Shown here: positions 1 to 64,000 of the stretch, in pieces
Position numbering within the stretch: position 1 is the stretch's first letter
Layout: each line of letters opens with the position of its first letter
Assembly: GCF_009650095.1 (NCBI RefSeq)
Contig: NZ_CP045915.1
Location: 1,860,001-1,924,000, forward strand
Direction of reading: 5' to 3'
DNA from: Gracilibacillus salitolerans
GTDB taxonomy: Bacteria > Bacillota > Bacilli > Bacillales > Amphibacillaceae
DNA length: 64,000 nt
Program-made: the position numbers and the translations under genes
The notes under the pieces: model-generated
Database searches by the model: none
Told to the model about the DNA's origin: nothing
What the model saw: the letters and a program-made list of their open reading frames with translations, nothing else

Positions 1-536
1 TTGGCAAAAAATCGATCCATCTTAACAATGTCAGGCTGTAATTCGACAATTGCCTGAAGGGAAGAGACACCTTTTCCTACATCATCTATAGCAATTAGAT
101 AGCCTTCTGTTTGTAATTCATTTACCATGGCACTAAAATAGTCGACGTTTTGAATAATTTCAGATTCATTAATTTCAATCATGATTTGATTAGCTGAAAG
201 TGTTGTTTCTCCTAAAATCTTGTTTAGTTGATCTAGAAAATCAGGATCGGCTAAGTTAGAAGGAAAAACATTAATCAGAATCTTTTTTTCTTTAGATGTA
301 CTTTGATTAATCTTATCATAAGATTGAAGCGCTTTTTTTATCGATCGCATTTCTAACTCAAAAAATCGATTGGTATGACTTGCTTTTTCGAAGAGAATTT
401 CGGGTTTCTTAAATAAATCAGTTCTTAATAATGCTTCATATCCAATAGGAGTTAAAGTTTGCAGATCATAGAGACCTTGGAAATGGTGCTCGAATTTCTC
501 ATTATCAATTAAATCATTGATTTTTGCAATAGACAT
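1..536 (-). CDS. EAL-domain c-di-GMP phosphodiesterase (C-terminus beyond window)
   Basis: The reading frame starts at an ATG at 536 behind a GGAGGA site and runs off the left edge, so about 178 N-terminal residues are visible. The EAL signature is present as GYEALLRT, followed by the family motifs INVFPSNL, EINESEI, IDDVGKGVSS and LQPDIVKMDR. These carry the Asn, Glu, paired Asp and Lys residues that EAL enzymes use to bind two metals and cleave cyclic di-GMP to pGpG. The EAL domain begins almost at the N-terminus, with no sensor or GGDEF domain before it, so the protein is probably soluble and cytoplasmic. It lies beside the tasA biofilm cluster in the same direction, which fits a role in the choice between motility and matrix production; that link is inferred from position. 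The missing C-terminus could hold another domain. Confidence 0.9.
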   Translation of the reverse strand, partial: MSIAKINDLIDNEKFEHHFQGLYDLQTLTPIGYEALLRTDLFKKPEILFEKASHTNRFFELEMRSIKKALQSYDKINQSTSKEKKILINVFPSNLADPDFLDQLNKILGETTLSANQIMIEINESEIIQNVDYFSAMVNELQTEGYLIAIDDVGKGVSSLQAIVELQPDIVKMDRFFA

Positions 537-782
537 CCGTCCATCCTCCTCAAACGCAACAATGACATCATTACTATTGATCATATAGTATAATATATCA
601 GTCCGTTACAATGTACCTATCATTTTACAACATTATCTAATTATTTTCTATACTGTTTATAGATTTATTTGGACATTAGAGAAAATGGTTTATCCTCAAG
701 TCTTTATGGTGGAAGCTTTAGTTATTCTTGCATCATTTACTTCGTCGAATGACTATCCCGTTAAAATTTCCCTGAAGTGTAA

Positions 783-810
783 AAAAGAATAGGTGTTAGA
801 ACCTATTCTT
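783..810 (-). terminator. Rho-independent terminator of the biofilm cluster
   Basis: On the minus strand a 10-bp stem (AAGAATAGGT with ACCTATTCTT, loop of six) is followed by a run of T. The stem overlaps the stop codon of the LPSTA-type surface-protein gene and separates it from the EAL gene. Confidence 0.8.
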
Positions 811-1438
811 CAGCAAATTTATTTCGTTTGAGATAAAGTAGGATAAGTGATCCTGCTAATAATAGGGCACCACCGATTAAAAGGATGTTAAACATAACCG
901 TTGCTGTGCTTGGTAATGGTGAACCATCCGTTGATTGACTGTCAGTTGAGATCGGAAAGGTGGATGTTTCGGTTTTCGTGTCATCATATGCTGTAATAAT
1001 AATTTCTGCGTTTGTTGTTAATCCCTGATATTCATTTCCAGATTCAGGTGGAAATAGGAGGAATAGATCAATTTTGTCTACACTGTTAGCTAGTAAAGGC
1101 AAATCATTAATTAATGAAAAATTAGATAGTTTATCATGAAATAATACTTCATCACCTTGTGTAATTTCTAGCGATAATTGATTATAGAACATTTCGGAAC
1201 CATCTATATAACGAACGTTAATATCATAGGTGATTTCATTATCTGTTTGATTACTGACCGTGATTTCTCGCTCAGCCCAATCGCCAGGCTTTAGGTTTTC
1301 CAGGTCAAATAGATTTCCGTTTTCACTAAATGTACCGTTTAGATCTATAATATTATTGTTACTTGTTGCTTGTAGAATTGGAACAAATAATAGAAAAAAC
1401 AGTAGGGTAGCACTGAAAAATATTTTTGGTTTTATCAA
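803..1438 (-). CDS. TasA-related surface protein with LPSTA-type cell-wall sorting signal
   Basis: This 211-residue protein has an N-terminal signal peptide (about residues 5-25), an extracellular beta-rich region, LPSTA at 175-179, a hydrophobic segment at about 182-203 and the positive tail LKRNK. That is the layout of a sortase substrate with Ala instead of Gly, as seen for class D sortase targets. Residues 50-54 read KPGDW, identical to residues 60-64 of the neighbouring TasA and followed in both by a similar stretch, so the two may share a fold. The start is a TTG at 1438 behind GGTGGGTG; no better start is visible. It is the last gene of the tasA-tapA-sipW cluster. An anchor or minor subunit for TasA fibres is a reasonable inference. 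If no matching sortase exists, the tail would act as a plain membrane anchor. Confidence 0.75.
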   Translation of the reverse strand: MIKPKIFFSATLLFFLLFVPILQATSNNNIIDLNGTFSENGNLFDLENLKPGDWAEREITVSNQTDNEITYDINVRYIDGSEMFYNQLSLEITQGDEVLFHDKLSNFSLINDLPLLANSVDKIDLFLLFPPESGNEYQGLTTNAEIIITAYDDTKTETSTFPISTDSQSTDGSPLPSTATVMFNILLIGGALLLAGSLILLYLKRNKFAEE

Positions 1439-1464
1439 TATAATTCACCCACCTTTTCAAGGGA

Positions 1465-1487
1465 GCTATATGTTAGGGACATATAGC
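1465..1487. repeat. Perfect hairpin between sipW and the surface-protein gene
   Basis: GCTATATGT and ACATATAGC form a perfect 9-bp stem with a 5-base loop. No T run follows on either strand, so it looks more like an RNA-processing or stability element than a terminator. Confidence 0.5.
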
Positions 1488-1560
1488 ATTAATTGTATTC
1501 TGGGAACTTGTTTATGAGTTGCTTTACTTCGATTATGATTCTAAAAAAAGGCTATAATTT

Positions 1561-2157
1561 TTACTCTTGCTCAATTGATTCCTTTACTTTCGATTTAGAG
1601 GGTTGTTTGAATTCTATTTGGGATATCGCCTGCCAAATGGTGAACGCTGCGTATCCGAGTAATAGAATACCAGGTACGATTAATAAAATGGCGCTGCCTG
1701 TTTGTGAATGTGCAAAATTGACGACATATCCTAAATAAGGAATGGTGAAACCTTCATATTCCGCAACAACATTATCAGAAAGAACAGGCTTTGGATCGAC
1801 TGCATTATTGTTGTCTCCTTTTGTTTCATACATGATATGTTCACCGCTTTTAATAACTTCTGCAACACGGTGAGTAATTAAATTTTCGTCTTCATTTATA
1901 AAGGTAATGACATCACCTTCATTAAACCTTGTCATGTCGCCACCTGGTTTTATGGCAATGATCGATCCTGTTTGCATATCAGGTTCCATGGATCCAGATA
2001 ACACGGCTTTAAGCTGGTATCCCATTATTTCTGGTTCCCCACCTGATGCTTTTGCTGAAATAGTGATGAACACGGCAAATATTAACGTTATAAAAAGGAC
2101 GGTGGTAATAAGGAAACTAAGAAAACTTCTAATTTTTTTAAATATGCTTTTTTTCAT
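1561..2157 (-). CDS. sipW: Signal peptidase I of the SipW (ER/archaeal) type
   Basis: The 198-residue protein has a membrane segment at about 13-33, the catalytic serine motif SGSMEPD (Ser56), the LITHRV motif with His96 in place of the usual bacterial lysine, the conserved TKGDNN box, and a second membrane segment near the C-terminus. A Ser-His dyad is typical of the SipW/eukaryotic signal peptidase branch, which processes TasA and TapA in Bacillus subtilis. The ATG overlaps the tapA stop as ATGA, so translation is probably coupled. In B. subtilis sipW lies between tapA and tasA; here it follows both. Its likely clients are the TasA, TapA and perhaps LPSTA proteins encoded next to it. Confidence 0.93.
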   Translation of the reverse strand: MKKSIFKKIRSFLSFLITTVLFITLIFAVFITISAKASGGEPEIMGYQLKAVLSGSMEPDMQTGSIIAIKPGGDMTRFNEGDVITFINEDENLITHRVAEVIKSGEHIMYETKGDNNNAVDPKPVLSDNVVAEYEGFTIPYLGYVVNFAHSQTGSAILLIVPGILLLGYAAFTIWQAISQIEFKQPSKSKVKESIEQE

Positions 2158-3035
2158 TCCTGTTCACCTTCTTTTGCTTGATCAGTTTGAGAATTTTCCT
2201 GTTCTTCAGACTCATTAGGTGTATCTATTTTCATTTTTTTATTTTCGACTTCCACTGGTTTGTCATCTGTTTCCTTATTAGGTTCACTTAAAATTTCTTG
2301 TTTGTCTTCTTGCTCAGATTTCACTGGTTCCTTTTCACTATCCGTTTCTGCTGATTTATCTAATTTTTCTTCATCTTCTATGGATGATTCTTGTTCTTTC
2401 TGTTCTTGACTAGCTTCTTCTGATATCTCATTGGATTCTTCTGGGTCTTTTGTTTTTTCTAAAACCTCTTCATTAGATTCTAATGATTCATCCTTATCAA
2501 ATTGTTTCTCTTTCTCCTTCTCCGGACATTTAACCTTTATCTTTTCACTCCAAATAACTTCATCTGTTTCTCCTTCATAATTAGGTTGTTGAAAGGCTTT
2601 AACGGTATAAAATCCCTCTTCTTCGGCTTGATGAGTTATCGTTTCAACCGCACCAGCTTTAATAGGCTCCAGAGTACCTTCTGATATTTTTTCGCCATTT
2701 TCTGGATTGCCGTTCTCGATATAAAAGACTTCATAATTCGTTGAGGCAATCATGCTGTAACCAGTGTTTTTAATCTCTACAGAAAATTCTACTGGAGGAC
2801 AAGCATCATTTAGATTCTGATTACCTTTACCAATAAAAAGCAAATCACTTCCATCCCACCACGATCCAGTTGGTATTGAAATACTTACCGCTTTCGTATG
2901 ATTAAAAAAAGCACTGGTACTGGAGGTGAGTTGAGATATAGAAATTAAAGCTGCATACAATATAAACAATATTTGCAATACAATGATTCCTTTTTTATAT
3001 TTCTTTCGATACCTAGTGATTCTTGTACTTCTCAT
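2154..3035 (-). CDS. tapA: TapA-like TasA fibre assembly and anchoring protein
   Basis: The protein of 293 residues has a short basic N-terminus, a hydrophobic signal segment ending near SAFFNHT, a folded region of about 150 residues with two cysteines (ACPPVEF and VKCPEKEK), and a long low-complexity tail rich in Glu, Lys and Ser. This matches TapA, which nucleates and anchors TasA fibres. I chose the second ATG (3035) because GGAGGA abuts the first ATG (3041) but lies six bases before the second. The gene follows tasA after a 127-base gap containing a hairpin and overlaps sipW by four bases. The acidic tail is longer than I would expect for B. subtilis TapA and may be disordered. Confidence 0.85.
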   Translation of the reverse strand: MRSTRITRYRKKYKKGIIVLQILFILYAALISISQLTSSTSAFFNHTKAVSISIPTGSWWDGSDLLFIGKGNQNLNDACPPVEFSVEIKNTGYSMIASTNYEVFYIENGNPENGEKISEGTLEPIKAGAVETITHQAEEEGFYTVKAFQQPNYEGETDEVIWSEKIKVKCPEKEKEKQFDKDESLESNEEVLEKTKDPEESNEISEEASQEQKEQESSIEDEEKLDKSAETDSEKEPVKSEQEDKQEILSEPNKETDDKPVEVENKKMKIDTPNESEEQENSQTDQAKEGEQE

Positions 3036-3119
3036 AGCCATTCCTCCATCCTGGAAACGATTTATTTATTTTCGTGAACATATAAACTTTGTATAAATTC
3101 ACGGTAATAAATAAATGGA

Positions 3120-3147
3120 GGAAAAGGTGAGGTTTACTCACCTTTCC
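3120..3147 (-). terminator. Attenuator-like hairpin between tasA and tapA
   Basis: In the minus-strand RNA, GGAAAGGTGAG pairs with CTCACCTTTTCC around a 5-base loop just after the tasA stop. The following sequence is only partly T-rich, so partial termination is more likely than a full stop. This could give more TasA than TapA. A second imperfect inverted repeat (CGTGAA with TTCACG, 3073-3103) lies nearer tapA. Confidence 0.55.
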
Positions 3148-3162
3148 TGTAATAGATAGAAA

Positions 3163-3774
3163 TTATTTGCTTTCGCCTGCTGTTTGCTCACCAGTAAATT
3201 TCCAAGTAAGTTCTAGAGAATCACCTTGGAATTCGTTTTGGTCCTCGCCGTTATCAACAAATTCGAATTGAACGTAAAGCGTGTCACTATCACCAGCTTC
3301 TAATCCGCCTCTTTCTTCAATCCATGGTACAAAGACATTATTTGCTACCGTATCAGGAGACATATCTTTTAGTTCGGAAAGAGTCGTAAAGAATACAATC
3401 TGATCAGGAGATACAGGCCCCAATGTAGTTTTATCAGCATTCCAGAAGAAATTAACACGAATGTGATCACCGAAATCTTCTACATTGTTGCCATCCGCAT
3501 CAGTTACTGTATAATCCGTGTCAAGAAGTACCTTTGAAATATCTAATGAACCATCATTAATAAGCTCAAATGAACGGTTCATCCAATCACCTGGCTTAAT
3601 ATTGTCTACTTCGATAATAGTTGTAGGATCAACAGATAAATCTAATGTACCTGCTGCGAATGTGTTGTTCGTAACTTCAGTGTCATTAAAATACGCATAT
3701 GTACCTCCTCCCACTAAAGCAAGCCCTAATGCTGCTGACGCCACGCCTAAACCTAATTTCTTTTTTAAAGACAT
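3163..3774 (-). CDS. tasA: TasA/CalY-family biofilm fibre protein
   Basis: The 203-residue product begins MSLKKKLGLG, has a signal peptide with the pattern AALGLALVGGGTYAYF, and continues with DTEVTNNTFAAGTLDLSVDP and NIKPGDW. These are hallmarks of the TasA/camelysin family of secreted fibre-forming matrix proteins. I set the start at 3774 because GGAGGAATT precedes it; an upstream in-frame ATG at 3825 has no comparable site. It is the first gene of the cluster, ahead of tapA and sipW, unlike the B. subtilis order. Two perfect GTTCTT-N4-AAGAAC palindromes lie upstream and suggest SinR control. Family members were first described as M73 metalloproteases, but the structural fibre role is better supported. 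Confidence 0.93.
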   Translation of the reverse strand: MSLKKKLGLGVASAALGLALVGGGTYAYFNDTEVTNNTFAAGTLDLSVDPTTIIEVDNIKPGDWMNRSFELINDGSLDISKVLLDTDYTVTDADGNNVEDFGDHIRVNFFWNADKTTLGPVSPDQIVFFTTLSELKDMSPDTVANNVFVPWIEERGGLEAGDSDTLYVQFEFVDNGEDQNEFQGDSLELTWKFTGEQTAGESK

Positions 3775-3797
3775 AAATAATTCCTCCTTCATTTTTT

Positions 3798-3813
3798 GTT
3801 CTTTATTAAGAAC
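3798..3813. promoter_or_regulatory. Candidate SinR operator (tasA-proximal)
   Basis: GTTCTTTATTAAGAAC is a palindrome with arms GTTCTT and AAGAAC around four bases, matching the known SinR inverted-repeat operator. It sits 24 bases upstream of the tasA start codon. Confidence 0.65.
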
Positions 3814-3953
3814 TATAATTTGCATTGTACATCTAGATATTCATTTTTAAAAGTCTGAAAAAAGGGCAAATACAGCCTAATTGATCGTTATAAAGAACAT
3901 TTTCTTCTGAATACTTTTTATTTTAACAAATATCGCATTTTTTTATATTATTT

Positions 3954-3969
3954 GTTCTTCAGAAAGAAC
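3954..3969. promoter_or_regulatory. Candidate SinR operator (tasA-distal)
   Basis: GTTCTTCAGAAAGAAC has the same arms and spacing as the proximal site and lies 180 bases from the tasA start. A single half-site (AAAGAAC, 3892-3898) lies between them. Confidence 0.65.
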
Positions 3970-3981
3970 GATAAACAATAT

Positions 3982-4015
3982 AAAAACAGACATGCTATTA
4001 AACATGTCTGTTTTT
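3982..4015 (-). terminator. Terminator after the yutJ-type gene
   Basis: A 13-bp perfect stem (AAAAACAGACATG with CATGTCTGTTTTT, 8-base loop) ends in T on either strand. It lies directly after the leftward-transcribed NADH dehydrogenase gene and insulates the tasA control region. Confidence 0.85.
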
Positions 4016-4033
4016 ATAACAATCACCATACTG

Positions 4034-5095
4034 TTAATGTCGTTTATTCAACCACAGCACTCCGGATTTCGCAAGTCGAGGCAAAAGACCTGTTACTGGC
4101 TTACGATACATATTACCGAATCCTTCTGATTTACCAAGTGAACCGAGTTGACCTTTAAGTTTAATATCTCTTGGACTACGAGGTTCTTTTTCGCTTAACA
4201 CATCAGCAAGAATATCACCAATTTGTTCCCCTTGAATACCAGCAAGTTGGGCACTTGGTGAATGCTCAGAGGCAACACAATCACCAACTATGAATACGTT
4301 AGAACTGGAAGGGACTTGGTAAAATTCGTTCACAATAATTTTTTCGTGACGATCTTTTTCAAAAGGGAGGCTGCGGACTAAATAATTTGGTCGTACACCA
4401 GCTGTCCAAATAATGACATCACTTTCAATACCTTCACCGTTATTATAGAAAAGCCCTTCTGCAACCAATTCTACATTACTGTGATGCAAAACATTGACTT
4501 CATTTTTGCGAAACCAATCTTCGACATATGTTTGTATTTTTTCGTCGAACGCTGACAAAACAGAAGAACCGCGATCTATTAATCGAATATTCAAATCAGG
4601 TCTGCTTTCTCTGATTTCAGATGCTACTTCAATACCACTTAAACCGGCACCAACAACAGATACTTGACTATAAGCTGGCAAGTTATTGACCTTGATGCTT
4701 GCCTGGCGTGCTTTGGCGATCGATTGGACACTTTCCGTATATTCCATTGCGCCCTGAATACCGTGATAATTATCCTCACAGCCTAAGCCAATTAACAGAA
4801 AGTCATATTCGACTGGTACTTCATTATCTTTCAGGCGAATGTGTTCGTTTTCCGTGTCAATTTCGACAATTTCACCAAATATGTATGAGATTTGTTCATG
4901 AACAGGGAAGTCAATCCGAACTTCCTTGTCTGATTTCGTACCTGCTAAAATGGCGTAAAATTCCGTTTTTAATGAATGATATGGATTACGATCAATCACC
5001 GTGATTTGTACATCACTTGGTATTCCATTATCGATTAATTGGTGTAAGGCGTTCATTCCGCCGTAGCCTCCACCGATTAAAACAACCCTTTTCAT
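4034..5095 (-). CDS. yutJ: NADH dehydrogenase-like FAD/NAD-dependent oxidoreductase, YutJ type
   Basis: The 353-residue protein is a pyridine nucleotide-disulfide oxidoreductase of the NDH-2-like group. It has the N-terminal FAD-binding GGGYGG, a second dinucleotide-binding loop (VVGAGLSGIE) for NAD(P)H, and the C-terminal FAD contact VFIVGDCVA. Length and sequence pattern agree best with B. subtilis YutJ (about 355 residues). The chosen start (5095) follows AGGGG; a start 13 codons upstream lacks a ribosome site. It probably acts at the membrane face, but no transmembrane helix is seen and its electron acceptor cannot be read from sequence. A TTGTGA-17-TATAGT promoter lies upstream. Confidence 0.85.
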   Translation of the reverse strand: MKRVVLIGGGYGGMNALHQLIDNGIPSDVQITVIDRNPYHSLKTEFYAILAGTKSDKEVRIDFPVHEQISYIFGEIVEIDTENEHIRLKDNEVPVEYDFLLIGLGCEDNYHGIQGAMEYTESVQSIAKARQASIKVNNLPAYSQVSVVGAGLSGIEVASEIRESRPDLNIRLIDRGSSVLSAFDEKIQTYVEDWFRKNEVNVLHHSNVELVAEGLFYNNGEGIESDVIIWTAGVRPNYLVRSLPFEKDRHEKIIVNEFYQVPSSSNVFIVGDCVASEHSPSAQLAGIQGEQIGDILADVLSEKEPRSPRDIKLKGQLGSLGKSEGFGNMYRKPVTGLLPRLAKSGVLWLNKRH

Positions 5096-5190
5096 TTTTT
5101 CAAAACCCCTGTCTATCGTAAAATCAATATTCATTAAAGATAGTTTCCCAATCTTTTCTATAATTAGACTACCAAAATTAGTGCGATAAA

Positions 5191-5219
5191 ACTATACAAA
5201 AACCAAAAATTCTTCACAA
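5191..5219 (-). promoter_or_regulatory. Sigma-A promoter for the yutJ-type gene
   Basis: On the minus strand TTGTGA (5219-5214) and TATAGT (5196-5191) are separated by 17 bases, about 95 bases upstream of the start codon. Confidence 0.6.
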
Positions 5220-5260
5220 TTTGAAATGTTTGAGTTTTCTGAAAATATAATGGTAATTTT

Positions 5261-5289
5261 TTGCCTAAAATTTAAAGAAATGTTATAAA
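5261..5289 (+). promoter_or_regulatory. Sigma-A promoter for the MoxR/DUF58 operon
   Basis: TTGCCT (5261-5266) and TATAAA (5284-5289) are separated by 17 bases, about 50 bases before the first gene of the operon. Confidence 0.55.
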
Positions 5290-5303
5290 TATAACATAGC
5301 ATT

Positions 5304-5320
5304 TTGTAAGCGCACACATA
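5304..5320. promoter_or_regulatory. Candidate CcpA (cre) site
   Basis: TTGTAAGCGCACACATA agrees with the cre consensus WTGNNARCGNWWWCAWW except at one W position. It lies just downstream of the predicted start of transcription, where CcpA would block elongation. Confidence 0.4.
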
Positions 5321-5341
5321 ATGTAAAGGGGATTTTAATTG

Positions 5342-6310
5342 ATGGAATTAACGGAAATTCAACAGATAACCAGTAAGATAAAAGCGAATGTCAATCAAGT
5401 TGTAGTAGGTCAGGAGAATACCATTGATCTTTTGTTAGTGGCTATGATTTCTTCTGGTCATGTACTATTGGAGGATGTACCTGGCACAGGAAAAACATTA
5501 ATGGCAAAGTCATTAGCAAAATCACTTGCTGGGAATTTTAAGAGGATTCAATTCACCCCTGATTTACTACCAACCGATATAACCGGTATTCATTTTTACA
5601 GCCAGCAAAAAGGAGAATTCGAATTCCGCCCGGGGCCAATTTTTACCAATATATTATTAGCAGATGAAATTAATCGTGCAACACCTCGAACACAGTCAAG
5701 TTTACTGGAGAGTATGGAGGAACGACAGGTCACCATTGATGGAAATACTCATACACTTGCAAAGCCTTTCTTAGTTATTGCCACACAGAATCCAATTGAA
5801 AGTCAAGGTACCTTCCCACTACCCGAAGCACAGTTAGACCGCTTTTTATTAAAAATAAATATGGGATACCCGAGTCGTGAGGAAGGACTGGAAATTCTGA
5901 AGCGATTCAAGGCGGAGAATCCGTTAGAAGCTTTGCAGTCGATTATTACAGTTGATGATATTGTTAAAATGCAGCAAATCTACAGTGATGTTGACATTAG
6001 CGAGGATGTGCTTGGTTATCTGATAGATGTAGTCGAACAAACACGTGATCATGATAGTGTAGCATTGGGAGTTAGTCCTCGTGGAAGTCAGGCATTATTA
6101 AAGGCGGTACAGGTTTATGCCTTATTACAAGGGAGAACATACGTCATCCCAGATGATATTAAGAGAATAGCAAAACCTGTATTAGGTCACCGTATTGTCC
6201 TTGCCGGGAGAATTGGTGTGAAGCAAGGGGAAGTAGATGGTGTATTGAATGACATTTTGCGTCAAGTGCCTGTTCCGACAGAGTCTGAGAAGGAACTGAT
6301 TCGAGAATGA
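5342..6310 (+). CDS. yeaC: MoxR-family AAA+ ATPase
   Basis: The 322-residue protein has a Walker A box in EDVPGTGKTLMAKS, the MoxR motif FTPDLLPTDITG, a Walker B box in LLADEINRATPRTQ, and the sensor sequence VIATQNPIESQGTFPLPEAQ. MoxR ATPases act as chaperones that assemble or activate partner complexes, often with DUF58 proteins such as the one encoded next. The start is set at ATG 5342, nine bases after AAAGGGG; a TTG one codon earlier is possible. It is the first gene of a three-gene operon equivalent to B. subtilis yeaC-yeaD-yebA and overlaps the next gene as ATGA. The partner complex in Bacillus is unknown. Confidence 0.92.
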   Translation: MELTEIQQITSKIKANVNQVVVGQENTIDLLLVAMISSGHVLLEDVPGTGKTLMAKSLAKSLAGNFKRIQFTPDLLPTDITGIHFYSQQKGEFEFRPGPIFTNILLADEINRATPRTQSSLLESMEERQVTIDGNTHTLAKPFLVIATQNPIESQGTFPLPEAQLDRFLLKINMGYPSREEGLEILKRFKAENPLEALQSIITVDDIVKMQQIYSDVDISEDVLGYLIDVVEQTRDHDSVALGVSPRGSQALLKAVQVYALLQGRTYVIPDDIKRIAKPVLGHRIVLAGRIGVKQGEVDGVLNDILRQVPVPTESEKELIRE

Positions 6311-7431
6311 ATATCGCCTGGGTCATTGTAGTACTTTTAATCATTATATTTTTACAGGGAATGCTTTTTAGTAAACTCGGCTTAAAAGGAATTACCTATA
6401 AACGTGCCTTTAAACAGGATATGGTGTTTGAAGGAGAAACGATTGAGATGGTCGATGAAATTGCTAATAAAAAGTTGTTGCCTATTCCATGGATTCGCCT
6501 AGAGTCCAAAATGAGTCCCTATCTTATTACTCAAACAGAAAGAGAAAAACAGCAGAAAGAAGGGGAAATGTTCCACCGTACACTATTCAGCTTATTGCCA
6601 TACCAAAAGATAACGCGTAGGCACCAATTAATCGGAACTAAACGTGGCTACTATCCATTGAACACCGTTTCAGTTACAACAGGGGATGGCGTTGGTTTTG
6701 GTGAGGTATTTGATTCTTTTGAGGCAAGTACAGCGGTAACTGTTTATCCAAAACTAGTGCCGATCGATGATATTCCTTTACCGTCACATAGTTGGTTGGG
6801 GGATATTACCGTCAAAAGGTGGATTGTGGAAGACCCTTTTTTACAAGCGGGGATCAGAGAGTATCAGCAAGGGGACCCACTTCATTCGATCAACTGGAAA
6901 GCCACAGCAAGAACACAGTCCCTGCAAATTAATAAAAAGGATTACACCGCAGATCATCATTTAATGATTTATGTTAATTTTGACACGGATGAAGATATTC
7001 GGATGCCGATCCAACAACCCGATGTGATTGAGAAAGGATTATCCTATGCTGCTTCATTAGCGAATTATGCGATTGAACAGGGGATTTCTACTGGATTTGG
7101 ATGCAATGGATACTTTGTCGAGCCATTCACCAATACAACAGATCGGATAAAACCGTCTGTTCGTGTGGAACCGTCAAGCAGCGGTCAGCAAGTCGCCTAT
7201 ATACTCGATGCGATCGCAAAAGTGAAGATGGACCGTAGCCGCAATTTCCGGGCCTTTCTACAAGAAGATATTGACCAGGGATTAACCAAAACAGATATTA
7301 TTATTTTTGCTGTTAAGTTAACTAAAAAGATAGAAAAGCAGATGGCGCATCTGGAAAGCCTTGGCAATGCCGTCGAGGTGGTCGTGATTGGTGAAGAGCA
7401 GGAAAAGGGGGCAGAAGCCCATGCCAGCTAA
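6307..7431 (+). CDS. yeaD: DUF58 (VWA-like) membrane-associated protein
   Basis: This 374-residue protein has an N-terminal membrane segment (about residues 3-20), a beta-rich middle and the DUF58 core with QGDPLHSINWKATART, the family hallmark. DUF58 proteins resemble von Willebrand A domains and work with MoxR ATPases. Its ATG overlaps the yeaC stop by four bases and its end overlaps the next gene by 11 bases, so all three are translated together. The role is probably envelope-related, which is inference from family context. Confidence 0.9.
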   Translation: MNIAWVIVVLLIIIFLQGMLFSKLGLKGITYKRAFKQDMVFEGETIEMVDEIANKKLLPIPWIRLESKMSPYLITQTEREKQQKEGEMFHRTLFSLLPYQKITRRHQLIGTKRGYYPLNTVSVTTGDGVGFGEVFDSFEASTAVTVYPKLVPIDDIPLPSHSWLGDITVKRWIVEDPFLQAGIREYQQGDPLHSINWKATARTQSLQINKKDYTADHHLMIYVNFDTDEDIRMPIQQPDVIEKGLSYAASLANYAIEQGISTGFGCNGYFVEPFTNTTDRIKPSVRVEPSSSGQQVAYILDAIAKVKMDRSRNFRAFLQEDIDQGLTKTDIIIFAVKLTKKIEKQMAHLESLGNAVEVVVIGEEQEKGAEAHAS

Positions 7432-8737
7432 AATCAAATTACATCTCTCCTCCATTGTGAATGGAGTTATTGAGTTTATTGGATTTTTTCCGGTTTTCTT
7501 ACTAATAGGGGTCCTCTTTTTTGCAGAACCTGATCTGTATTACTGGTTTCTGTCTTTACTTGTTTTATTTACTGTCTCTTACTTTATCCGTTGTTGGTTG
7601 AACAATCGCTGGAAGGTGCTTATCAGTATAGCCGTAATCACCATCGTTGTGAGTTTCATCGTTTCACCGACTATTTGGGCATTTATTCCAGGAGTGCTGC
7701 TCAGTCTCGTTGTTTCCTATCGTGGTATTCAACATGCAGAAAATGAATGGGAGGATATTTTACCAAGTCGGATTTTCTGGGCGGTCAGTATGCCTATCTA
7801 TTTTGTTGGCTATCTCGTTTTTATCAATTTTGAAACGCTGGAAGGGTACCAACATTGGATTAGCTATTTGGGCTTCCTGTTTATCATCGTTATGTTATTC
7901 GTCACCAATCGAGAGCATTTGCAAAAAGAATCACTAGCTAAAGATAAAAAGAAAAAATTAGGGCCAGAGATTACGAGGTTGAATCGAGTTTATTTAATCT
8001 TAACACTTCTATTTGTTTTTGCGATTACGAATTTCCAGGTGGTTCAGTCAGCCCTTTACAATGGTGTACGTTCCATCATTCAATCGGTAATGTGGCTCGT
8101 TACTCTATTTGGTAATGATGAACAAGAATTGGTGGAAGAACAACCGCCGTCCAATGAGATGCCTGCACTTCCACCGGCAGAAGAGCAGGAGCCATCTAGG
8201 TTTGCAGAGCTGATGGATACGTTAACATATATTATGGGATTAGTTCTGGTAGCCATTCTAATTATTCTGTTCATTGCAATATTATTTAAAAAGTTCCGCA
8301 GACTGATTATTCAAGCAGTCATTTCATTATGGAAAATGATTAAACAAGTTTTCGGAAAGAAAAATGTAGCCGAAACAACGACAGATTATGAAGACGAGAA
8401 GGAAAGTCTTTTTGACTGGAAGAAATGGCGAAAAGAAAATCAGGATAAAATAAGTGAAGCGTTCCGTAATATAACGAGAAGAAAACCTAAATTTGAACAA
8501 TTAACAAGTGAAGAAAAAGTGCGATTCCTTTATCGACGTATTGCCAGAGATGTGAAAAAACAAGAAAAATGGCGAGAATCACTGACCGCACACGAAGTAT
8601 TGTCATTAACAGAAAAAAATCAACAATTAGTACAATTGGAGAAATGGTATGACGATATACGTTATGGCAATAAACGTTTTTATGGTGACAATGAGCCCAA
8701 GCTCTATGAAATATGGCATCAATTAAATCAAAAATAA
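7421..8737 (+). CDS. yebA: Multi-pass membrane protein, YebA-like but without a transglutaminase domain
   Basis: The 438-residue protein starts at ATG 7421 behind AAAAGGGGGC. It has several hydrophobic segments in the first 220 residues, a Pro/Glu-rich extracellular-looking linker (EEQPPSNEMPALPPAEEQEP), another membrane segment at about 270-290 and a charged C-terminal region like DUF4129, including LTSEEKVRFLYRRIA and KRFYGDNEP. In B. subtilis the third gene of this operon encodes YebA, which carries a transglutaminase-like domain between the membrane parts. Here that domain and its Cys-His-Asp triad appear absent, leaving only the short acidic linker. The gene ends within the stem of a terminator that has been split by an insertion sequence. 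Confidence 0.75.
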   Translation: MPAKIKLHLSSIVNGVIEFIGFFPVFLLIGVLFFAEPDLYYWFLSLLVLFTVSYFIRCWLNNRWKVLISIAVITIVVSFIVSPTIWAFIPGVLLSLVVSYRGIQHAENEWEDILPSRIFWAVSMPIYFVGYLVFINFETLEGYQHWISYLGFLFIIVMLFVTNREHLQKESLAKDKKKKLGPEITRLNRVYLILTLLFVFAITNFQVVQSALYNGVRSIIQSVMWLVTLFGNDEQELVEEQPPSNEMPALPPAEEQEPSRFAELMDTLTYIMGLVLVAILIILFIAILFKKFRRLIIQAVISLWKMIKQVFGKKNVAETTTDYEDEKESLFDWKKWRKENQDKISEAFRNITRRKPKFEQLTSEEKVRFLYRRIARDVKKQEKWRESLTAHEVLSLTEKNQQLVQLEKWYDDIRYGNKRFYGDNEPKLYEIWHQLNQK

Positions 8738-8743
8738 CTGCCT
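8733..8743 (+). terminator. Left half of an operon terminator split by the IS element
   Basis: AATAACTGCCT at 8733-8743 pairs with AGGCGGTTATT at 10229-10239, which is followed by TTTTTT. With the insertion sequence and one copy of TGAGG removed, the two halves form an 11-bp stem with the loop AATGAGG. Confidence 0.75.
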
Positions 8744-8756
8744 AATGAGGTACCGA

Positions 8757-8794
8757 CCCCCGAAAGTTAGAGTAAAAAATCTAATTTTCGGGGG
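8757..8794 (+). promoter_or_regulatory. IS left-end hairpin that covers the OrfA ribosome site
   Basis: CCCCCGAAAGTTAGA and TCTAATTTTCGGGGG form a 15-bp stem (one G-T pair) with an 8-base loop. The GGGGG of the 3' arm is also the only ribosome-site candidate for OrfA (ATG 8802), so transcripts entering from outside would hide it. A T run follows, so it may also terminate. Confidence 0.6.
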
Positions 8795-8801
8795 TGTTTT
8801 T

Positions 8802-9364
8802 ATGGTCAAATATAGTGAAGAATTTAAAGTAAAGCTTGTCACCGAGTATTTGTACGGGAATCTTGGATATAAATCATTGACGAAAAAATATAATATGCCC
8901 AGTACTTCTCCATTAAAAAATTGGGTGAGATCCTATAAAGTACAGGGGGTGGATGGATTAAAACGAAGAAATACTAAGAAGGAGTATTCTGTTCAATTTA
9001 AATTAGATGCGGTACAATTTATGCTAGAAACAGGTGCTTCTTATTTAGAAACTGCTGTTCAATTTAATTTGAACAACCATTCCATGATTCAACGTTGGTT
9101 GAAAGCATTTCGTGACCAAGGAATAGAAGGCCTGAAACCAAGACCAAAGGGGAAACCTTCTATGTCTAAGAAAATCAATAAACAAAAGAAAAAGAAGAGA
9201 AGAAGTTAACACGCGAAGAAGAATTAGAACGCGAGAATGAATTATTGCGACTAGAAAATGCGTACCTAAAAAAGTTGAGAGCTTTTCGAGAGAATCCGAA
9301 TGCCTTCCACGAAAAGCACAAGCAAAGGTGGCATTCGAACTCAAAGAAGAAGGATTCCGATTAA
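8802..9364 (+). pseudogene. IS3-family OrfA, frameshifted
   Basis: The frame opened at ATG 8802 encodes two helix-turn-helix units (YSEEFKVKLV... and YSVQFKLDAVQFMLE...) typical of the IS150 group, but stops at 9209 after 135 residues in a poly-A tract. The reading frame one base back continues with the expected leucine-zipper sequence LERENELLRLENAYLKKL and ends at 9364. A single-base loss in the A-rich stretch at about 9171-9200 would explain this; a second recoding site is the alternative. The leucine zipper normally mediates OrfA/OrfAB multimerisation, so the stand-alone 135-residue protein would lack it. Confidence 0.7.
9268..9274 (+). other. Slippery heptamer for -1 frameshift into OrfB
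   Basis: A AAA AAG lies in the frame of the leucine-zipper part of OrfA. A -1 slip here enters the OrfB frame, which is open from 9241. This is the classical way IS3-family elements make the OrfAB transposase. Confidence 0.7.
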
Positions 9365-10194
9365 AAGATATTCTCTTGGTGGTAGGCATTCCGGAAGCAA
9401 CCTACCACTATCATGTGAAAAATTTTGGCATAGAAGATTCGGACACAGAATTAAAAAAAGTCATTACGGATCTATTTAAAAAGTTTCATGAACGTTATGG
9501 TTATAAACGGATTACGAAAGAATTAAAGAAATTAGGACATTCTATTAATCATAAAAAAGTGTATCGCATTATGCGGAAACTAGGGTTAAAATGTGTGAAA
9601 TTTATGCGGAAATCTCGTAAATACAATTCCTATAAGGGGAATGTTGGAAAAGTAGCGAAAAACCGATTATCCCGCCGTTTTAGCACACCTATCCCTCTTC
9701 AGAAATTAGTAACCGACATTACAGAATTCAAATGTCTAGGCGAAGAGAAGTTATATTTAAATCCGATTCTTGACCTTTATAACGGAGAAATTATTACGTT
9801 TGAAACCAAAAAGCGCCCAACGTTAGATCTTGTCATGGAACCTTTAAAGGATACGATAGAGATAATAAAGAATCATGCAGCCTATCGTACCACCATCCAT
9901 TCCGATCAAGGCTGGCATTACCAGCATAACCAATGGGTGAGGACACTAAAAGAAAATAAAGTATTCCAAAGCATGTCACGTAAAGCAACCTGCGCAGACA
10001 ACGCTTCGATGGAGAATTTCTTCGGTATTTTAAAGCAAGAAATGTATTATGGGGAAGAATTAGTAAGCTATGAAGAATTAAAAAGCCGGATTGAAGAATA
10101 TATCTATTGGTACAACCATGAACGATCAAAAGAAAAATTAGCTGGATTGAGTCCAGTTGAATACCGAACTCAATCCACCCAATCAGCTTCATAA
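9328..10194 (+). CDS. IS3-family transposase OrfB (DDE integrase core)
   Basis: The frame is open from 9241 and would normally be read as part of an OrfAB fusion; the first plausible independent start is GTG 9328, giving 288 residues. An HTH_21-like region (HERYGYKRITKELKKLG) is followed by the integrase core with the first Asp in VTDITEF, the second in HSDQG and the Glu in NASMENFFGILK, so the DDE triad looks intact. The ending LAGLSPVEYRTQ is typical of the family. The catalytic part is therefore complete even though OrfA is disrupted. Confidence 0.9.
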   Translation: MAFELKEEGFRLKDILLVVGIPEATYHYHVKNFGIEDSDTELKKVITDLFKKFHERYGYKRITKELKKLGHSINHKKVYRIMRKLGLKCVKFMRKSRKYNSYKGNVGKVAKNRLSRRFSTPIPLQKLVTDITEFKCLGEEKLYLNPILDLYNGEIITFETKKRPTLDLVMEPLKDTIEIIKNHAAYRTTIHSDQGWHYQHNQWVRTLKENKVFQSMSRKATCADNASMENFFGILKQEMYYGEELVSYEELKSRIEEYIYWYNHERSKEKLAGLSPVEYRTQSTQSAS

Positions 10195-10303
10195 TAAAAC
10201 TCTAACTTTTGGGGGTAACCACCTGAGGAGGCGGTTATTTTTTGTGTCCTAGATGGGATAAAATGTGTATCTAAAACAACACTTTGCTTTTTTAAATTAT
10301 TAT

Positions 10304-10330
10304 TAAAGATATCATTTTTTTATCCGATAA
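10304..10330 (+). promoter_or_regulatory. Sigma-D (flagellar) promoter of fliD
   Basis: TAAA (10304-10307), 15 bases, then TCCGATAA (10323-10330) agree with the sigma-D consensus TAAA-N15-GCCGATAT. It lies 37 bases before fliD. Confidence 0.75.
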
Positions 10331-10366
10331 TAATAGTAAGAATGACGAAAAGGACGTGAACTGCAC

Positions 10367-12427
10367 ATGAGAATAAGTGGTTTTGCCAGTGGCATGGATA
10401 TTGATTCAATGGTTAATGATTTAATGAAAGCAGAAAGTATGCCGCTTCAAAAAATGCAACAAGAAAAACAGTTGTTGGAATGGAAACGTGATGATTACCG
10501 TGCTATGAATACACTTCTACTTGATTTCCGTTCGAGCTTAACTAACATGAAGTTAACGACAAGTTACCGTGCAAGACAAGTATCTTCAACTGATGAATCA
10601 AAAATAAATGCAACTGCATCAAGTGCAGCAAGTCAAACTTCTTTTGAAATATCAGAAGTGAAACAATTAGCAACTGCAGCAAAGTTGAAAAGTGAAGGAG
10701 CTATTTCCGCCTCAGATGCAGATAAAATAGATTCTTCTAAAAGTTTATATAACCAAAATGATAAACTAGCTACTCAGGTTTCTTGGAAACAAGGAGCAAT
10801 TGAAAATGAAACGATTAATGCAACCGCAAACGATGAAACAATTGCACTAGATGCAAATGGTGCCGTCGATAGCTCAGCAATGAATGTTCAGCTTAATGGG
10901 AAAGGATATGAAGTTGTAACAGGTGTTACCCAAGCTGATTTAAGTGAGAATCAAGTATTATTAGATGAAAATAATAACACGCTTACTTTTGCAACTGGTG
11001 TGTTAAAAGAAGGCGATAAAGTAAAAGCTGAATATGCACATGACGGTCTTAATATTGATGAGAAAGAGCTTACTCAAGCTACAAACAGTTATCGATTAAG
11101 CGGAAGGTCCATCGATATCAGTAGTTTTGAGTTAAATATTACGGGATCAACTGATTCTGATGGAACATATACAATAGATCAGAATTCAGCGAATGGTGAT
11201 ACGTATGATTTAGTGGATAACGGTAATGTTATCGGAACAATTAATACAAATACAGGCGCAATTTCTTTTAATAATGAATTGGATGAAGGAACAACAATTT
11301 CCGCCCAATATCAACAAAATTACTCTTCCTTTTCCTTAGGCGCACATACAAAAGATGGTGAAACACACAGAGACTTTTTAATTAGAGGAAATGAATCATT
11401 AGACCAAGTTATTAGTAAGGTGAACACTTCTAACACCGGATTGTCTATGATGTATGATTCCTTCACTGACCAATTAACGTTAAGTCGTAAGGAAACAGGT
11501 AATTTCAATGAAGGTGGAGATGAAATTATTACTGGTGGAGCATTTATAGATAATGTACTTCGCTTTGGTAACGCAACAGAGACAGGTGGAAACAATGCAG
11601 TTTTCTCTATTAATGGTATAGAAGATACGGAACGTACATCGAATAACTTTCAAATAGATGGTGTAACTTTTAATTTAAAACAAACTTTTACTGCAGGTGA
11701 AGGACCTGTATCTGTCAATGTATCGAATGATACGGAAGCGGTATATGAGAATATTAAAGAATTTGTTGATACTTATAATACATTGATTGATTCTATTAAT
11801 TCCAAAGTAAATCAAGAGTACTATCGTGATTATGATCCGTTGACAGATGACCAAAGAGCATCACTATCTGAAAAGCAACAAGAAGATTGGGAAGAAATGG
11901 CGAAAAGTGGTTTATTGAGAAGAGATTCAATACTTCAAAGTGGACTATCAAGTATGAGAACTGATTTTTATACCCCAGTAAATGGTGATACATCAAGTGT
12001 GTACAATCAATTAGCCGAAATAGGGATTACAACTACATCTAATTACTTAGATGGAGGTAAATTAGAAATAAATGAAGCAAAATTAAAAGAAGCTTTAGAA
12101 GAAGATCCAGATGCAGTGGAGAATTTATTCCGTGGATCAGGCGAAGAATACGGTGAACAAGGTATTATGCACAGATTAACAGATTCAGTCAATAATACTA
12201 TGGATCGTATTACGGAACGTGCAGGTCGTGCAACTGCAACGAATCAACAGTTTACAATTGGGCGTAATTTGGATGACGTAAATAAACAAATTCAAAATTT
12301 CGAAGATCGTTTAACACAAGTAGAGAATCGTTATTGGCGACAATTTACGGCTATGGAAAAAGCCATGCAACAATATAACCAGCAAGCAGCATATTTGCAG
12401 CAGCAATTTGGTGGTATGGGTATGTAA
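10367..12427 (+). CDS. fliD: Flagellar hook-associated protein 2 (filament cap)
   Basis: The 686-residue protein starts MRISGFASGMDIDSMVNDLM, the conserved FliD N-terminus, and ends with a coiled coil containing QIQNFEDRLTQVENRYWRQF and FTAMEKAMQQYNQQ. These terminal helices form the D0/D1 cap that sits on the filament tip and helps flagellin fold. The middle (about residues 130-400) is a variable, Asn- and Thr-rich surface region and makes the protein longer than B. subtilis FliD (about 500 residues). It has its own sigma-D promoter and is followed after 36 bases by a small YjfB-like gene. Confidence 0.95.
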   Translation: MRISGFASGMDIDSMVNDLMKAESMPLQKMQQEKQLLEWKRDDYRAMNTLLLDFRSSLTNMKLTTSYRARQVSSTDESKINATASSAASQTSFEISEVKQLATAAKLKSEGAISASDADKIDSSKSLYNQNDKLATQVSWKQGAIENETINATANDETIALDANGAVDSSAMNVQLNGKGYEVVTGVTQADLSENQVLLDENNNTLTFATGVLKEGDKVKAEYAHDGLNIDEKELTQATNSYRLSGRSIDISSFELNITGSTDSDGTYTIDQNSANGDTYDLVDNGNVIGTINTNTGAISFNNELDEGTTISAQYQQNYSSFSLGAHTKDGETHRDFLIRGNESLDQVISKVNTSNTGLSMMYDSFTDQLTLSRKETGNFNEGGDEIITGGAFIDNVLRFGNATETGGNNAVFSINGIEDTERTSNNFQIDGVTFNLKQTFTAGEGPVSVNVSNDTEAVYENIKEFVDTYNTLIDSINSKVNQEYYRDYDPLTDDQRASLSEKQQEDWEEMAKSGLLRRDSILQSGLSSMRTDFYTPVNGDTSSVYNQLAEIGITTTSNYLDGGKLEINEAKLKEALEEDPDAVENLFRGSGEEYGEQGIMHRLTDSVNNTMDRITERAGRATATNQQFTIGRNLDDVNKQIQNFEDRLTQVENRYWRQFTAMEKAMQQYNQQAAYLQQQFGGMGM

Positions 12428-12463
12428 TCATAGTATGCAACCTTTTGAAAGGAGGATCTGAAT

Positions 12464-12640
12464 ATGGATATAGCTGCAATGTCAATTGCGATGAATCAAG
12501 CTCAAGTGAAGCAGCAAGCAAGTGTTTCCTTGATGGACAAAGCGCTAGATCAAGCAGAATCTCAATCTAGTGATATGATCAAGATGCTGGAGTCATCAAT
12601 GCAACCCCATCTTGGTAGTAACATTGATATCAAAGGTTAA
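12464..12640 (+). CDS. Small YjfB-family putative motility protein
   Basis: The 58-residue product begins MDIAAMSIAMNQAQVKQQAS, continues with VSLMDKALDQAE and ends with HLGSNIDIKG. This matches the short YjfB family, whose members are often found with motility genes but have no known activity. A strong AAAGGAGG site precedes the ATG. It lies just after fliD and before a terminator, so it shares the fliD sigma-D unit. The sequence is an amphipathic helix without a signal peptide, consistent with a cytoplasmic or exported flagellar accessory peptide. Confidence 0.8.
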   Translation: MDIAAMSIAMNQAQVKQQASVSLMDKALDQAESQSSDMIKMLESSMQPHLGSNIDIKG

Positions 12641-12648
12641 TATGGGAG

Positions 12649-12686
12649 AAAAGGAATCTGAGTAGAGGTTACTTAGGTTCCTTTTT
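12649..12686 (+). terminator. Terminator after the fliD unit
   Basis: AAAAGGAATCTGAGTA pairs with TACTTAGGTTCCTTTT (two G-T pairs) around a 5-base loop and runs into T residues. It separates the fliD unit from the flaG promoter. Confidence 0.75.
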
Positions 12687-12709
12687 GCTAAAGAAAATGG
12701 GAAAAATAC

Positions 12710-12736
12710 TAAACCTTTTATATAAGATTCCGATAT
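12710..12736 (+). promoter_or_regulatory. Sigma-D promoter of flaG-fliS-fliT
   Basis: TAAA (12710-12713), 15 bases, then TCCGATAT (12729-12736), one mismatch from the sigma-D consensus. It lies 36 bases before the flaG start. Confidence 0.8.
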
Positions 12737-12772
12737 TAATAGAAACAATTGAATAAGGAGATGAAGATTGTC

Positions 12773-13138
12773 ATGGAAGTTGGTAAAATGATCACTGGAT
12801 CCACACTCATGCAACAGACTGAATCTACGCTTGAATCATCCACATCCGCAAGAGAGCGATCCAATAACCATGAACAAGCAAAACAACAATTATTAAACGG
12901 GAACGTTGAGTTAAATAAAGACCATTTACAGAGTATGGTAGATGGACTTAATTCCTTTTTAGAACCATCTAACACCAGTATACATTATGAATTACATGAT
13001 AAATTAGATCGATATTATGTAACAATTGTAGACCGAGATACAAATGAAGTCGTAAAAGAAATTCCGCCTAAGAAAATGCTGGATGTCTATGCATCGATGG
13101 CAGAATTAATGGGATTTATCGTCGACGAAAAAATATAG
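12773..13138 (+). CDS. flaG: FlaG-family flagellar protein
   Basis: The 121-residue protein has a disordered Ser/Glu-rich first half and a conserved C-terminal FlaG domain with IHYELHDKLDRYYVTIVD, EVVKEIPPKKMLD and MGFIVDEK. FlaG affects filament length and surface properties in several flagellated bacteria. AAGGAG lies 12 bases before the chosen ATG; ATG 12761 overlaps the site and seems too close. It is the first gene of a sigma-D unit with fliS and fliT. In B. subtilis flaG (yvyC) comes before fliD; here it comes after. Confidence 0.88.
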   Translation: MEVGKMITGSTLMQQTESTLESSTSARERSNNHEQAKQQLLNGNVELNKDHLQSMVDGLNSFLEPSNTSIHYELHDKLDRYYVTIVDRDTNEVVKEIPPKKMLDVYASMAELMGFIVDEKI

Positions 13139-13166
13139 GAACAATGAATAGAGGAGCGTACGTTTT

Positions 13167-13565
13167 ATGGCATACCAACAATATCAAGCATATCAAAACA
13201 ATTCTGTTAACACGGCATCACCAGGTGAATTAACATTGATGTTATACAATGGTTGTCTTAAATTTATCAAACAGGCAAAGAAAGCTATTGAAGCAAAAGA
13301 TCACCAAACCAAAAATGAAATGATCCAGAAAACACAAAAAATTATTCGTGAATTAATGGTAACTCTAGATCAAAATGCCCCGATAGCAAAAGAAATGATG
13401 CCATTATATGATTTTGTGTACAATAAGTTAACACAAGCAAATATCAAAAGTGATCTGGAGCAATTGGAACAGGCACGAGAAATTATTGAGAATTTCCGTG
13501 ATACCTGGAAAGAAGTCATCAAACAGGAACGCATTCGTCAGTATGGAAAAGGTGTTAATGCCTAA
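13167..13565 (+). CDS. fliS: Flagellin export chaperone FliS
   Basis: The 132-residue protein has the FliS pattern: a Tyr/Gln-rich start (AYQQYQAYQNNSVNTASPG), ELTLMLYNGCLKFIKQAKKA, and helices ending with FRDTWKEVIKQ. FliS binds the disordered C-terminus of flagellin in the cytoplasm and prevents early polymerisation. The stop codon overlaps the fliT start by one base, so the two are coupled. It lies in the sigma-D unit begun by flaG. Confidence 0.95.
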   Translation: MAYQQYQAYQNNSVNTASPGELTLMLYNGCLKFIKQAKKAIEAKDHQTKNEMIQKTQKIIRELMVTLDQNAPIAKEMMPLYDFVYNKLTQANIKSDLEQLEQAREIIENFRDTWKEVIKQERIRQYGKGVNA

Positions 13566-13918
13566 TGGAATCACTGAATAAATATATCAAAAAAACTAAA
13601 ATTATGCTGCAATTGTTAGCACAACCATTAAATAATGATCAACGTGAAAAAGCAATTAATAAAATAAACCAATTAATCGCAGACCGTGAAGCATTAACAA
13701 AGGATATCAAAGCTCCTTTTTCTTCAGAAGAACGAGAACTGGGTAAACAAGCTATTGAACTAGATCAGCAATTCAATCAGGAATTACAAAAAGTATTTCA
13801 GGATATCAAAAAAGATATGAGAAATGCAAAAAAACAATCGCGTTCTAATCATTCATATTTAAACCCATATAAAAATGTCGCAAGCTATGACGGTAGATTC
13901 TTAGACTCGAAAAAATAA
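13565..13918 (+). CDS. fliT: FliT-like flagellar chaperone
   Basis: The 117-residue helical protein directly follows fliS with a TAATG overlap, the position and size of fliT in B. subtilis. FliT proteins vary greatly; the visible features are several amphipathic helices (KYIKKTKIMLQLLAQPL, ELGKQAIELDQQFNQELQKV) and a short Tyr-containing tail. In the family FliT binds FliD or FlgK before export. The assignment rests mainly on position, so another small flagellar chaperone cannot be excluded. Confidence 0.75.
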   Translation: MESLNKYIKKTKIMLQLLAQPLNNDQREKAINKINQLIADREALTKDIKAPFSSEERELGKQAIELDQQFNQELQKVFQDIKKDMRNAKKQSRSNHSYLNPYKNVASYDGRFLDSKK

Positions 13919-13944
13919 CCACTGCAAAGGATGCAGTGGTTATT
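13914..13944 (+). terminator. Terminator after fliT
   Basis: AATAACCACTGCA and TGCAGTGGTTATT form a perfect 13-bp stem with a 5-base loop, followed by T residues. The fliT stop codon lies at its left edge. Confidence 0.85.
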
Positions 13945-14080
13945 TTACTGTTGGAGAGATAAGTGAATATATCTCACCGAAAATACATAACATCTCATGA
14001 ACAATCCTCCATATTCTAGATAAAAAGATAAAGTGTAAAGGAATTGTAAAAATATTATGAAATTTATTCACATTTTACTC

Positions 14081-14106
14081 GTTTAACTTTTACAAACTGT
14101 GGTATT
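14081..14106 (+). promoter_or_regulatory. Candidate sigma-B-type promoter of hpf
   Basis: GTTTAA (14081-14086), 14 bases, then GGTATT (14101-14106) resembles the sigma-B pattern GTTTAA-N12-15-GGGTAT. The B. subtilis orthologue yvyD is known to be controlled by sigma-B and sigma-H. Confidence 0.5.
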
Positions 14107-14157
14107 ATAGATATATAGCTTATTATAGCTTGATAGTTTGAAAGGAGGACACTTTTC

Positions 14158-14718
14158 ATGAAATATAACATCCGAGGAGAAAATGTAGAAGTGACAAGTG
14201 CCATTAAGGAGTATGTCGAGAGAAAAATAGGAAAGTTGGAAAGATATTTTGACACTCCTCCCACTTCTGATGTAAATGTTAATATAAGTGTCTATAATGA
14301 CGAGCAGCAAATTGAAGTAACGATTCCGATGACAAACTTATTGTTGAGAGCAGAGGAACACCACATGGATTTATACGCTGCGATCGATCTTGTTGTTGAC
14401 AAACTAGAAAGGCAAATTCGTAAGCATAAAACAAAAGTGAACCGTAAATTCCGTCAGCAAGGTGCGCCAAAGCACGTATTTGCAGAACTGGAAAAAGAAG
14501 CAGCTCTATTAAGAGAAGAAGAAATATTTGATGATGAAGACATAGAAATTGTAAGAACGAAACGGTTTGATTTAAAACCAATGGATTCAGAAGAAGCAGT
14601 GTTACAAATGGACATGTTAGGACACGTATTCTTCGTTTTCGAAAATTCAGATACAGGTACTACGAATGTTGTATATAAACGTCGTGACGGCAAATATGGC
14701 CTGATCGAACCAAGTTAA
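14158..14718 (+). CDS. hpf: Long-form ribosome hibernation promoting factor
   Basis: The 186-residue protein has the N-terminal HPF/RaiA domain (MKYNIRGENVEVTSAIKEYV, KIGKLERYF) and, after a linker, the C-terminal dimerisation domain (VRTKRFDLKPMDSEEAVLQM, DGKYGLIEP). Long HPF binds the 30S decoding centre and joins two 70S ribosomes into inactive 100S dimers. A strong AAAGGAGG site precedes the ATG. It follows fliT, as in B. subtilis, but the usual downstream neighbour secA is about 27.7 kb away here. Confidence 0.95.
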   Translation: MKYNIRGENVEVTSAIKEYVERKIGKLERYFDTPPTSDVNVNISVYNDEQQIEVTIPMTNLLLRAEEHHMDLYAAIDLVVDKLERQIRKHKTKVNRKFRQQGAPKHVFAELEKEAALLREEEIFDDEDIEIVRTKRFDLKPMDSEEAVLQMDMLGHVFFVFENSDTGTTNVVYKRRDGKYGLIEPS

Positions 14719-14761
14719 AAAATACTTAATTAAAATGAATATCAAATAAGGTAGAAGGACT

Positions 14762-14793
14762 AACCCGTTTCGAAAAAAGCGAAACGGGTTTTT
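14762..14793 (+). terminator. Terminator after hpf
   Basis: AACCCGTTTCG and CGAAACGGGTT form an 11-bp stem with a 7-base A-rich loop, followed by TTT. Confidence 0.9.
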
Positions 14794-14834
14794 AAATGTG
14801 TGCTTTAAATTTAGTACAATCATATTTTGCAAAA

Positions 14835-14862
14835 TGAAACAAAATTTACCTTCTTTCGTATA
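14835..14862 (+). promoter_or_regulatory. Sigma-W promoter of the ydj-type operon
   Basis: TGAAAC (14835-14840), exactly 16 bases, then CGTATA (14857-14862) is a perfect ECF sigma-W promoter. The orthologous B. subtilis operon is a known sigma-W target. Confidence 0.85.
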
Positions 14863-14893
14863 TAATTAATATAGAATGAAAGAGGTGATAAGT

Positions 14894-15412
14894 TTGGGAT
14901 TGTTTAGCAGGGCAAAAAAAATTATAAAAAGCAACATCAAAAGTGATCAAACTAAATTACATCAAGTCCAAAAAGATATTGAACAAACAATGCGAGAACT
15001 GAAAGCAAAAGTCGATACTAATAGAGCACAACTTCATCGCCTTAATCAGCAAATAGTAGAACAACAAAGCAAGGTGGAGAAATTCGAAAGATATGAAGAA
15101 CAAGCAACACAACAAGCTCAGTCGAATACGTTTGGCCTTCAGAAACAGCAAGCCAAAACAGAAATGCATGAGTTAGAAACGAAAAAAATAGGGCTTGCGC
15201 AAAAAGCGAAAAAGCTAGAAGATACATACCAAACACTACAACACAGACAAGGTGAGAACCTAGAGTATCTCCGTGCAATGAAAAACGGGGCAAAGGCTAA
15301 CAAACAAATAGCCGAGTCCTTGGCAGAATCTGAAAAATATGAAGAACAGGTTAGGCGAGAACTAGCCGAAGCTGAAGCATTATTAGAACTACGGGAAGAC
15401 TCCTTACAATAA
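14894..15412 (+). CDS. ydjF: PspA/IM30-like coiled-coil protein, short form
   Basis: The 172-residue protein begins MGLFSRAKKIIKSNI, like the amphipathic start of PspA, and then is almost entirely coiled coil (for example VDTNRAQLHRLNQQIVEQQ and EQVRRELAEAEALLELRED). PspA/IM30 proteins bind stressed membranes from the cytoplasmic side. The start is TTG 14894 behind AGAGGTGAT; an ATG six codons upstream would overlap that site. It is shorter than B. subtilis PspA (about 227 residues) and lacks the usual LDKAEDP segment, so it is a divergent member. It leads a four-gene operon of the ydjFGHI type under a sigma-W promoter. Confidence 0.8.
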   Translation: MGLFSRAKKIIKSNIKSDQTKLHQVQKDIEQTMRELKAKVDTNRAQLHRLNQQIVEQQSKVEKFERYEEQATQQAQSNTFGLQKQQAKTEMHELETKKIGLAQKAKKLEDTYQTLQHRQGENLEYLRAMKNGAKANKQIAESLAESEKYEEQVRRELAEAEALLELREDSLQ

Positions 15413-15428
15413 AATAGAGGTGAGAACG

Positions 15429-16457
15429 ATGTTAGTACATTATAAGTGTCCGAATTGTGGTTCGGATATGGCCTTCGACAGTGAATCAGGACATCTTTCC
15501 TGTGATAGCTGTGGAAAAGAAGAACATATTGATACATATGAGGATCTCCATATCACGCAATCATTTGAAGAAGATGAGGCAAAAGAATATCAATGTGAAA
15601 ACTGTGGAGCTGTTGTGTTAACAGATGCAGATACTACAGCTACATCCTGTAGTTTTTGTGGTGCAGGAGTCGTCTTAGCTGATCGATTGTCTGGTGATCT
15701 TGCGCCAACTAAAGTGATTCCTTTTACAATAAGTAAAGAAGAGGCGAAGCAGGCGTTCAAAAAATGGTGTAAAAATGGTAGATTGACACCGAAAGGATTC
15801 ATGACAGCAGACCGAGTGAAGAGCATCACAGGTATGTATGTGCCATTTTGGATGTACGATTTAGATAATGATGTCGAAGTAAAAGCAACTGCTACGAAGG
15901 TAAGAACATATCGCAGAGGGGATTATCGCTATAAAGAAACACGTTACTATAACGTATATCGTGATCTTGACGTCAACTATTTGAAGGTACCGGTAGATGC
16001 ATCAGAAAAAATGGATGATGCGTTAATGGATAAACTGGAGCCTTATCATTATAATGAACTCAAAGAATTTAAAACGCCCTATTTAGCAGGCTACTTAGCG
16101 GAAAAATACAATTACACGGATAAAGAATTGCTTGGTAGAGTAAAAGAAAAGATTAAGACTTTCATAGATTCTTATGTTTCCTCGACAATTTCAGGTTATT
16201 CAACAGTTCAATATCAACAAAAAAATATTGATACAAAGCAAAAAAATAGTTATTATGCGTTGTTACCTGTCTGGATGGTTTATTATGACTTTGATAAACA
16301 GGAACATACTTTTGCGATGAACGGACAGACTGGGAAAATTGTTGGTAAACCACCGTTGAGCTATCGAAAAGCCGCGATTTGGTTTGGAAGCATTTCTGGT
16401 GGAGCGTTTGTTGTGTTTAAAACGATCGCATTACTGTTAGGCGGTGACCTTTTATGA
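15429..16457 (+). CDS. ydjG: YdjG-like zinc-ribbon membrane protein
   Basis: The 342-residue protein has two N-terminal zinc ribbons (CPNCGSDM...CDSCG and CENCGAVV...CSFCGAG), a middle region with FWMYDLDNDVEVKATATK and a hydrophobic C-terminal segment (AIWFGSISGGAFVVFKTIALLL). This matches B. subtilis YdjG. The ATG at 15429 follows AGAGGTGAG. It overlaps ydjH by four bases. In B. subtilis the equivalent proteins form a membrane complex with PspA; the zinc ribbons probably mediate protein contact rather than DNA binding. Confidence 0.85.
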   Translation: MLVHYKCPNCGSDMAFDSESGHLSCDSCGKEEHIDTYEDLHITQSFEEDEAKEYQCENCGAVVLTDADTTATSCSFCGAGVVLADRLSGDLAPTKVIPFTISKEEAKQAFKKWCKNGRLTPKGFMTADRVKSITGMYVPFWMYDLDNDVEVKATATKVRTYRRGDYRYKETRYYNVYRDLDVNYLKVPVDASEKMDDALMDKLEPYHYNELKEFKTPYLAGYLAEKYNYTDKELLGRVKEKIKTFIDSYVSSTISGYSTVQYQQKNIDTKQKNSYYALLPVWMVYYDFDKQEHTFAMNGQTGKIVGKPPLSYRKAAIWFGSISGGAFVVFKTIALLLGGDLL

Positions 16458-17212
16458 AAAATGTTAAGTTGAGTTTTTCTTTCTTTTTCATTCTACTAGT
16501 TTTTTTAACCTTATTAACGATACCAGTAATGGCAGATAAGCAGTATATTTATGATGATGCCGGCATTTTTGATAACGCGAAGGTATCAGAACTTGAACAG
16601 TTAGCAAAAGAATATAGTGAAGAAAACGAAACCGATTTTCTCATTGTTACTACTGATGATCCTGGGAATAGAGATGTTAAGGAGTATACACAAGATTTCT
16701 ATGATGAAAACACCCCTGGTGATACGGCAATCTTAACGATCGATATGAGTGAGCGAGAAGTTTATTTAGCTGGTTTTGGAGCTACACAGGAATATTTATC
16801 AGATGAACGATTAACGCAGATTCGAGAACATATTACCCCTAATTTGTCAGCTGATAACTACACAGAAGCCTCTAAGCAATTTTTTGAGAAAGTCGATCAA
16901 TATTTAAGGGTAAGTCCTATTATTAACCCTGATAGTATATTCTTAAAAACTTGGTTTCAGTTAGTAGTAGCAATAGTGATAGGTGGAGTTGTTGTTGGAT
17001 CGATGATTTTTAATATGGGTGGACGTGTCACCGTTAATCACCAAACATATATGGATCCACAAAATTCACGAATCGTAAAGAAACGAGATACGTATATTAG
17101 AAAGTCTGTTCAAAAAACGAAAATTCAAAAAAATAATAACCGAAGTGATGGCGGAGGTGGTGGAGTGACTAAAGGTGGTCATTCTCATACCGGCAGCCGT
17201 GGTGGATTTTAA
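16454..17212 (+). CDS. ydjH: YdjH-like TPM-domain membrane protein
   Basis: The 252-residue protein has a signal peptide (residues 1-27, ending PVMA), a TPM domain with YIYDDAGIF, FLIVTTDDPGNRDVKEYTQD and TAILTIDMSEREVYLAGFG, a membrane helix at about 170-190, and a Gly-rich tail ending HTGSRGGF. TPM domains are found in envelope-stress and photosystem-repair proteins outside the membrane. It overlaps ydjG and is followed by ydjI after 24 bases. Confidence 0.88.
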   Translation: MKNVKLSFSFFFILLVFLTLLTIPVMADKQYIYDDAGIFDNAKVSELEQLAKEYSEENETDFLIVTTDDPGNRDVKEYTQDFYDENTPGDTAILTIDMSEREVYLAGFGATQEYLSDERLTQIREHITPNLSADNYTEASKQFFEKVDQYLRVSPIINPDSIFLKTWFQLVVAIVIGGVVVGSMIFNMGGRVTVNHQTYMDPQNSRIVKKRDTYIRKSVQKTKIQKNNNRSDGGGGGVTKGGHSHTGSRGGF

Positions 17213-17236
17213 AAAGTATAGAAAGGATTTGATAGC

Positions 17237-18226
17237 ATGATGAGTTTTTTTAGAGGACAATTAGCTAATGTAGTGGAATGGGAAGAGTTCAGAGATGACA
17301 TGATTTTTTGGAAATGGAACAATCGTGAAATCAAAAAAGGAAGTAAATTAATTATCCGTCCTGGCCAGGATGCTATCTTCTTTGACCAAGGAAAAATTGA
17401 AGGTGTGTTTAAGGATGAGGGGGAATATGAGGTAGAATCAGAGATCGTTCCTTTTTTATCGACACTAAAAGGATTCAAATTTGGTTTTAACAGTGGGATG
17501 CGAGTGGAAGTGCTCTTCGTTAACACCAAAGAATTTATCGTCAAGTGGGGAACAAAAAATGCGATTAATATTCCAACCCCGCAGCTACCAGGCGGAATGC
17601 CTATTCGTGCAAATGGTACGTTTCAATTTAAAGTAACCGATTATGTGAAACTAATCGACAATGTAGCAGGTGTGAAGGACAGTTACTTAGTTGAGGATGT
17701 TCGTTTACGTATTACGGCGATTCTGGATCAGTTGTTAATGAAATGGATAACTAGAGAAGGCAAAGATATGTTCAATCTTCAGGCAAATTCCTTTGAGATC
17801 GGCAATGGAATCCAAGAGGATTTAGACATGCAAGTTAACAGTGATGGATTGGAAATCACGCGCTTTAATATTATGAGTTTCAATTATCCTAAAGAAATAC
17901 AAGAGATGATCACCAAGTCTGCTTCACATGGCATGATAGGTGATATGAATCGATATAAGGATGTTTCGATGACAGATGCGATTGCTTCTGGAAAATCAGA
18001 AGGCGGCAATACAGCAACGGACATGGCTGGGATGATGATGGGCATGAACATGGCCCAGGAAATGGTGAAAGGCATGAATCAAAGTCAATCATCGAATCCA
18101 CAACAACAAAGCCAGCCACAACAAAATAATAATCAATCAGGCGCAATTCCTAATTTTTGTCCGAATTGTGGGAACAAAACAGCAGGAATGAACTTTTGTG
18201 GAAATTGCGGACATAAACTAGCATAA
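17237..18226 (+). CDS. ydjI: YdjI-like SPFH/virion-core protein with C-terminal zinc ribbon
   Basis: The 329-residue protein has an SPFH-like body of about 250 residues (QLANVVEWEEFRDDMIFWKW, KGSKLIIRPGQDAIFFDQG, QLPGGMPIRANGTFQFKV), a Met-rich and Gln-rich linker, and a C-terminal zinc ribbon (FCPNCGNKTAGMNFCGNCGH). B. subtilis YdjI has the same plan. It closes the operon before a terminator. The product is cytoplasmic or membrane-associated and probably recruits the PspA-like protein to the YdjG/YdjH complex; that partner role is known from the family, not shown here. Confidence 0.88.
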   Translation: MMSFFRGQLANVVEWEEFRDDMIFWKWNNREIKKGSKLIIRPGQDAIFFDQGKIEGVFKDEGEYEVESEIVPFLSTLKGFKFGFNSGMRVEVLFVNTKEFIVKWGTKNAINIPTPQLPGGMPIRANGTFQFKVTDYVKLIDNVAGVKDSYLVEDVRLRITAILDQLLMKWITREGKDMFNLQANSFEIGNGIQEDLDMQVNSDGLEITRFNIMSFNYPKEIQEMITKSASHGMIGDMNRYKDVSMTDAIASGKSEGGNTATDMAGMMMGMNMAQEMVKGMNQSQSSNPQQQSQPQQNNNQSGAIPNFCPNCGNKTAGMNFCGNCGHKLA

Positions 18227-18231
18227 ACGGT

Positions 18232-18263
18232 AAATGGCTATTCTGTAAAGAATAGTCATTTTT
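18232..18263 (+). terminator. Terminator after the ydj-type operon
   Basis: AAATGGCTATTC pairs with GAATAGTCATTT (one G-T pair) around a 6-base loop and is followed by TT. Confidence 0.85.
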
Positions 18264-18617
18264 CGTTGCTAACGAATAATAATTCATTTTTAAAATTATT
18301 GCTCTTCGCTGTTCACGAATTAAATGTTAGATTAAGGGTATTTCTTTATTAAGCATTTCTAATACTTTTGGATTAGTCGCAACAAAAAGTAAATAGTCAT
18401 AAACTCCTCTTTTTTTCTAAAAACATCGCGAATTAAAAATTCCTTCATTTTGTAAACTCAGATGGAATTGCGTCATATGACACCCTGGCTTTTCTAGTGT
18501 TTTTTACAAAACTAACTAATTTTGCTAGTTAATCTTCCAACAATGAAAGAATAAACTTCTACAGATAATAGATCATAAAAAAGTACTATTCCCCTGCAAT
18601 GGCAGGAGATAGAAGGA

Positions 18618-18658
18618 TTGACAAAATGGTGCAAAAATGATATGTAAGCGCTTATTAT
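18618..18658 (+). promoter_or_regulatory. Sigma-A-like promoter overlapping a cre-like palindrome
   Basis: TTGACA (18618-18623), 17 bases, then TATGTA (18641-18646). The sequence TGTAAGCGCTTA (18643-18654) covers the -10 region and resembles a CcpA site, though the downstream CA of the consensus is not matched. No gene follows for 500 bases, so a long leader or small RNA is possible. Confidence 0.4.
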
Positions 18659-18872
18659 ATGAAGAGAAGGATGCAAAATTTGTATTATATTGTCTTTATA
18701 TTTTCATCACATACACATAATTAAGATTAGTTTGAAAGGTATAATAGCTTATTAATTAGGTAGAAATCGCCTCGCGCAAGTAACTTTGATTTCAAATAGT
18801 ATGAATTTGAGGTATTTATTTCAAATAAGAGCAATCCAAATGACCTATGAATATCAGCTTGTCAATAAATGT

Positions 18873-18912
18873 CGATTTATGAATGGTTCTTTATACCTTA
18901 TTTCATAAATCG
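18873..18912. repeat. Perfect 11-bp inverted repeat
   Basis: CGATTTATGAA (18873-18883) and TTCATAAATCG (18902-18912) are perfect inverted repeats 18 bases apart, about 260 bases before the first Tad-locus frame. Spacing and lack of a T run suggest a regulator site rather than a terminator. Confidence 0.5.
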
Positions 18913-19171
18913 CTATGTGATGGTGTTATATTTGTGTTTGATAAAATCTTATTTTCTATAAATAGTTAATTTAACTTATCGGAATACGCTGTATGAGTCT
19001 TTTGTATCGTTTTTAATTAATCGTTTTTACCTATGGAAATTATATACATATATGATTAAATAAACGTAGTGTTAGAATGCATGAAATTTGTGGAAATTTA
19101 TCCATACAAAACTATTAATTCAAAAGTGATACAGCAAAATAGCAGATGTGATATTTGGAGGAAATCGAATA

Positions 19172-19255
19172 ATGAATTTACATATGAAAATAACAGTCTT
19201 ATTAGCCGTGTTATCGCTAGTATTTATAATAGGTGGAATTATAAAACTCTTTTAA
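19172..19255 (+). CDS. 27-residue single-membrane-span peptide at the head of the Tad operon
   Basis: An ATG behind TTTGGAGGAAATCG opens a 27-codon frame, MNLHMKITVLLAVLSLVFII then GGIIKLF, which is one hydrophobic helix with short polar ends. It ends 13 bases before the tadZ start. No family is recognised. It sits where Tad operons often carry the SAF-domain gene cpaB/rcpC, which is missing here, but is far too short to replace it. The good ribosome site and conserved-looking helix support translation; a leader peptide or a relic of a longer gene are alternatives. Confidence 0.45.
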   Translation: MNLHMKITVLLAVLSLVFIIGGIIKLF

Positions 19256-19268
19256 AGGGGGAGGTACC

Positions 19269-20381
19269 ATGAAGAAATTACGTCTTGTTCTATTTGATCT
19301 TGATATAGAGTATATAGAATTGTTTGCTAATTATATTAGAACTTCGGAGTATGCGACTAGGTTTGATGTGAAGTTATTTTCTAGATATGAGAGCTTGCAA
19401 CAATATTTAGAAAGTGATGAACATACAGATATCCTTTTGCTATCCACTGAAGATCTACAACTAGAACCAGAAATGGAAGGTGTCGAAACTCTCCTCTATT
19501 TAGTAAATGATGCGGCTGAAGAACTATCTAAAAATGAGCTGTTTAAATATCAGCCACTAAGTCACGTTATTTCACAAGTATTATCCTTGCATTATGAACA
19601 TGATGGTAAGAAGCCTAGTAAAGGGAAGTCGCATAGTGGAAGTTCAAATGTAATTTCCGTCTTTTCAGCATCGGGCGGAACGGGTAAGACAACCACAGCA
19701 TTTCATTTAGCTAATCAAATGAAGGAAAATGGACTAGCAGTGTTCTATCTTAATTTGGAGTTAATCAATAGTAGTACATTGTTTTTTGATGTTGAGCATC
19801 TTTCATCATCTTCTCCGCTACTGTATTACTTGAAATCAAATGCTGAGGAATTGCAATCTAAAATGAAGGAATTGATGGTGGTAGATCAGAATACAGGTAT
19901 ACCTTTCTTCTATTTCATGCCAAGCGCAGAAGAAATGCTAGATTTAAGTGAGCAGGAAATAGAATTGCTATTAGATAATCTTATCAAATTAGAAGATTAT
20001 GATTATATCATTGTTGATCTAGAAAGTACGATAAATTCTATTTCGCTTACTACATTAAAGAAAAGCGATCAGGTTATTTGGCTGTTAGGAAATGATATGT
20101 ACAGTTTTCACAAAACTGGCTATCTATTAGAAGAGTTACATGGCTTTGCAAATGATGGTTCCTTTAGTGATCGAGTGCAATTAGTACTAAACAAATATAC
20201 GGGTTCTATGGATCCTAGCTTAGTAGAAATGGGAATAGAAATAGGTCACTACCTTCCTTATATACCAGAATGGAAGCAGTTAGTGAATAAAGAACAACTT
20301 AATAATCAGGTGTTTGAGGAGTATATTCAAAAACTCATTCATTCCTTAAGCAACAAGGTAGCAAGTGAGGTTGGTGGATGA
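19269..20381 (+). CDS. tadZ: TadZ/CpaE-type pilus localisation ATPase
   Basis: The 370-residue protein has an N-terminal receiver-like domain (about residues 1-115, starting KKLRLVLFDLD) without a clear phospho-acceptor pattern, then a MinD/ParA-like ATPase with the deviant Walker A VFSASGGTGKTTTAFHLA near residue 135 and the DYDYIIVDLES Walker B region. TadZ/CpaE proteins place Tad pili in the cell. The ATG follows AAAGGGGGAGG. The next gene starts at the TGA of this one, so translation is probably coupled. Confidence 0.88.
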   Translation: MKKLRLVLFDLDIEYIELFANYIRTSEYATRFDVKLFSRYESLQQYLESDEHTDILLLSTEDLQLEPEMEGVETLLYLVNDAAEELSKNELFKYQPLSHVISQVLSLHYEHDGKKPSKGKSHSGSSNVISVFSASGGTGKTTTAFHLANQMKENGLAVFYLNLELINSSTLFFDVEHLSSSSPLLYYLKSNAEELQSKMKELMVVDQNTGIPFFYFMPSAEEMLDLSEQEIELLLDNLIKLEDYDYIIVDLESTINSISLTTLKKSDQVIWLLGNDMYSFHKTGYLLEELHGFANDGSFSDRVQLVLNKYTGSMDPSLVEMGIEIGHYLPYIPEWKQLVNKEQLNNQVFEEYIQKLIHSLSNKVASEVGG

Positions 20382-20382
20382 G

Positions 20383-21609
20383 ATGGAACAGAATCATGAA
20401 TTAACAGAATCCATTATCGCTCATGTCCGTGATATGTTAAATGAAAGACAGACAATGGAAGACAAAGCGCTGCATGAATATATTGAACACTACGTATTTC
20501 AGCGAGCGGATGAGCATAGATTAACATCAAAGCAAATGAAATGGATGATTGATAGAACGTACAATGCATTTCGAGGCCTGGATGTACTCCAGCCATTAAT
20601 TGATGATCATTCCATAACAGAGATTATGATTAATAGTTTTGATGAAATTTTCATTGAACAAGATGGTCAAATTTTCCAAAGTGATGTGCAATTTGAAACC
20701 TCTGAAAAACTGGAAGATATTATTCAGATGATAGTTGGTAGGGTTAACCGTACAGTTAATGCTTCATCTCCGATTGTCGATGCTCGTTTGCAAGATGGTT
20801 CGCGGGTTAATGTGGTTTTACCACCAATTGCACTTAAAGGTCCGACCATGACAATTCGTAAATTCCCTGAAAAACCGTTAACCATTAAAGATTTGGTTAA
20901 GAAAGATTCAATTACTGAAGAAGTAGCAGACTTTTTAGAAAAGCTGGTCCGTGCCAAATACAATGTTTTTATCAGTGGAGGTACTGGTTCAGGTAAGACT
21001 ACATTTTTAAATGTTTTATCCAACTTTATTCCGAAAGAAGAAAGAATCATAACGATTGAGGACTCAGCTGAGTTGCAAATTAAAAGTGTACCGAACCTTG
21101 TCAGTATGGAAACACGGAATGCGAACACCGAAGGTAAAGGTGAAATCACGATGCGCGATTTAATCAAATCCTCGCTACGGATGCGACCTGACCGAGTTGT
21201 AGTAGGGGAGGTTCGTGGTGTGGAAGCATTAGATATGCTCCAGGCAATGAATACTGGTCACGATGGTTCACTGTCAACTGGTCACTCTAATTCGATAGAG
21301 GATATGTTGAGTAGATTGGAAACAATGGTGTTAAGCGGGGCTAATTTTCCGATACCAGTAATCCGTCAGCAAATTAGTTCAGCAGTTGATATTATGGTAC
21401 ACCTTTCTAGGTTAAGGGATCACTCTAGGAAAGTAGTAGCTATAAGTGAAGTATTAGGAGTAGAAGATGGAGAAGTCCAACTATCACAATTGTATGAATT
21501 TGTTGAAGAAGGTGAAGGACCAGCAGGTAAAGTAGTAGGATCTTTAAAACCAACCGGTGCGAAGTTACAAAACAGACTGAAATTAGAAATGTCAGGAATC
21601 AATCTGTGA
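20383..21609 (+). CDS. tadA: TadA/CpaF pilus assembly ATPase
   Basis: About 408 residues from the chosen ATG. It carries the CpaF N-terminal domain (PLIDDHSITEIMINSFDEIF), a Walker A box ISGGTGSGKTT, the Asp box IITIEDSAEL, the Walker B region RPDRVVVGEVRGVEALDML and the His box HDGSLSTGHSN. It powers extension and perhaps retraction of the Tad pilus from the inner face of the membrane. The start is uncertain: GTG 20365, GTG 20374 and ATG 20383 all lie near the GAGGTTGGTGG site; I prefer the ATG. Confidence 0.95.
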   Translation: MEQNHELTESIIAHVRDMLNERQTMEDKALHEYIEHYVFQRADEHRLTSKQMKWMIDRTYNAFRGLDVLQPLIDDHSITEIMINSFDEIFIEQDGQIFQSDVQFETSEKLEDIIQMIVGRVNRTVNASSPIVDARLQDGSRVNVVLPPIALKGPTMTIRKFPEKPLTIKDLVKKDSITEEVADFLEKLVRAKYNVFISGGTGSGKTTFLNVLSNFIPKEERIITIEDSAELQIKSVPNLVSMETRNANTEGKGEITMRDLIKSSLRMRPDRVVVGEVRGVEALDMLQAMNTGHDGSLSTGHSNSIEDMLSRLETMVLSGANFPIPVIRQQISSAVDIMVHLSRLRDHSRKVVAISEVLGVEDGEVQLSQLYEFVEEGEGPAGKVVGSLKPTGAKLQNRLKLEMSGINL

Positions 21610-21616
21610 AAAAGGG

Positions 21617-22579
21617 GTGATCCAAATAGAAATTTTTATTATTGCTACAGTGGCAGTTGCCATATTGATTGTTGTGTTTATTATTATGGATCGAAAGAAA
21701 AATAAAAATGATGAAGAATCTACGGAAAAACAGGTAAGATTTCAACAGGCAAAAGTTGCAAAGAAAGAAAAGAAACAAAGCAAACCAAAGAAAAATAAAA
21801 AAGTGGAAGAGCCTCCTTTCAATGAACATGGCATGACCAACTACAACACCTATAAATACAGTAGTCGTGAGTTTCTTTTATGGGTAATTGTTGGTTGTGG
21901 ACTCTTATTTGTAATAGGGTTTATTTTTTATCAAAATGTTATCTTAGCAGCGTTGTTCTGCCTTGTCGGACTCAATTTTCCAAAGATGAGAAAGAAGCAA
22001 ATCATCCAAAAGCGCAAAGCTGAGTTAAGTCGACAGTTCCAACAATCACTCTTTTCATTGTCGTCCTCTCTTGTAGCAGGGAGATCGATTGAGAATGCCT
22101 TTAGAGAAGTAACAAATGACTTATATTTACTCTATCCAGGTAAAAAAACGATGATCATTCAAGAATTTGAACATATTAATAAACGTCTCGAAAATAGAGA
22201 GCCAATTGAAAGAATGCTAGAGGAATTCAGTGCCAGAGCAGGTGTGGAGGATATTGCAAACTTCACAGATGTATTTGTTACCTGTAAACGAACAGGTGGC
22301 GATTTAGTAGAAGTTATCAGACGAACAGCAAATATGATTAGTGAAAAGTTTGAAATCCAACAGGAAATATCCGTAATGGTTGCCCAAAAACGATTTGAGT
22401 CGAATGCATTAACATTGATACCAATTGGCATTGTTGCTTTGTTAACTTATTTTTCCGGTGGTTACATGGAGCCACTATATCAGTGGTCTGAATTTGGTCC
22501 AATTGTTATGACATTTTGCTTGGCGTTACTTGCACTCGCATTTTGGGTTTGCCAACGAATAATGAGTATCGAGGTGTAA
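21617..22579 (+). CDS. tadB: TadB-type pilus platform protein
   Basis: The protein has about 320 residues with an N-terminal membrane helix, a Lys-rich cytoplasmic stretch (KKEKKQSKPKKNKKVEE), two more helices, a T2SSF domain (SRQFQQSLFSLSSSLVAGRS, TCKRTGGDLVEVIRRTA) and two C-terminal helices. TadB and TadC form the membrane platform. The start is odd: the only conventional start is GTG 21617, which is part of the ribosome-site-like AAAGGGGTGA itself; ATA 21626 or ATT 21632 would be better placed but are rare starts. Confidence 0.9.
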   Translation: MIQIEIFIIATVAVAILIVVFIIMDRKKNKNDEESTEKQVRFQQAKVAKKEKKQSKPKKNKKVEEPPFNEHGMTNYNTYKYSSREFLLWVIVGCGLLFVIGFIFYQNVILAALFCLVGLNFPKMRKKQIIQKRKAELSRQFQQSLFSLSSSLVAGRSIENAFREVTNDLYLLYPGKKTMIIQEFEHINKRLENREPIERMLEEFSARAGVEDIANFTDVFVTCKRTGGDLVEVIRRTANMISEKFEIQQEISVMVAQKRFESNALTLIPIGIVALLTYFSGGYMEPLYQWSEFGPIVMTFCLALLALAFWVCQRIMSIEV

Positions 22580-22582
22580 GAT

Positions 22583-23449
22583 ATGCTAATTAGCGCAATA
22601 TTTAGCATTTTTGCAGTCGGTTTGGTTGTTGTTTGTTTTATATTTGCCGGCTCAAAATATAAATTGTTTATCGAAGAAAATAAGGCAGACTTTCAATTTT
22701 TATTTATGGCTCCTGCATCTTTATGGTTAATAGATCGCGTAAAACTAATAGAGCGGTTATCAACACAAATTACTGCTATCCAGTTTAAAGTAGCTATTCT
22801 TTATTCTGCAGGTAAACAGGTACCACAATATACCAAAATGTTTCTGGCGCAGACGATTTCAGTAATTTTACTTTGTTTGGCTGGAGGTAGCTTATTTGCT
22901 GTACTAAATGGTGGTGACGTAAGGTTTGTCGTTTTTGCTATTATTCTAGCAATTATTATTCCGTTTGTATCAGTGAAAAAGCTAGATGAAAAAATGGAGA
23001 AGCGGAAACAGGACATTATTATTGAGTTACCAGAATTTGCTAGTAAGATCGCTTTGTTAGTAAATGCCGGCGAAACTGTTCAGCAAGCAATAGTTCGATG
23101 TACGATGATGAAAGCAGATCAAGACCATCCGTTATATCGAGAACTGAATGATGCCGTAGTCAAAATAAAGAACGGTGACTCCTTTAATGGTGTAATGGAG
23201 GATTTCAGTAAACGTTGCGGTGTTCAAGAAGTATCTGTTTTCACAACTACTATTCTATTGAATTATAAACGTGGTGGTAATCAACTTGCGTTATCCTTAC
23301 GGGAACTATCACGAGATTTATGGGAGAAACGTAAAGCAATTTCCCGGAAACGAGGAGAAGAGGCTTCTTCTAAACTCGTGTTTCCAATGGTGCTAATTTT
23401 TATCGCAGTACTCATTATTATAGCATATCCTGCGTTAAGAATTTTTTAG
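22583..23449 (+). CDS. tadC: TadC-type pilus platform protein
   Basis: The 288-residue protein has an N-terminal membrane helix, a central pair of helices (ISVILLCLAGGSLFAVL, FVVFAIILAIIIPFVSV), a T2SSF domain (IELPEFASKIALLVNAGETV, LLNYKRGGNQLALSLRELS) and a C-terminal helix (LVFPMVLIFIAVLIIIAYP). It starts three bases after tadB and is the partner platform protein. The helix order is typical of TadC. Confidence 0.9.
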   Translation: MLISAIFSIFAVGLVVVCFIFAGSKYKLFIEENKADFQFLFMAPASLWLIDRVKLIERLSTQITAIQFKVAILYSAGKQVPQYTKMFLAQTISVILLCLAGGSLFAVLNGGDVRFVVFAIILAIIIPFVSVKKLDEKMEKRKQDIIIELPEFASKIALLVNAGETVQQAIVRCTMMKADQDHPLYRELNDAVVKIKNGDSFNGVMEDFSKRCGVQEVSVFTTTILLNYKRGGNQLALSLRELSRDLWEKRKAISRKRGEEASSKLVFPMVLIFIAVLIIIAYPALRIF

Positions 23450-23489
23450 CATACATCTTAGCTAAACACATTAAAGGAGGTGAGAGAAC

Positions 23490-23660
23490 ATGCAGAAAAT
23501 TTTGACTAATCTATGGACTGAAGAAGATGGTCTAGGTACATTAGAGTTGTTATTAATCGTTGCCGTACTTGTTGCTGTTGCAATATTATTTGGTAATCAG
23601 ATTATTGAGTGGGTTGAGCAAATTATCGATGGAATAGATGTTACTCCACCATCTCCATAA
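23490..23660 (+). CDS. flp: Flp-like Tad pilin
   Basis: The 56-residue product starts MQKILTNLWTEEDG and continues LGTLELLLIVAVLVAVAILF, then an amphipathic tail ending VTPPSP. Cleavage after Gly14 would place Glu at position +5 followed by a hydrophobic helix, the class IV prepilin rule for Tad pilins. A strong AAAGGAGGTGA site precedes it. Size, helix and position after tadC make it the probable major pilus subunit. It is processed presumably by the TadV peptidase encoded at 28889. Confidence 0.85.
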   Translation: MQKILTNLWTEEDGLGTLELLLIVAVLVAVAILFGNQIIEWVEQIIDGIDVTPPSP

Positions 23661-23683
23661 ATTTTAAAAAGGGAGTATTGTAT

Positions 23684-24307
23684 ATGTTCCTTTCATTGCA
23701 AAATAAGTGGAAGATGCTCCGCAAAGATGAAAAAGGGATGTTTACTATTGAAGCATCCCTCGTCTTCCCAATTATATTTATAACGACAATTGCATTAATA
23801 TTGTTCAGTTTAGTTATCTATGAAAAAGTAGTTATTTATCAAAAGGCTCAGTTAATTGCTGAACGCACTTCGTTTACGTGGGATAACAGCTATAAGGATT
23901 TTGATACAGGTGAATTTCCTATCAATGCATATACGACGATGGATAATGGTGATGGACTGTATTGGCGTACTAACTTTATAGGAAAACAATTTATTGAAAA
24001 AGTATTTCCAAACCGTTTAAAGGGTGCTGGTGATGACAAAATCGAACGAGCGAGAACAGAAGGAAGTGCAATGTTCACAAGCGGTGATGTGCAAATTGAA
24101 GAGCCGAGTGCTTTAGGTTTTGACAGAAGAGTAAAAGTCACAGTTAATGGTAATCTTAAACTGCCCGATTTTGTCGACTTACTTGCAGATCAAGAATTCA
24201 CAGCAAAAACCAGCGCGTCTATAAAAGATCCTGTTGAATTAATACGTACAACCGATTTCATTGTTCATTATGGAAAAGAAGTTATGGGATCTATTACGAG
24301 CAATTAG
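23684..24307 (+). CDS. tadE: TadE-like pseudopilin (first)
   Basis: The 207-residue protein has a basic start, then KDEKG followed by MFTIEASLVFPIIFITTIAL, which gives Glu at +5 after a Gly cleavage site, and a soluble C-terminal domain of about 150 residues. TadE/TadF-like pseudopilins are minor pilus components processed by TadV. The ATG at 23684 follows AAAGGGAG; TTG 23678 is possible. A second protein of this type is encoded at 28274. Confidence 0.82.
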   Translation: MFLSLQNKWKMLRKDEKGMFTIEASLVFPIIFITTIALILFSLVIYEKVVIYQKAQLIAERTSFTWDNSYKDFDTGEFPINAYTTMDNGDGLYWRTNFIGKQFIEKVFPNRLKGAGDDKIERARTEGSAMFTSGDVQIEEPSALGFDRRVKVTVNGNLKLPDFVDLLADQEFTAKTSASIKDPVELIRTTDFIVHYGKEVMGSITSN

Positions 24308-24336
24308 AAACCTTTTTAGAGGTGAGGTTATAGGTT

Positions 24337-26715
24337 ATGAGAAGATTTCTATACAAACTAAAATATGATACTAAAGGTGCTGTGACAATCTTTTTTGTAA
24401 TGATCATTGCATTGGTCTTTGCCTTCAATGCGGTATTGATCGATTATGCTCGTATTATGTCCGCTGAACAACAATCAGAGTATGCGCTGCAAAGTGCTGT
24501 TCGCTCTGCTATGGCTAGTTATGATAATGATCTGCGAGATTACGGACTTTTCGGAGTTGATGGTAATGCTATTGAATCAGAATATCAAGACTTGTTAGAA
24601 ACAAATATTGAAGCCACTTCCAACGATGAAGCATTTAGTTTTACTGATCCTAATGTTGAAAGTGCAAGTATAGACTTTTCAAGAGAACTAGCTGATAAAG
24701 ATATTTTGGAACATCAAATTTTAGAAGAAATGAAATATAAAGCTCCTGTTGAGATCGCAAAGGAGCTAATTGAGAAATTTTCGTTTTTAACTACAGCAGT
24801 AAAAGAAACATCAGCGTTTGTAGATGCAGCAGAAAAAATTCAAGATGATTTTGAAGAAAGAGAAGAGCTTTTGGATGAAACTGAAGAAACATATGACAAA
24901 GTGTTAAGTGATTTAGAAACATTTAAATTAAATTTAACAAACTCTGAATATAGTGTTTATCCAAATGTTAATTATTATAGAGATATTGTTCATCACTATA
25001 ATACATATAGTCAAACTGATAGTAATATTAATGAATTACAAAATGAAATAAACAATAAAAATTCAAATAATGAAACAATTGATGAGCAACTAAGTGATCT
25101 TCGAGATGAGTTAGAAGATTTAGAAGAAGATTTGGAAAAAGTTAAATCTGGAGAAGAATTAGATCCACCTAAAACAGCTGAAGAACTAGAAGAAGAAATT
25201 GAAGATAAAGAAGATGAAATAGAGGAAAAGGAACAACAAATTAGCGACAATGAACAGACTGTATCTGATAACGAAGAGGAAATTGAGGAATTAGAACAAA
25301 ATGCAGAAATATTCAAAGAACAAGCAGAACAAAAAATATCAGATATGGAAGAGTTAGCAAATTCAATCGTTAATTCTGTAAAAGATATCCAGGAAAAAAT
25401 GAATACAGCAAGTGATTTGAATGATAGCATTCAAGAAATAGTTGATACAGCAGGTAACAATGCGGAAGAAAATTATGGACAAGCAGAGGAAAATTTAATT
25501 GATGGACCTCCAGAAGGTGTTAACTCTGTAGATGATGTGTCTCAAGAAATTTCTGAAAATAGCCGCAAATTACAAGATTATCCTTATGATAGTGAATTTT
25601 TTGAACAAATCATTAGTGCAACGGATGATGCTGTATCGAAGATAGAAACATTACCAGAATTATTTGAAAATATTAATATTGACGATACCACAACTTCTAA
25701 CCTAGAAAATATTCGAACAGAGGCTCTAGAAATGGTACAGAATGGTGAAGAAGGGGTGAATTCTGGATCAGATAAATTGAGTGAAGATCGTAAAGAATTT
25801 GAAAATGAGTTAGACCAACCAAAAGAAGATTTAGAAGAAGAAGCTGAAAATCTAAATGATGAAATGGAAGAATTGCTAAATGATGCAGAAAACATAACTG
25901 ATGATGTTGGTGTTTATCAGGAACTTCAAGGATTAGTCGACAAATATAATGCATATGTTTCTGAAAGTGATGGAGATATTCCTGAACTTGACTTGGGTGA
26001 AGATGCAAAAGGCAGTGCTAGTAGCGCTATGGATATTGTAGACTCAATATTCAGTGGAATAGGAAGTATTTTAGCAGATGCCAGAGATAAGTTATACATT
26101 AATGAATATGTTTTATTATACTTTGAAAGTGCTGAGCCAACAGGTATAACAAATTACAGTGATTTCTTATTTGAAAATCGAGAAGTAGAGTATATACTAT
26201 ACGGGCAACATACAGCAGGAGCTAATTATTCAATGGCATTGGGACAATTATTTGCAATTCGATTTGCAATTCGATTTGTTGATGCATTTACACAAGAATG
26301 GGTTCGTTCAGCAGGACATCCTCTTCTAGTTTTTATAGCAGCATTATCATATGCTTTATCTTTTTCAACAAAAGACGTTAATGATATGGCAAGTGGAGCG
26401 TCAACCCCTTTACTAAATAAAAAATTAACACCTAAGGACAAGTTGCCTATGGTATACCATGATTATTTACGTTTGTTTATGTTTCTGAATCCGCTAAGCG
26501 ATGCACGTTTTAAAAGAATAATGGCAGTCATTGATAAGAAAACAGGTGTGGATTTAACAGAAAGGCAAACCTATGTAAAAGGTAGTTTGGAAACTTCAGA
26601 AAGATTGATATTTGTACCACAAGTTGCAGACATGCTAAATTTAGTCGGTGTACTGGACGGGCAGGCAGAAGACGGGAAATTTGTTTTTGGAAAAGAAGCA
26701 CATTTCTCTTATTAA
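24337..26715 (+). CDS. tadG: TadG-like protein with long Glu-rich coiled coil
   Basis: The 792-residue protein has an N-terminal KGAVTIFFVMIIALVFAF helix like TadG and related Tad proteins, but without Glu at +5, so prepilin cleavage is doubtful. A TadG-type pattern (VLIDYARIMSAEQQSEYALQ) follows. Residues about 230-480 form a strongly acidic coiled coil with repeated EE/ED heptads, and a globular C-terminal region of about 250 residues ends HFSY. The acidic stretch gives strong open frames on the opposite strand that are shadows. A surface or cell-wall spanning role in the pilus is inferred. Confidence 0.75.
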   Translation: MRRFLYKLKYDTKGAVTIFFVMIIALVFAFNAVLIDYARIMSAEQQSEYALQSAVRSAMASYDNDLRDYGLFGVDGNAIESEYQDLLETNIEATSNDEAFSFTDPNVESASIDFSRELADKDILEHQILEEMKYKAPVEIAKELIEKFSFLTTAVKETSAFVDAAEKIQDDFEEREELLDETEETYDKVLSDLETFKLNLTNSEYSVYPNVNYYRDIVHHYNTYSQTDSNINELQNEINNKNSNNETIDEQLSDLRDELEDLEEDLEKVKSGEELDPPKTAEELEEEIEDKEDEIEEKEQQISDNEQTVSDNEEEIEELEQNAEIFKEQAEQKISDMEELANSIVNSVKDIQEKMNTASDLNDSIQEIVDTAGNNAEENYGQAEENLIDGPPEGVNSVDDVSQEISENSRKLQDYPYDSEFFEQIISATDDAVSKIETLPELFENINIDDTTTSNLENIRTEALEMVQNGEEGVNSGSDKLSEDRKEFENELDQPKEDLEEEAENLNDEMEELLNDAENITDDVGVYQELQGLVDKYNAYVSESDGDIPELDLGEDAKGSASSAMDIVDSIFSGIGSILADARDKLYINEYVLLYFESAEPTGITNYSDFLFENREVEYILYGQHTAGANYSMALGQLFAIRFAIRFVDAFTQEWVRSAGHPLLVFIAALSYALSFSTKDVNDMASGASTPLLNKKLTPKDKLPMVYHDYLRLFMFLNPLSDARFKRIMAVIDKKTGVDLTERQTYVKGSLETSERLIFVPQVADMLNLVGVLDGQAEDGKFVFGKEAHFSY

Positions 26716-26807
26716 GAAATTTTAAAGACATTTAAGAATAAGTATTTTATGTAGCAATAAATATGAAGGTGTACTTCAAATAAGAAATTATTAAAAGGAG
26801 AATGACT

Positions 26808-27437
26808 ATGAGAATGTTACGCTTAAGTTTGTTAACTTTATTTATGGTAATGGCGTTGATAGCATGTAGTTCTGATGATGACGAGGCACAGGAACCAAAT
26901 GAAGATGAAACACCGGACACAGAAGAAACACAAGATAATGTTGAAGATGATACTGAATCACCAGCACAAGAGGAGAATGAAGATGAAAATGAGACTTCAG
27001 ATAATGAAAATAATAGCGAAGAACAATTAAGTTTAGGAGATTCTACAGAAGTCCAAACTCCATCGGGAGATTATGAGCTTACTGTTAATTCATTTGAATT
27101 TCTTGATGATTTTGAAGGAGAGCAGCCTGATAGAGACACATTTGTTTTAGTTCAATTTGAGGTTAAAAATATTAGTGATTCGCCTATTGTTGCAGAAGAA
27201 ATTTATGAAGCTATACTATTTGATGCTGATGACATTAGTTCAGATTACATCATATCAAACTCTTCAGTGGATGTTTTTGGAGAAGAAGAGATTCAGCCTG
27301 GTGAAACAAAAGAGGGAGAGTTTTTGTTTTCACACAATGAATCTGACTCATATATTTTACACTTTAACTATGGTTTCTTAGAGTCGATAGCGACAAATGT
27401 AACTTATGAGTTGTCAGCTGGAGATGCCAGTAACTAA
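26808..27437 (+). CDS. Lipoprotein with DUF4352-like domain (A)
   Basis: The 209-residue protein has a signal peptide with lipobox LIAC (cleavage before Cys near residue 20), an acidic Asp/Glu/Asn linker of about 50 residues and a C-terminal beta-sandwich domain (GDYELTVNSFEFLDDFEGE, VLVQFEVKNISDSPIV, EEIQPGETKEGEFLF) resembling DUF4352. ATG 26808 lies seven bases after AAGGAG and is preferred to ATG 26802. It is clearly paralogous to the lipoprotein encoded at 31254. It is probably attached to the outer face of the membrane as an accessory factor of the pilus or kinase system; its ligand is unknown. Confidence 0.8.
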   Translation: MRMLRLSLLTLFMVMALIACSSDDDEAQEPNEDETPDTEETQDNVEDDTESPAQEENEDENETSDNENNSEEQLSLGDSTEVQTPSGDYELTVNSFEFLDDFEGEQPDRDTFVLVQFEVKNISDSPIVAEEIYEAILFDADDISSDYIISNSSVDVFGEEEIQPGETKEGEFLFSHNESDSYILHFNYGFLESIATNVTYELSAGDASN

Positions 27438-27447
27438 TGTGCTTTGA

Positions 27448-27467
27448 GAAGGGGGCCTTCCCCCTTC
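27448..27467 (+). repeat. GC-rich hairpin after lipoprotein A
   Basis: GAAGGGGG and CCCCCTTC form a perfect 8-bp stem with a CCTT loop, directly after the stop. The downstream sequence is not a T run, so partial termination or mRNA end protection is more likely than full termination. Confidence 0.6.
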
Positions 27468-27593
27468 GCTTGATATTAGAGTGGTTATAATGAAATATAA
27501 CTAAGCTATCATGCTATTTTATTATTAGTTACTCGAACATGAAATAAATGTTTTAGAAAGTAATGATAAAATGAAAAAAAAGGAGAGATTTGA

Positions 27594-28232
27594 GTGAAAA
27601 AAAATCTATTTTTAATTACAAGTTTATTAGCAATTTTAGCCTTAGCTGCTTGTAATTCAGAGGAACCAGTTGAGGATACAGAGAATAAAGATCCTGAACC
27701 AACTGAAGAAATCACACCAGAAGAAAACGAAGCAGAAGTTGAAGAGCAAGATGAGGCAAGTGATGCTGAAGAGTCGGAGGGCAGTAACTCAAATGATGTA
27801 GTTGCTGAAGCAATGGAAGAATTTCCAGATGCAGTTCGTTTAGGTGAAGAGATAGAATATGAAAGTGAAGATTCAGCATCCCAGGATCATATTAACCAAA
27901 AAATAAACCATTTTTACTTTGCGGACGAAATAGACGGAGTAGAGCCTTCAAATGATTTTTTTCTAGTAGTTAACATTACCATTGATAATTTAATTGATGA
28001 TTATTTTTATGGGGTTAATTTCTTGAGTTCTGTAGCAAGGGACGATAAACGTACTACATATCAAAGGGAAACTGGAGAACTTGAAGAAGAGTTGACGGAT
28101 GAAGGAGATGGTGTTAGTACAGGAAATATAATTTATGATGTGAAGGAAGCTAAATACTACAGAATTTCGATGCATGGAGATAAAGAATTTATTCTGTTCC
28201 CTGATGAAGCGGAGGAAGCACCAGAGGAGTAG
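27594..28232 (+). CDS. Lipoprotein B of the Tad locus
   Basis: The 212-residue protein starts at GTG 27594 behind AAGGAGAG. It has the signal peptide KKNLFLITSLLAILALAAC with a clear lipobox (LAAC), an acidic linker rich in Glu, Asp and Pro, and a C-terminal domain containing HFYFADEIDGVEPSNDFFLV and NITIDNLIDDYFYGVNF. It resembles lipoproteins A and C in layout but the domain sequence differs; a related beta-sandwich is possible. No function can be assigned. It lies between the two pseudopilin genes. Confidence 0.75.
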   Translation: MKKNLFLITSLLAILALAACNSEEPVEDTENKDPEPTEEITPEENEAEVEEQDEASDAEESEGSNSNDVVAEAMEEFPDAVRLGEEIEYESEDSASQDHINQKINHFYFADEIDGVEPSNDFFLVVNITIDNLIDDYFYGVNFLSSVARDDKRTTYQRETGELEEELTDEGDGVSTGNIIYDVKEAKYYRISMHGDKEFILFPDEAEEAPEE

Positions 28233-28273
28233 TCGGTATTATCATACAGTGTGGTACTTAAGGAGGTGAAGAC

Positions 28274-28870
28274 ATGAAGCGGTTTGTCAGAAAAGAAGAT
28301 GGAAGTATTACTCTTGAAGCAGCAATCGTCATGCCATTCTTTGTATTGTTTTTAGTGTTTTTAATTTATATGGTTAAGTTTGCATTAGTAGATATTGCGA
28401 TTAATCGGGCAACTTCTGAAGCTACTAAACAAGTAGCGACGCAATTATATCCGGCAATGGTGGTCGTTGATGAAGTGAAGAATGCTGGAAGTAGCATCCC
28501 GAAATATGCAGAGTTGGATGGAGACTTAAGTGAGAACATTAATAGAATTGAGACATCAGTCATTGCGACACTTGGTGAAGCTAATTACAATACGATCAAA
28601 GAACAGGCTGGTGCTGCTGTAGAAGGGGCAGCCGCCTCTGTATTCACCTCCGTAGTAACTCATTATCTAGAAGTTGAAGAACAGATGAACATTGTTGAAA
28701 CAGATAATGTACAAGTTACTTCAGCAAAAATACCTAATATTTTTTCGGATGGCGGAGATAAATATGTTGAACTCACCACTGAGTATGAGTTAGATTTACC
28801 GATACCTTTTATAGAAGAGCCATTTATCTTTGAGAAGCATTCCAAGGAAAGAGCATGGATTGGATCATAA
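28274..28870 (+). CDS. TadE-like pseudopilin (second)
   Basis: The 198-residue protein has the start KRFVRKEDG followed by SITLEAAIVMPFFVLFLVFL, with Glu at +5 after Gly, as expected for a TadV-processed pseudopilin. The rest is a soluble domain with two helical stretches and a Pro-rich end. AAGGAGGTGAAG precedes the ATG. It directly precedes the prepilin peptidase gene. Confidence 0.82.
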   Translation: MKRFVRKEDGSITLEAAIVMPFFVLFLVFLIYMVKFALVDIAINRATSEATKQVATQLYPAMVVVDEVKNAGSSIPKYAELDGDLSENINRIETSVIATLGEANYNTIKEQAGAAVEGAAASVFTSVVTHYLEVEEQMNIVETDNVQVTSAKIPNIFSDGGDKYVELTTEYELDLPIPFIEEPFIFEKHSKERAWIGS

Positions 28871-28888
28871 GAAAGGAATTTGTTATAT

Positions 28889-29404
28889 ATGGCCATACAT
28901 TTTTATATTTTATTTGTCTATTTGTTGATTGCCTTTTACATGGATGTACGCTATAGCAAAATTCCAAATTGGTTGACAATCAGCGGTGTAGTAGTTGGTC
29001 TACTTTATCATGTAGCTACTGGTTTGATTGGTGGCTTACTATTTTCGCTATTAGGGATAGTTATTAGTCTTTTTGTACTTATTTTATTATATCTCTTCAA
29101 GGCACTTAGCGCTGGAGATGTGAAACTATTTGCTGGTATTGGTGCAATTAGTGGAATGGAATTTTCCCTATATGGAATCCTTTATTCGGTAATTGTTGCT
29201 GGACTAATTGGTTTAATCCTTATCATAATTTTTAAGGTAAATCCTTTAAAAATACTCGTATATCAAATCTACAATAAGGTTTTAATTATTCTCAAGAAAG
29301 AAGCGAAGTATACTCGTGAAAGATTTTTGGAATTAAAGGTAAAACAATTTCCTTTTATGTATGCAGTTATACCGGGAATCCTTATCACTTTGTATTACTT
29401 TTAA
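28889..29404 (+). CDS. tadV: TadV/CpaA-type prepilin peptidase
   Basis: The 171-residue multi-pass protein carries the two catalytic Asp motifs of A24 aspartic prepilin peptidases: the first in YMDVRYSKIPN and the second in LSAGDVKLFAGIG (GxGD-like). It lacks the N-methylation domain of PilD, as normal for Tad systems. It should cleave the Flp-like pilin and the TadE-like proteins. ATG 28889 is chosen over TTG 28880 because GAAAGGA lies nearer to it. Confidence 0.92.
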   Translation: MAIHFYILFVYLLIAFYMDVRYSKIPNWLTISGVVVGLLYHVATGLIGGLLFSLLGIVISLFVLILLYLFKALSAGDVKLFAGIGAISGMEFSLYGILYSVIVAGLIGLILIIIFKVNPLKILVYQIYNKVLIILKKEAKYTRERFLELKVKQFPFMYAVIPGILITLYYF

Positions 29405-29424
29405 GCACATAAAAACAGATTATT

Positions 29425-29461
29425 TTATTGCGAAGAGGAAAAGTACTTTTCTTCGCAATAA
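29425..29461 (+). terminator. Hairpin after tadV (partial terminator?)
   Basis: TTATTGCGAAG pairs with CTTCGCAATAA (11 bp) with an inner AAAAG/CTTTT extension. The following TTCTTTATATT is only moderately T-rich. The 220 bases after it hold only tiny frames (for example 19 codons from 29596) and no convincing gene. It marks the boundary between pilus genes and the FHA/kinase part. Confidence 0.5.
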
Positions 29462-29684
29462 AGTTCTTTATATTATCTACCATTTTATTATTACTTTTCT
29501 ATATATATCTATATGTATTGGAAGGTAATAATAGAATGAAAAATAAGGAGAAGTACAGTATGAATACATTAATAGATTAGTTTGAAAGAAGCAATGAAGG
29601 ATAGATTTTTAGGTTTAGTACAACCTATAAGTCAGCTTTTGAGGAAATTTTAGAAAAAGATAGAAATTTAAAGCGGGGTGAACA

Positions 29685-31229
29685 ATGATGAGCGAAACGA
29701 TATATGGTTTAAAGTGCGATTTTGAACAACAGCAGGGACATTTCATGACAATATTTCGTGATGCACCAACTCCAATTCAAAGTAACGAATTAGCAAAAAT
29801 TCAAGTAAATATGTTGAATGCGAACAGTATTGAGCATGTTTTGCCAATTGAGGTTCAGGAAATCGATTTTAATGTAACATTTTATTATGATATTTCTTCT
29901 AAAAAAATGCTTTCACACCATGTGAGAGAAAGTTCGCTTACCATGGCTGAATTATATGATCTTTTATATGAAATAGGCTCGGTTATTAAATCAAGTAAGG
30001 AATACATGTTAAATGAACAGCAATTTGTCTTGCACGAAGATTTTATTTTCGTCAAAAATGATATTAAACAGCTTTATTTAGCGTACATTCCACTAAAAGT
30101 AATGGATCAGAAGCCAGATCTCCATCAGGAATTTAGAGAGCTATTCTTCCGATTAGTCGGCTATGTAAAAGAATTATCTGGTGATGGTGTACAACAATTA
30201 ACAAGTTATTTTAATGGATCTAACTTTCAGTTGGAAGATCTTTTAAGGAAATTGGAATCATTACGAAAAAATGCCTCTAGACAACCGGTTACTTCACCTT
30301 CTGTTCTTACACCTGCAGAACCTGGTAGGAAACGAATTGATTATGCGAAACCAACTGTTAAGAGCACAAATGAACAGCAACCAAACATACAAAGCGATCC
30401 TGCTCCGAAAAGTGCTCCCAAAACTAAAAATACGGTGAAGAAAAAAGAACCGATTAATCAAGTTGAAGAAGAGGAAGTTACGGAAGAACCGATCGAAAGA
30501 AAAGCGCCTAGCCCTATAATTGTTGGTTGTTTGGCTCTTCTTGGAGTCGCGATTATTTGGAGACTTTATATGTCTTTTCCAAGTGAAGGTATTTTCTATA
30601 TTTGTATTGGATCATCGATTGCTATTGTAGCAGCATGCTATTATTTCTTGATGGTTTACCCGAAAGCAACCAAAAAAGTTAAAAAGCAGAAGAAAGTAGA
30701 AAAACCAAAGAAGAGTAAAATGAACAAGCAATTTAAAAAAGAAAACAAGGTAACACCGGAACAAGAAATCAATTCAAGACAAGTAGATAATGTAGATAAT
30801 GCGCCCGTAAAACCACGTCAACCTGAAGTTAATAGTGCTAACTATTTTCAAAACTTAAATCATGAAACAACCCTTTTATCACAGCAAGATTCTACAGTAG
30901 CTCTTGATGATAGTTTACAAGGAGCAGAGGCACTAGCATATTTGGATGTAGACCGTAATGGAAATGTTGAAACGATTCCGATTAATAGTGAATCTTTTAT
31001 AATAGGCAGACAAAAAGACGGTGTTAACTATGTGGAAGATTCAGTTGGAATTTCCAGATCTCATGTCGAAATAATCAATAACGGAACATCCTTTATAGTA
31101 AAAGATTTGGGTTCTAAAAATGGTAGTAAATTTAATGAAGAATCTATGGTAGCTTACAAAACATATCCATTGAAAGATGGAGATCAGATTAGAATTGCGA
31201 AGATAACGTACACTTTTTATAAAGGATAA
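29685..31229 (+). CDS. DUF6382-FHA membrane protein with phospho-switch-like motif
   Basis: The 514-residue protein has an N-terminal DUF6382-like cytoplasmic domain (about residues 1-195), a Lys/Pro-rich linker, two membrane helices (about 277-293 and 303-324), a Lys-rich stretch, the motif ETTLL at 394-398 and a C-terminal FHA domain (about 425-514) with IIGR, GISRSHVEI and DLGSKNGS. FHA domains bind phosphothreonine. An ETT motif before an FHA domain resembles the self-binding switch of mycobacterial GarA. Both soluble parts should face the cytoplasm. Kinase and phosphatases are encoded downstream. This protein is the likely reader of the phospho-circuit. Confidence 0.82.
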   Translation: MMSETIYGLKCDFEQQQGHFMTIFRDAPTPIQSNELAKIQVNMLNANSIEHVLPIEVQEIDFNVTFYYDISSKKMLSHHVRESSLTMAELYDLLYEIGSVIKSSKEYMLNEQQFVLHEDFIFVKNDIKQLYLAYIPLKVMDQKPDLHQEFRELFFRLVGYVKELSGDGVQQLTSYFNGSNFQLEDLLRKLESLRKNASRQPVTSPSVLTPAEPGRKRIDYAKPTVKSTNEQQPNIQSDPAPKSAPKTKNTVKKKEPINQVEEEEVTEEPIERKAPSPIIVGCLALLGVAIIWRLYMSFPSEGIFYICIGSSIAIVAACYYFLMVYPKATKKVKKQKKVEKPKKSKMNKQFKKENKVTPEQEINSRQVDNVDNAPVKPRQPEVNSANYFQNLNHETTLLSQQDSTVALDDSLQGAEALAYLDVDRNGNVETIPINSESFIIGRQKDGVNYVEDSVGISRSHVEIINNGTSFIVKDLGSKNGSKFNEESMVAYKTYPLKDGDQIRIAKITYTFYKG

Positions 31230-31253
31230 CGAGTTATATAAAGGAGTCTATAT

Positions 31254-31811
31254 ATGAAAAACTTTCAAACAGTTTGGATAGGTTTGGTATTAGCAATTGT
31301 ATTAATAGGTTGTAGTTCGGATGAAGAAAGCAGTCAACCAACAAATAATGAAGACAAAGTAGATGAAGAGACAACTGATTCAGAAAGCGAAGATGTTTTA
31401 CGTTTAGGTGAAACAGGAGAGGTAAGCGGAGTTTTAGGAAATTATGAAATAACCGTTAATTCTTTTGAAATTCTCGATGAGATTGAAGGGGAGCCATCTC
31501 TGATGGAAATACTTGTATTAGTTCATTTTGAAGTGACGAATATCGATGACTTACCTATTGTTGGTAAAGATGTATACAATGGAAGGTTGTTTAATGACGA
31601 AAATACAAGCCAAGGAAATCTTTATGATTTTGAATCAGTGAAAATGTTAACGGAAGAAGAAATACAGCCAGGTGAAACAGTAGAAGCAGAAATGCTCTTT
31701 GATCAAGATAATTCAGACTATTATGAGTTAGTTTTCAATTTTGGAGCACTAGAATCAAATGCTACCATTTTAACATGGCGCTTTGATGCAAACGAAGCAA
31801 GTAACCAATAA
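31254..31811 (+). CDS. Lipoprotein C of the Tad locus, paralogue of A
   Basis: The 185-residue protein has a signal peptide with lipobox LIGC, a shorter acidic linker and a C-terminal domain nearly parallel to lipoprotein A: GNYEITVNSFEILDEIEGE, VLVHFEVTNIDDLPIVG and EEEIQPGETVEAEMLFDQ. The similarity shows a duplication inside the operon, the copies now flanking the FHA and pseudopilin genes. A role as extracytoplasmic sensor or accessory protein is plausible but not shown. Confidence 0.8.
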   Translation: MKNFQTVWIGLVLAIVLIGCSSDEESSQPTNNEDKVDEETTDSESEDVLRLGETGEVSGVLGNYEITVNSFEILDEIEGEPSLMEILVLVHFEVTNIDDLPIVGKDVYNGRLFNDENTSQGNLYDFESVKMLTEEEIQPGETVEAEMLFDQDNSDYYELVFNFGALESNATILTWRFDANEASNQ

Positions 31812-31881
31812 AAGCCATAAGATTTACAATCTCTCATCAATAGACTTTACGATATAAACTTTAATTAAAGGATTTAATCAT

Positions 31882-32682
31882 ATGCTACGAAAAAAAGAAA
31901 AGTGGAGCTACGGGGTATCCACCCATAAAGGGTCTGTCAGAGATAATAATGAAGATAGTGTTTATCTCAATACGGTTAAGGATCGAAAGGGCAATCATTT
32001 ACTAGTTGCAGTTGTAGCTGATGGCATGGGTGGTTATCATGCTGGTGATGTAGCTAGTAGTACCATTGTTGCAAAAATTGATGATTGGTATCGAAAGAAA
32101 GCATCTATCTTCTTACCATTACCATACCCATTAGCCAAAATTGAACAAGAAATGCGAGTGCTTTTAGAAGAAGTAAATCAAACTTTGCTCGAAGAAGGTG
32201 AAAGACTGGGGAAAAGAATGGGGTCCACTGCTTCAATTCTCTTTCTCTATAACGATAGGTACTTAATCATCCATGTTGGAGATAGTCGAATATATCAGAT
32301 TACTAGATCAGAAGAAATGGCTTACCATATTAAGCAATTGACAGAGGATCATTCATGGGTAATGGATCAGGTAAGAAAAAATCTCCTGACAGTGGAAGAA
32401 GCAGAACATCACCCTAGAAAAAATGTAATATTACAGTGTCTGGGGGTTAATGAACAGTTTTCTCCCTTTATAGAAGAAGGGAAGTATGATGAAAACGATA
32501 TTTTTTTCCTTTGTAGTGACGGATTTTATAATGTCTATTCTAACGAAGCACTATTACGCAACTTGCAGCATTGTGAAACAGAACAACAACCATTTCAAGA
32601 ATTCACTGATTACCTAGTACAAGACGCAGATTACCTAGGTGCAACAGACAATATTACAGTATCACTTGTTGCTTTGAAATAA
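31882..32682 (+). CDS. PP2C-family Ser/Thr phosphatase (first)
   Basis: The 266-residue protein has the PP2C metal-binding motifs in order: RDNNEDSVYLN, VVADGMGGYHAGD, MGSTASILFL, HVGDSRIYQI, TEDHSWV, FFLCSDGFYN and GATDNITVSLV. All Asp residues for two Mn/Mg ions are present. It is soluble and should remove phosphate from Thr residues set by the kinase encoded downstream. The order phosphatase, phosphatase, kinase is continuous with short gaps. Confidence 0.93.
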   Translation: MLRKKEKWSYGVSTHKGSVRDNNEDSVYLNTVKDRKGNHLLVAVVADGMGGYHAGDVASSTIVAKIDDWYRKKASIFLPLPYPLAKIEQEMRVLLEEVNQTLLEEGERLGKRMGSTASILFLYNDRYLIIHVGDSRIYQITRSEEMAYHIKQLTEDHSWVMDQVRKNLLTVEEAEHHPRKNVILQCLGVNEQFSPFIEEGKYDENDIFFLCSDGFYNVYSNEALLRNLQHCETEQQPFQEFTDYLVQDADYLGATDNITVSLVALK

Positions 32683-32705
32683 AAACAGGAAAGGATGCTA
32701 GACCG

Positions 32706-33464
32706 ATGCCGTTTTTGACTGCTTATTACACAGAAAAAGGATACATGAAACAAGTAAATCAGGATGCACTAATGATCCAAACTGCAAAAAGTAGCAAAGG
32801 CTCGGTCGGTATGTTTGTTGTCTGTGATGGTATGGGTGGACTGAATAAAGGAGAGGTTGCCAGTTCTACCATAATCGAAGCACTATCATACTGGTTCAAG
32901 CATCTGCTACCTTTCCTATTAGATAGTGCAGAAGTGGAAGAGTTGCCCCTTTATTTGGTCGAAAAAATAGAAAGTATTAATCAAGATTTGATAGAAAGTT
33001 CTGCAGATAAACAGATGGGTTCGACACTAACAGCCATAATTATGGTGGACAACCAATATTTCACCTTTCAAATAGGTGATAGTAGAGCATATGCATTGGG
33101 ACAAGAAGTGACAAGGCTAACAAAGGATCAATCACTAGTGGCAAGAGAAGTAGAACGAGGCATGATTACCGAACAACAAGCCATGACACATCCTCAGCGT
33201 CATGTGCTGTTACAGTGTATAGGCGTCGAATCGGATATTGAAGTAGTAACTACAAGTGGTGTTTTGTCAGAAGGTGAACAAATCTTGCTTTGTACAGACG
33301 GCTTTTACCGATCATTAACTACTGAGGAAATACATCAAGTCATTGCACAAGATACATTAGTTGATAAGGGAAATATGGAAGAAAGTTTAAATGCATTAGT
33401 CCAAACGATTAAAAGCCGCGAGGAAACAGATGACATTACTGCAATACTAGTACAAACCGTCTGA
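32706..33464 (+). CDS. PP2C-family Ser/Thr phosphatase (second)
   Basis: The 252-residue protein also has all PP2C motifs (KQVNQDALMIQ, VCDGMGGLNKGEV, MGSTLTAIIM, QIGDSRAYAL, TKDQSLV, LLCTDGFYRSL, ETDDITAILV) but differs strongly from the first. The second acidic residue pair (GGLNKGEV) carries Lys/Glu where the first has His/Ala/Gly/Asp. Two phosphatases against one kinase is unusual and may mean separate substrates. It is followed by the kinase gene after 13 bases. Confidence 0.92.
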   Translation: MPFLTAYYTEKGYMKQVNQDALMIQTAKSSKGSVGMFVVCDGMGGLNKGEVASSTIIEALSYWFKHLLPFLLDSAEVEELPLYLVEKIESINQDLIESSADKQMGSTLTAIIMVDNQYFTFQIGDSRAYALGQEVTRLTKDQSLVAREVERGMITEQQAMTHPQRHVLLQCIGVESDIEVVTTSGVLSEGEQILLCTDGFYRSLTTEEIHQVIAQDTLVDKGNMEESLNALVQTIKSREETDDITAILVQTV

Positions 33465-33477
33465 AAGGAGGAGAAAC

Positions 33478-35418
33478 ATGCTGGAGAGTGGATCGGTCAT
33501 TGATGGCAGGTATGAGATATTGAAAGAGATTGGCAGAGGCGGGATGAGTATTGTTTATCTCGCCATGGATAATCGATTGAAAAAATCATTAGTTGTCAAG
33601 GATATTCGAAAACGCAAGAGCAATAACCATGAAATCCTGTTGAACAGCCTTGTGGTTGAAGCGAATATGTTGAAGAAATTAGAACACCCTGCACTACCTA
33701 GAATCTATGACATTATTGAAACAAAGAATGGTATCTATGTGGTAATGGACTATATTGAAGGAGAATCACTTAAGGAAAAGCTGGATCGGGAACACCGTGT
33801 TGAACCAGATGAAGTAATTGAATGGGCAAAGCAGATCGCAAATGTGCTTGCGTATCTCCATAGTAGAGAACCACACCCCATCATTTATCGTGATATGAAA
33901 CCAGACAATCTGATGCTGACTCCGGATGGCAAAATTAAGTTGATCGATTTCGGAATTGCGAGAGAATATAAAACGGAAAACTCATCAGATACTACGAATC
34001 TAGGAACGAAAGCTTACGCAGCCCCAGAACAGATTGCTGGTAAACAAACCGATAAGCGTACAGATATCTATAGCTTAGGTGTCACACTTTATCATCTTGT
34101 CACTGGCAAAACATTGAATGAACCACCTTTTGAAATCAGACCAATCAGAACATGGGATCCATCTTTACCTGAAGGACTAGAATATATTATTCAGCGTTGT
34201 ACCCAAATAGAACCTGAAGATCGCTATCAGCAAGTAGAAGATTTATATGAGGACCTGTTTCAAATTAATAAACTTACGCAAGGATATAAGAAACAATTAA
34301 TCAAAAAGCTATCATACTTCCTCATCCCAGCAGTGCTTTTTCTCACTTTTACTACTACAGCAGTTTTTGGTTATACCGGTATACAAAAAGAACAGTTTCA
34401 CGAATATTTTGGGTTATTAAGTGATGCACAACAGGAATTGATTGATGGTAATGAGTCGGAATCGATCAGTCTATTAGAAAAGGCTATAGCAGTAGATAAT
34501 TCAAGAGCAGAAGCTTATAACCGATTACTTGATTTGTATATAAATAGAGACGATGCCAAAACAGGTCTTTCCGTTGTCGAAAATCAAATTAATAATGGGT
34601 ATGGGGGACTTGACCAAAACAATGAAGTGTTATTCAAAGTGGGGATGACTTATTTTGATATAGAGAAGGATTATCAGACAGCACTCGATTATTTCCAGAG
34701 GGTGGATGAAGAGGAGCTTGAAGATGCCGAATATTATAAAACACTAGCGACGCAAATGAGTAATTTGAACATTGACTATCAACAATTCAATGAAGAGTTA
34801 GAAGAGTTTGAAGACTACAATAATAATCTACCTAACAATAGTAGAAAAGTAGAAAATTATAATGCATTGGCTAACATCTATTTATCTTATAAAGGTCAAA
34901 TAGATGAAGCAAACACTAAAGCAATCAACATTTTATTAAAAGCTCAAGAAGTTTTCGAATTGCTTGGTGACCAAGACGTGACATTGCAATTCGAACAAAG
35001 CTTTCCACGAAAATTAGCACAAGCCTATTTCAGTCGTGGAGTCTTATCTGAGGATGCTGCTGATGCAAGAGAAGATTTTTATCAATCGATTGAATACTAC
35101 AATGAATTGCTAGATCAGGATGTTTCAGACCAAGAAAATGTGATGATTTCGATTGGAAATGCTTATCAAGAAATGGGCGAATATGAGAATGCTATCAGTC
35201 AGTATCAGCAAGTAATGGCGCAATATCCGCAATCAGCAGATCCTTATGTAAAACTTATTAATTTACTGATTGATATCGAACAGGAAAAAGAAGCATCAGA
35301 CCGGGATTACGACAACACTGTTGACTTATATGAAGAGCTAATGGAACTTGATGAAGCAAACAATAATTCGGAAGTAGAGAAGTTAGACCGGAGATTACAA
35401 AATAATTCGATCTTATAG
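33478..35418 (+). CDS. Transmembrane Ser/Thr kinase with extracytoplasmic TPR region
   Basis: The 646-residue protein has a PknB-type kinase domain (about 8-265) with GRGGMS (19-24), Lys41, Glu61, the catalytic loop IIYRDMKPDN with Tyr in place of the His of HRD, DFG at 157-159 and APE at 182-184; all catalytic residues are present. A membrane helix (about 279-299) follows. The C-terminal 340 residues are helical with TPR-like repeats (AEAYNRLLDLYINRD, GNAYQEMGEYENAISQYQQV) and should lie outside. PASTA repeats of the usual PrkC sensors are absent. TPR proteins (TadD) are standard Tad parts, so this fusion could replace it. Ribosome site AAAGGAGGAG. Confidence 0.9.
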   Translation: MLESGSVIDGRYEILKEIGRGGMSIVYLAMDNRLKKSLVVKDIRKRKSNNHEILLNSLVVEANMLKKLEHPALPRIYDIIETKNGIYVVMDYIEGESLKEKLDREHRVEPDEVIEWAKQIANVLAYLHSREPHPIIYRDMKPDNLMLTPDGKIKLIDFGIAREYKTENSSDTTNLGTKAYAAPEQIAGKQTDKRTDIYSLGVTLYHLVTGKTLNEPPFEIRPIRTWDPSLPEGLEYIIQRCTQIEPEDRYQQVEDLYEDLFQINKLTQGYKKQLIKKLSYFLIPAVLFLTFTTTAVFGYTGIQKEQFHEYFGLLSDAQQELIDGNESESISLLEKAIAVDNSRAEAYNRLLDLYINRDDAKTGLSVVENQINNGYGGLDQNNEVLFKVGMTYFDIEKDYQTALDYFQRVDEEELEDAEYYKTLATQMSNLNIDYQQFNEELEEFEDYNNNLPNNSRKVENYNALANIYLSYKGQIDEANTKAINILLKAQEVFELLGDQDVTLQFEQSFPRKLAQAYFSRGVLSEDAADAREDFYQSIEYYNELLDQDVSDQENVMISIGNAYQEMGEYENAISQYQQVMAQYPQSADPYVKLINLLIDIEQEKEASDRDYDNTVDLYEELMELDEANNNSEVEKLDRRLQNNSIL

Positions 35419-35428
35419 GAGGGGTGAT

Positions 35429-36001
35429 ATGGAAGTAACATACAGAATTATGCTATATGGAGGTATTGTTGGTGCACTTATCACCCTTTCGATTGCAATA
35501 TGGCTGTTCATTAAACTGGACATTCGCCATGTGTTGGAAGACTTAACAGGAATTAGGTTAGGTAAAAATAGGAGAAAGCAAAATAATGCCTCATTTGAGA
35601 TGTGGAGTGAAAGAAACTATACATCAAGTCAACTCGAGTTGAAAAAATTAGAACATACATCTGAAAGTGTTCGGGAAAGTCGGAAATTTCATACATCACA
35701 GGAATTTTTACAGCACAAAACCAACCAGCAAATTAAAAACACTTCTAGAGACGAGCAAATTTCCGTTTCACCGCACATGCAATACGCTGAACCTAATCAA
35801 CTATCAAAAGAAGAAAATTCCTATGATCCGACAGAATTGTTAGACGAAGTATCAGAGAATAATCAGACAGAGTTACTAGAAGAAACAACCTTTTTGGAAA
35901 ATGAAACAGAGTTACTTGGGGAAGGTGAAGCTTCATTTGAAATGGAAGAGGAAGTTATAGTGACACACAATGCGTCGAATAAAAAGGAGGGATTGAAGTG
36001 A
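35429..36001 (+). CDS. Small membrane protein with repeated T-E-L-L motifs
   Basis: The 190-residue protein has one N-terminal membrane helix (about 10-29), a basic stretch (GKNRRK), and an otherwise polar, probably disordered tail. In the tail TELL occurs at 135-138, 147-150 and 160-163, with EETTF at 151-155. Such Thr-rich acidic clusters are of the kind recognised by FHA domains when phosphorylated (Thr with Leu at +3). I recognise no family. It overlaps the giant surface-protein gene by four bases and follows the kinase by ten. A phospho-acceptor for the local kinase/FHA pair is inference. Confidence 0.65.
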   Translation: MEVTYRIMLYGGIVGALITLSIAIWLFIKLDIRHVLEDLTGIRLGKNRRKQNNASFEMWSERNYTSSQLELKKLEHTSESVRESRKFHTSQEFLQHKTNQQIKNTSRDEQISVSPHMQYAEPNQLSKEENSYDPTELLDEVSENNQTELLEETTFLENETELLGEGEASFEMEEEVIVTHNASNKKEGLK

Positions 36002-39000
36002 CAGATAACAAAAAGAAGAGTAAAAGATGGCTTCCACTGTATGCAATCATATCTTTAGTTATTTTCTCAGCTATTATTTTTACATCAAATGCTATTGCTT
36101 CAGATGAGTTAGATATGAAAGTTCAGTATGCAGGGGATGAATGGGATTTAAGTGATGATCCGACACAAGATCCTGACTGGTACACAAGTAAGGATCAACT
36201 CACATTTAAGGTAGACGTAAGTGAATATTATCAAAACCTTGAGGAAGGTGATGACTCGGCTATACCTTTTAAAGTAGAAGCTTCTCAAGGGAATCGTAAA
36301 GCAACTGTAGATATAACAAAGGTAACTAATGAAGAAGGAAATTTTAATGGTGTCTATGAAGTAATGGTAACACCTCGTAATAGCTCAGATGGTCCGATTG
36401 ATATCAGCTTAAATATAGAAGAAGACAATAATTGGGAGATACCTTCTGAGCAAAGTCCGATTTCCTTTACTATTGACAAAGATTCTGAACCTCCGGAAAT
36501 CAATTATTCAGGTATCGAGAACCAAGAGGTATATTACAGCGATCAGGAATTACGTATCGATATCGATGAGGAGAATATCGAGGATAAGAGTGTGACTGTA
36601 ACGCATAATGGAAATCAGGTAAATCCTGACGTAGAATGGGATGGTAACAAAGGTACAGTTTTATTCTCGGAAAGTGGTAATTATCAAGTTGAGATTACAG
36701 TAGTAGATAAAGTAGGGCAAGAGACGAAGGAAGAACTAACTTTCTATTTGAATACAGAGGAACCTACATTAAAAGCCGAAACTGAGTTAGGTAATATAGT
36801 AGAAAGTGGCGCAGTCCTAACTGATAATAATTTTAGTTTTACAATAGAAAATGGAATAGCTGTTGATTCAGCTCAATTAACGATTCGCGAGGATAATAGT
36901 GTAATAGATAAAGTGAATATGGAAACAAGTGGAAATAAAGCCAGTGTGAACTATTCATTTGATGAAGAGGGAACATACGAAGTAAAGGCAGAGTTGGAAG
37001 ATGCTCACAATGGTGAGAAACATGAGCTTGAAGCTTTTACCATTACAGTTGATCAGTCAAAACCTAATATAACGATCACTGATAATAACGAAAAGCCAGT
37101 TACAGATAAGGAAATCTATCAAAATGCATTTGACCTGAAGCTTCGGGTAGAGGATGACAATTTAAATCTAGATGAAAGTTCTATTACGGTTACTTACAAC
37201 TCAGCTGAAAGCGAAGAGCAAAGAGAAGTGGCACTATCTTATAGAGATGGTGTAGCAACAGCAGAGTATGATGTTGATGATGCAGGTGAATATACGATTG
37301 GTGGAACACTCGTCGATCATGCAGGTAATAAAAGTACGATTGATGTAAGTTTTGCTTTATACATGGAAAGTGATCTAATCGATATTACTGATAAAACGAA
37401 TAACGAAAATTTAAAAGAGTATTATCAAGATGATGTGTTAGTGAACGTTAAATACTGGGATTTTAATCCAATTGAAAAGTCTTTTTCCGTTATGAAACTT
37501 AATTTAATTACAGGCGAAGAAGAACCATATTTAGATAGTTCTGATCTTTCCAGTGTCGTATTTATGAGTTGGATTGAACACTTCTTTCAAGAAGGTGAAT
37601 ACTATTTATCGATAGAAACACAGAATATAATGGGAAATACAGAAACAGAGAAGCGCAAATTTATTGTCGATAAAACAGATCCAGAGGTTACGATTGATTC
37701 ACCGATATCCGATAAGGAGCATATTACTTCCTCATCTCTTGATGAACAGGATGGTAAGCTATTTAACCTAAGAGTATTTGATGATTATTTAGAGGATTAT
37801 CAAGCACAACTTGAAGTGGTCGATACAGATGGTAAGAAACAAACATGGGTAGATGATGATGCAGGTAATTGGGTGAATCAAGATGGAACCTATCACTTTA
37901 ATCTAAATGAAGAGCTAATAGGTGAAGAAGGAGATTATACCCTTTCGTTACAGGCTGAAGATGAAGCTGGACGAACTGGGGAGCAAGCCCTCCATTTTAC
38001 TATTGATGATACTGCACCTGTTATTGAACTTTCTGAAATAGACCGATTTAATGATAAAAAACTCAAAAACACGGTTACAGTAAGAGAATATAATTATGAG
38101 CAGAATAATGTAACTATTAAGATTGAGAAGCAAAATGAATCTGGTGAATTTGAAACATATGATTCAGATGATTTTGATGAATGGGAAAATAGTGGTTTGA
38201 CATCAGAAGCAAAATTTCCATTTGTTGAAGATGGGACTTATCGTATCACAGTAAATGCTGTTGATGCTGCTGGCAATAAAGCAGAAAGACAACGTTCAGT
38301 TTTCACTATTGATACAGAGAATCCTAATTCAACGATATCAGGTGTCGAGCATCAAAAACACTATACTGAGGGACAGACTGTACAAGTTGATATTCAGGAT
38401 AATCATATTGATGAAGCAGCTACCACACTTGCGGTTAATGAATGGAATCACAACAGTGAACAATTCGAAAAATCTGATATTGACTCCGCATTAGCGTTTG
38501 ATCGCAAACAGGCAGAGTGGCGTCACGAATTTGAAGATGAAGGAACATATGAAATTATCGTGAAAGCGAAAGATAAGGCTGGAAGAGATGCAGAAGAAGC
38601 ACACGTAATTTTTACAATTGATCAGACAGATCCAGTTGTATCGATCGATAATATCAAGAATAAAACTTATTATGACAATGATCTGACAGCAACATTTACT
38701 GTAGATGAATTAAATTATCGTGATAATAACGTTACCTTTGAAGTAACAAAAGGTGATGAAAACTATACAGAACAAGTAGAAGGAGATGAAGGAGAAGATT
38801 GGAGAAATGCAGCTAAACAATCTGAACTGACATATACCTTTGATGAAGATGGAGACTACGAAGTGAAATTACGTGCCGAAGATAAAGCAGGTAACGCCTC
38901 AGGTTCAGATCCAATCAGCAGAACTTTCACGATAGATAAGACAAACCCTTCCATTTCAGTAGAAGGTGTTGAAAAAGGTAGATATTATGACAATAACAGA

Positions 39001-41901
39001 GATGTAGAAGTTCAGATCAATGATACGAATTTTGCTGATTACGAATTGACGGTTACGAAAGACGAGGAAGAATATGAAATAGAAGACATAGAGGAAAAAG
39101 ATACATCCATCTCCTTTGAACATGAATTTAAGGAAGATGGCGATTATGTATTGGAGCTTTCCGCAGTAGACCGTGCTGGTAATCAGTCGACTAAGGTAGT
39201 GAGCTTTACAGTAGATAAAACAGATCCAGTAATTTTAATTACTGATGAAATAGCAGACTTTATTAGCAGTGATGATATTGAAGAAAACTTCATCCCAATT
39301 AAATTAACTGAAAAGAATATTAAATCAAAAGAAGTGACCATTTCTCGTGTGGATAATGATGGTAAAAAGAAAACTTATTCTGAAGAGGACACTGGTGAAT
39401 GGATAGACAATGGGAAAGTTCATCGTTATGACTTGAACGAAAGCTTTTTCGAAAAAGATGGTGATTATGAGATTGTTGTTGTCGCAGAAGACAAGGCAGG
39501 TAATACAGATAAGGCGAGCTTATCATTCACTGTCGACAATATTGCACCGATAATTGATCTGTCTGATCTAAATGAATTTAATGATGCAGCACAGACAGAA
39601 ACGATTAAAGTAACAGAGCATAATTACAATACTAACAAAGTGGATATTAAGGTTTATCGCGAGAATGCCCAAGATGAGTTCGTTCCATATGATGATAATT
39701 TTGCAAGTTGGAAAAACAAGCAAGAAGTTACGTCATTAGATTTTCCTTTCACAAAGGATGGAAAATATCGAGTGGAAGTACGTGCAACAGATGCAGCAGG
39801 AAACACTGCAAAAGCGAAAACAGACGTTTTTACGATTGATACGGTGAATCCTGATTTAAGTATTACAGGTGTAACACAGGATACACATTATCGTAACAGT
39901 AAAGAAGTGAGAGCTTCTGTCAAGGATGCAAATGTTAATAAATCAGGTACAGTTTTAGGTGTGTATCGACTCAATTCTTCAACAGGTAAAATGGTTCCAT
40001 TTAATGCAAATGAACAGCCAACTTTTACAAGACGTTCAATGGATTGGCGCTATCAATTCTCGACGGCAAATGAAGGAACGTATCGTGTTCAATTAAATGC
40101 AACTGATTTAGCTGGTAATAAAGGAGAAGAACAATCTGTAGACTTTACAATCGATAACACTGCACCAGTTTTATCGATTGACAATATCACAGACGGTACC
40201 TATTACGATGCTGGTAGGTCAGTAGAGATGAGTATTCTTGAAACAAACCATCGTCAAAATAAAGTACAGTTCGAAGTGACACGGAATGGTCAGGATATGA
40301 CAAATACAGTACAAGGTTCTAGAGGTCCTTCATGGAGAACTGCGAGTAAGTTGTCTAGCTTAAGCTATCATTTCTCGCAAGATGGAGCTTATAGTATTGA
40401 ATTAAATGCGACAGACGAAGCTGGCAATAGAGCTAAGACTGCTAAGAAGGAATTTGTCGTTGATACGGTACAACCAGATATTGAAATTTCTGGTGTGGAG
40501 GATGGAGAATATTATAATGAAGATGTTCCTGTCTCTGTAAGAATTGCAGATGTAAACTTAGATAATAATACCATTCATGTTACACGCAATGGAGAGAATT
40601 ATCCAGTCGGTAATTTCTCGATCACGAATAATCCTTACGAAAATTCATTTGCTAATTTAAGTCATACCTTCAGTCAGGAAGGTGATTATGAAATAGTAGT
40701 AGACGCCAGTGATAAAGCGAATAATCAACAGTCACAATCTATCGCTTTTACCATTGATAAAACACCACCTGTTATCACACCGGTAATGGGTGAAGGAGAT
40801 CAAGAGCTTGAAGATGGTTCATTTATTAATCGTGTATTTCAACCGCAGTTCCTATTGGATAATGAGGAAGATACGATTGTATCTGTGAGATTAAATGATG
40901 GTTCCAATATTGCTGGTAATATCCCATTAGCTTCGACAGAAATGGAATATAATTATGAGGTGTTAGCACGAGATAAAGCTGGAAATGAAACTACATTATC
41001 GATAAGCTTTACACTAGATACAACAAGACCGGAGTTAAGTATTACTGGCATCATTGGAAACTTTACAAATGAAAATGTCAGTCCGCATGTAGAGTATTCT
41101 GATCGCAACTTAGATGAAGAACGAACATCCGTGACGTTGAACGGAGAAACTTTTAGAAATGGGATGGAATTAACTGGTGAACAGGATTATATTCTTGAGG
41201 CTGTTATTACAGACTTAGCGGATAATGTAACAGAACAGTCAATTGTGTTTACGATTGATAAGACTGGACCAAAAATTATCTTTAAAGAACCATTGTCAGG
41301 GCAATACTTTAACAGTGTGGTCATTCCTGATATCATTATTGAGGCGATGACAGGCTATGATATTATTGCATTGACCCTTAATGGAGAACCATATGAGTTA
41401 GGCGATCCAATTGAAACAGAAGGTAAGCATGTACTCTATTTTGAAGTTATGGACCAAGCAGGAAATATTGAGCAGCTTACGGTAGAATTTATTATAGATC
41501 TAACTGTACCAGTAGTCATTTTTGATGGTATTGAAGAAAATGAGGAAGTTGTTGACGCTGTTGACTTATCTATTCAGTTAGATAACCAAGAAGACACGAT
41601 TAAATCCGTATCCGTTAATGGTGAGGATTATGAAGGTACAGTTATAGAAGAAGATGGAGTCGAAGTAATTCATTATCATTTCTCAGAAATCGATGAGTAT
41701 AATGTAGAAGTTACTGCATATGATGAAGCAGGTAACGAAGTTACTGAAAACTTACCATTTGTAATAGCGGAAAGAAGTTTACTATCCCAGTTCTATGAAA
41801 ATAAACCATTACTCTCTGGTAGTATTGCAGGACTTCTAGCGCTGATAATTGGTGCTATTACAGTATTGGCACGTAGAAGAGCAGCAGCAACAGCGGAATA
41901 G
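35998..41901 (+). CDS. Giant Ig-like repeat surface protein, membrane anchored
   Basis: The 1967-residue protein starts at GTG 35998 behind AAAAAGGAGG, overlapping the preceding stop. It has a signal/anchor helix (about 13-35), roughly 18 Ig-like repeats of about 95-105 residues joined by linkers like FTIDKTDP, most with D.AGN near their end, and a C-terminal helix followed by RRRAAATAE. No LPxTG motif is present, so the C-terminal helix should anchor it in the membrane. Residues about 562-1076 and 1077-1590 are two copies of a five-domain block. The N-terminal about 150 residues form a distinct domain. Such proteins usually are adhesins or stalks. It is the last gene of the operon, before a terminator. 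Confidence 0.85.
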   Translation: MTDNKKKSKRWLPLYAIISLVIFSAIIFTSNAIASDELDMKVQYAGDEWDLSDDPTQDPDWYTSKDQLTFKVDVSEYYQNLEEGDDSAIPFKVEASQGNRKATVDITKVTNEEGNFNGVYEVMVTPRNSSDGPIDISLNIEEDNNWEIPSEQSPISFTIDKDSEPPEINYSGIENQEVYYSDQELRIDIDEENIEDKSVTVTHNGNQVNPDVEWDGNKGTVLFSESGNYQVEITVVDKVGQETKEELTFYLNTEEPTLKAETELGNIVESGAVLTDNNFSFTIENGIAVDSAQLTIREDNSVIDKVNMETSGNKASVNYSFDEEGTYEVKAELEDAHNGEKHELEAFTITVDQSKPNITITDNNEKPVTDKEIYQNAFDLKLRVEDDNLNLDESSITVTYNSAESEEQREVALSYRDGVATAEYDVDDAGEYTIGGTLVDHAGNKSTIDVSFALYMESDLIDITDKTNNENLKEYYQDDVLVNVKYWDFNPIEKSFSVMKLNLITGEEEPYLDSSDLSSVVFMSWIEHFFQEGEYYLSIETQNIMGNTETEKRKFIVDKTDPEVTIDSPISDKEHITSSSLDEQDGKLFNLRVFDDYLEDYQAQLEVVDTDGKKQTWVDDDAGNWVNQDGTYHFNLNEELIGEEGDYTLSLQAEDEAGRTGEQALHFTIDDTAPVIELSEIDRFNDKKLKNTVTVREYNYEQNNVTIKIEKQNESGEFETYDSDDFDEWENSGLTSEAKFPFVEDGTYRITVNAVDAAGNKAERQRSVFTIDTENPNSTISGVEHQKHYTEGQTVQVDIQDNHIDEAATTLAVNEWNHNSEQFEKSDIDSALAFDRKQAEWRHEFEDEGTYEIIVKAKDKAGRDAEEAHVIFTIDQTDPVVSIDNIKNKTYYDNDLTATFTVDELNYRDNNVTFEVTKGDENYTEQVEGDEGEDWRNAAKQSELTYTFDEDGDYEVKLRAEDKAGNASGSDPISRTFTIDKTNPSISVEGVEKGRYYDNNRDVEVQINDTNFADYELTVTKDEEEYEIEDIEEKDTSISFEHEFKEDGDYVLELSAVDRAGNQSTKVVSFTVDKTDPVILITDEIADFISSDDIEENFIPIKLTEKNIKSKEVTISRVDNDGKKKTYSEEDTGEWIDNGKVHRYDLNESFFEKDGDYEIVVVAEDKAGNTDKASLSFTVDNIAPIIDLSDLNEFNDAAQTETIKVTEHNYNTNKVDIKVYRENAQDEFVPYDDNFASWKNKQEVTSLDFPFTKDGKYRVEVRATDAAGNTAKAKTDVFTIDTVNPDLSITGVTQDTHYRNSKEVRASVKDANVNKSGTVLGVYRLNSSTGKMVPFNANEQPTFTRRSMDWRYQFSTANEGTYRVQLNATDLAGNKGEEQSVDFTIDNTAPVLSIDNITDGTYYDAGRSVEMSILETNHRQNKVQFEVTRNGQDMTNTVQGSRGPSWRTASKLSSLSYHFSQDGAYSIELNATDEAGNRAKTAKKEFVVDTVQPDIEISGVEDGEYYNEDVPVSVRIADVNLDNNTIHVTRNGENYPVGNFSITNNPYENSFANLSHTFSQEGDYEIVVDASDKANNQQSQSIAFTIDKTPPVITPVMGEGDQELEDGSFINRVFQPQFLLDNEEDTIVSVRLNDGSNIAGNIPLASTEMEYNYEVLARDKAGNETTLSISFTLDTTRPELSITGIIGNFTNENVSPHVEYSDRNLDEERTSVTLNGETFRNGMELTGEQDYILEAVITDLADNVTEQSIVFTIDKTGPKIIFKEPLSGQYFNSVVIPDIIIEAMTGYDIIALTLNGEPYELGDPIETEGKHVLYFEVMDQAGNIEQLTVEFIIDLTVPVVIFDGIEENEEVVDAVDLSIQLDNQEDTIKSVSVNGEDYEGTVIEEDGVEVIHYHFSEIDEYNVEVTAYDEAGNEVTENLPFVIAERSLLSQFYENKPLLSGSIAGLLALIIGAITVLARRRAAATAE

Positions 41902-41911
41902 GTAAGAAAAT

Positions 41912-41945
41912 AAAAGCAAATAGAGCGAAGGCTCTATTTGCTTTT
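41912..41945 (+). terminator. Terminator of the Tad/kinase/adhesin operon
   Basis: AAAAGCAAATAGAGC and GCTCTATTTGCTTTT form a perfect 15-bp stem with a GAAG loop. It is the first strong terminator after 18263. Confidence 0.92.
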
Positions 41946-42229
41946 ACTTAAAACACGGAAAGTATAGAATTGCACATAACCATACTAAAGCAACATTAAT
42001 ATTGGTGTTTTTTCATCCTGCCTTATGAAGGTAAAGAATTCTCACTACGAAAATACTTCACTAGATCGAATATTTTCATAAAAAAATACAAAATCGTTTT
42101 TTCTAATACTGAAAACATATAAAAATAGCTAAACTTTTATGTGAAACCCTTTTTTTCTACTACTTCAAATAAATGAAAATCAGGAAACACTGATTTTGTT
42201 CTCTAATAAAACTATGGTATAAAAAGAAT

Positions 42230-42322
42230 AGCTCCTTTTTAGGGTGGTAAAAAAACCTCCCACTCCTTTCTTTCATTGAGAAGCAGTCATCACCCCTCAC
42301 TGACTGCTTCTCCTTTCTTTTA
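42230..42322 (+). ncRNA. Candidate C-rich small RNA upstream of secA
   Basis: A promoter-like TTGTTC (42196-42201), 16 bases, TATAAA (42218-42223) precedes about 90 bases that end in a perfect 12-bp hairpin (GAGAAGCAGTCA with TGACTGCTTCTC, 42278-42312) and CTTTCTTTT. The sequence between holds CCTCCC, CTCCTTTC and, in the terminator loop, CACCCCTC, which are complementary to ribosome binding sites, as in known Gram-positive antisense small RNAs. Ends are estimates. It might instead be the leader of secA, but the hairpin argues for a separate transcript. Confidence 0.4.
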
Positions 42323-42330
42323 GCGGATTA

Positions 42331-42360
42331 TTGTAATTTTTATCATGCAAGTGTTATGAT
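42331..42360 (+). promoter_or_regulatory. Promoter of secA
   Basis: TTGTAA (42331-42336), 18 bases, TATGAT (42355-42360), about 62 bases before the secA start codon. Confidence 0.65.
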
Positions 42361-42422
42361 AGAGAATGGAAAATTATTTTATATAACATGTATCGATTTT
42401 AGGATAAAGAGGAGCGGCTACA

Positions 42423-44933
42423 ATGCGTGGATTATTAAAAAAAGTATTCGGTGATGGTAACCAACGTGAACTCAAAAGTTTAGAAAAAATTGCAGATGAA
42501 ATAGAAGCGTTAGAGCCATCGATACAGCTATTATCAGATGATGATTTAAAAAATAAAACGCAAGTCTTTATGGAACGCTATCAAAACGGTGAAACCCTTG
42601 ATGATCTCTTGGTTGAAGCATTTGCAGTAGTTCGCGAAGCTGCGAAACGTGTGTTAGGCATGCGACCATTTTATGTACAACTTGTTGGTGCGATAGCGAT
42701 GCATAACGGTAATATCGCAGAGATGAAAACAGGGGAAGGGAAAACTCTCGCTTCCACCATGCCTGCATATTTAAATGCAATAACCGGAAAAGGTGTACAC
42801 ATTATCACAGTAAACGACTACTTAGCTGATCGTGATGCCAGAGAAATGGGAGAATTATATCAATTTTTAGGCTTAACAGTTGGGTTTAACCAAAATGGTA
42901 TGCCTAAAGAAGAAAAAAGAGAAGCATATGAAGCAGACATCACATATGGTACAAATAACGAATTTGGTTTCGACTATTTGCGTGACAATATGGTTTTGTA
43001 CAAAGAACAAATGGTACAGCGCCCCTTACACTTTGCCATTATCGATGAGGTCGACTCGATTTTAATTGACGAGGCGCGTACTCCACTTATTATTTCCGGT
43101 ACCGCACAAAAATCAGCAAGTATGTATCAGCAAGCGAATTCTTTTGTACGCACATTAAAAAATGAAGATGATTATACGTTTGATGAAAAGTCAAAAGGTG
43201 TACAGTTAACAGAAGAAGGAATGAATAAGGCGGAACGTTTCTTTAACATTGAGAATCTGTTTGATCTTAACAATGTCACACTAATGCATCATATTAATCA
43301 AGCATTAAAAGCACATGTGGCGATGCATCGAGATACTGATTATGTCGTGGAAGAAGACCAAGTGGTGATTGTCGATCAATTCACAGGCCGTTTAATGAAG
43401 GGTCGTCGATACAGTGATGGTTTACACCAAGCGATTGAGGCAAAAGAAGGCCTGCAAATTCAAAACGAAAGTATGACGCTAGCATCTATCACATTCCAAA
43501 ACTACTTCCGAATGTATGAAAAACTCGCCGGTATGACAGGTACTGCGAAAACGGAAGAAGAGGAGTTCCGTAATATTTATGCGATGGATGTTGTTGCAAT
43601 ACCGACTAACCAGCCAATTATCCGTGAAGATAAAGCTGATTTAATTTATAAGACAATGGAAGGTAAGTTTAGAGCGGTTGTCGAGGAGATAAAAGAACGT
43701 TATGAAAAAGGTCAACCAGTATTAGTTGGTACAGTGGCGGTCGAAACGTCCGAATTAATTGCGAAGTTATTGAAAAAAGCTGGTGTCAATCATAATGTGT
43801 TAAACGCGAAAAACCATTATCGTGAAGCTGAAATTATCGAAAATGCTGGTCAGAAGCATGCTGTGACGATTGCTACCAATATGGCTGGTCGTGGTACAGA
43901 TATCAAACTCGGTGATGGTGTGAAAGATTTAGGCGGCCTTGCAGTCATAGGTACAGAGCGTCACGAATCTCGCCGTATTGATAACCAGTTACGGGGGCGT
44001 TCCGGTCGTCAAGGGGACCCTGGGGTAACGCAATTCTATTTATCAATGGAAGATGAATTAATGCGTCGATTCGGGTCAGACAATATGAAAAATATGATGG
44101 AACGACTCGGAATGGATGATACGCAACCGATTGAAAGTAAAATGGTTTCACGTGCAGTGGAATCGGCACAAAAACGTGTAGAAGGTAATAACTTTGATGC
44201 ACGTAAAACAATTCTATCGTATGATGACGTGTTACGACAGCAACGTGAGATTATTTACAAGCAACGTTTTGATGTAATTGATTCTGATAATCTGCGTGAA
44301 ATTATTGAACAAATGATTCAGACCACAGTGGAAAATGCTGTCGACACATATATGGCAGATGATATTCCCGAGAACTGGAACCTAACTGGTTTAATTGAAT
44401 ATATCCATGCTACCTTACTGGAATCAGATTGGATTACAGAAGATGATCTGAAAGGTAAAGAAAAAGATGAAGTAACCGACTTGATCATGGCAAAAATTAA
44501 AGAAAAATATGAGCAAAAAGAAGAAGAATTTACATCTGAAAGAATGCGTGAATTTGAAAAAGTCATCGTTCTTCGTACAGTAGATACGAAATGGATGGAC
44601 CATATCGATCAGATGGATCAACTTCGCCAAGGTATTCACTTGAGAGCATACGGCCAAAATGATCCACTGCGCGAATACCAGATGGAAGGTTTCTCCATGT
44701 TCGAGCAGATGGTTGATGTGATTAATGAAGAAGTAGCAAAATATGTAATGAAAGCACAAATTCGTGAAAACTTAAAAAGAGAAGCAGTTGTGAAAGATAC
44801 GCAAGCTGTATCTGGTGGCGATCAGCAAAAGAAAAAAGTGAAAAGACCTTATGTCAAAGTACAAACAGTCGGACGTAATGAACCATGCCCTTGTGGCAGT
44901 GGTAAGAAATACAAACATTGTCATGGACGTTAA
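42423..44933 (+). CDS. secA: Preprotein translocase motor SecA
   Basis: The 836-residue protein has the SecA DEAD motor with [20 protein letters not shown], the [20 protein letters not shown]alker B, the preprotein cross-linking region, [11 protein letters not shown] and [10 protein letters not shown] motifs, and a C-terminal zinc motif [17 protein letters not shown]. Length agrees with Bacillus SecA (about 840). It drives secretion through SecYEG, which would include the signal-peptide proteins encoded in this window. It has its own promoter and is followed by prfB after 19 bases, as in B. subtilis. Confidence 0.98.
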
Positions 44934-44952
44934 GGTTAAATGAGGTGGAAAG

Positions 44953-46054
44953 ATGGAACTAGTAGAAATTAAACAAGAATTAGATAAGATGGCTAAGCGA
45001 TTAGCGGATTTTAGGGGGTCTCTTTGACTTAGATGCAAAGAGAGCCCGAATCGCCGAATTGGATGAGGTCATGTCAAATCCGAGCTTTTGGAATGATCAA
45101 CAGGCAGCCCAGAAAACAATCAATGAGGCAAATGGTTTAAAAGAGTTAGTACAAGCTTTTGATAAAAATGAAGAATCATTGGAAAATGCAGAAGTTTCCT
45201 ATGAATTAGTCAAAGAAGAAAATGATGAGGACCTTCGGGAAGAATTAGAAAATGAAGCACAATCTCTCACCGAAGCACTCAATCAATTTGAATTATTTAT
45301 TCTTTTAAGTGAACCATATGATAAGAACAATGCCATCTTGGAATTGCACCCAGGTGCTGGTGGTACTGAATCACAAGACTGGGCAAACATGCTTTTACGT
45401 TTGTATACAAGATGGGCAGAATCAAAAGGATTCAAAGTAGAAACCCTAGATTATCTTCCAGGTGAAGAAGCAGGGGTCAAAAGTGTTACTCTCTTAATCA
45501 AAGGCCATAATGCCTATGGTTATTTGAAAGCAGAAAAAGGGGTGCACCGTCTTGTTCGTATCTCACCATTTGATTCATCTGGCCGTCGTCACACGTCATT
45601 CGTTTCCTGTGATGTAACGCCAGAGTTAGACGATGATATTGATATCGAGATCAATACCGAAGATTTGAAAATTGATACGTATCGTTCGAGCGGTGCTGGG
45701 GGACAACACGTTAATACAACCGACTCAGCTGTCCGTATTACCCATTTACCAACAAACACGGTAGTAACGTGTCAATCAGAAAGATCACAAATAAAAAACA
45801 GAGATCAAGCGATGAAGATGTTAAAAGCAAAATTATATCAATTAGAAATTGAAAAACAACAACAAGAAATGGCTGAAATTCGTGGAGAACAGAAAGAAAT
45901 TGGTTGGGGCAGTCAAATACGTTCTTATGTCTTCCATCCGTATTCAATGGTAAAAGATCACCGCACAGATTACGAAACAGGGAATACCCAAGCAGTAATG
46001 GATGGAGAGATAGACAATTTTATCGATGCTTATTTACGTTCTGTAATGAATTAA
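44953..46054 (+). CDS. prfB: Peptide chain release factor 2, programmed +1 frameshift
   Basis: The first frame runs from ATG 44953 to a TGA at 45025-45027 inside the classical site AGGGGGTCTCTTTGAC. A +1 shift at CTT TGA joins 44953-45024 to 45026-46054 and gives 366 residues. The protein has the RF2 SPF anticodon-like tripeptide ([10 protein letters not shown]) and the GGQ hydrolysis motif ([14 protein letters not shown]). RF2 reads TGA and TAA, and the shift lets low RF2 levels raise its own synthesis. The internal TGA is therefore not a mutation. It follows secA closely and ends before a terminator. Confidence 0.98.
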
Positions 46055-46092
46055 ACGAGCAAAAGGGGGGAAGTTCTCCTTTTGCTCGTTTT
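46053..46092 (+). terminator. Terminator after prfB
   Basis: AAACGAGCAAAAGG pairs with CCTTTTGCTCGTTT (14 bp), loop of 11 bases, then TT. It begins inside the prfB stop. Confidence 0.88.
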
Positions 46093-46126
46093 ACTGTGTA
46101 ATTAACAACGAAGGAGTGATGCAAAC

Positions 46127-46990
46127 ATGATGACGAGATACCGAAGAAAACAAATGCCTAACTGGTTACGACAAACATTAGATTATACTTTTGTATTAAT
46201 AGGTGCTTTTTTTGTCGCCATAGCATTTAACCTATTTTTATTACCAAATAATATCGCATCAGGTGGTGTTGCGGGGGTCAGTACGATTACAAAAGCTGTC
46301 TTCAATTGGGAACCATCGATAGTACAATGGGGTCTAAACATTCCATTGTTTATCGCAGGAGTTGTCATTCTAGGAAAAAATTTTGGAGCAAAATCCCTTG
46401 TTGGTACGATAATTTTACCATTTTATGTATTTTTGACAAGAGATATACAACCAGCAACAGCTGATCCACTACTGGCAGCTATCTTTGGTGGGATGATTGT
46501 CGGAATTGGGATTGGCATTGTCTTTCGTGGAAAAGCTTCAACAGGTGGGATGGATTTAGCAGCACAGATACTACATAAATATACCGCTCTACCACTCGGC
46601 GTATGTTTAGCTGTATTTGACGGCTTAATCGTATTAACAGCTTCATTTGTCTTCTCTATTGAAGAAGGTTTATACGCGTTGATCGGTTTATTTATTACTA
46701 GCCGGACAATTGATTTTGTTCAAGTGGGTCTAAATACCTCTAAGAATGTTATGGTTATAACGAATCAACCTGAAGAAGTTCGTCGAATTTTGTTGAATGA
46801 TATTGATCGAGGTGTTACTATCTTTAAAGGGTCTGGTGGTTATACAGATGAGGATCGGAAAGTGTTAATGTGTGTCGTTCAGCAAAATGAGTTCAGTAAG
46901 ACCACAAGAGCTGTCAAATCCATAGATCCAGATGCTTTTGTTATTGCCATGAACGCAACAGAAGTGTTAGGAGAAGGATTCAAACGATAA
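46127..46990 (+). CDS. yvjA: YitT-family (DUF161/DUF2179) membrane protein
   Basis: The 287-residue protein has about five or six membrane helices in its first 200 residues, beginning after QTLDYTFVLIGAFFVAIAFN, with the family signature NIASGGVAGVST and GKASTGGMDLAA. A C-terminal DUF2179 domain follows (VGLNTSKNVMVITN, GRGV/GVTIFKGSGGYT-type loop, FVIAMNATEVLGEGF). Function of the family is unproven; transport is often proposed. The B. subtilis paralogue yvjA lies in the same area near ftsEX. AAGGAGTGATG precedes the start. Confidence 0.88.
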   Translation: MMTRYRRKQMPNWLRQTLDYTFVLIGAFFVAIAFNLFLLPNNIASGGVAGVSTITKAVFNWEPSIVQWGLNIPLFIAGVVILGKNFGAKSLVGTIILPFYVFLTRDIQPATADPLLAAIFGGMIVGIGIGIVFRGKASTGGMDLAAQILHKYTALPLGVCLAVFDGLIVLTASFVFSIEEGLYALIGLFITSRTIDFVQVGLNTSKNVMVITNQPEEVRRILLNDIDRGVTIFKGSGGYTDEDRKVLMCVVQQNEFSKTTRAVKSIDPDAFVIAMNATEVLGEGFKR

Positions 46991-47097
46991 TTTCCATTAA
47001 TTAGTTCGAAATCCCAGACTTAGGTATCAGAGTAATTTTTTTTTACATTTTGAAATGAAATTGTAATAAAAAATAAGGTAAAAAATATCGAAAATGA

Positions 47098-47106
47098 TGT
47101 TATAAT
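47098..47106 (+). promoter_or_regulatory. Extended -10 promoter of ftsEX
   Basis: TGTTATAAT is an extended -10 element; no good -35 is seen. It lies about 85 bases before ftsE. Confidence 0.45.
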
Positions 47107-47190
47107 GTATACAGTATGAGATAGATCGTCGAAATTTGATTTGATCATTCGAGTAATTTTTATATAAAACGATAAAAAGGTGATTTTTTT

Positions 47191-47877
47191 ATGATAAAAA
47201 TGCAAGAAGTATATATGACTTATCCTAATGGAGTTGTTGCACTCAATGGAGTAAATGTAACAATTGAACAAGGAGAGTTTGTCTACATAGTAGGACAGAG
47301 TGGTGCAGGTAAATCAACTTTTACCAAAATGTTATTTCGAGAAGAAGTACCAACCAAGGGTTCCGTTTTAGTAAATAATACAGATATAACATCATTAAAG
47401 TGGAAGGAAGTACCTTATTTCCGAAGAAATATAGGTGTTGTTTATCAGGATTTTCGATTATTACCGAAATTAACGGTATATGAAAATATTGCATTTGCTT
47501 TGGAAGTAATTGAAGAATCACCAAAGAGCATTCGTAAACGGGTGATGAATGTATTAGATCAGGTTGGGTTAAAAAATAAAGCCCGTTTTATTCCTGATGA
47601 GTTATCAGGTGGGGAACAACAACGTGTGGCAATTGCCAGGGCGATGGTAAACCATCCGTCATTATTAATTGCGGACGAGCCAACTGGTAATTTAGACCCA
47701 GAAACTTCTTGGGAAATCATGCGAATTTTAGAAGAAATTAATGCAAGTGGTACAACGATTTTAATGGCAACTCACAGTAAAGAAATAGTGAATACAATAA
47801 AAAAACGAGTGATTGCTATGGAAGACGGTATGATTGTACGTGACGAGCATCGAGGAGAGTATGGATATGAAGTTTAG
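47191..47877 (+). CDS. ftsE: Cell division ABC ATPase FtsE
   Basis: The 228-residue ATPase has Walker A VGQSGAGKST, the Q-loop YQDFRLLP typical of FtsE, the signature LSGGEQQRVAIARA, Walker B LLIADEPTGNLDPE and the H-loop ATHSKE. With FtsX it forms the membrane complex that activates a peptidoglycan hydrolase through ATP hydrolysis. It overlaps ftsX by 11 bases with the chosen ftsX start, showing translational coupling. Confidence 0.96.
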   Translation: MIKMQEVYMTYPNGVVALNGVNVTIEQGEFVYIVGQSGAGKSTFTKMLFREEVPTKGSVLVNNTDITSLKWKEVPYFRRNIGVVYQDFRLLPKLTVYENIAFALEVIEESPKSIRKRVMNVLDQVGLKNKARFIPDELSGGEQQRVAIARAMVNHPSLLIADEPTGNLDPETSWEIMRILEEINASGTTILMATHSKEIVNTIKKRVIAMEDGMIVRDEHRGEYGYEV

Positions 47878-48760
47878 TACTTTAAAGCGACATTTCAAAG
47901 AAGGTGCTAGGAACACCTGGCGTAATGGTTGGATGACCATCGCATCTGTTGGTGCCGTAACGACCACACTAATTCTGGTTGGGGTATTTCTTGTATTAAT
48001 GCTGAATTTGAATCACATTGCTAGTGAATTGGAAGAGGATGTCCAAATCAAAGCTTTAATTGAGCTAACTGCTGAGCAGAGTGATGTGGATCAAATAGAA
48101 GAAAATATTAATGACATAAATGGTGTCGAAAGTATGGATTTTATAACCAAAGAAGAAGAACTTGAAAATTTAATCGACAGTATGGGCGAGCAAGGACAAG
48201 CATGGGGATTATATGAACAAGACAACCCCCTAAATGATGCCTTTATAGTGAAAGCGTCCAATCCACTTGAAACCGAAAGAATAGCAGCAGAAATTGAAGA
48301 GTTTGATTTCATCTATCGTGTCAATTATGGTCAGGAATATGTGGATACGCTATTTAAGTTTAATCAATATGCTAGAAATATAGGTTTAGCATTAATTATC
48401 GCATTAGTGTTCACAGCCATTTTCTTAATATCCAATACCATTAAGATTACGATACTAGCTCGTAAAAAAGAGATTGGTATTATGAAGTTGGTAGGGGCAA
48501 CAAATAACTTTATCCGATGGCCATTTTTCGTAGAAGGTATGTTTTTAGGTGTATTAGGCAGTCTTCTGCCAATAGCTGTAATTTTAATAGGTTATTATTT
48601 CTTAACACAGAACTTGACGATATTACAGCAATTTGATTTTGTGAAGATCTTGGACTTTTATCCATTTGCACTACAGATTTCACTGATTATTGTTGGAATA
48701 GGTGCTTCAATCGGTGTCTGGGGAAGTTTGATGAGTGTTCGTAAATTTTTAAAAGTTTAA
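47867..48760 (+). CDS. ftsX: Cell division membrane protein FtsX
   Basis: The 297-residue protein has a short N-terminal tail (KFSTLKRHFKEGARNTWRNG), a first membrane helix, an extracellular domain of about 110 acidic residues, and three further helices including ISNTIKITILARKKEIGIMK, the FtsX family motif. ATG 47867 lies nine bases after GAGGAG and gives the usual Bacillus length (about 296); ATG 47861 is too close. Its outer loop should contact the coiled-coil hydrolase encoded next. Confidence 0.95.
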   Translation: MKFSTLKRHFKEGARNTWRNGWMTIASVGAVTTTLILVGVFLVLMLNLNHIASELEEDVQIKALIELTAEQSDVDQIEENINDINGVESMDFITKEEELENLIDSMGEQGQAWGLYEQDNPLNDAFIVKASNPLETERIAAEIEEFDFIYRVNYGQEYVDTLFKFNQYARNIGLALIIALVFTAIFLISNTIKITILARKKEIGIMKLVGATNNFIRWPFFVEGMFLGVLGSLLPIAVILIGYYFLTQNLTILQQFDFVKILDFYPFALQISLIIVGIGASIGVWGSLMSVRKFLKV

Positions 48761-48798
48761 TAGAATACGAGAGAATTGCCATAGAGAGGGGAAGTCAT

Positions 48799-50208
48799 AT
48801 GAAACGGTGTTATTTAATCCTAACTATATTAATCATCGGTACCATTTTCTCATCAACATCAGTTTTTGCTGAATCTGTGAATGAATTGAATGAAAAAGTC
48901 GATGAATTAGAAGACGAAAAGAATCAAATTAATCAAGAAACTAATGGTGTAGAAAGTGAAGTAAATGAGACTGAGGAAAAAATTAATGAAAATCAGGAAC
49001 AACAAGAAGAAACAAAAAATGAAATAGACGTTATCAATAGTGATTTAGAAGAAACACATGCTAAATTGCAAGCAAAAGAAAACGATATTGCAGCAACTAA
49101 CAATAAAATATCTGAAACCGAAGATGAAATAGCAAAGACGGAAGAAGAGATTACAGCACTAAAGGATGAAATTGAAGCATTAAAAGAAGAAATTAAACAG
49201 CTTGAAGAGAAAATTGAATCTAGAGAAGAATTGTTAAAAAATAGATTGCGTTCCATCCAACAAAATGGTGGAAACACAAGTTACTTGGAAGTAATCTTAG
49301 GAGCGCAAAGCTTTGGCGATTTTATTAACCGTGCTACAGCGGTAACGAAAATCATGGATTCTGATAAAAAAATCGTGGAAGAACAGCAGGAGGATAAAGA
49401 AAAACTCGAAGAAAACAAAGTTGCAGTAGAAGAGAATAAAGCAGAAATGGAAGAAAAACAAGTAGCCTTAGAAGAAGATAAACAAGAATTAGAAAATACG
49501 AAGGCTTCGTTAGTTGCTCAAAAGCAGGAATTAGACGAGATTCAATCAACGTTAAATGACCAAATGGTTAATAAAGAAAATCTTATAGCACAATTGGAAA
49601 CGGAAGAAGAAGAATTGCATGAACATAAGATGAGTTTAGCCGAAGAACAAGAAACATTGCAGCAGCAGGCAGCTATGATAGAAAAAGCAAAGAAAGAAGC
49701 ACAACAAAAAATCGAACAATTAGCAGAGGAACAACGTAAAGCACAAGAAAAATCAGAAGATAGTTCTTCTAGTAGCCAGTCCAATAATAATAGTCCTTCC
49801 TTGTCAGCAGGTGGAAATGGAAGTTTGGCATGGCCGGCAGCAGGTAGAAAAACTTCCGATTATGGTTATCGTTCATTTAATGGCGGAGGTTTCCATTATG
49901 GTATTGACATTGCGAATGGTAAAGGCACCCCGATTAAAGCAGCTGCTGATGGTGTTGTATCTAGATCGTACGTATCTTCCAGCTATGGAAATACAATCTT
50001 TGTCTATCATCCAGAACTCGATCTTACTACCGTATATGCACACTTAAATAGTAGGGGAGTATCATACGGTGACTCGGTCTCACAAGGTCAGCAAATCGGT
50101 ACAATGGGTAATACAGGTAATTCATTTGGAGATCATTTACACTTTGAAGTACATATAGGTGGATGGCAACAACATAATGGCGTAAATCCACTAAACTATT
50201 TACCGTAA
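48799..50208 (+). CDS. Coiled-coil M23 peptidoglycan hydrolase, EnvC/PcsB-like FtsEX partner
   Basis: The 469-residue protein has a signal peptide (cleavage near SVFAES), a very long coiled coil (about residues 28-315) broken by NRLRSIQQNGGNTSYLEVIL, a Ser/Asn-rich linker and a C-terminal M23 metallopeptidase domain. The zinc ligands are visible in HYGIDIANG and HLHFEV. Coiled-coil proteins encoded beside ftsEX are activated by FtsX. B. subtilis uses CwlO with an NlpC/P60 domain in this role, so the M23 domain is a difference. Location: outer face of the membrane and wall. Confidence 0.92.
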   Translation: MKRCYLILTILIIGTIFSSTSVFAESVNELNEKVDELEDEKNQINQETNGVESEVNETEEKINENQEQQEETKNEIDVINSDLEETHAKLQAKENDIAATNNKISETEDEIAKTEEEITALKDEIEALKEEIKQLEEKIESREELLKNRLRSIQQNGGNTSYLEVILGAQSFGDFINRATAVTKIMDSDKKIVEEQQEDKEKLEENKVAVEENKAEMEEKQVALEEDKQELENTKASLVAQKQELDEIQSTLNDQMVNKENLIAQLETEEEELHEHKMSLAEEQETLQQQAAMIEKAKKEAQQKIEQLAEEQRKAQEKSEDSSSSSQSNNNSPSLSAGGNGSLAWPAAGRKTSDYGYRSFNGGGFHYGIDIANGKGTPIKAAADGVVSRSYVSSSYGNTIFVYHPELDLTTVYAHLNSRGVSYGDSVSQGQQIGTMGNTGNSFGDHLHFEVHIGGWQQHNGVNPLNYLP

Positions 50209-50220
50209 AATTAAAAATCG

Positions 50221-50254
50221 AAAGACATCACAAAATACTTGTGATGTCTTTTTT
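50221..50254 (+). terminator. Terminator after the M23 hydrolase gene
   Basis: AAGACATCACAA and TTGTGATGTCTT form a perfect 12-bp stem with a 5-base loop and then TTTT. Confidence 0.92.
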
Positions 50255-50323
50255 AAACCTTCATAATATAGAAGTAAACATGTTTTTATCATGGACGCTA
50301 ACTCCCTGATAAGTTTCGCTACA

Positions 50324-50352
50324 ATCAGTGTGGGGCAAAAACCACCACTGAT
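50324..50352. repeat. Hairpin in the ctpB leader
   Basis: ATCAGTG and CACTGAT pair around an inner GGGG/CC stretch with an A-rich loop, 38 bases before the ctpB start. The surrounding sequence (AAGTTTCGCTACAATCAGTG, GATGGAAGTCTCACTTTA) looks like a small repeat element; I cannot confirm other copies from this window. Confidence 0.4.
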
Positions 50353-50389
50353 GGAAGTCTCACTTTATTTAAGGCTATGGGGTGGAATA

Positions 50390-51868
50390 ATGAATATTAG
50401 AAAAAGGTATCTCGTGTTATTTTTGTTTGTAGCAATTGCTTTAGGAGCAATTGGTACCTATGTAGGCTTGTCCTTTTTTGTAGATGGAACAAGCTCTAAT
50501 GGCAATATAGCGAGTTCAGATCGCGATTTGTTGGTAGAACTGGCTGATCAACAGGAAACGATAGAAGAAAATATGGGGAAAATGTCTAAGGTAGTAGATG
50601 CGTTTTCAATCATAAAGGAAAACTATGTAGAAGAGGTTGAGGATAAGCATTTAATTGAAGGTGCCATTCAAGGCATGCTCCAATCTCTTGAGGACCCTTA
50701 TAGTGTTTATATGGATCAAGAAACAATGGACCAATTCAATGAACAAATTGAGTCCTCTTTTGAGGGAATTGGTGCTGAAGTTTCGATGACTGAAGGAAAT
50801 GTAACGATTGTTGCGCCGATAAAGGATTCTCCAGCTGAAAAAGCAGGTTTAAAACCAAATGACCAAATTCTTTCCGTTGATGGAGAAAGTGTGGAAGGAT
50901 TAGACCTTTATGAAGCAGTGAATAAAATACGTGGAGAAAAAGGGTCTCAGGTAGTGTTAGAAATCAGAAGACCTGGTGTAGATGATATGTTAGAAGTAGA
51001 ACTCACAAGAGATGCGATACCACTAGAAACGGTTTATAGCGATACAAGGGAAGAGGATGGAAAGTTAATTGGTATTATTGAATTAACCTCATTCTCAGAG
51101 AATACTGCTAGTGATTTTGAAAAAGAATTAAAGGATTTAGAGGATCAAGATATTGATGGTTTAGTAATAGATGTACGCGGAAATCCAGGTGGCTTGTTAC
51201 CTTCTGTGGAGGATATTTTAAAGAATTTTGTTCCTAAGGATACCCCTTATATTCAAATTGAGGATCCTTCAGGAAAGAAAACAAGATATTTTTCCGACAT
51301 TGAGTCTCCTAAAGACTATCCAATTGTAACATTGATTAATGAGGGTAGTGCCTCTGCATCTGAGATAATGGCTGCTTCCTTAAACGAAGCGTTAGATTAT
51401 GATATTGTCGGTGAAACTTCATTTGGAAAAGGAACCGTACAACAGACCGTATCGATGGGTGATGGCAGTACGATTAAGATTACACGATTCAGATGGTTAA
51501 CACCTGAAGGGAACTCGATACATGAAGTTGGAGTAGAGCCAACGATTGAACAAAAAATGCCGGATTATTATTACACCAACCCTGTCCAAGTCGAGGAACC
51601 TCTAACTTATAATCAGAGTGATGATAAAATCGAAAATGTTCAAATTATGCTGGAAGGCTTAGGTTATGAGCCAGGGCGCACAGATGGCTATTTTAATGAA
51701 GAAACTCAAGCAGCAGTGGAAGCATTTCAACAAGATCAGGAACTTAATGTAACAGGAGAAGTTGACGAAAAAACAGCAGAAGTACTGCAAACAACGATCA
51801 TTGAAAAAATCCGAAACAACGAAGACGATCACCAACTAGAAAAAGCAATCGACACTCTAACCCAATAA
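50390..51868 (+). CDS. ctpB: S41-family carboxy-terminal processing protease CtpB-like
   Basis: The 492-residue protein has an N-terminal membrane anchor, the S41 N-domain (AFSIIKENYVEEVEDKHLIE), a PDZ domain (SSFEGIGAEVSMTEGNVTIV, KAGLKPNDQILSVDG), the protease core with serine in INEGSASASEIMAAS and lysine in GETSFGKGTVQ, and a C-terminal peptidoglycan-binding domain (LGYEPGRTDGYFNEETQ). It acts outside the membrane. ATG 50390 follows GGGGTGG; an upstream frame from 50291 is not needed. In B. subtilis ctpB near ftsX/minJ processes SpoIVFA. A sporulation role here is not shown. Confidence 0.92.
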   Translation: MNIRKRYLVLFLFVAIALGAIGTYVGLSFFVDGTSSNGNIASSDRDLLVELADQQETIEENMGKMSKVVDAFSIIKENYVEEVEDKHLIEGAIQGMLQSLEDPYSVYMDQETMDQFNEQIESSFEGIGAEVSMTEGNVTIVAPIKDSPAEKAGLKPNDQILSVDGESVEGLDLYEAVNKIRGEKGSQVVLEIRRPGVDDMLEVELTRDAIPLETVYSDTREEDGKLIGIIELTSFSENTASDFEKELKDLEDQDIDGLVIDVRGNPGGLLPSVEDILKNFVPKDTPYIQIEDPSGKKTRYFSDIESPKDYPIVTLINEGSASASEIMAASLNEALDYDIVGETSFGKGTVQQTVSMGDGSTIKITRFRWLTPEGNSIHEVGVEPTIEQKMPDYYYTNPVQVEEPLTYNQSDDKIENVQIMLEGLGYEPGRTDGYFNEETQAAVEAFQQDQELNVTGEVDEKTAEVLQTTIIEKIRNNEDDHQLEKAIDTLTQ

Positions 51869-51884
51869 TTAGAACAACAGCCCT

Positions 51885-51921
51885 AAAGCTGTCATAGGAA
51901 CCCACTATGGCAGCTTTTTTA
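51885..51921 (+). terminator. Terminator after ctpB
   Basis: AAAGCTGTCATAG pairs with CTATGGCAGCTTT (one G-T pair, 7-base loop), followed by TTT. Confidence 0.9.
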
Positions 51922-52026
51922 TCTAAAAGAAAACGAAAATCATGAATGAAATACATAAACTGCGCAGTAACTTTCACGTGGGCTTGCTTCCTTCCGTTCT
52001 TTCCTAGATGAGTGTGAGTTCGTCGC

Positions 52027-52320
52027 TTGTGGTCACGTAAATCATTATTTGGGAATGCAAGAAAGCTACTTATCTTGGTAGTGATTATCTTAGTTAACGT
52101 AGTGGACCAAATACTTGGACGTAATGGTGCAGTCACTTATGCGACTGTGCTTTTTAAAATTGCCAATGGGGGTCTTAGTATCATCGAGAATCTTGCTAAA
52201 GTTGATGTGTTGGTACCGTCCAACCTAGCAAATAAGCTAAAGCATATAAATGAAGAAAGTAGCAAAAGCGTGACGGAAGAATTACGAGAAGAGTTTAATG
52301 ATAAGGAGGAGGATAAATGA
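52027..52320 (+). pseudogene. Truncated phage holin (N-terminus lost)
   Basis: The frame encodes KSLFGNARKLLILVVIILVN, VDQILGRNG and VLFKIANGGLSIIENLAKV, the C-terminal half of the holin-4/TcdE family, whose full members are about 140 residues with two more N-terminal helices. A TGA lies four codons before the TTG frame start, and no matching sequence is found upstream, so the gene has lost about 45 residues. It ends with an acidic tail overlapping the endolysin start by four bases. The product, if made, would have one or two helices and be unlikely to form a normal pore. Confidence 0.75.
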
Positions 52321-53243
52321 TGGTTAAAATTTATATTGATCCAGGTCATGGAGGTACTGACCCAGGAGCAACAGGAAACGGACTTAGGGAAAAGGATTTA
52401 ACATTAGCTATCTCGAAAAAAATTAAAAATAAATTAAATCAGTATCAGGGTGTATCTGTTCGTCTAAGTCGTGCCAATGATAAAACGTTATCATTAAAAC
52501 AACGTTCGAATGATGCTAATAAATGGGGAGCTGATTATCTTATATCTGTTCACATTAATGCTGGTGGTGGTACTGGCTATGAAGATTTTATCTATAATGG
52601 ATTATCTAATAGTTCCTCTACTGCAAAGAAACGTGATGTTATGCACCAAGCAATTATTGATCAAGTTCATTTACCTAACCGTGGAAAGAAAAAAGCTAAT
52701 TTCCACATGGTCCGTGAATCCAATATGCCAGCAATCCTAACCGAAAATGGATTTATTGATACTGTCAATGATGCATCTCGTTTAAGGAAAGATTCTTTCT
52801 TAGACGACATTGCGCAAGGTCACGTGAACGGTTTGATTAAGATCTTTAATTTAAAGAAGAAAGTAAAAGCTAAAGATCCGAATGCGGTTATTGCAAAGAA
52901 AAAGACCCTGAAAGTCAATCTAAAAGTAGATGGATGGTGGGGAGAACAAACCACAAGAGCATTACAAGAATATTTTGGTACCGTAGTTGATGGTGTAATC
53001 AGCAATCAATTACGCAATGAAGTTACGTCAAAGATCGTATCAGGTATCACCTTTGGTAAAGGTGGTAGTTTAGTCATTAAGGCATTACAAAGTAATATTG
53101 GCGCTATGGTTGACGGTTATTTAGGGCCACAAACAATCCGGAGATTACAGGAATATCTAGGTACTGTGGTAGATGGTGAATTAAGTGAACCATCACTTAT
53201 CATCAAAGAATTACAACGTCGATTAAACGCGGGAACATTTTAA
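52317..53243 (+). CDS. N-acetylmuramoyl-L-alanine amidase, phage endolysin type
   Basis: The 308-residue protein has an Amidase_3 domain (IYIDPGHGGTDPGATGNGL, LISVHINAGG, ILTENGFIDTVND) with the zinc ligands His and Glu in place, then two peptidoglycan-binding-like repeats (LKVDGWWGEQTTRALQEYFG, MVDGYLGPQTIRRLQEYLG). There is no signal peptide, so release would need a holin or lysis, which fits the upstream holin fragment. AAGGAGGAGG precedes the ATG. It is a probable remnant of a prophage lysis cassette between ctpB and minJ. Confidence 0.88.
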   Translation: MMVKIYIDPGHGGTDPGATGNGLREKDLTLAISKKIKNKLNQYQGVSVRLSRANDKTLSLKQRSNDANKWGADYLISVHINAGGGTGYEDFIYNGLSNSSSTAKKRDVMHQAIIDQVHLPNRGKKKANFHMVRESNMPAILTENGFIDTVNDASRLRKDSFLDDIAQGHVNGLIKIFNLKKKVKAKDPNAVIAKKKTLKVNLKVDGWWGEQTTRALQEYFGTVVDGVISNQLRNEVTSKIVSGITFGKGGSLVIKALQSNIGAMVDGYLGPQTIRRLQEYLGTVVDGELSEPSLIIKELQRRLNAGTF

Positions 53244-53274
53244 TAATGCATGAATATAAAATCTATGTAGTTAG

Positions 53275-53304
53275 CAAAAAGCCCTGGCGTGGAAATCCAG
53301 GGCT
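53275..53304 (-). terminator. Minus-strand terminator after the small frame
   Basis: On the minus strand AGCCCTGG pairs with CCAGGGCT around a 9-base loop and ends in TTTTT. It would serve the small leftward frame at 53316-53459; on the plus strand there is no T run. Confidence 0.6.
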
Positions 53305-53315
53305 GAAATTATAAC

Positions 53316-53459
53316 CTATACTAAAGAACAAACCGTTCGGTAGGCGCGATAGTTTTTTGCTGTGTATGTAATAAAGGCGTTCCCGTTCCCCAATTCACGT
53401 ATTATATTGTAATCCTTTTGAAGAATTACCCCTACACGTTTTACCCAACCATCTGACAT
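53316..53459 (-). CDS. Small unknown frame, 47 residues
   Basis: The minus-strand frame reads MSDGWVKRVGVILQKDYNII, RELGNGNAFITYTAKNYRAY and ends VCSLV. The frame stays open a few codons upstream (HRSVM) but no good ribosome site is seen. A terminator follows 12 bases downstream on the same strand, which supports a transcript. I recognise no family; the piece may be the end of a decayed gene in a phage-like insertion. Confidence is low. Confidence 0.3.
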   Translation of the reverse strand: MSDGWVKRVGVILQKDYNIIRELGNGNAFITYTAKNYRAYRTVCSLV

Positions 53460-53904
53460 CACAGACCGGTGCGGAAAAACGGAACTTTAAATCATATCAA
53501 TCATTCTATAGCGTCTGCTTTTCCTCTTTTCTTTTTAAGTAATACGTATATTCTGCAAACTGTACTGATTTATTGGTTAGTAGGTGCTTTTTTATCCCCT
53601 ATCATCTCCACGACGTATTACTGTCACAAAATAGCCCCAAAATTTGCCCTAGAAACTTTCATGAATATACCCGATTATGCATTTGCGTTTTGTACTGATT
53701 AATAGTAAAGTGTTGATATGATAGAGTTTAAGTTTTTAATTTTATATTTTGCGTGTCAGGAACCATAATAGAGGGGTAATATACATATTTCTGACTTGCA
53801 GAATTTATATATTTTTTACGAAGATAGTATAAGTAAAACTACGCTTTTACATAAGGAATTGGCTAAAAAGAAAATGATGTTTAGTTGGGGAGGGGTTATT
53901 TGGG
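53460..53904. other. Gene-poor region before minJ
   Basis: No convincing gene is seen. A plus-strand frame of 77 codons (53469-53702) lacks a ribosome site and a clear pattern. The 10-base sequence TGTACTGATT occurs at 53561 and 53691, exactly 130 bases apart, with similar flanks. The stretch may be decayed phage or mobile DNA. Confidence 0.4.
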
Positions 53905-55104
53905 ATGGATTGGTTGATTGAATTTGGTGGGGTTATCGCACGTGTTTTTATGCAGCCGTTTATCTATTTATTTATACTACTCCTATTGCTGAGTGGTTAC
54001 TGGCGAATTAAAAAGGATCGTCAAAGCTTTGGAACGAAAGTGTATCCGTATTTTTATGAGACAAAACATACATGGTCGATATCGATCATGGTAGGGTTGA
54101 CCTTATCGATTTTGTCCATTGCGTTTGGTTTTGTTATTTCGCTTCCATTTGCTCTATTATTAGGTTTTGTTATGTTAATTGTTGCGATCGGTAACCGATT
54201 CAGTTGGCTTTCAGCTGGATACACGTTAGCAATTGTGTCTGCTATCATGTATTTTCTCAACATATATGGAGATGATTACCTACCAAGCAATTGGCTCTAC
54301 CTACTTGATTTAACAGATTTATTCTATATACCTTTTATCATTGGCATCCTGTTACTGACAGAAACGTGGTTTTTAGCCAAGATACATAGTGATGATACCT
54401 ACCCTGAACTTATTAAAAGCAGTCGCGGTAAATACTTAGGTCAGCATCGTATCAAAAAACTGACCATTATCCCGTTTATTGCCTTAATACCTGGCGGCTG
54501 GATAGAGCCTTTTGCGGAGTGGCCATTATTAGAAATTGCTGGTGAGTCATTTGGCGTAATGATATTACCATATGTATTCGGCTTTGAATATATCGTCAAG
54601 TCTCGCTTACCTCGTGAAGCAGCTGATTGGTTATCCAAAAAAATTGCCTTATTAGCAATTGTCATTTTGCTAATAGCAGTAGGGAGTTACTTCATTCCGT
54701 TTTTAACGGTTGTTGCGTTTGCTGTTGCATTTTTAGGGAAGGAAATCATACAGCTTGTTTATCGATCTGCAGAACAGCGTCATACACCGTATTTTCAACC
54801 TGCAGAAAAGGGGCTGTTAGTACTTGGAACATTACCAAGTACTCCAGCAGTTGATTTAGCTTTAATTCCAGGAGAAAGAATTGTGAAAGTGAACGATAGG
54901 ACAGTAGAAAATGAAGAAGCTTTTTATCAAGCCGTTAATCAAAATAGAGCTTTTTGTAAATTAAGTATTAAAGATTTAAACGGGGAAATCCGCTTTGCTC
55001 AACGTGCTTTATATGAAGGCGAACATCACAAACTGGGAATATTGTTTGTGAAAGAAAATAATAGCTATGTACAAGAAGAGATACAAGAAAAACAAGAGAG
55101 CTAA
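53905..55104 (+). CDS. minJ: MinJ-like division-site protein with PDZ domain
   Basis: The 399-residue protein starts MDWLIEFGGVIARVFMQPFI, has about seven or eight membrane helices, and ends with a PDZ-like domain (KGLLVLGTLPSTPAVDLALI, PGERIVKVNDRTVENEEAFY). Length and layout match B. subtilis MinJ (397), which links DivIVA to MinD at poles and septa. Its position downstream of ctpB also matches. ATG 53905 follows GGGGAGGGG. The stop lies in the stem of a two-way terminator. Confidence 0.9.
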   Translation: MDWLIEFGGVIARVFMQPFIYLFILLLLLSGYWRIKKDRQSFGTKVYPYFYETKHTWSISIMVGLTLSILSIAFGFVISLPFALLLGFVMLIVAIGNRFSWLSAGYTLAIVSAIMYFLNIYGDDYLPSNWLYLLDLTDLFYIPFIIGILLLTETWFLAKIHSDDTYPELIKSSRGKYLGQHRIKKLTIIPFIALIPGGWIEPFAEWPLLEIAGESFGVMILPYVFGFEYIVKSRLPREAADWLSKKIALLAIVILLIAVGSYFIPFLTVVAFAVAFLGKEIIQLVYRSAEQRHTPYFQPAEKGLLVLGTLPSTPAVDLALIPGERIVKVNDRTVENEEAFYQAVNQNRAFCKLSIKDLNGEIRFAQRALYEGEHHKLGILFVKENNSYVQEEIQEKQES

Positions 55105-55121
55105 TCACTAGCTCTCTTGTT
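55091..55121. terminator. Two-way terminator shared by minJ and the SNF2 gene
   Basis: AACAAGAGAGCTA and TAGCTCTCTTGTT form a perfect 13-bp stem (loop ATCAC) with T runs on both strands. The stop codons of both convergent genes lie inside it. Confidence 0.92.
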
Positions 55122-58100
55122 TTTCGTTAAATTGCAACAGTTCACGAATCTCTTCTTCTGATAATTTAGATAGTAAGGTTTCTCCAGGTTGGATGATTTG
55201 ATCGACTAACTCACGTTTCTTTTGTTGCATCTGATAAATTTTTTCTTCAATTGTTCCTTCCGTGATGAAACGGATCACTTGTACTACGTTTTTCTGACCG
55301 ATTCGATGTGCTCTTCCTGCTGCCTGTTCCTCAACTGCTGGGTTCCACCATAGATCATATAAAATAACTGTATCTGCCCCGGTTAGGTTAAGTCCTGTTC
55401 CGCCAGCTTTTAATGAAATTAAGAAAAATCCTTTTTCTCCCTCGTTAAATGCTTCAACCATTTTCATTCGTTGTTCAGAAGGAGTCGACCCATCTAAATA
55501 AAATACTTCTTGACCATTTGCTTGTAAAGTATCACGAATAATCTCAAGCATGCTGGAAAATTGAGAGAAAATTAATGTTCGCTTTCCGTTAGCTTCTAAC
55601 TCATTCGTTAATTCCATCAACTGATCTAATTTTCCTGAATGACCACTGTAATTTTCCAAAAATAAACTCGGGTGACAACAAATTTGCCGTAGTCGGGTGA
55701 GTCCGGCTAAAATTTGCAGTTTGCCACGGTTAAATCCTTTTTCTTCAATCGTTTCATCTAATTCACTTTGAATGCGTTGTAGGTACCCAATATATACTTC
55801 TTTTTGTTCCTTGGTCAGCTCTGAATATTGAACAGATTCAATTTTGTCAGGTAGTTCATCGAGTACGTCTTTTTTCACGCGTCGTAATATAAAAGGTCTG
55901 GTAATCTTGGAGATATAGTCAGTATTCAGATTACTGAAAGCTTTTTTACTACCAAATAATCCAGGTGATATTGTATAAAAAATCGACCATAGTTCATCCA
56001 AAGCATTTTCGATTGGAGTGCCACTCAGTGCGAAAAATTGCTTCGCCTGTAAGGAACGTACCGCTTTAGCCGTTAAGGTCAAATGATTTTTAATCGCCTG
56101 CGCTTCATCAAGAATAATGCAATCAAACAAATGATCTTCATAGAGGTCTTGGTCTTTCCGTAATGTCGGATAAGATGTAATCAGAATATTAGTATCTTGA
56201 TGTTGCTGCAGTAATTTTTTTCGTTCATGTTTGGGTCCAATAATCACACCAGCAGACAGTGTCGGTGCAAATTTTTCAATTTCCTTTTTCCAATTGTACA
56301 GAAGGGAAGCAGGCGCAATGACAAGCGTTTGATAACGATCTGTTTTATCATTTGCTTCCGAAAGAATGTAGCTGATCGTCTGTAAAGTTTTCCCTAGCCC
56401 CATATCATCCGCTAAAATACCGCCTAAATGATAATGGGATAATGCTTTCATCCATTGAAATCCAGTTACTTGGTAGTCTCGGACATCTGCTTCTAACTGA
56501 TCTGGTAATTCAAATTGCAGCTGCTCTGGGTGTTTTAACTGCTCGAGCATTTGCTGGAATGATTCACTATAACGATGATCATTCTTATTCAATGCTTCCT
56601 CGACTTGAAAGCTACGAGCAGCAGGAATAGAGATTTTGCCATCTTCCATCTGTTTTTTTGACAAATCTAATGTCTTTTGCAGCCGTTGGAAGGAAGAAAA
56701 GTCATCTGATTCTAAATGGATAAGTGCTCCGTTCGGTATCCGATAGTAGCGCTTTTTTTCGACTAACGCTTGCAATATATTTGCGACATCTTCGTCTGAT
56801 ATACCATCCATGTCGAATTCGATATCGAGCATCCCTTCAGACGGACGATAATCGACATTGGATTGTAATGAAATTTGATCGATACCCTCCAGCATCTGTT
56901 TAACACTTCTTGATAAGTAAACAGATGCTATTGTTTCTAGTTGATAGACGCCTTCATGAATGAACGAATATATCGAGTCATCATTAAATAAATAAAATGC
57001 TTGGTTCATTTCGATAAATGCTTCATCACGAAGTAGCTGTAGAATTTCTTGTTCCTTATGTGTTTCGCGTTTGACAATGGTTTCCCCTGCCCCTTGTTCG
57101 GAGAAGGGGGTAAATACGGATTCCCCATATTGATATTCCACTTCAGTTTTTAATGCGCCATCTATTTCGTCCACATAGATTTTCGTCTGTAATGGTGACG
57201 TGTTGATTTGTTTCTCCATTCGCTCCGTCATATTTAACGTGCCTACTTGTTCGAATTGAGGCATGACATTTTTGACGAAGACATCCATTTCATTTGGCGA
57301 TATTACCTGCTTTTTCTTATTTTGGAAAGGGGTAACCCGAAACAATTTATCTAAAATTACTTTTTGTTGATACGTTATTTTATAAAAATGATGTTCATGG
57401 ATTACATAGCGATAACTATCTAAAAAATAATATTCGGATAGATCTGTCATCTCCAATGTAAAGTTTTTTGGTTGCTGGTAATCGAGGTGGAACTGAAGTT
57501 GATCCGCCATCTCCCCGACTTCTATTACTTGATATTCTTTATTGTTATCATGTCGAAAAATATAATCCATATCAACTAATTGGTCTAACAATTGGTCAAT
57601 TAAGCTAGGAGGAATATAAATATTTCTAGGATGCTCAAGCTTCAAAACATAGCTGTTTCCGAATAGGCGCTCCTGTTCATAACAGGTCAAAAGCATCTCG
57701 ATCATTTTTTGATCTTTAGATGTAAAGTAATGAATAGATGGATAAAATGTAAAGCTTTGGTTTACTTTAAAGGACTCACCACTGTTTAATGCTTTTAAGA
57801 ACCCACGTATATCCCGGATGACATACGGTCTTTTATCCCCAATTTTCACTTCAATACTAAGGGCATATTGTGAATTTTTATTCGCCTTTGTTAAGGACAA
57901 AAGGTACTCCGTTTCTACAACTTGGGGTGTTTCTTCCTGTTCTTTTTTATTACGAAAAGTATGTAATAATTGTTTTGCGAACAGGTCCGTATCTTGTACA
58001 GGTGCTTGTTGGGCACTTCGGTCGACTGCAAACTTCCTGCGATTAGATTGAGCATCCTGAGTAATCGCTAATAGTACTGCAGCAATGTGTTTACATGTAC

Positions 58101-58368
58101 CATGTGTTTCAAAGGCCGGACAGTTGCATGTGGTATCCACCTTCATGTCGTCTGTAAAATAAATACGCACGGTATAAATTTTAGTTCCCTTTACTAGTCC
58201 ACGCCAAGAATTGGATTCCGGATTATAGGAAAGTCCATAAACTTTACCAGCTTGATAATATTGATAACCTCTATTAAAGAAACGTTCACCAGTAAGCTGG
58301 CGAATCGATTGTTCTGTCATTTGAATTTGTTGCAAATTGATCCCATCCTTATTTAAAGAATCCATCAT
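55108..58368 (-). CDS. ywqA: SWIM zinc finger SNF2-family helicase (YwqA-like)
   Basis: The 1086-residue protein has an N-terminal SWIM zinc motif (CNCPAFETHGTCKH: Cys81, Cys83, Cys92, His94), a long middle region and a C-terminal SNF2 ATPase with HLGGILADDMGLGKTLQTIS, the IILDEAQAIKN box, ALSGTPIENALDELWSIF, LISLKAGGTGLNLTGADTVI and GRAHRIGQKN. Such proteins remodel protein-DNA complexes; the bacterial role is unclear. The start is uncertain: no ribosome site precedes ATG 58368, while TAAAGGATGGG lies before a TTG 11 codons downstream. Convergent with minJ and divergent from prfC. Confidence 0.9.
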   Translation of the reverse strand: MMDSLNKDGINLQQIQMTEQSIRQLTGERFFNRGYQYYQAGKVYGLSYNPESNSWRGLVKGTKIYTVRIYFTDDMKVDTTCNCPAFETHGTCKHIAAVLLAITQDAQSNRRKFAVDRSAQQAPVQDTDLFAKQLLHTFRNKKEQEETPQVVETEYLLSLTKANKNSQYALSIEVKIGDKRPYVIRDIRGFLKALNSGESFKVNQSFTFYPSIHYFTSKDQKMIEMLLTCYEQERLFGNSYVLKLEHPRNIYIPPSLIDQLLDQLVDMDYIFRHDNNKEYQVIEVGEMADQLQFHLDYQQPKNFTLEMTDLSEYYFLDSYRYVIHEHHFYKITYQQKVILDKLFRVTPFQNKKKQVISPNEMDVFVKNVMPQFEQVGTLNMTERMEKQINTSPLQTKIYVDEIDGALKTEVEYQYGESVFTPFSEQGAGETIVKRETHKEQEILQLLRDEAFIEMNQAFYLFNDDSIYSFIHEGVYQLETIASVYLSRSVKQMLEGIDQISLQSNVDYRPSEGMLDIEFDMDGISDEDVANILQALVEKKRYYRIPNGALIHLESDDFSSFQRLQKTLDLSKKQMEDGKISIPAARSFQVEEALNKNDHRYSESFQQMLEQLKHPEQLQFELPDQLEADVRDYQVTGFQWMKALSHYHLGGILADDMGLGKTLQTISYILSEANDKTDRYQTLVIAPASLLYNWKKEIEKFAPTLSAGVIIGPKHERKKLLQQHQDTNILITSYPTLRKDQDLYEDHLFDCIILDEAQAIKNHLTLTAKAVRSLQAKQFFALSGTPIENALDELWSIFYTISPGLFGSKKAFSNLNTDYISKITRPFILRRVKKDVLDELPDKIESVQYSELTKEQKEVYIGYLQRIQSELDETIEEKGFNRGKLQILAGLTRLRQICCHPSLFLENYSGHSGKLDQLMELTNELEANGKRTLIFSQFSSMLEIIRDTLQANGQEVFYLDGSTPSEQRMKMVEAFNEGEKGFFLISLKAGGTGLNLTGADTVILYDLWWNPAVEEQAAGRAHRIGQKNVVQVIRFITEGTIEEKIYQMQQKKRELVDQIIQPGETLLSKLSEEEIRELLQFNEKQES

Positions 58369-58489
58369 TATATTATATCAGATTTTGCTTTTGATGCCAT
58401 CTTGTTGATATTTTTATTTTCACTATGGATTGATAAGTGTTAAAATGGGAGAGGTTAATAGGTACGTTAAGCAGAAAGTAGGTAACAAT

Positions 58490-60070
58490 ATGGAATTACA
58501 TGAAGAAGTGCAAAAAAGAAAAACCTTTGCGATTATTTCACACCCTGATGCAGGGAAAACAACGATGACCGAAAAACTATTGTTGTTTGGAAATTTAATT
58601 CGCTCAGCAGGTACAGTAAAAGGAAAGAAGTCAGGGAAATTTGCGACATCAGACTGGATGGAGATTGAAAAGCAACGTGGGATCTCGGTGACTTCCAGTG
58701 TGATGAACTTTGATTATAAAGGGCATAAAGTCAATATTCTCGACACGCCTGGTCACGAAGATTTTAGTGAAGACACGTATCGCACGCTAACAGCTGTCGA
58801 TAGTGTAGTTATGATTATTGATGCAACAAAAGGGATCGAAGCCCAAACGATTAAACTGTTTAAAGTATGTAAAATGCGCGGAATTCCAATTTTTACGTTT
58901 ATCAATAAATTAGACCGTGAGGGACGCGAACCTTTAGATTTATTAGATCAAATTGAAGATGTGCTGAATATTGAAACCTATCCAATGAACTGGCCGGTCG
59001 GTATGGGGAAACGTTTCTTAGGCATTTTAGATCGTTATCATGATCAATTTATTCGTTATAATGGCAATGAAGAAGAAACTTATATTCCAATGGCTGACAT
59101 GGAAAAAGAAGAAGAGATTTATAACCATCCAACTTATCAGGATACAGTTGAAGAACTAGAATTATTGGATGAAGCGGGCGATCAATTTTCGATAGACCGT
59201 GTACTGGCTGGGGAGCAAACACCAGTATTTTTTGGTAGTGCGCTTGCGCCATTCGGTGTTCAGACCTTTTTCGATACATTCATAGACATGGCACCTGTAC
59301 CAGGACCACGTCGTACGGAAGAAGAAGTAATCAGTCCTGATTATCCTGATTTTTCCGGCTTCATTTTCAAAATTCAAGCAAATATGAACCCGCAACACCG
59401 TGACCGTATTGCCTTCCTACGTGTTTGTTCTGGCCGATTTGAACGTGGTATGAATGTAACACTTGCTCGAACCGGTAAAACTATTCGCTTAGGTCAAACA
59501 CAACAATTCGTTGCTTCCTCTCGTGATACCGTGGAAGAAGCCTATGCCGGTGATATTATCGGTGTTTATGATCCAGGATCCTATCGAATTGGCGATACAT
59601 TGATCGAAGGTAAGAAGGCGTTTGAATATGATGAATTACCACAATTCCCGCCTGAAATGTTCCAGCGAGTGACAGCAAAGAACGTTATGAAGGCAAAGCA
59701 GTTTAGAAAAGGGATTGAGCAGCTGGTACAGGAAGGCGCTATTCAATTGTTCCGAGGTTATCCAACCGACTCGATGATCATCGGTGCCGTAGGACAGCTG
59801 CAATATGAAGTATTCCAGCATCGCATGAAAAATGAGTACAATGTAGAAGTAATGCTTGAATCAATTGGCGATCGCATTCCACGTTGGTTAAAAAAAGAAC
59901 AAGTCGATCCAAAATTATTTGATGAACGTAATCTATTAGTAAAAGATCGTGAAGACGAATTCCTCGTATTATTTAAAAATGATTTCGCCTTAAGGTGGTT
60001 CATCGATAAACACCCAGAGATCGATCTGGTTGATTTATATGAAGTAAACCAATACGATCAAACCACATAA
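58490..60070 (+). CDS. prfC: Peptide chain release factor 3
   Basis: The 526-residue GTPase starts [20 protein letters not shown] with the P-loop HPDAGKTT, switch regions [13 protein letters not shown] and [14 protein letters not shown], and NKLDRE. The C-terminal half contains the RF3-specific region ([56 protein letters not shown]). RF3 recycles RF1/RF2 from ribosomes. The chosen ATG follows AGTAGGTAAC; a longer frame from 58430 is unlikely. RF3 is absent from B. subtilis but present in many other Firmicutes. Confidence 0.95.
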
Positions 60071-60077
60071 TGAGCAA

Positions 60078-60107
60078 AACCACAGCTGTGAATAGCTGTG
60101 GTTTTTG
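60078..60107 (+). terminator. Terminator after prfC
   Basis: AACCACAGCT and AGCTGTGGTT form a 10-bp stem with a 6-base loop, then TTT. Confidence 0.9.
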
Positions 60108-60118
60108 TTTGAGTCAGG

Positions 60119-60153
60119 AAGTTGATAGTAAATCCCGAAAGTTGATAGTAAAA
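60119..60153. repeat. Short direct repeat upstream of uvrB
   Basis: AAGTTGATAGTAAA occurs twice with a 20-base period (60119 and 60139). No known site is matched; a regulator site or chance are both possible. Confidence 0.4.
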
Positions 60154-60248
60154 TGTCTAAGTCTCAATAATCCTCAACCGACATCATATCTTTTTATCAA
60201 CCCGGTACCTTTGGTTATAATGAAGAAAGAGAAACAAAAAACAATAAA

Positions 60249-60262
60249 CGAATATTTGTTCG
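60249..60262. promoter_or_regulatory. LexA (SOS) box of uvrBA
   Basis: CGAATATTTGTTCG differs by two bases from the Bacillus LexA consensus CGAACATATGTTCG. It lies just upstream of a -10 element TATAAT (60283-60288), so LexA would block RNA polymerase. uvrBA is a known SOS operon. Confidence 0.8.
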
Positions 60263-60320
60263 CTTTTTATTGGAATATAGTGTATAATATGAAAAGTAGT
60301 ATGAGAACGGAGGTATTAAG

Positions 60321-62306
60321 GTGGAACAACAAACTTTTTCATTACAAGCCCCTTATCAGCCACAAGGCGACCAGCCGCGCGCGATTAAGGAGTTGGTAAC
60401 AGGACTAGAGAAAAAGAAACGTCATCAGACCTTGCTCGGGGCAACGGGGACAGGGAAGACGTTTACCATCAGTAATGTCGTTAAAGAAATTAATAAACCA
60501 ACATTGGTAATAGCACATAATAAGACATTAGCGGGGCAGCTCTACAGTGAGTTTAAAGAATTTTTTCCCAACAATGCAGTCGAATATTTTGTCAGTTACT
60601 ATGATTATTATCAACCGGAAGCATATGTGCCATCGACAGATACATTTATTGAAAAAGACGCGAGCATCAATGACGAAATTGATAAACTGCGACATTCGGC
60701 AACATCTGCACTTTTTGAACGCAGTGATGTCTTAATAGTTGCTAGTGTGTCGTGTATCTACGGTTTAGGTTCACCGGAAGAATATGGAAGCCAAGTGTTA
60801 TCGCTAAGAGTAGGAATGGAAAAAGACCGTGATGAACTATTAAGAGGTCTTGTTGATATTCAGTACGCTCGTAATGATATAGACTTCCAGCGTGGTACAT
60901 TCCGTGTCCGTGGTGATTCGGTCGAGATTATCCCAGCATCACGGGAAGAGCACTGTATTCGCGTGGAATTTTTTGGTGATGAAATTGATCGGATTCGCGA
61001 AGTAGATGCGTTAACAGGTGAAATTATCGGTGATCGTGAGCATATCGCGATTTTCCCAGCATCACACTTCGTTACCCGTGAAGAGAAATTGAAAGTGGCA
61101 ATGGAAAATATAAAAAAAGAATTACAGGAACAACTGGAAAAGTTCCGTGAAGAAGATAAATTGTTAGAAGCTCAACGTTTGGAACAGCGAACCAATTATG
61201 ATTTGGAAATGATGGAGGAGATGGGATTTTGCTCCGGAATCGAGAATTATTCCCGTCATCTTACATTAAGAGAAGCTGGTTCGACTCCCTATACATTAAT
61301 TGATTATTTTCCGAATGATTCATTAATCGTCATTGATGAATCCCATGTTACCTTACCGCAAATTCGGGGTATGTATAATGGAGATCAAGCACGGAAACAA
61401 GTATTAGTCGATCATGGTTTTCGTTTGCCGTCTGCATTAGATAACCGCCCGTTAACATTTGAAGAATTTGAGAAAAAAGTAAATCAACTCATCTATGTAT
61501 CTGCAACACCTGGTCCATTTGAATTAGAACATACACCGGATATGACCGAGCAAATTATCCGCCCGACAGGTTTATTAGACCCAGAAGTTGATGTCCGGCC
61601 AATCGATGGTCAGGTAGATGATTTAATCGGAGAAATTAACAAAAGAGTGGAACGCAATGAGCGTGTGTTAGTTACGACGCTCACTAAAAAAATGTCAGAG
61701 GACTTAACTGATTATTTAAAAGAAGTCGGCTTAAAAGTAGCTTACTTACACTCTGAAATAAAAACATTAGAGCGAATTGAGATCATTCGTGACTTAAGGG
61801 TAGGAAAATACGATGTTTTAGTCGGTATTAATCTTTTACGAGAAGGATTGGATATTCCGGAGGTATCACTCGTTACAATCTTAGATGCCGATAAAGAAGG
61901 TTTCTTACGATCACAACGTTCCTTAATCCAAACGATGGGCCGTGCAGCACGTAATGAAAATGGTATGGTTATTATGTATGCCGACAAAATGACAGACTCG
62001 ATGAAAACAGCCATTGATGAAACATATCGCCGTCGTGAAAAACAACAGGCCTATAATGAAAAACATGGTATTGAGCCAACGACGATCAATAAGGGAGTAC
62101 GCGATGTGATCCGTGCTACAATGGCGGCAGAAGATGAAGAGCAATACGATAGTAAAGCAAAACAAGTAAGTGACATGACGAAGAAGGAAAAGCAAGAATT
62201 AATCGAAAAAATGGAAAACGAAATGAAACAAGCGGCTCGCGAGCTCGATTTCGAAAAAGCAGCTGAGCTTCGTGATCTTGTTTTAGAATTGAAAGCAGAA
62301 GGGTGA
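60321..62306 (+). CDS. uvrB: Excinuclease ABC subunit B
   Basis: The 661-residue protein starts at GTG 60321 behind CGGAGGTATTAAG. It has the Walker [13 protein letters not shown], the beta-hairpin region ([20 protein letters not shown]), the helicase motifs [32 protein letters not shown] and QTMGRAARN, and a C-terminal UVR domain ([20 protein letters not shown]) for UvrC contact. UvrB verifies damage in nucleotide-excision repair. uvrA follows after five bases. A LexA box lies upstream. Confidence 0.98.
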
Positions 62307-62311
62307 AATGA

Positions 62312-64000
62312 ATGGCTAAAAAATCCATTTCCATAAAAGGAGCACGTGCACATAATTTAAAAAATATCTCCATCGATATTCCAAAGGATAAGTTGATTGT
62401 TTTAACAGGATTGTCAGGTTCAGGTAAATCATCATTAGCTTTTGATACCATTTATGCTGAGGGGCAACGTCGGTACGTAGAATCACTCTCAGCATATGCT
62501 CGTCAATTTTTAGGGCAAATGGATAAACCGGATGTTGATTCTATCGAAGGTTTATCACCTGCCATTTCTATCGATCAGAAAACGACAAGTCGTAATCCAC
62601 GTTCAACAGTTGGTACCGTGACGGAAATTTATGACTATATGCGGTTACTCTTTGCAAGAATTGGACATCCGATTTGTCCAATTCATGGGGAAGAAATCAC
62701 TTCACAAACCGTTGAGCAAATGGTTGACCGAATCATGGATTACCCAGAACGAACAAAATTGCAAATACTGGCGCCAGTTGTCTCTGGTCGTAAAGGGACA
62801 CATGTAAAAGTGTTGGAGGACCTGCAAAAAGAAGGGTATATTCGTTTACGCATCGATGGAGAAATGCGTGAAATCAGTGATGATATCCAGTTAGACAAAA
62901 ATAAAAAACATTCGATTGAAGTTGTGATCGATCGGATTGTTGTAAAAGACGGTATCGCAGGTCGACTATCCGATTCCTTGGAAACAGCTTTAAAATTAGG
63001 TGAAGGTAAAGTCATTGTCGATATTATCGGAGATGAAGAACTGTTATTCAGCGAAAATCATGCATGTCCTATTTGCGGATTTTCGATCGATGAACTGGAA
63101 CCAAGACTTTTTTCTTTTAATAGCCCATGGGGAGCATGTAAAACTTGTGATGGTCTCGGTTCACAATTGGAAGTAGACATTGATTTAGTGATCCCTAATA
63201 AAGACTTAACCCTGAATCAGGGGGCAATTGTCGCATGGGAACCGACAAGCTCACAATACTATCCGCAATTACTGAAAAGTGTTTGTAAGCACTATGGAAT
63301 AGATATGGATGTACCAGTGAACAAACTGCCGAAAAAACAATTAGAGAAGATTTTAAATGGCAGTGGTAAAGAAAAAATCTATTTTCGTTATGAAAATGAT
63401 TATGGTATGCTTCGCGAAAATGATATTTACTTTGAAGGTGTATTAAATAATATTGCTCGTCGTTATCGCGAAACATCATCAGATTTCATTCGTGAGCAAA
63501 TGGAAAAATATATGGCAACTAATGATTGCCCAACGTGTGAGGGTTATCGTTTAAATGAAGAAGCACTTGCAGTTAAGGTAAATGACTTGCATATTGGACA
63601 GGTAACAGCATTGTCAGTGACAGAAGCACATCAATTCTTTACAACACTTCAACTGTCTGAAAAAGAAGAACAAATAGCACATATGATCATTAATGAATTA
63701 GATGATCGCTTATCATTCTTAAAAAATGTTGGCTTGGAATATCTAACTTTATCCCGTTCTGCTGGTTCGTTATCTGGCGGAGAAGCACAGCGTATTCGTT
63801 TAGCAACTCAGATTGGTTCCGCATTAACGGGTGTGCTTTATGTGTTGGATGAACCATCAATCGGTTTACACCAACGAGATAATGATCGATTGATTCAGAC
63901 ATTGGAACGTATGCGCGATCTTGGTAATACACTGATTGTTGTCGAACATGATGAAGACACCATGTTAGCAGCTGATTATTTAATTGATATCGGACCAGGT
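62312..64000 (+). CDS. uvrA: Excinuclease ABC subunit A (C-terminus beyond window)
   Basis: The frame is open to the right edge, giving 563 residues, about 60 per cent of UvrA. Visible are the first Walker A GLSGSGKSSLAFDT, FLGQMDKPDVDSIEGLSPAI, the UvrB-binding and first zinc region (CPICGFSIDELEPRLFSFNS, ACKTCDG), the signature SAGSLSGGEAQRIRLATQIG and LDEPSIGLHQRD. UvrA detects DNA distortion and loads UvrB. ATG 62312 is in frame; ATG 62308 is not. Confidence 0.97.
   Translation, partial: MAKKSISIKGARAHNLKNISIDIPKDKLIVLTGLSGSGKSSLAFDTIYAEGQRRYVESLSAYARQFLGQMDKPDVDSIEGLSPAISIDQKTTSRNPRSTVGTVTEIYDYMRLLFARIGHPICPIHGEEITSQTVEQMVDRIMDYPERTKLQILAPVVSGRKGTHVKVLEDLQKEGYIRLRIDGEMREISDDIQLDKNKKHSIEVVIDRIVVKDGIAGRLSDSLETALKLGEGKVIVDIIGDEELLFSENHACPICGFSIDELEPRLFSFNSPWGACKTCDGLGSQLEVDIDLVIPNKDLTLNQGAIVAWEPTSSQYYPQLLKSVCKHYGIDMDVPVNKLPKKQLEKILNGSGKEKIYFRYENDYGMLRENDIYFEGVLNNIARRYRETSSDFIREQMEKYMATNDCPTCEGYRLNEEALAVKVNDLHIGQVTALSVTEAHQFFTTLQLSEKEEQIAHMIINELDDRLSFLKNVGLEYLTLSRSAGSLSGGEAQRIRLATQIGSALTGVLYVLDEPSIGLHQRDNDRLIQTLERMRDLGNTLIVVEHDEDTMLAADYLIDIGPG

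Follow-up and report, generated by a model that had tools for sequence, protein, structure and literature searches.

A Tad pilus locus of Gracilibacillus salitolerans followed by a phospho-threonine cassette of the T7SSe/T7SSj kind

A Gram-positive Tad pilus locus (19269-29404) is followed, on the same strand of the 64,000-nucleotide stretch of Gracilibacillus salitolerans DNA analysed here (contig NZ_CP045915.1; hereafter the window), by a cassette of phospho-threonine signalling and surface proteins (29685-41901) that, by sequence comparison, is the gene-for-gene counterpart of the J/F/D/K/I set of T7SSe/T7SSj. We give an even chance to the reading in which the Tad locus has been joined to a portable phospho-threonine module working by the mechanism proposed below, and we infer that the cassette controls the Tad pilus.

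The pilus genes all lie on the + strand and were assigned using Pfam profiles, position and homologues in 76 related loci. A 27-codon ORF that would encode a small hydrophobic peptide, found by reading the sequence (19172-19255), stands 5' of tadZ (19269-20381), which encodes a ParA/MinD-type ATPase (AAA_31, E 1.2e-13; labelled in 55 of 76 relatives) whose N-terminal part we take to be a receiver-like domain. There follow the tadA/cpaF motor ATPase (20365-21609; T2SSE, 197.6 bits, with one further T2SSE match of 34 bits elsewhere in a genome profile search), the platform proteins tadB (21617-22579; T2SSF, 34.5 bits) and tadC (22583-23449; T2SSF, 37.8 bits), and a 56-aa Flp-like pilin (23490-23660), identified from its length, its prepilin-site motif (G-xxxx-E, then a hydrophobic stretch) and its relatives (flp-labelled homologues in 43 of 76 loci). 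A first TadE-like minor pilin (23678-24307; TadE 16.8 bits, below the Pfam cut-off) and a TadG-like coiled-coil protein (24337-26715; Tad domain 20.9 bits, cut-off 22.3) were assigned with the help of position and of homologues in 69 and 73 of the 76 loci, respectively, and the series ends with a second TadE-like minor pilin (28274-28870; TadE 24.0 bits, cut-off 22.9) and the tadV prepilin peptidase (28880-29404; Peptidase_A24, 60.3 bits). TadA, TadB, TadC, Flp pilin, prepilin peptidase, TadZ and TadE/G-type minor pilins, the gene set of a Gram-positive Tad/Flp system, are all present; in a cell with one membrane, a secretin is not expected for a Tad system. The preliminary description had listed tadZ, tadA, tadB, tadC, a Flp-like pilin, two TadE-like proteins, a TadG-like protein and tadV in one direction, and these assignments were confirmed at the same coordinates.

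The locus also holds three genes for lipoproteins of the DUF4352 kind, which had gone unmentioned before: two between the TadG-like and second TadE-like genes (26802-27437, + strand, DUF4352 36.0 bits; 27594-28232, + strand, 21.1 bits, below the Pfam cut-off) and one after J (31254-31811, + strand, DUF4352/DUF5067-like, both below the Pfam cut-off). Scanning the window with Rfam at gathering thresholds yielded no match, and ARAGORN detected no tRNA in it.

The cassette, also on the + strand, opens with J (29685-31229; DUF6382 91.6 bits, FHA 48.8 bits), a protein with two TM helices, a TTLL motif at residue 395 and an FHA domain whose residues are kept. Two PP2C phosphatases follow, F1 (31882-32682; Pfam and phosphatase tree) of a Tad-native clade and F2 (32706-33464; Pfam, sequence comparison and phosphatase tree) of a T7SSe-type clade, both with intact catalytic motifs (DGMGG, GDSR, DGF). 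D (33478-35418; Pfam, sequence comparison and kinase trees) is a Ser/Thr kinase with intact VVK, YRDMKPDN and DFG motifs, a TM helix at residues 278-296 and a tail of TPR repeats; K (35429-36001) has an N-terminal TM helix and a tail with TELL at residues 135, 147 and 160; and I (35998-41901) is a 1967-aa Ig-repeat protein with an N-terminal hydrophobic stretch and a C-terminal TM stretch ending in a short basic tail. A single cluster thus holds a kinase, a phosphatase and an FHA protein with intact motifs, as a Thr-phosphorylation pathway requires. This bears out the earlier account of an FHA protein, two PP2C phosphatases, a transmembrane kinase with a TPR-like tail, a Thr-motif membrane protein and a 1967-residue Ig protein; for the last, the word "adhesin" is a guess.

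T7SSe/T7SSj components TsxD, F, I, J and K were described by Garrett et al. (2024; PMC11217815), who, in the part of the paper considered here, tie J/F/D/K/I to T7SS and place none of them in Tad loci. The likeness extends to a DUF6382-FHA protein, a PPM phosphatase, a TM kinase (with a TPR tail in T7SSj), a protein that has a single TM and an unstructured cytoplasmic part, and a giant Ig protein that carries a signal peptide and has a TM at its C terminus, going by that part of PMC11217815. Against the T7SSe-type plasmid of Agathobacter, which is annotated with essC, EsaB/YukD and WXG100 genes, D aligned at 42% over 482 aa (E 1e-111), F2 at 36% (E 2e-61) and I at E 5e-25, the last resting partly on Ig repeats; the K match was weak (E 1e-4, 24%; TseH not told apart from TseK), and J matched in its FHA half only (E 4e-6). 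When plasmids were searched with a T7SSe-like J as query, a single record matched. The window differs from T7SSe/T7SSj in that its set sits on a Tad locus, has two phosphatases and belongs to a genome in which EssC and WXG100 were not found: WXG100 (TsxA) gave 0 matches at E <= 0.001, and the best matches to EssC (TsxC), at 132.5 and 124.9 bits against a cut-off of 778.4, are read as FtsK/SpoIIIE. The two TM helices of J are likewise unlike T7SSe/T7SSj and resemble TsfJ of T7SSf, as far as the part of PMC11217815 considered goes.

In the phosphatase tree, F1 fell with Tad PP2Cs and F2 with T7SSe-type ones (support 100/99), and D grouped with T7SSe-type kinases, a single clade of Bacillaceae Tad kinases being rejected (p-AU 4.7e-5). 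With F1 Tad-native and F2 and D of T7SSe type, the locus looks composite, to judge from these trees. The T7SSe-type rows number three, and of these only the Agathobacter molecule also carries essC; one of the others (L157) adjoins GGDEF/EAL genes, the EssC of its genome lying on a different contig, and the genome of the remaining one (L158) lacks EssC. Long branches were present in the phosphatase tree (L159_273, L157_275, L163_287 and L009_F2), the long-branched L159_309, L163_331 and L163_574 were left out of a second kinase tree, and the scan alignment comprised 18 of 31 homologues, since a 26-row alignment was too diverse. A 65-row context tree, from which 3 of 53 clostridial places were dropped because they yielded no 400-aa kinase bearing the catalytic motifs, gave 8 changes, a figure that is approximate because the tree was quick and 20 of its 62 forks stayed open.

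The preliminary description had proposed a comparison of gene neighbourhoods, and this placed the FHA protein J widely in Tad loci: J had at least 3 tad genes as neighbours in 74 of the 76 related loci, and it stood in Tad context in 17 of 20 further Bacillota regions that we fetched. Across the Bacillota sampled, J is a Tad-locus protein. Among the related loci, 44 of 76 are from Paenibacillus and many genomes are drafts; gene calls were the longest ORFs, labels were best matches to profiles built mainly from window proteins, and neighbourhoods covered about 10 kb or ran up to contig ends. The arrangement of the window recurs in three Gracilibacillus genomes and Natronobacillus, none of which has an EssC match above the cut-off. 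EssC is present, however, in 4 of the 9 genomes that show the Ig-type layout.

The main competitor is that F2-D-K-I (with J and F1) forms a surface system in its own right, such as an Ig surface protein under phosphorylation control, which merely lies next to the Tad genes and does not target the pilus; we regard this as possible, if on the doubtful side. It draws support from a hairpin with a T-rich tail 3' of tadV (29422-29464, + strand; 18 pairs, -20.5 kcal/mol, z -6.5), a candidate intrinsic terminator between tadV and J that contradicts the earlier view that no strong terminator follows tadV. A transcript end at 29425-29461 had been named as evidence against a joint locus, and at the level of sequence a terminator-like structure does lie there. 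In relatives, by contrast, most gaps are near zero: from tadV to J the median is 12 bp (55 of 65 adjacent pairs do not exceed 60 bp), from J to F -1 bp (33 pairs), from F to D 14.5 bp (26), from D to K 11 bp (8) and from K to I -4 bp (8), the window being left out of all of these; with the window included, the tadV-J gap is -50 to 61 bp in 6 of 9 loci with K. Phosphatase and then kinase follow J in operon-like order in many Bacillaceae. The linkage of J to Tad also holds where D, K and I are missing, all 43 of the 76 loci without D having at least 3 tad genes, which argues against a self-standing system.

Separate, independent occurrence of the Tad and kinase/FHA/Ig genes in related genomes had likewise been named as a point against the linkage, and in part it was found. 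An Aquibacillus locus (L026) reads tadZ-J-F-F-D-K-I in a draft genome with EssC and no TadA (best match 36 bits). The surroundings of the cassette vary within a clostridial family, with Tad, EssC or neither close by: of 51 regions (about 10 kb or to the contig end), 6 have at least 3 tad genes, 5 a confirmed EssC and 39 neither, a sixth EssC label (L233) being a 328-aa fragment unconfirmed by the EssC genome search. These separations favour a self-standing system; against it, TadA was present in 51 of 51 and EssC in 28 of 51 of these genomes, the TadA figure being uncorrected for the background of the family. One candidate from these regions was rejected, a 464-aa protein after D in L127 that was YukC-like by size and proved to be TrkH.

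The tails of 52 K proteins together contained 174 T-x-phi-phi motifs, where shuffled sequences gave 19.4. J had such a motif ahead of its FHA domain in 33 of the 34 loci that include D (against 5.2) and in 41 of the 43 that lack it (against 3.4). This enrichment in K tails and the presence of the motif also in J make them likely phospho-threonine docking sites, and since the J site is kept where no D is nearby, other kinases may act on J. That retention is also what would be expected if the module served mainly in general signalling by kinases, in growth or under envelope stress, J and K acting as scaffolds and no specific machine being involved; we consider this unlikely, given that co-location with Tad or EssC recurs in distant families. 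More improbable still is an orphan remnant of a lost T7SSe-like system, which would fit the matches of D, F2, K and I to T7SSe components and the failure to find EssC and WXG100 in this genome, yet clashes with the retained catalytic motifs, FHA residues and K motifs and with the arrangement kept in EssC-lacking relatives. The Tad proteins showed no clear T-x-phi-phi array, which we counted against pilus control. TadA was tried and rejected as a phosphosite array: its excess (63 against 13.2) is mostly one recurring ETMVL, which made up 57 of 62 matches in 66 recounted TadA proteins.

The cassette stands beside Tad here and beside a quite different secretion machine elsewhere, which suggests a control unit that can be exchanged between surface machines. 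We tentatively suggest, at somewhat less than even confidence, that J-F-D-K-I is one exchangeable unit of phospho-threonine control and surface sensing, coupled repeatedly to Tad pili and T7SS, envelope machines unrelated to each other, with J (kinase-fold/FHA) as machine adaptor and K (T-x-phi-phi tail) as phosphorylation counter. In the proposed mechanism, the TPR tail of D would lie outside the membrane and, together with the Ig protein I, sense envelope state or contact; D would phosphorylate the TELL threonines in the cytoplasmic tail of K and the TTLL site of J; and the FHA domain of J would bind phospho-K or its own phosphorylated stretch, as the FHA domain of GarA does. Binding might bring J, which carries a membrane anchor and the kinase-fold domain, to the Tad platform (TadZ, TadA, TadB/C) or release it from there and so license pilus building or positioning, and F1 and F2 would reset the phosphorylation state. 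In this scheme J-F1 would be native to Tad, and F2-D-K-I would be the input part that was exchanged.

For the reading of a Tad locus joined to a portable module we counted the J-Tad linkage, the small gaps, EssC and WXG100 not being found, the Agathobacter matches, the trees, the motif counts and the intact catalytic motifs. Against it we counted the tadV-J hairpin, the Aquibacillus locus, the 39 clostridial regions near neither machine, the J motif kept without D, EssC in Ig-type genomes, and a locus (L038) whose K is rich in TELL motifs, yet whose D falls outside the Ig-type clade. We know of no mechanism for the switching of Gram-positive Tad pili. A shared exchangeable unit, if real, bears on this switching and on T7SS beside Tad genes, the locus offering defined parts (a kinase, two phosphatases, an FHA receptor, a multi-site docking tail and a surface protein). 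T7SSg and T7SSh adjoin Tad genes, for a reason left open by Garrett et al. in the part of PMC11217815 considered.

Comparison with other systems gave partial likenesses. The T6SS threonine phosphorylation pathway consists of a kinase, a phosphatase and an FHA protein; like it, the window encodes a kinase, a PP2C-type phosphatase and an FHA protein with a surface machine, unlike it in machine and envelope, and to our knowledge a K motif array, an Ig protein and a kinase-fold J part are not among the features of that pathway. GarA/OdhI are FHA regulators with a TT motif ahead of the FHA domain, as in J, which differs in being a membrane protein with a kinase-fold domain. The T6SS pathway is mentioned in the parts of PMC11217815 and PMC8460266 considered, and the earlier comparison with it is kept as an analogy only, the closest match to F2-D-K-I being the T7SSe/T7SSj cassette (PMC11217815, as far as considered, and the sequence matches). 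FHA domains are also tied to Tad machinery in the Kil Tad-like apparatus of Myxococcus, for which a signalling cascade is suspected (PMC8460266, whose main text, as available, has 0 occurrences of "kinase"), and in class III CpaF with its N-terminal FHA (PMC12019362); from what these sources give, both are Gram-negative, unlike the window, and the FHA of class III CpaF is fused to an ATPase, not to a DUF6382 membrane protein as in J.

In structure searches the FHA part of J matched the FHA fold, and DUF6382 had a predicted protein-kinase fold across the whole domain, with [HY]RDxKxxN in 0 of 53 domains and DFG in 1 of 53. DUF6382 is thus a predicted kinase-fold pseudokinase and gains a likely fold. 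In being non-catalytic, kinase-fold and membrane-bound (as predicted), it resembles the EssB/YukC pseudokinase of T7SSb; EssB/YukC was not among the structure matches listed for DUF6382, so the relation rests only on the shared fold, and a profile comparison of DUF6382 with YukC was collinear with no reliable sequence match (probability 1.4%, E 0.036). YukC (PF10140) had no match in this genome. Among relatives, D is followed by a YukC homologue in 18 of 76 loci (as next gene in 15, one gene further in 3), and the Tad kinase has YukC/EssB homologues as neighbours in genomes where no EssC exceeds the cut-off (a YukC match being present in 15 genomes).

The window belongs to a genome assembled as one contig of 5,088,110 bases. 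Its Tad locus (19269-29404) comprises tadZ, tadA, tadB, tadC, a 56-aa Flp-like pilin and a TadE-like and a TadG-like protein; after these come two lipoproteins of the DUF4352 type, another TadE and tadV. The cassette (29685-41901) encodes, in order, the DUF6382-FHA protein J, a third lipoprotein, the PP2C phosphatases F1 and F2, the kinase D, which has a transmembrane helix and a TPR tail, then K, a membrane protein, and I, an Ig protein of 1967 aa; it is followed by secA (42423-44933). The component letters are those of Garrett et al. (PMC11217815), whose set this one matches. The lipoprotein genes are dispersed through the locus (26802-27437, 27594-28232, 31254-31811). The Tad locus and cassette are flanked upstream by what by eye is an hpf-like gene (14158-14718) after fliD/fliS-like genes, and downstream by secA and a prfB-like gene, the whole interval spanning 14158-46054. 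In Bacillus subtilis, hpf, secA and prfB adjoin one another; on this comparison the interval would be an insertion site.

We scanned one genome per species using 18 aligned J proteins as a query, yielding 76 loci, 44 of them from Paenibacillus; the scan kept the best 80 of 138 relatives, so distant J proteins are under-sampled. Among the homologues listed, the nearest other J was from Gracilibacillus orientalis (77% identity). At least 3 tad genes were located within 10 kb of J in 74 of the 76 loci, the exceptions being L023, which begins at a contig end, and L026 (Aquibacillus), with only tadZ. Of 299 Bacillota genomes drawn evenly, 26 encoded DUF6382 (23 above the cut-off), and at least 3 tad genes were present in 17 of 20 DUF6382 regions from 19 of the drawn genomes. 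Together, these counts identify J as a Tad-locus protein widely across the phylum. The other cassette genes were found less often in the 76 loci (F in 34, D in 33, K in 9, I in 8), and the 39 loci lacking both F and D within 10 kb of J were all from Paenibacillus. The window's arrangement J-F-F-D-K-I recurred in three Gracilibacillus, two Amphibacillus, Natronobacillus, Aquibacillus and Litchfieldia, with additional genes in some. The lipoprotein label occurred in 28 of the 76 loci, with multiple copies in L005, L006, L045 and L069. In Aquibacillus L026, positions 2445-6322, upstream of the cassette, appear by eye to encode an HlyD-like protein and an ABC exporter whose start resembles C39.

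The tadV-J junction is usually tight in relatives (median 12 bp; at most 60 bp in 55 of the 65 loci with tadV immediately 5' of J). The interval measures 280 bp in the window and contains an 18-pair hairpin (29422-29464; -20.5 kcal/mol, z -6.5 against shuffles) with a T-rich tail behind it, which may end transcripts. For the nine K-bearing loci, window included, the gap was -50 to 61 bp in six and wide in the window, L007 (683 bp) and L005 (2563 bp), the latter two gaps being occupied by lipoprotein genes.

We then searched cassette genomes for type VII secretion (T7SS) proteins. The window's genome gave no WXG100 match and no EssC above the cut-off. EssC passed the cut-off in 7 of 30 cassette genomes; of the nine genomes that share the I-type layout, five (window, three Gracilibacillus, Natronobacillus) had no EssC above the cut-off and four had one. 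In 18 loci, including L020, L012, L015 and L030, J-F-D was accompanied by a YukC/EssB homologue downstream of the Tad kinase, immediately after it in 15 and separated by a single gene in 3, mostly in genomes lacking EssC above the cut-off. The single homologue tested scored 110.6 bits against Pfam YukC. Since YukC was above the cut-off in 22 of 31 genomes, 15 of these without EssC above the cut-off, T7SS-type pseudokinases occur beside Tad kinases where the genome search found no T7SS ATPase. In the Tad locus of Cohnella lupini (L010), the kinase encoded at 12740-14350 includes a von Willebrand A domain (29.4 bits against a cut-off of 27), a fusion that recalls T7SSc, whose kinase and vWA components are separate.

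FHA domains are known to prefer a hydrophobic residue at +3 from the phospho-threonine. K in the window carries TELL at residues 135, 147 and 160, and the tails of 52 K proteins held 174 T-x-phi-phi motifs against 19.4 in shuffles, with at least one in 46, at least two in 37 and at least three in 28; this set includes a second K-labelled ORF of L157 without a TM helix, probably mislabelled. A first set of 10 K proteins, counted separately, gave 45 against 1.6, and L038 bears a long ETELL array. The 70 residues preceding the FHA domain of J contained the K-type motif in 33 of 34 D-bearing loci, window included (5.2 expected), and in 41 of 43 D-less loci (3.4 expected). Its retention in loci that lack a nearby D suggests that J may be a partner of other kinases. 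FHA residues G441, S457, H460, D474 and N479 were invariant in 76 aligned J proteins. Beyond the parts, their homology and order, the motif enrichment, the predicted fold and the searches that found neither EssC nor WXG100, all observed here, we propose that D would phosphorylate K and J, that phospho-K would be bound by J, that J would target the Tad platform, that F1 and F2 would undo the phosphorylation, and that I and the tail of D would act in sensing. We hold the chances of this whole reading, a phospho-threonine module D-K-J acting on the Tad platform and reset by F1/F2, to be even.

The cassette could instead be a self-standing surface module, which we rate as somewhat less likely. The Aquibacillus locus L026 retains tadZ-J-F-F-D-K-I in a draft genome with EssC, where no TadA was found (best match 36 bits). 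Long D proteins (E <= 1e-85) were also detected in 51 of 250 genomes of one clostridial family, in 53 places that we read with their flanks (L193-L243, L157, L158); (J)-F-D-K-I was recurrent, some with parts missing, as for a portable module. Within about 10 kb, the 51 regions L193-L243 showed at least 3 tad genes in 6, an EssC label in 6 (that of L233 being an unconfirmed 328-aa fragment) and neither in 39. These 39 regions and the TadA-less L026 show that the cassette does not depend on a Tad neighbour. By coordinates, D lay within 40 kb of TadA in 9 of the 53 places (within 20 kb in 5) and of EssC in 11, with both nearby in none. On the side of the Tad-directed phospho-threonine module, TadA was present in all 51 clostridial cassette genomes, a figure without a family-wide TadA baseline; EssC was present in 28 (E <= 1e-60; 26 above the cut-off), leaving 23 with TadA and no EssC. 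Tad-side and EssC-side neighbours were intermixed on a quick tree (minimum 8 changes). One genome, G252, has three DUF6382 genes (L123, L124, L158); the D of its J-F-D-K-I cassette lies ~26 kb from TadA, and the genome has no EssC above the cut-off.

On a plasmid of Agathobacter rectalis, genes for an Ig protein, a PP2C, a kinase, a membrane protein of 139 aa and an FHA protein stand side by side, and the annotation also lists essC, WXG100 genes and one for EsaB/YukD; matched by description, the plasmid fits T7SSe in the consulted portion of PMC11217815. Window proteins aligned to their plasmid counterparts as follows: D 42% over 482 aa (E 1e-111), F2 36% (2e-61), F1 29% (3e-39), I 24% (5e-25, in part from Ig repeats), K 24% (1e-4) and J 26% (4e-6, FHA part). 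The phosphatase tree (49 proteins) placed F1 of I-type loci among other Tad PP2Cs and F2 among T7SSe-type PP2Cs (support 100/99). In kinase trees, D of I-type loci grouped with T7SSe-type kinases (support 98/90 in the 44-row tree and 97/87 in the 41-row tree). These trees contained only three T7SSe-type rows: Agathobacter, whose essC is on the plasmid itself, L157, from a genome whose EssC lies on a different contig, and L158, without EssC. From these groupings, J-F1 looks Tad-native and F2-D-K-I exchanged, whichever the direction. L038 has K, yet its D falls outside the I-type/T7SSe-type group. A single clade of Bacillaceae Tad kinases was rejected (p-AU 4.7e-5).

A full-text search of the open-access literature found DUF6382 named in PMC11217815 only, and in the same literature no report of the J-F-D-K-I module in Gram-positive Tad loci. 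In the portions retrieved, FHA-Tad ties are described in Gram-negatives for the Kil apparatus (PMC8460266) and class III CpaF (PMC12019362), a Bifidobacterium paper enters an FHA gene under 'pili' (PMC11418510), and a pseudokinase review treats EssB with 0 hits for Tad (PMC12599244).

Elsewhere in the window we noted by eye two ORFs resembling an IS3-type transposase pair (8745-10194) and, on the minus strand, a signal peptidase-like gene with a camelysin/TasA-like protein (803-3825), a possible second surface-fibre locus.
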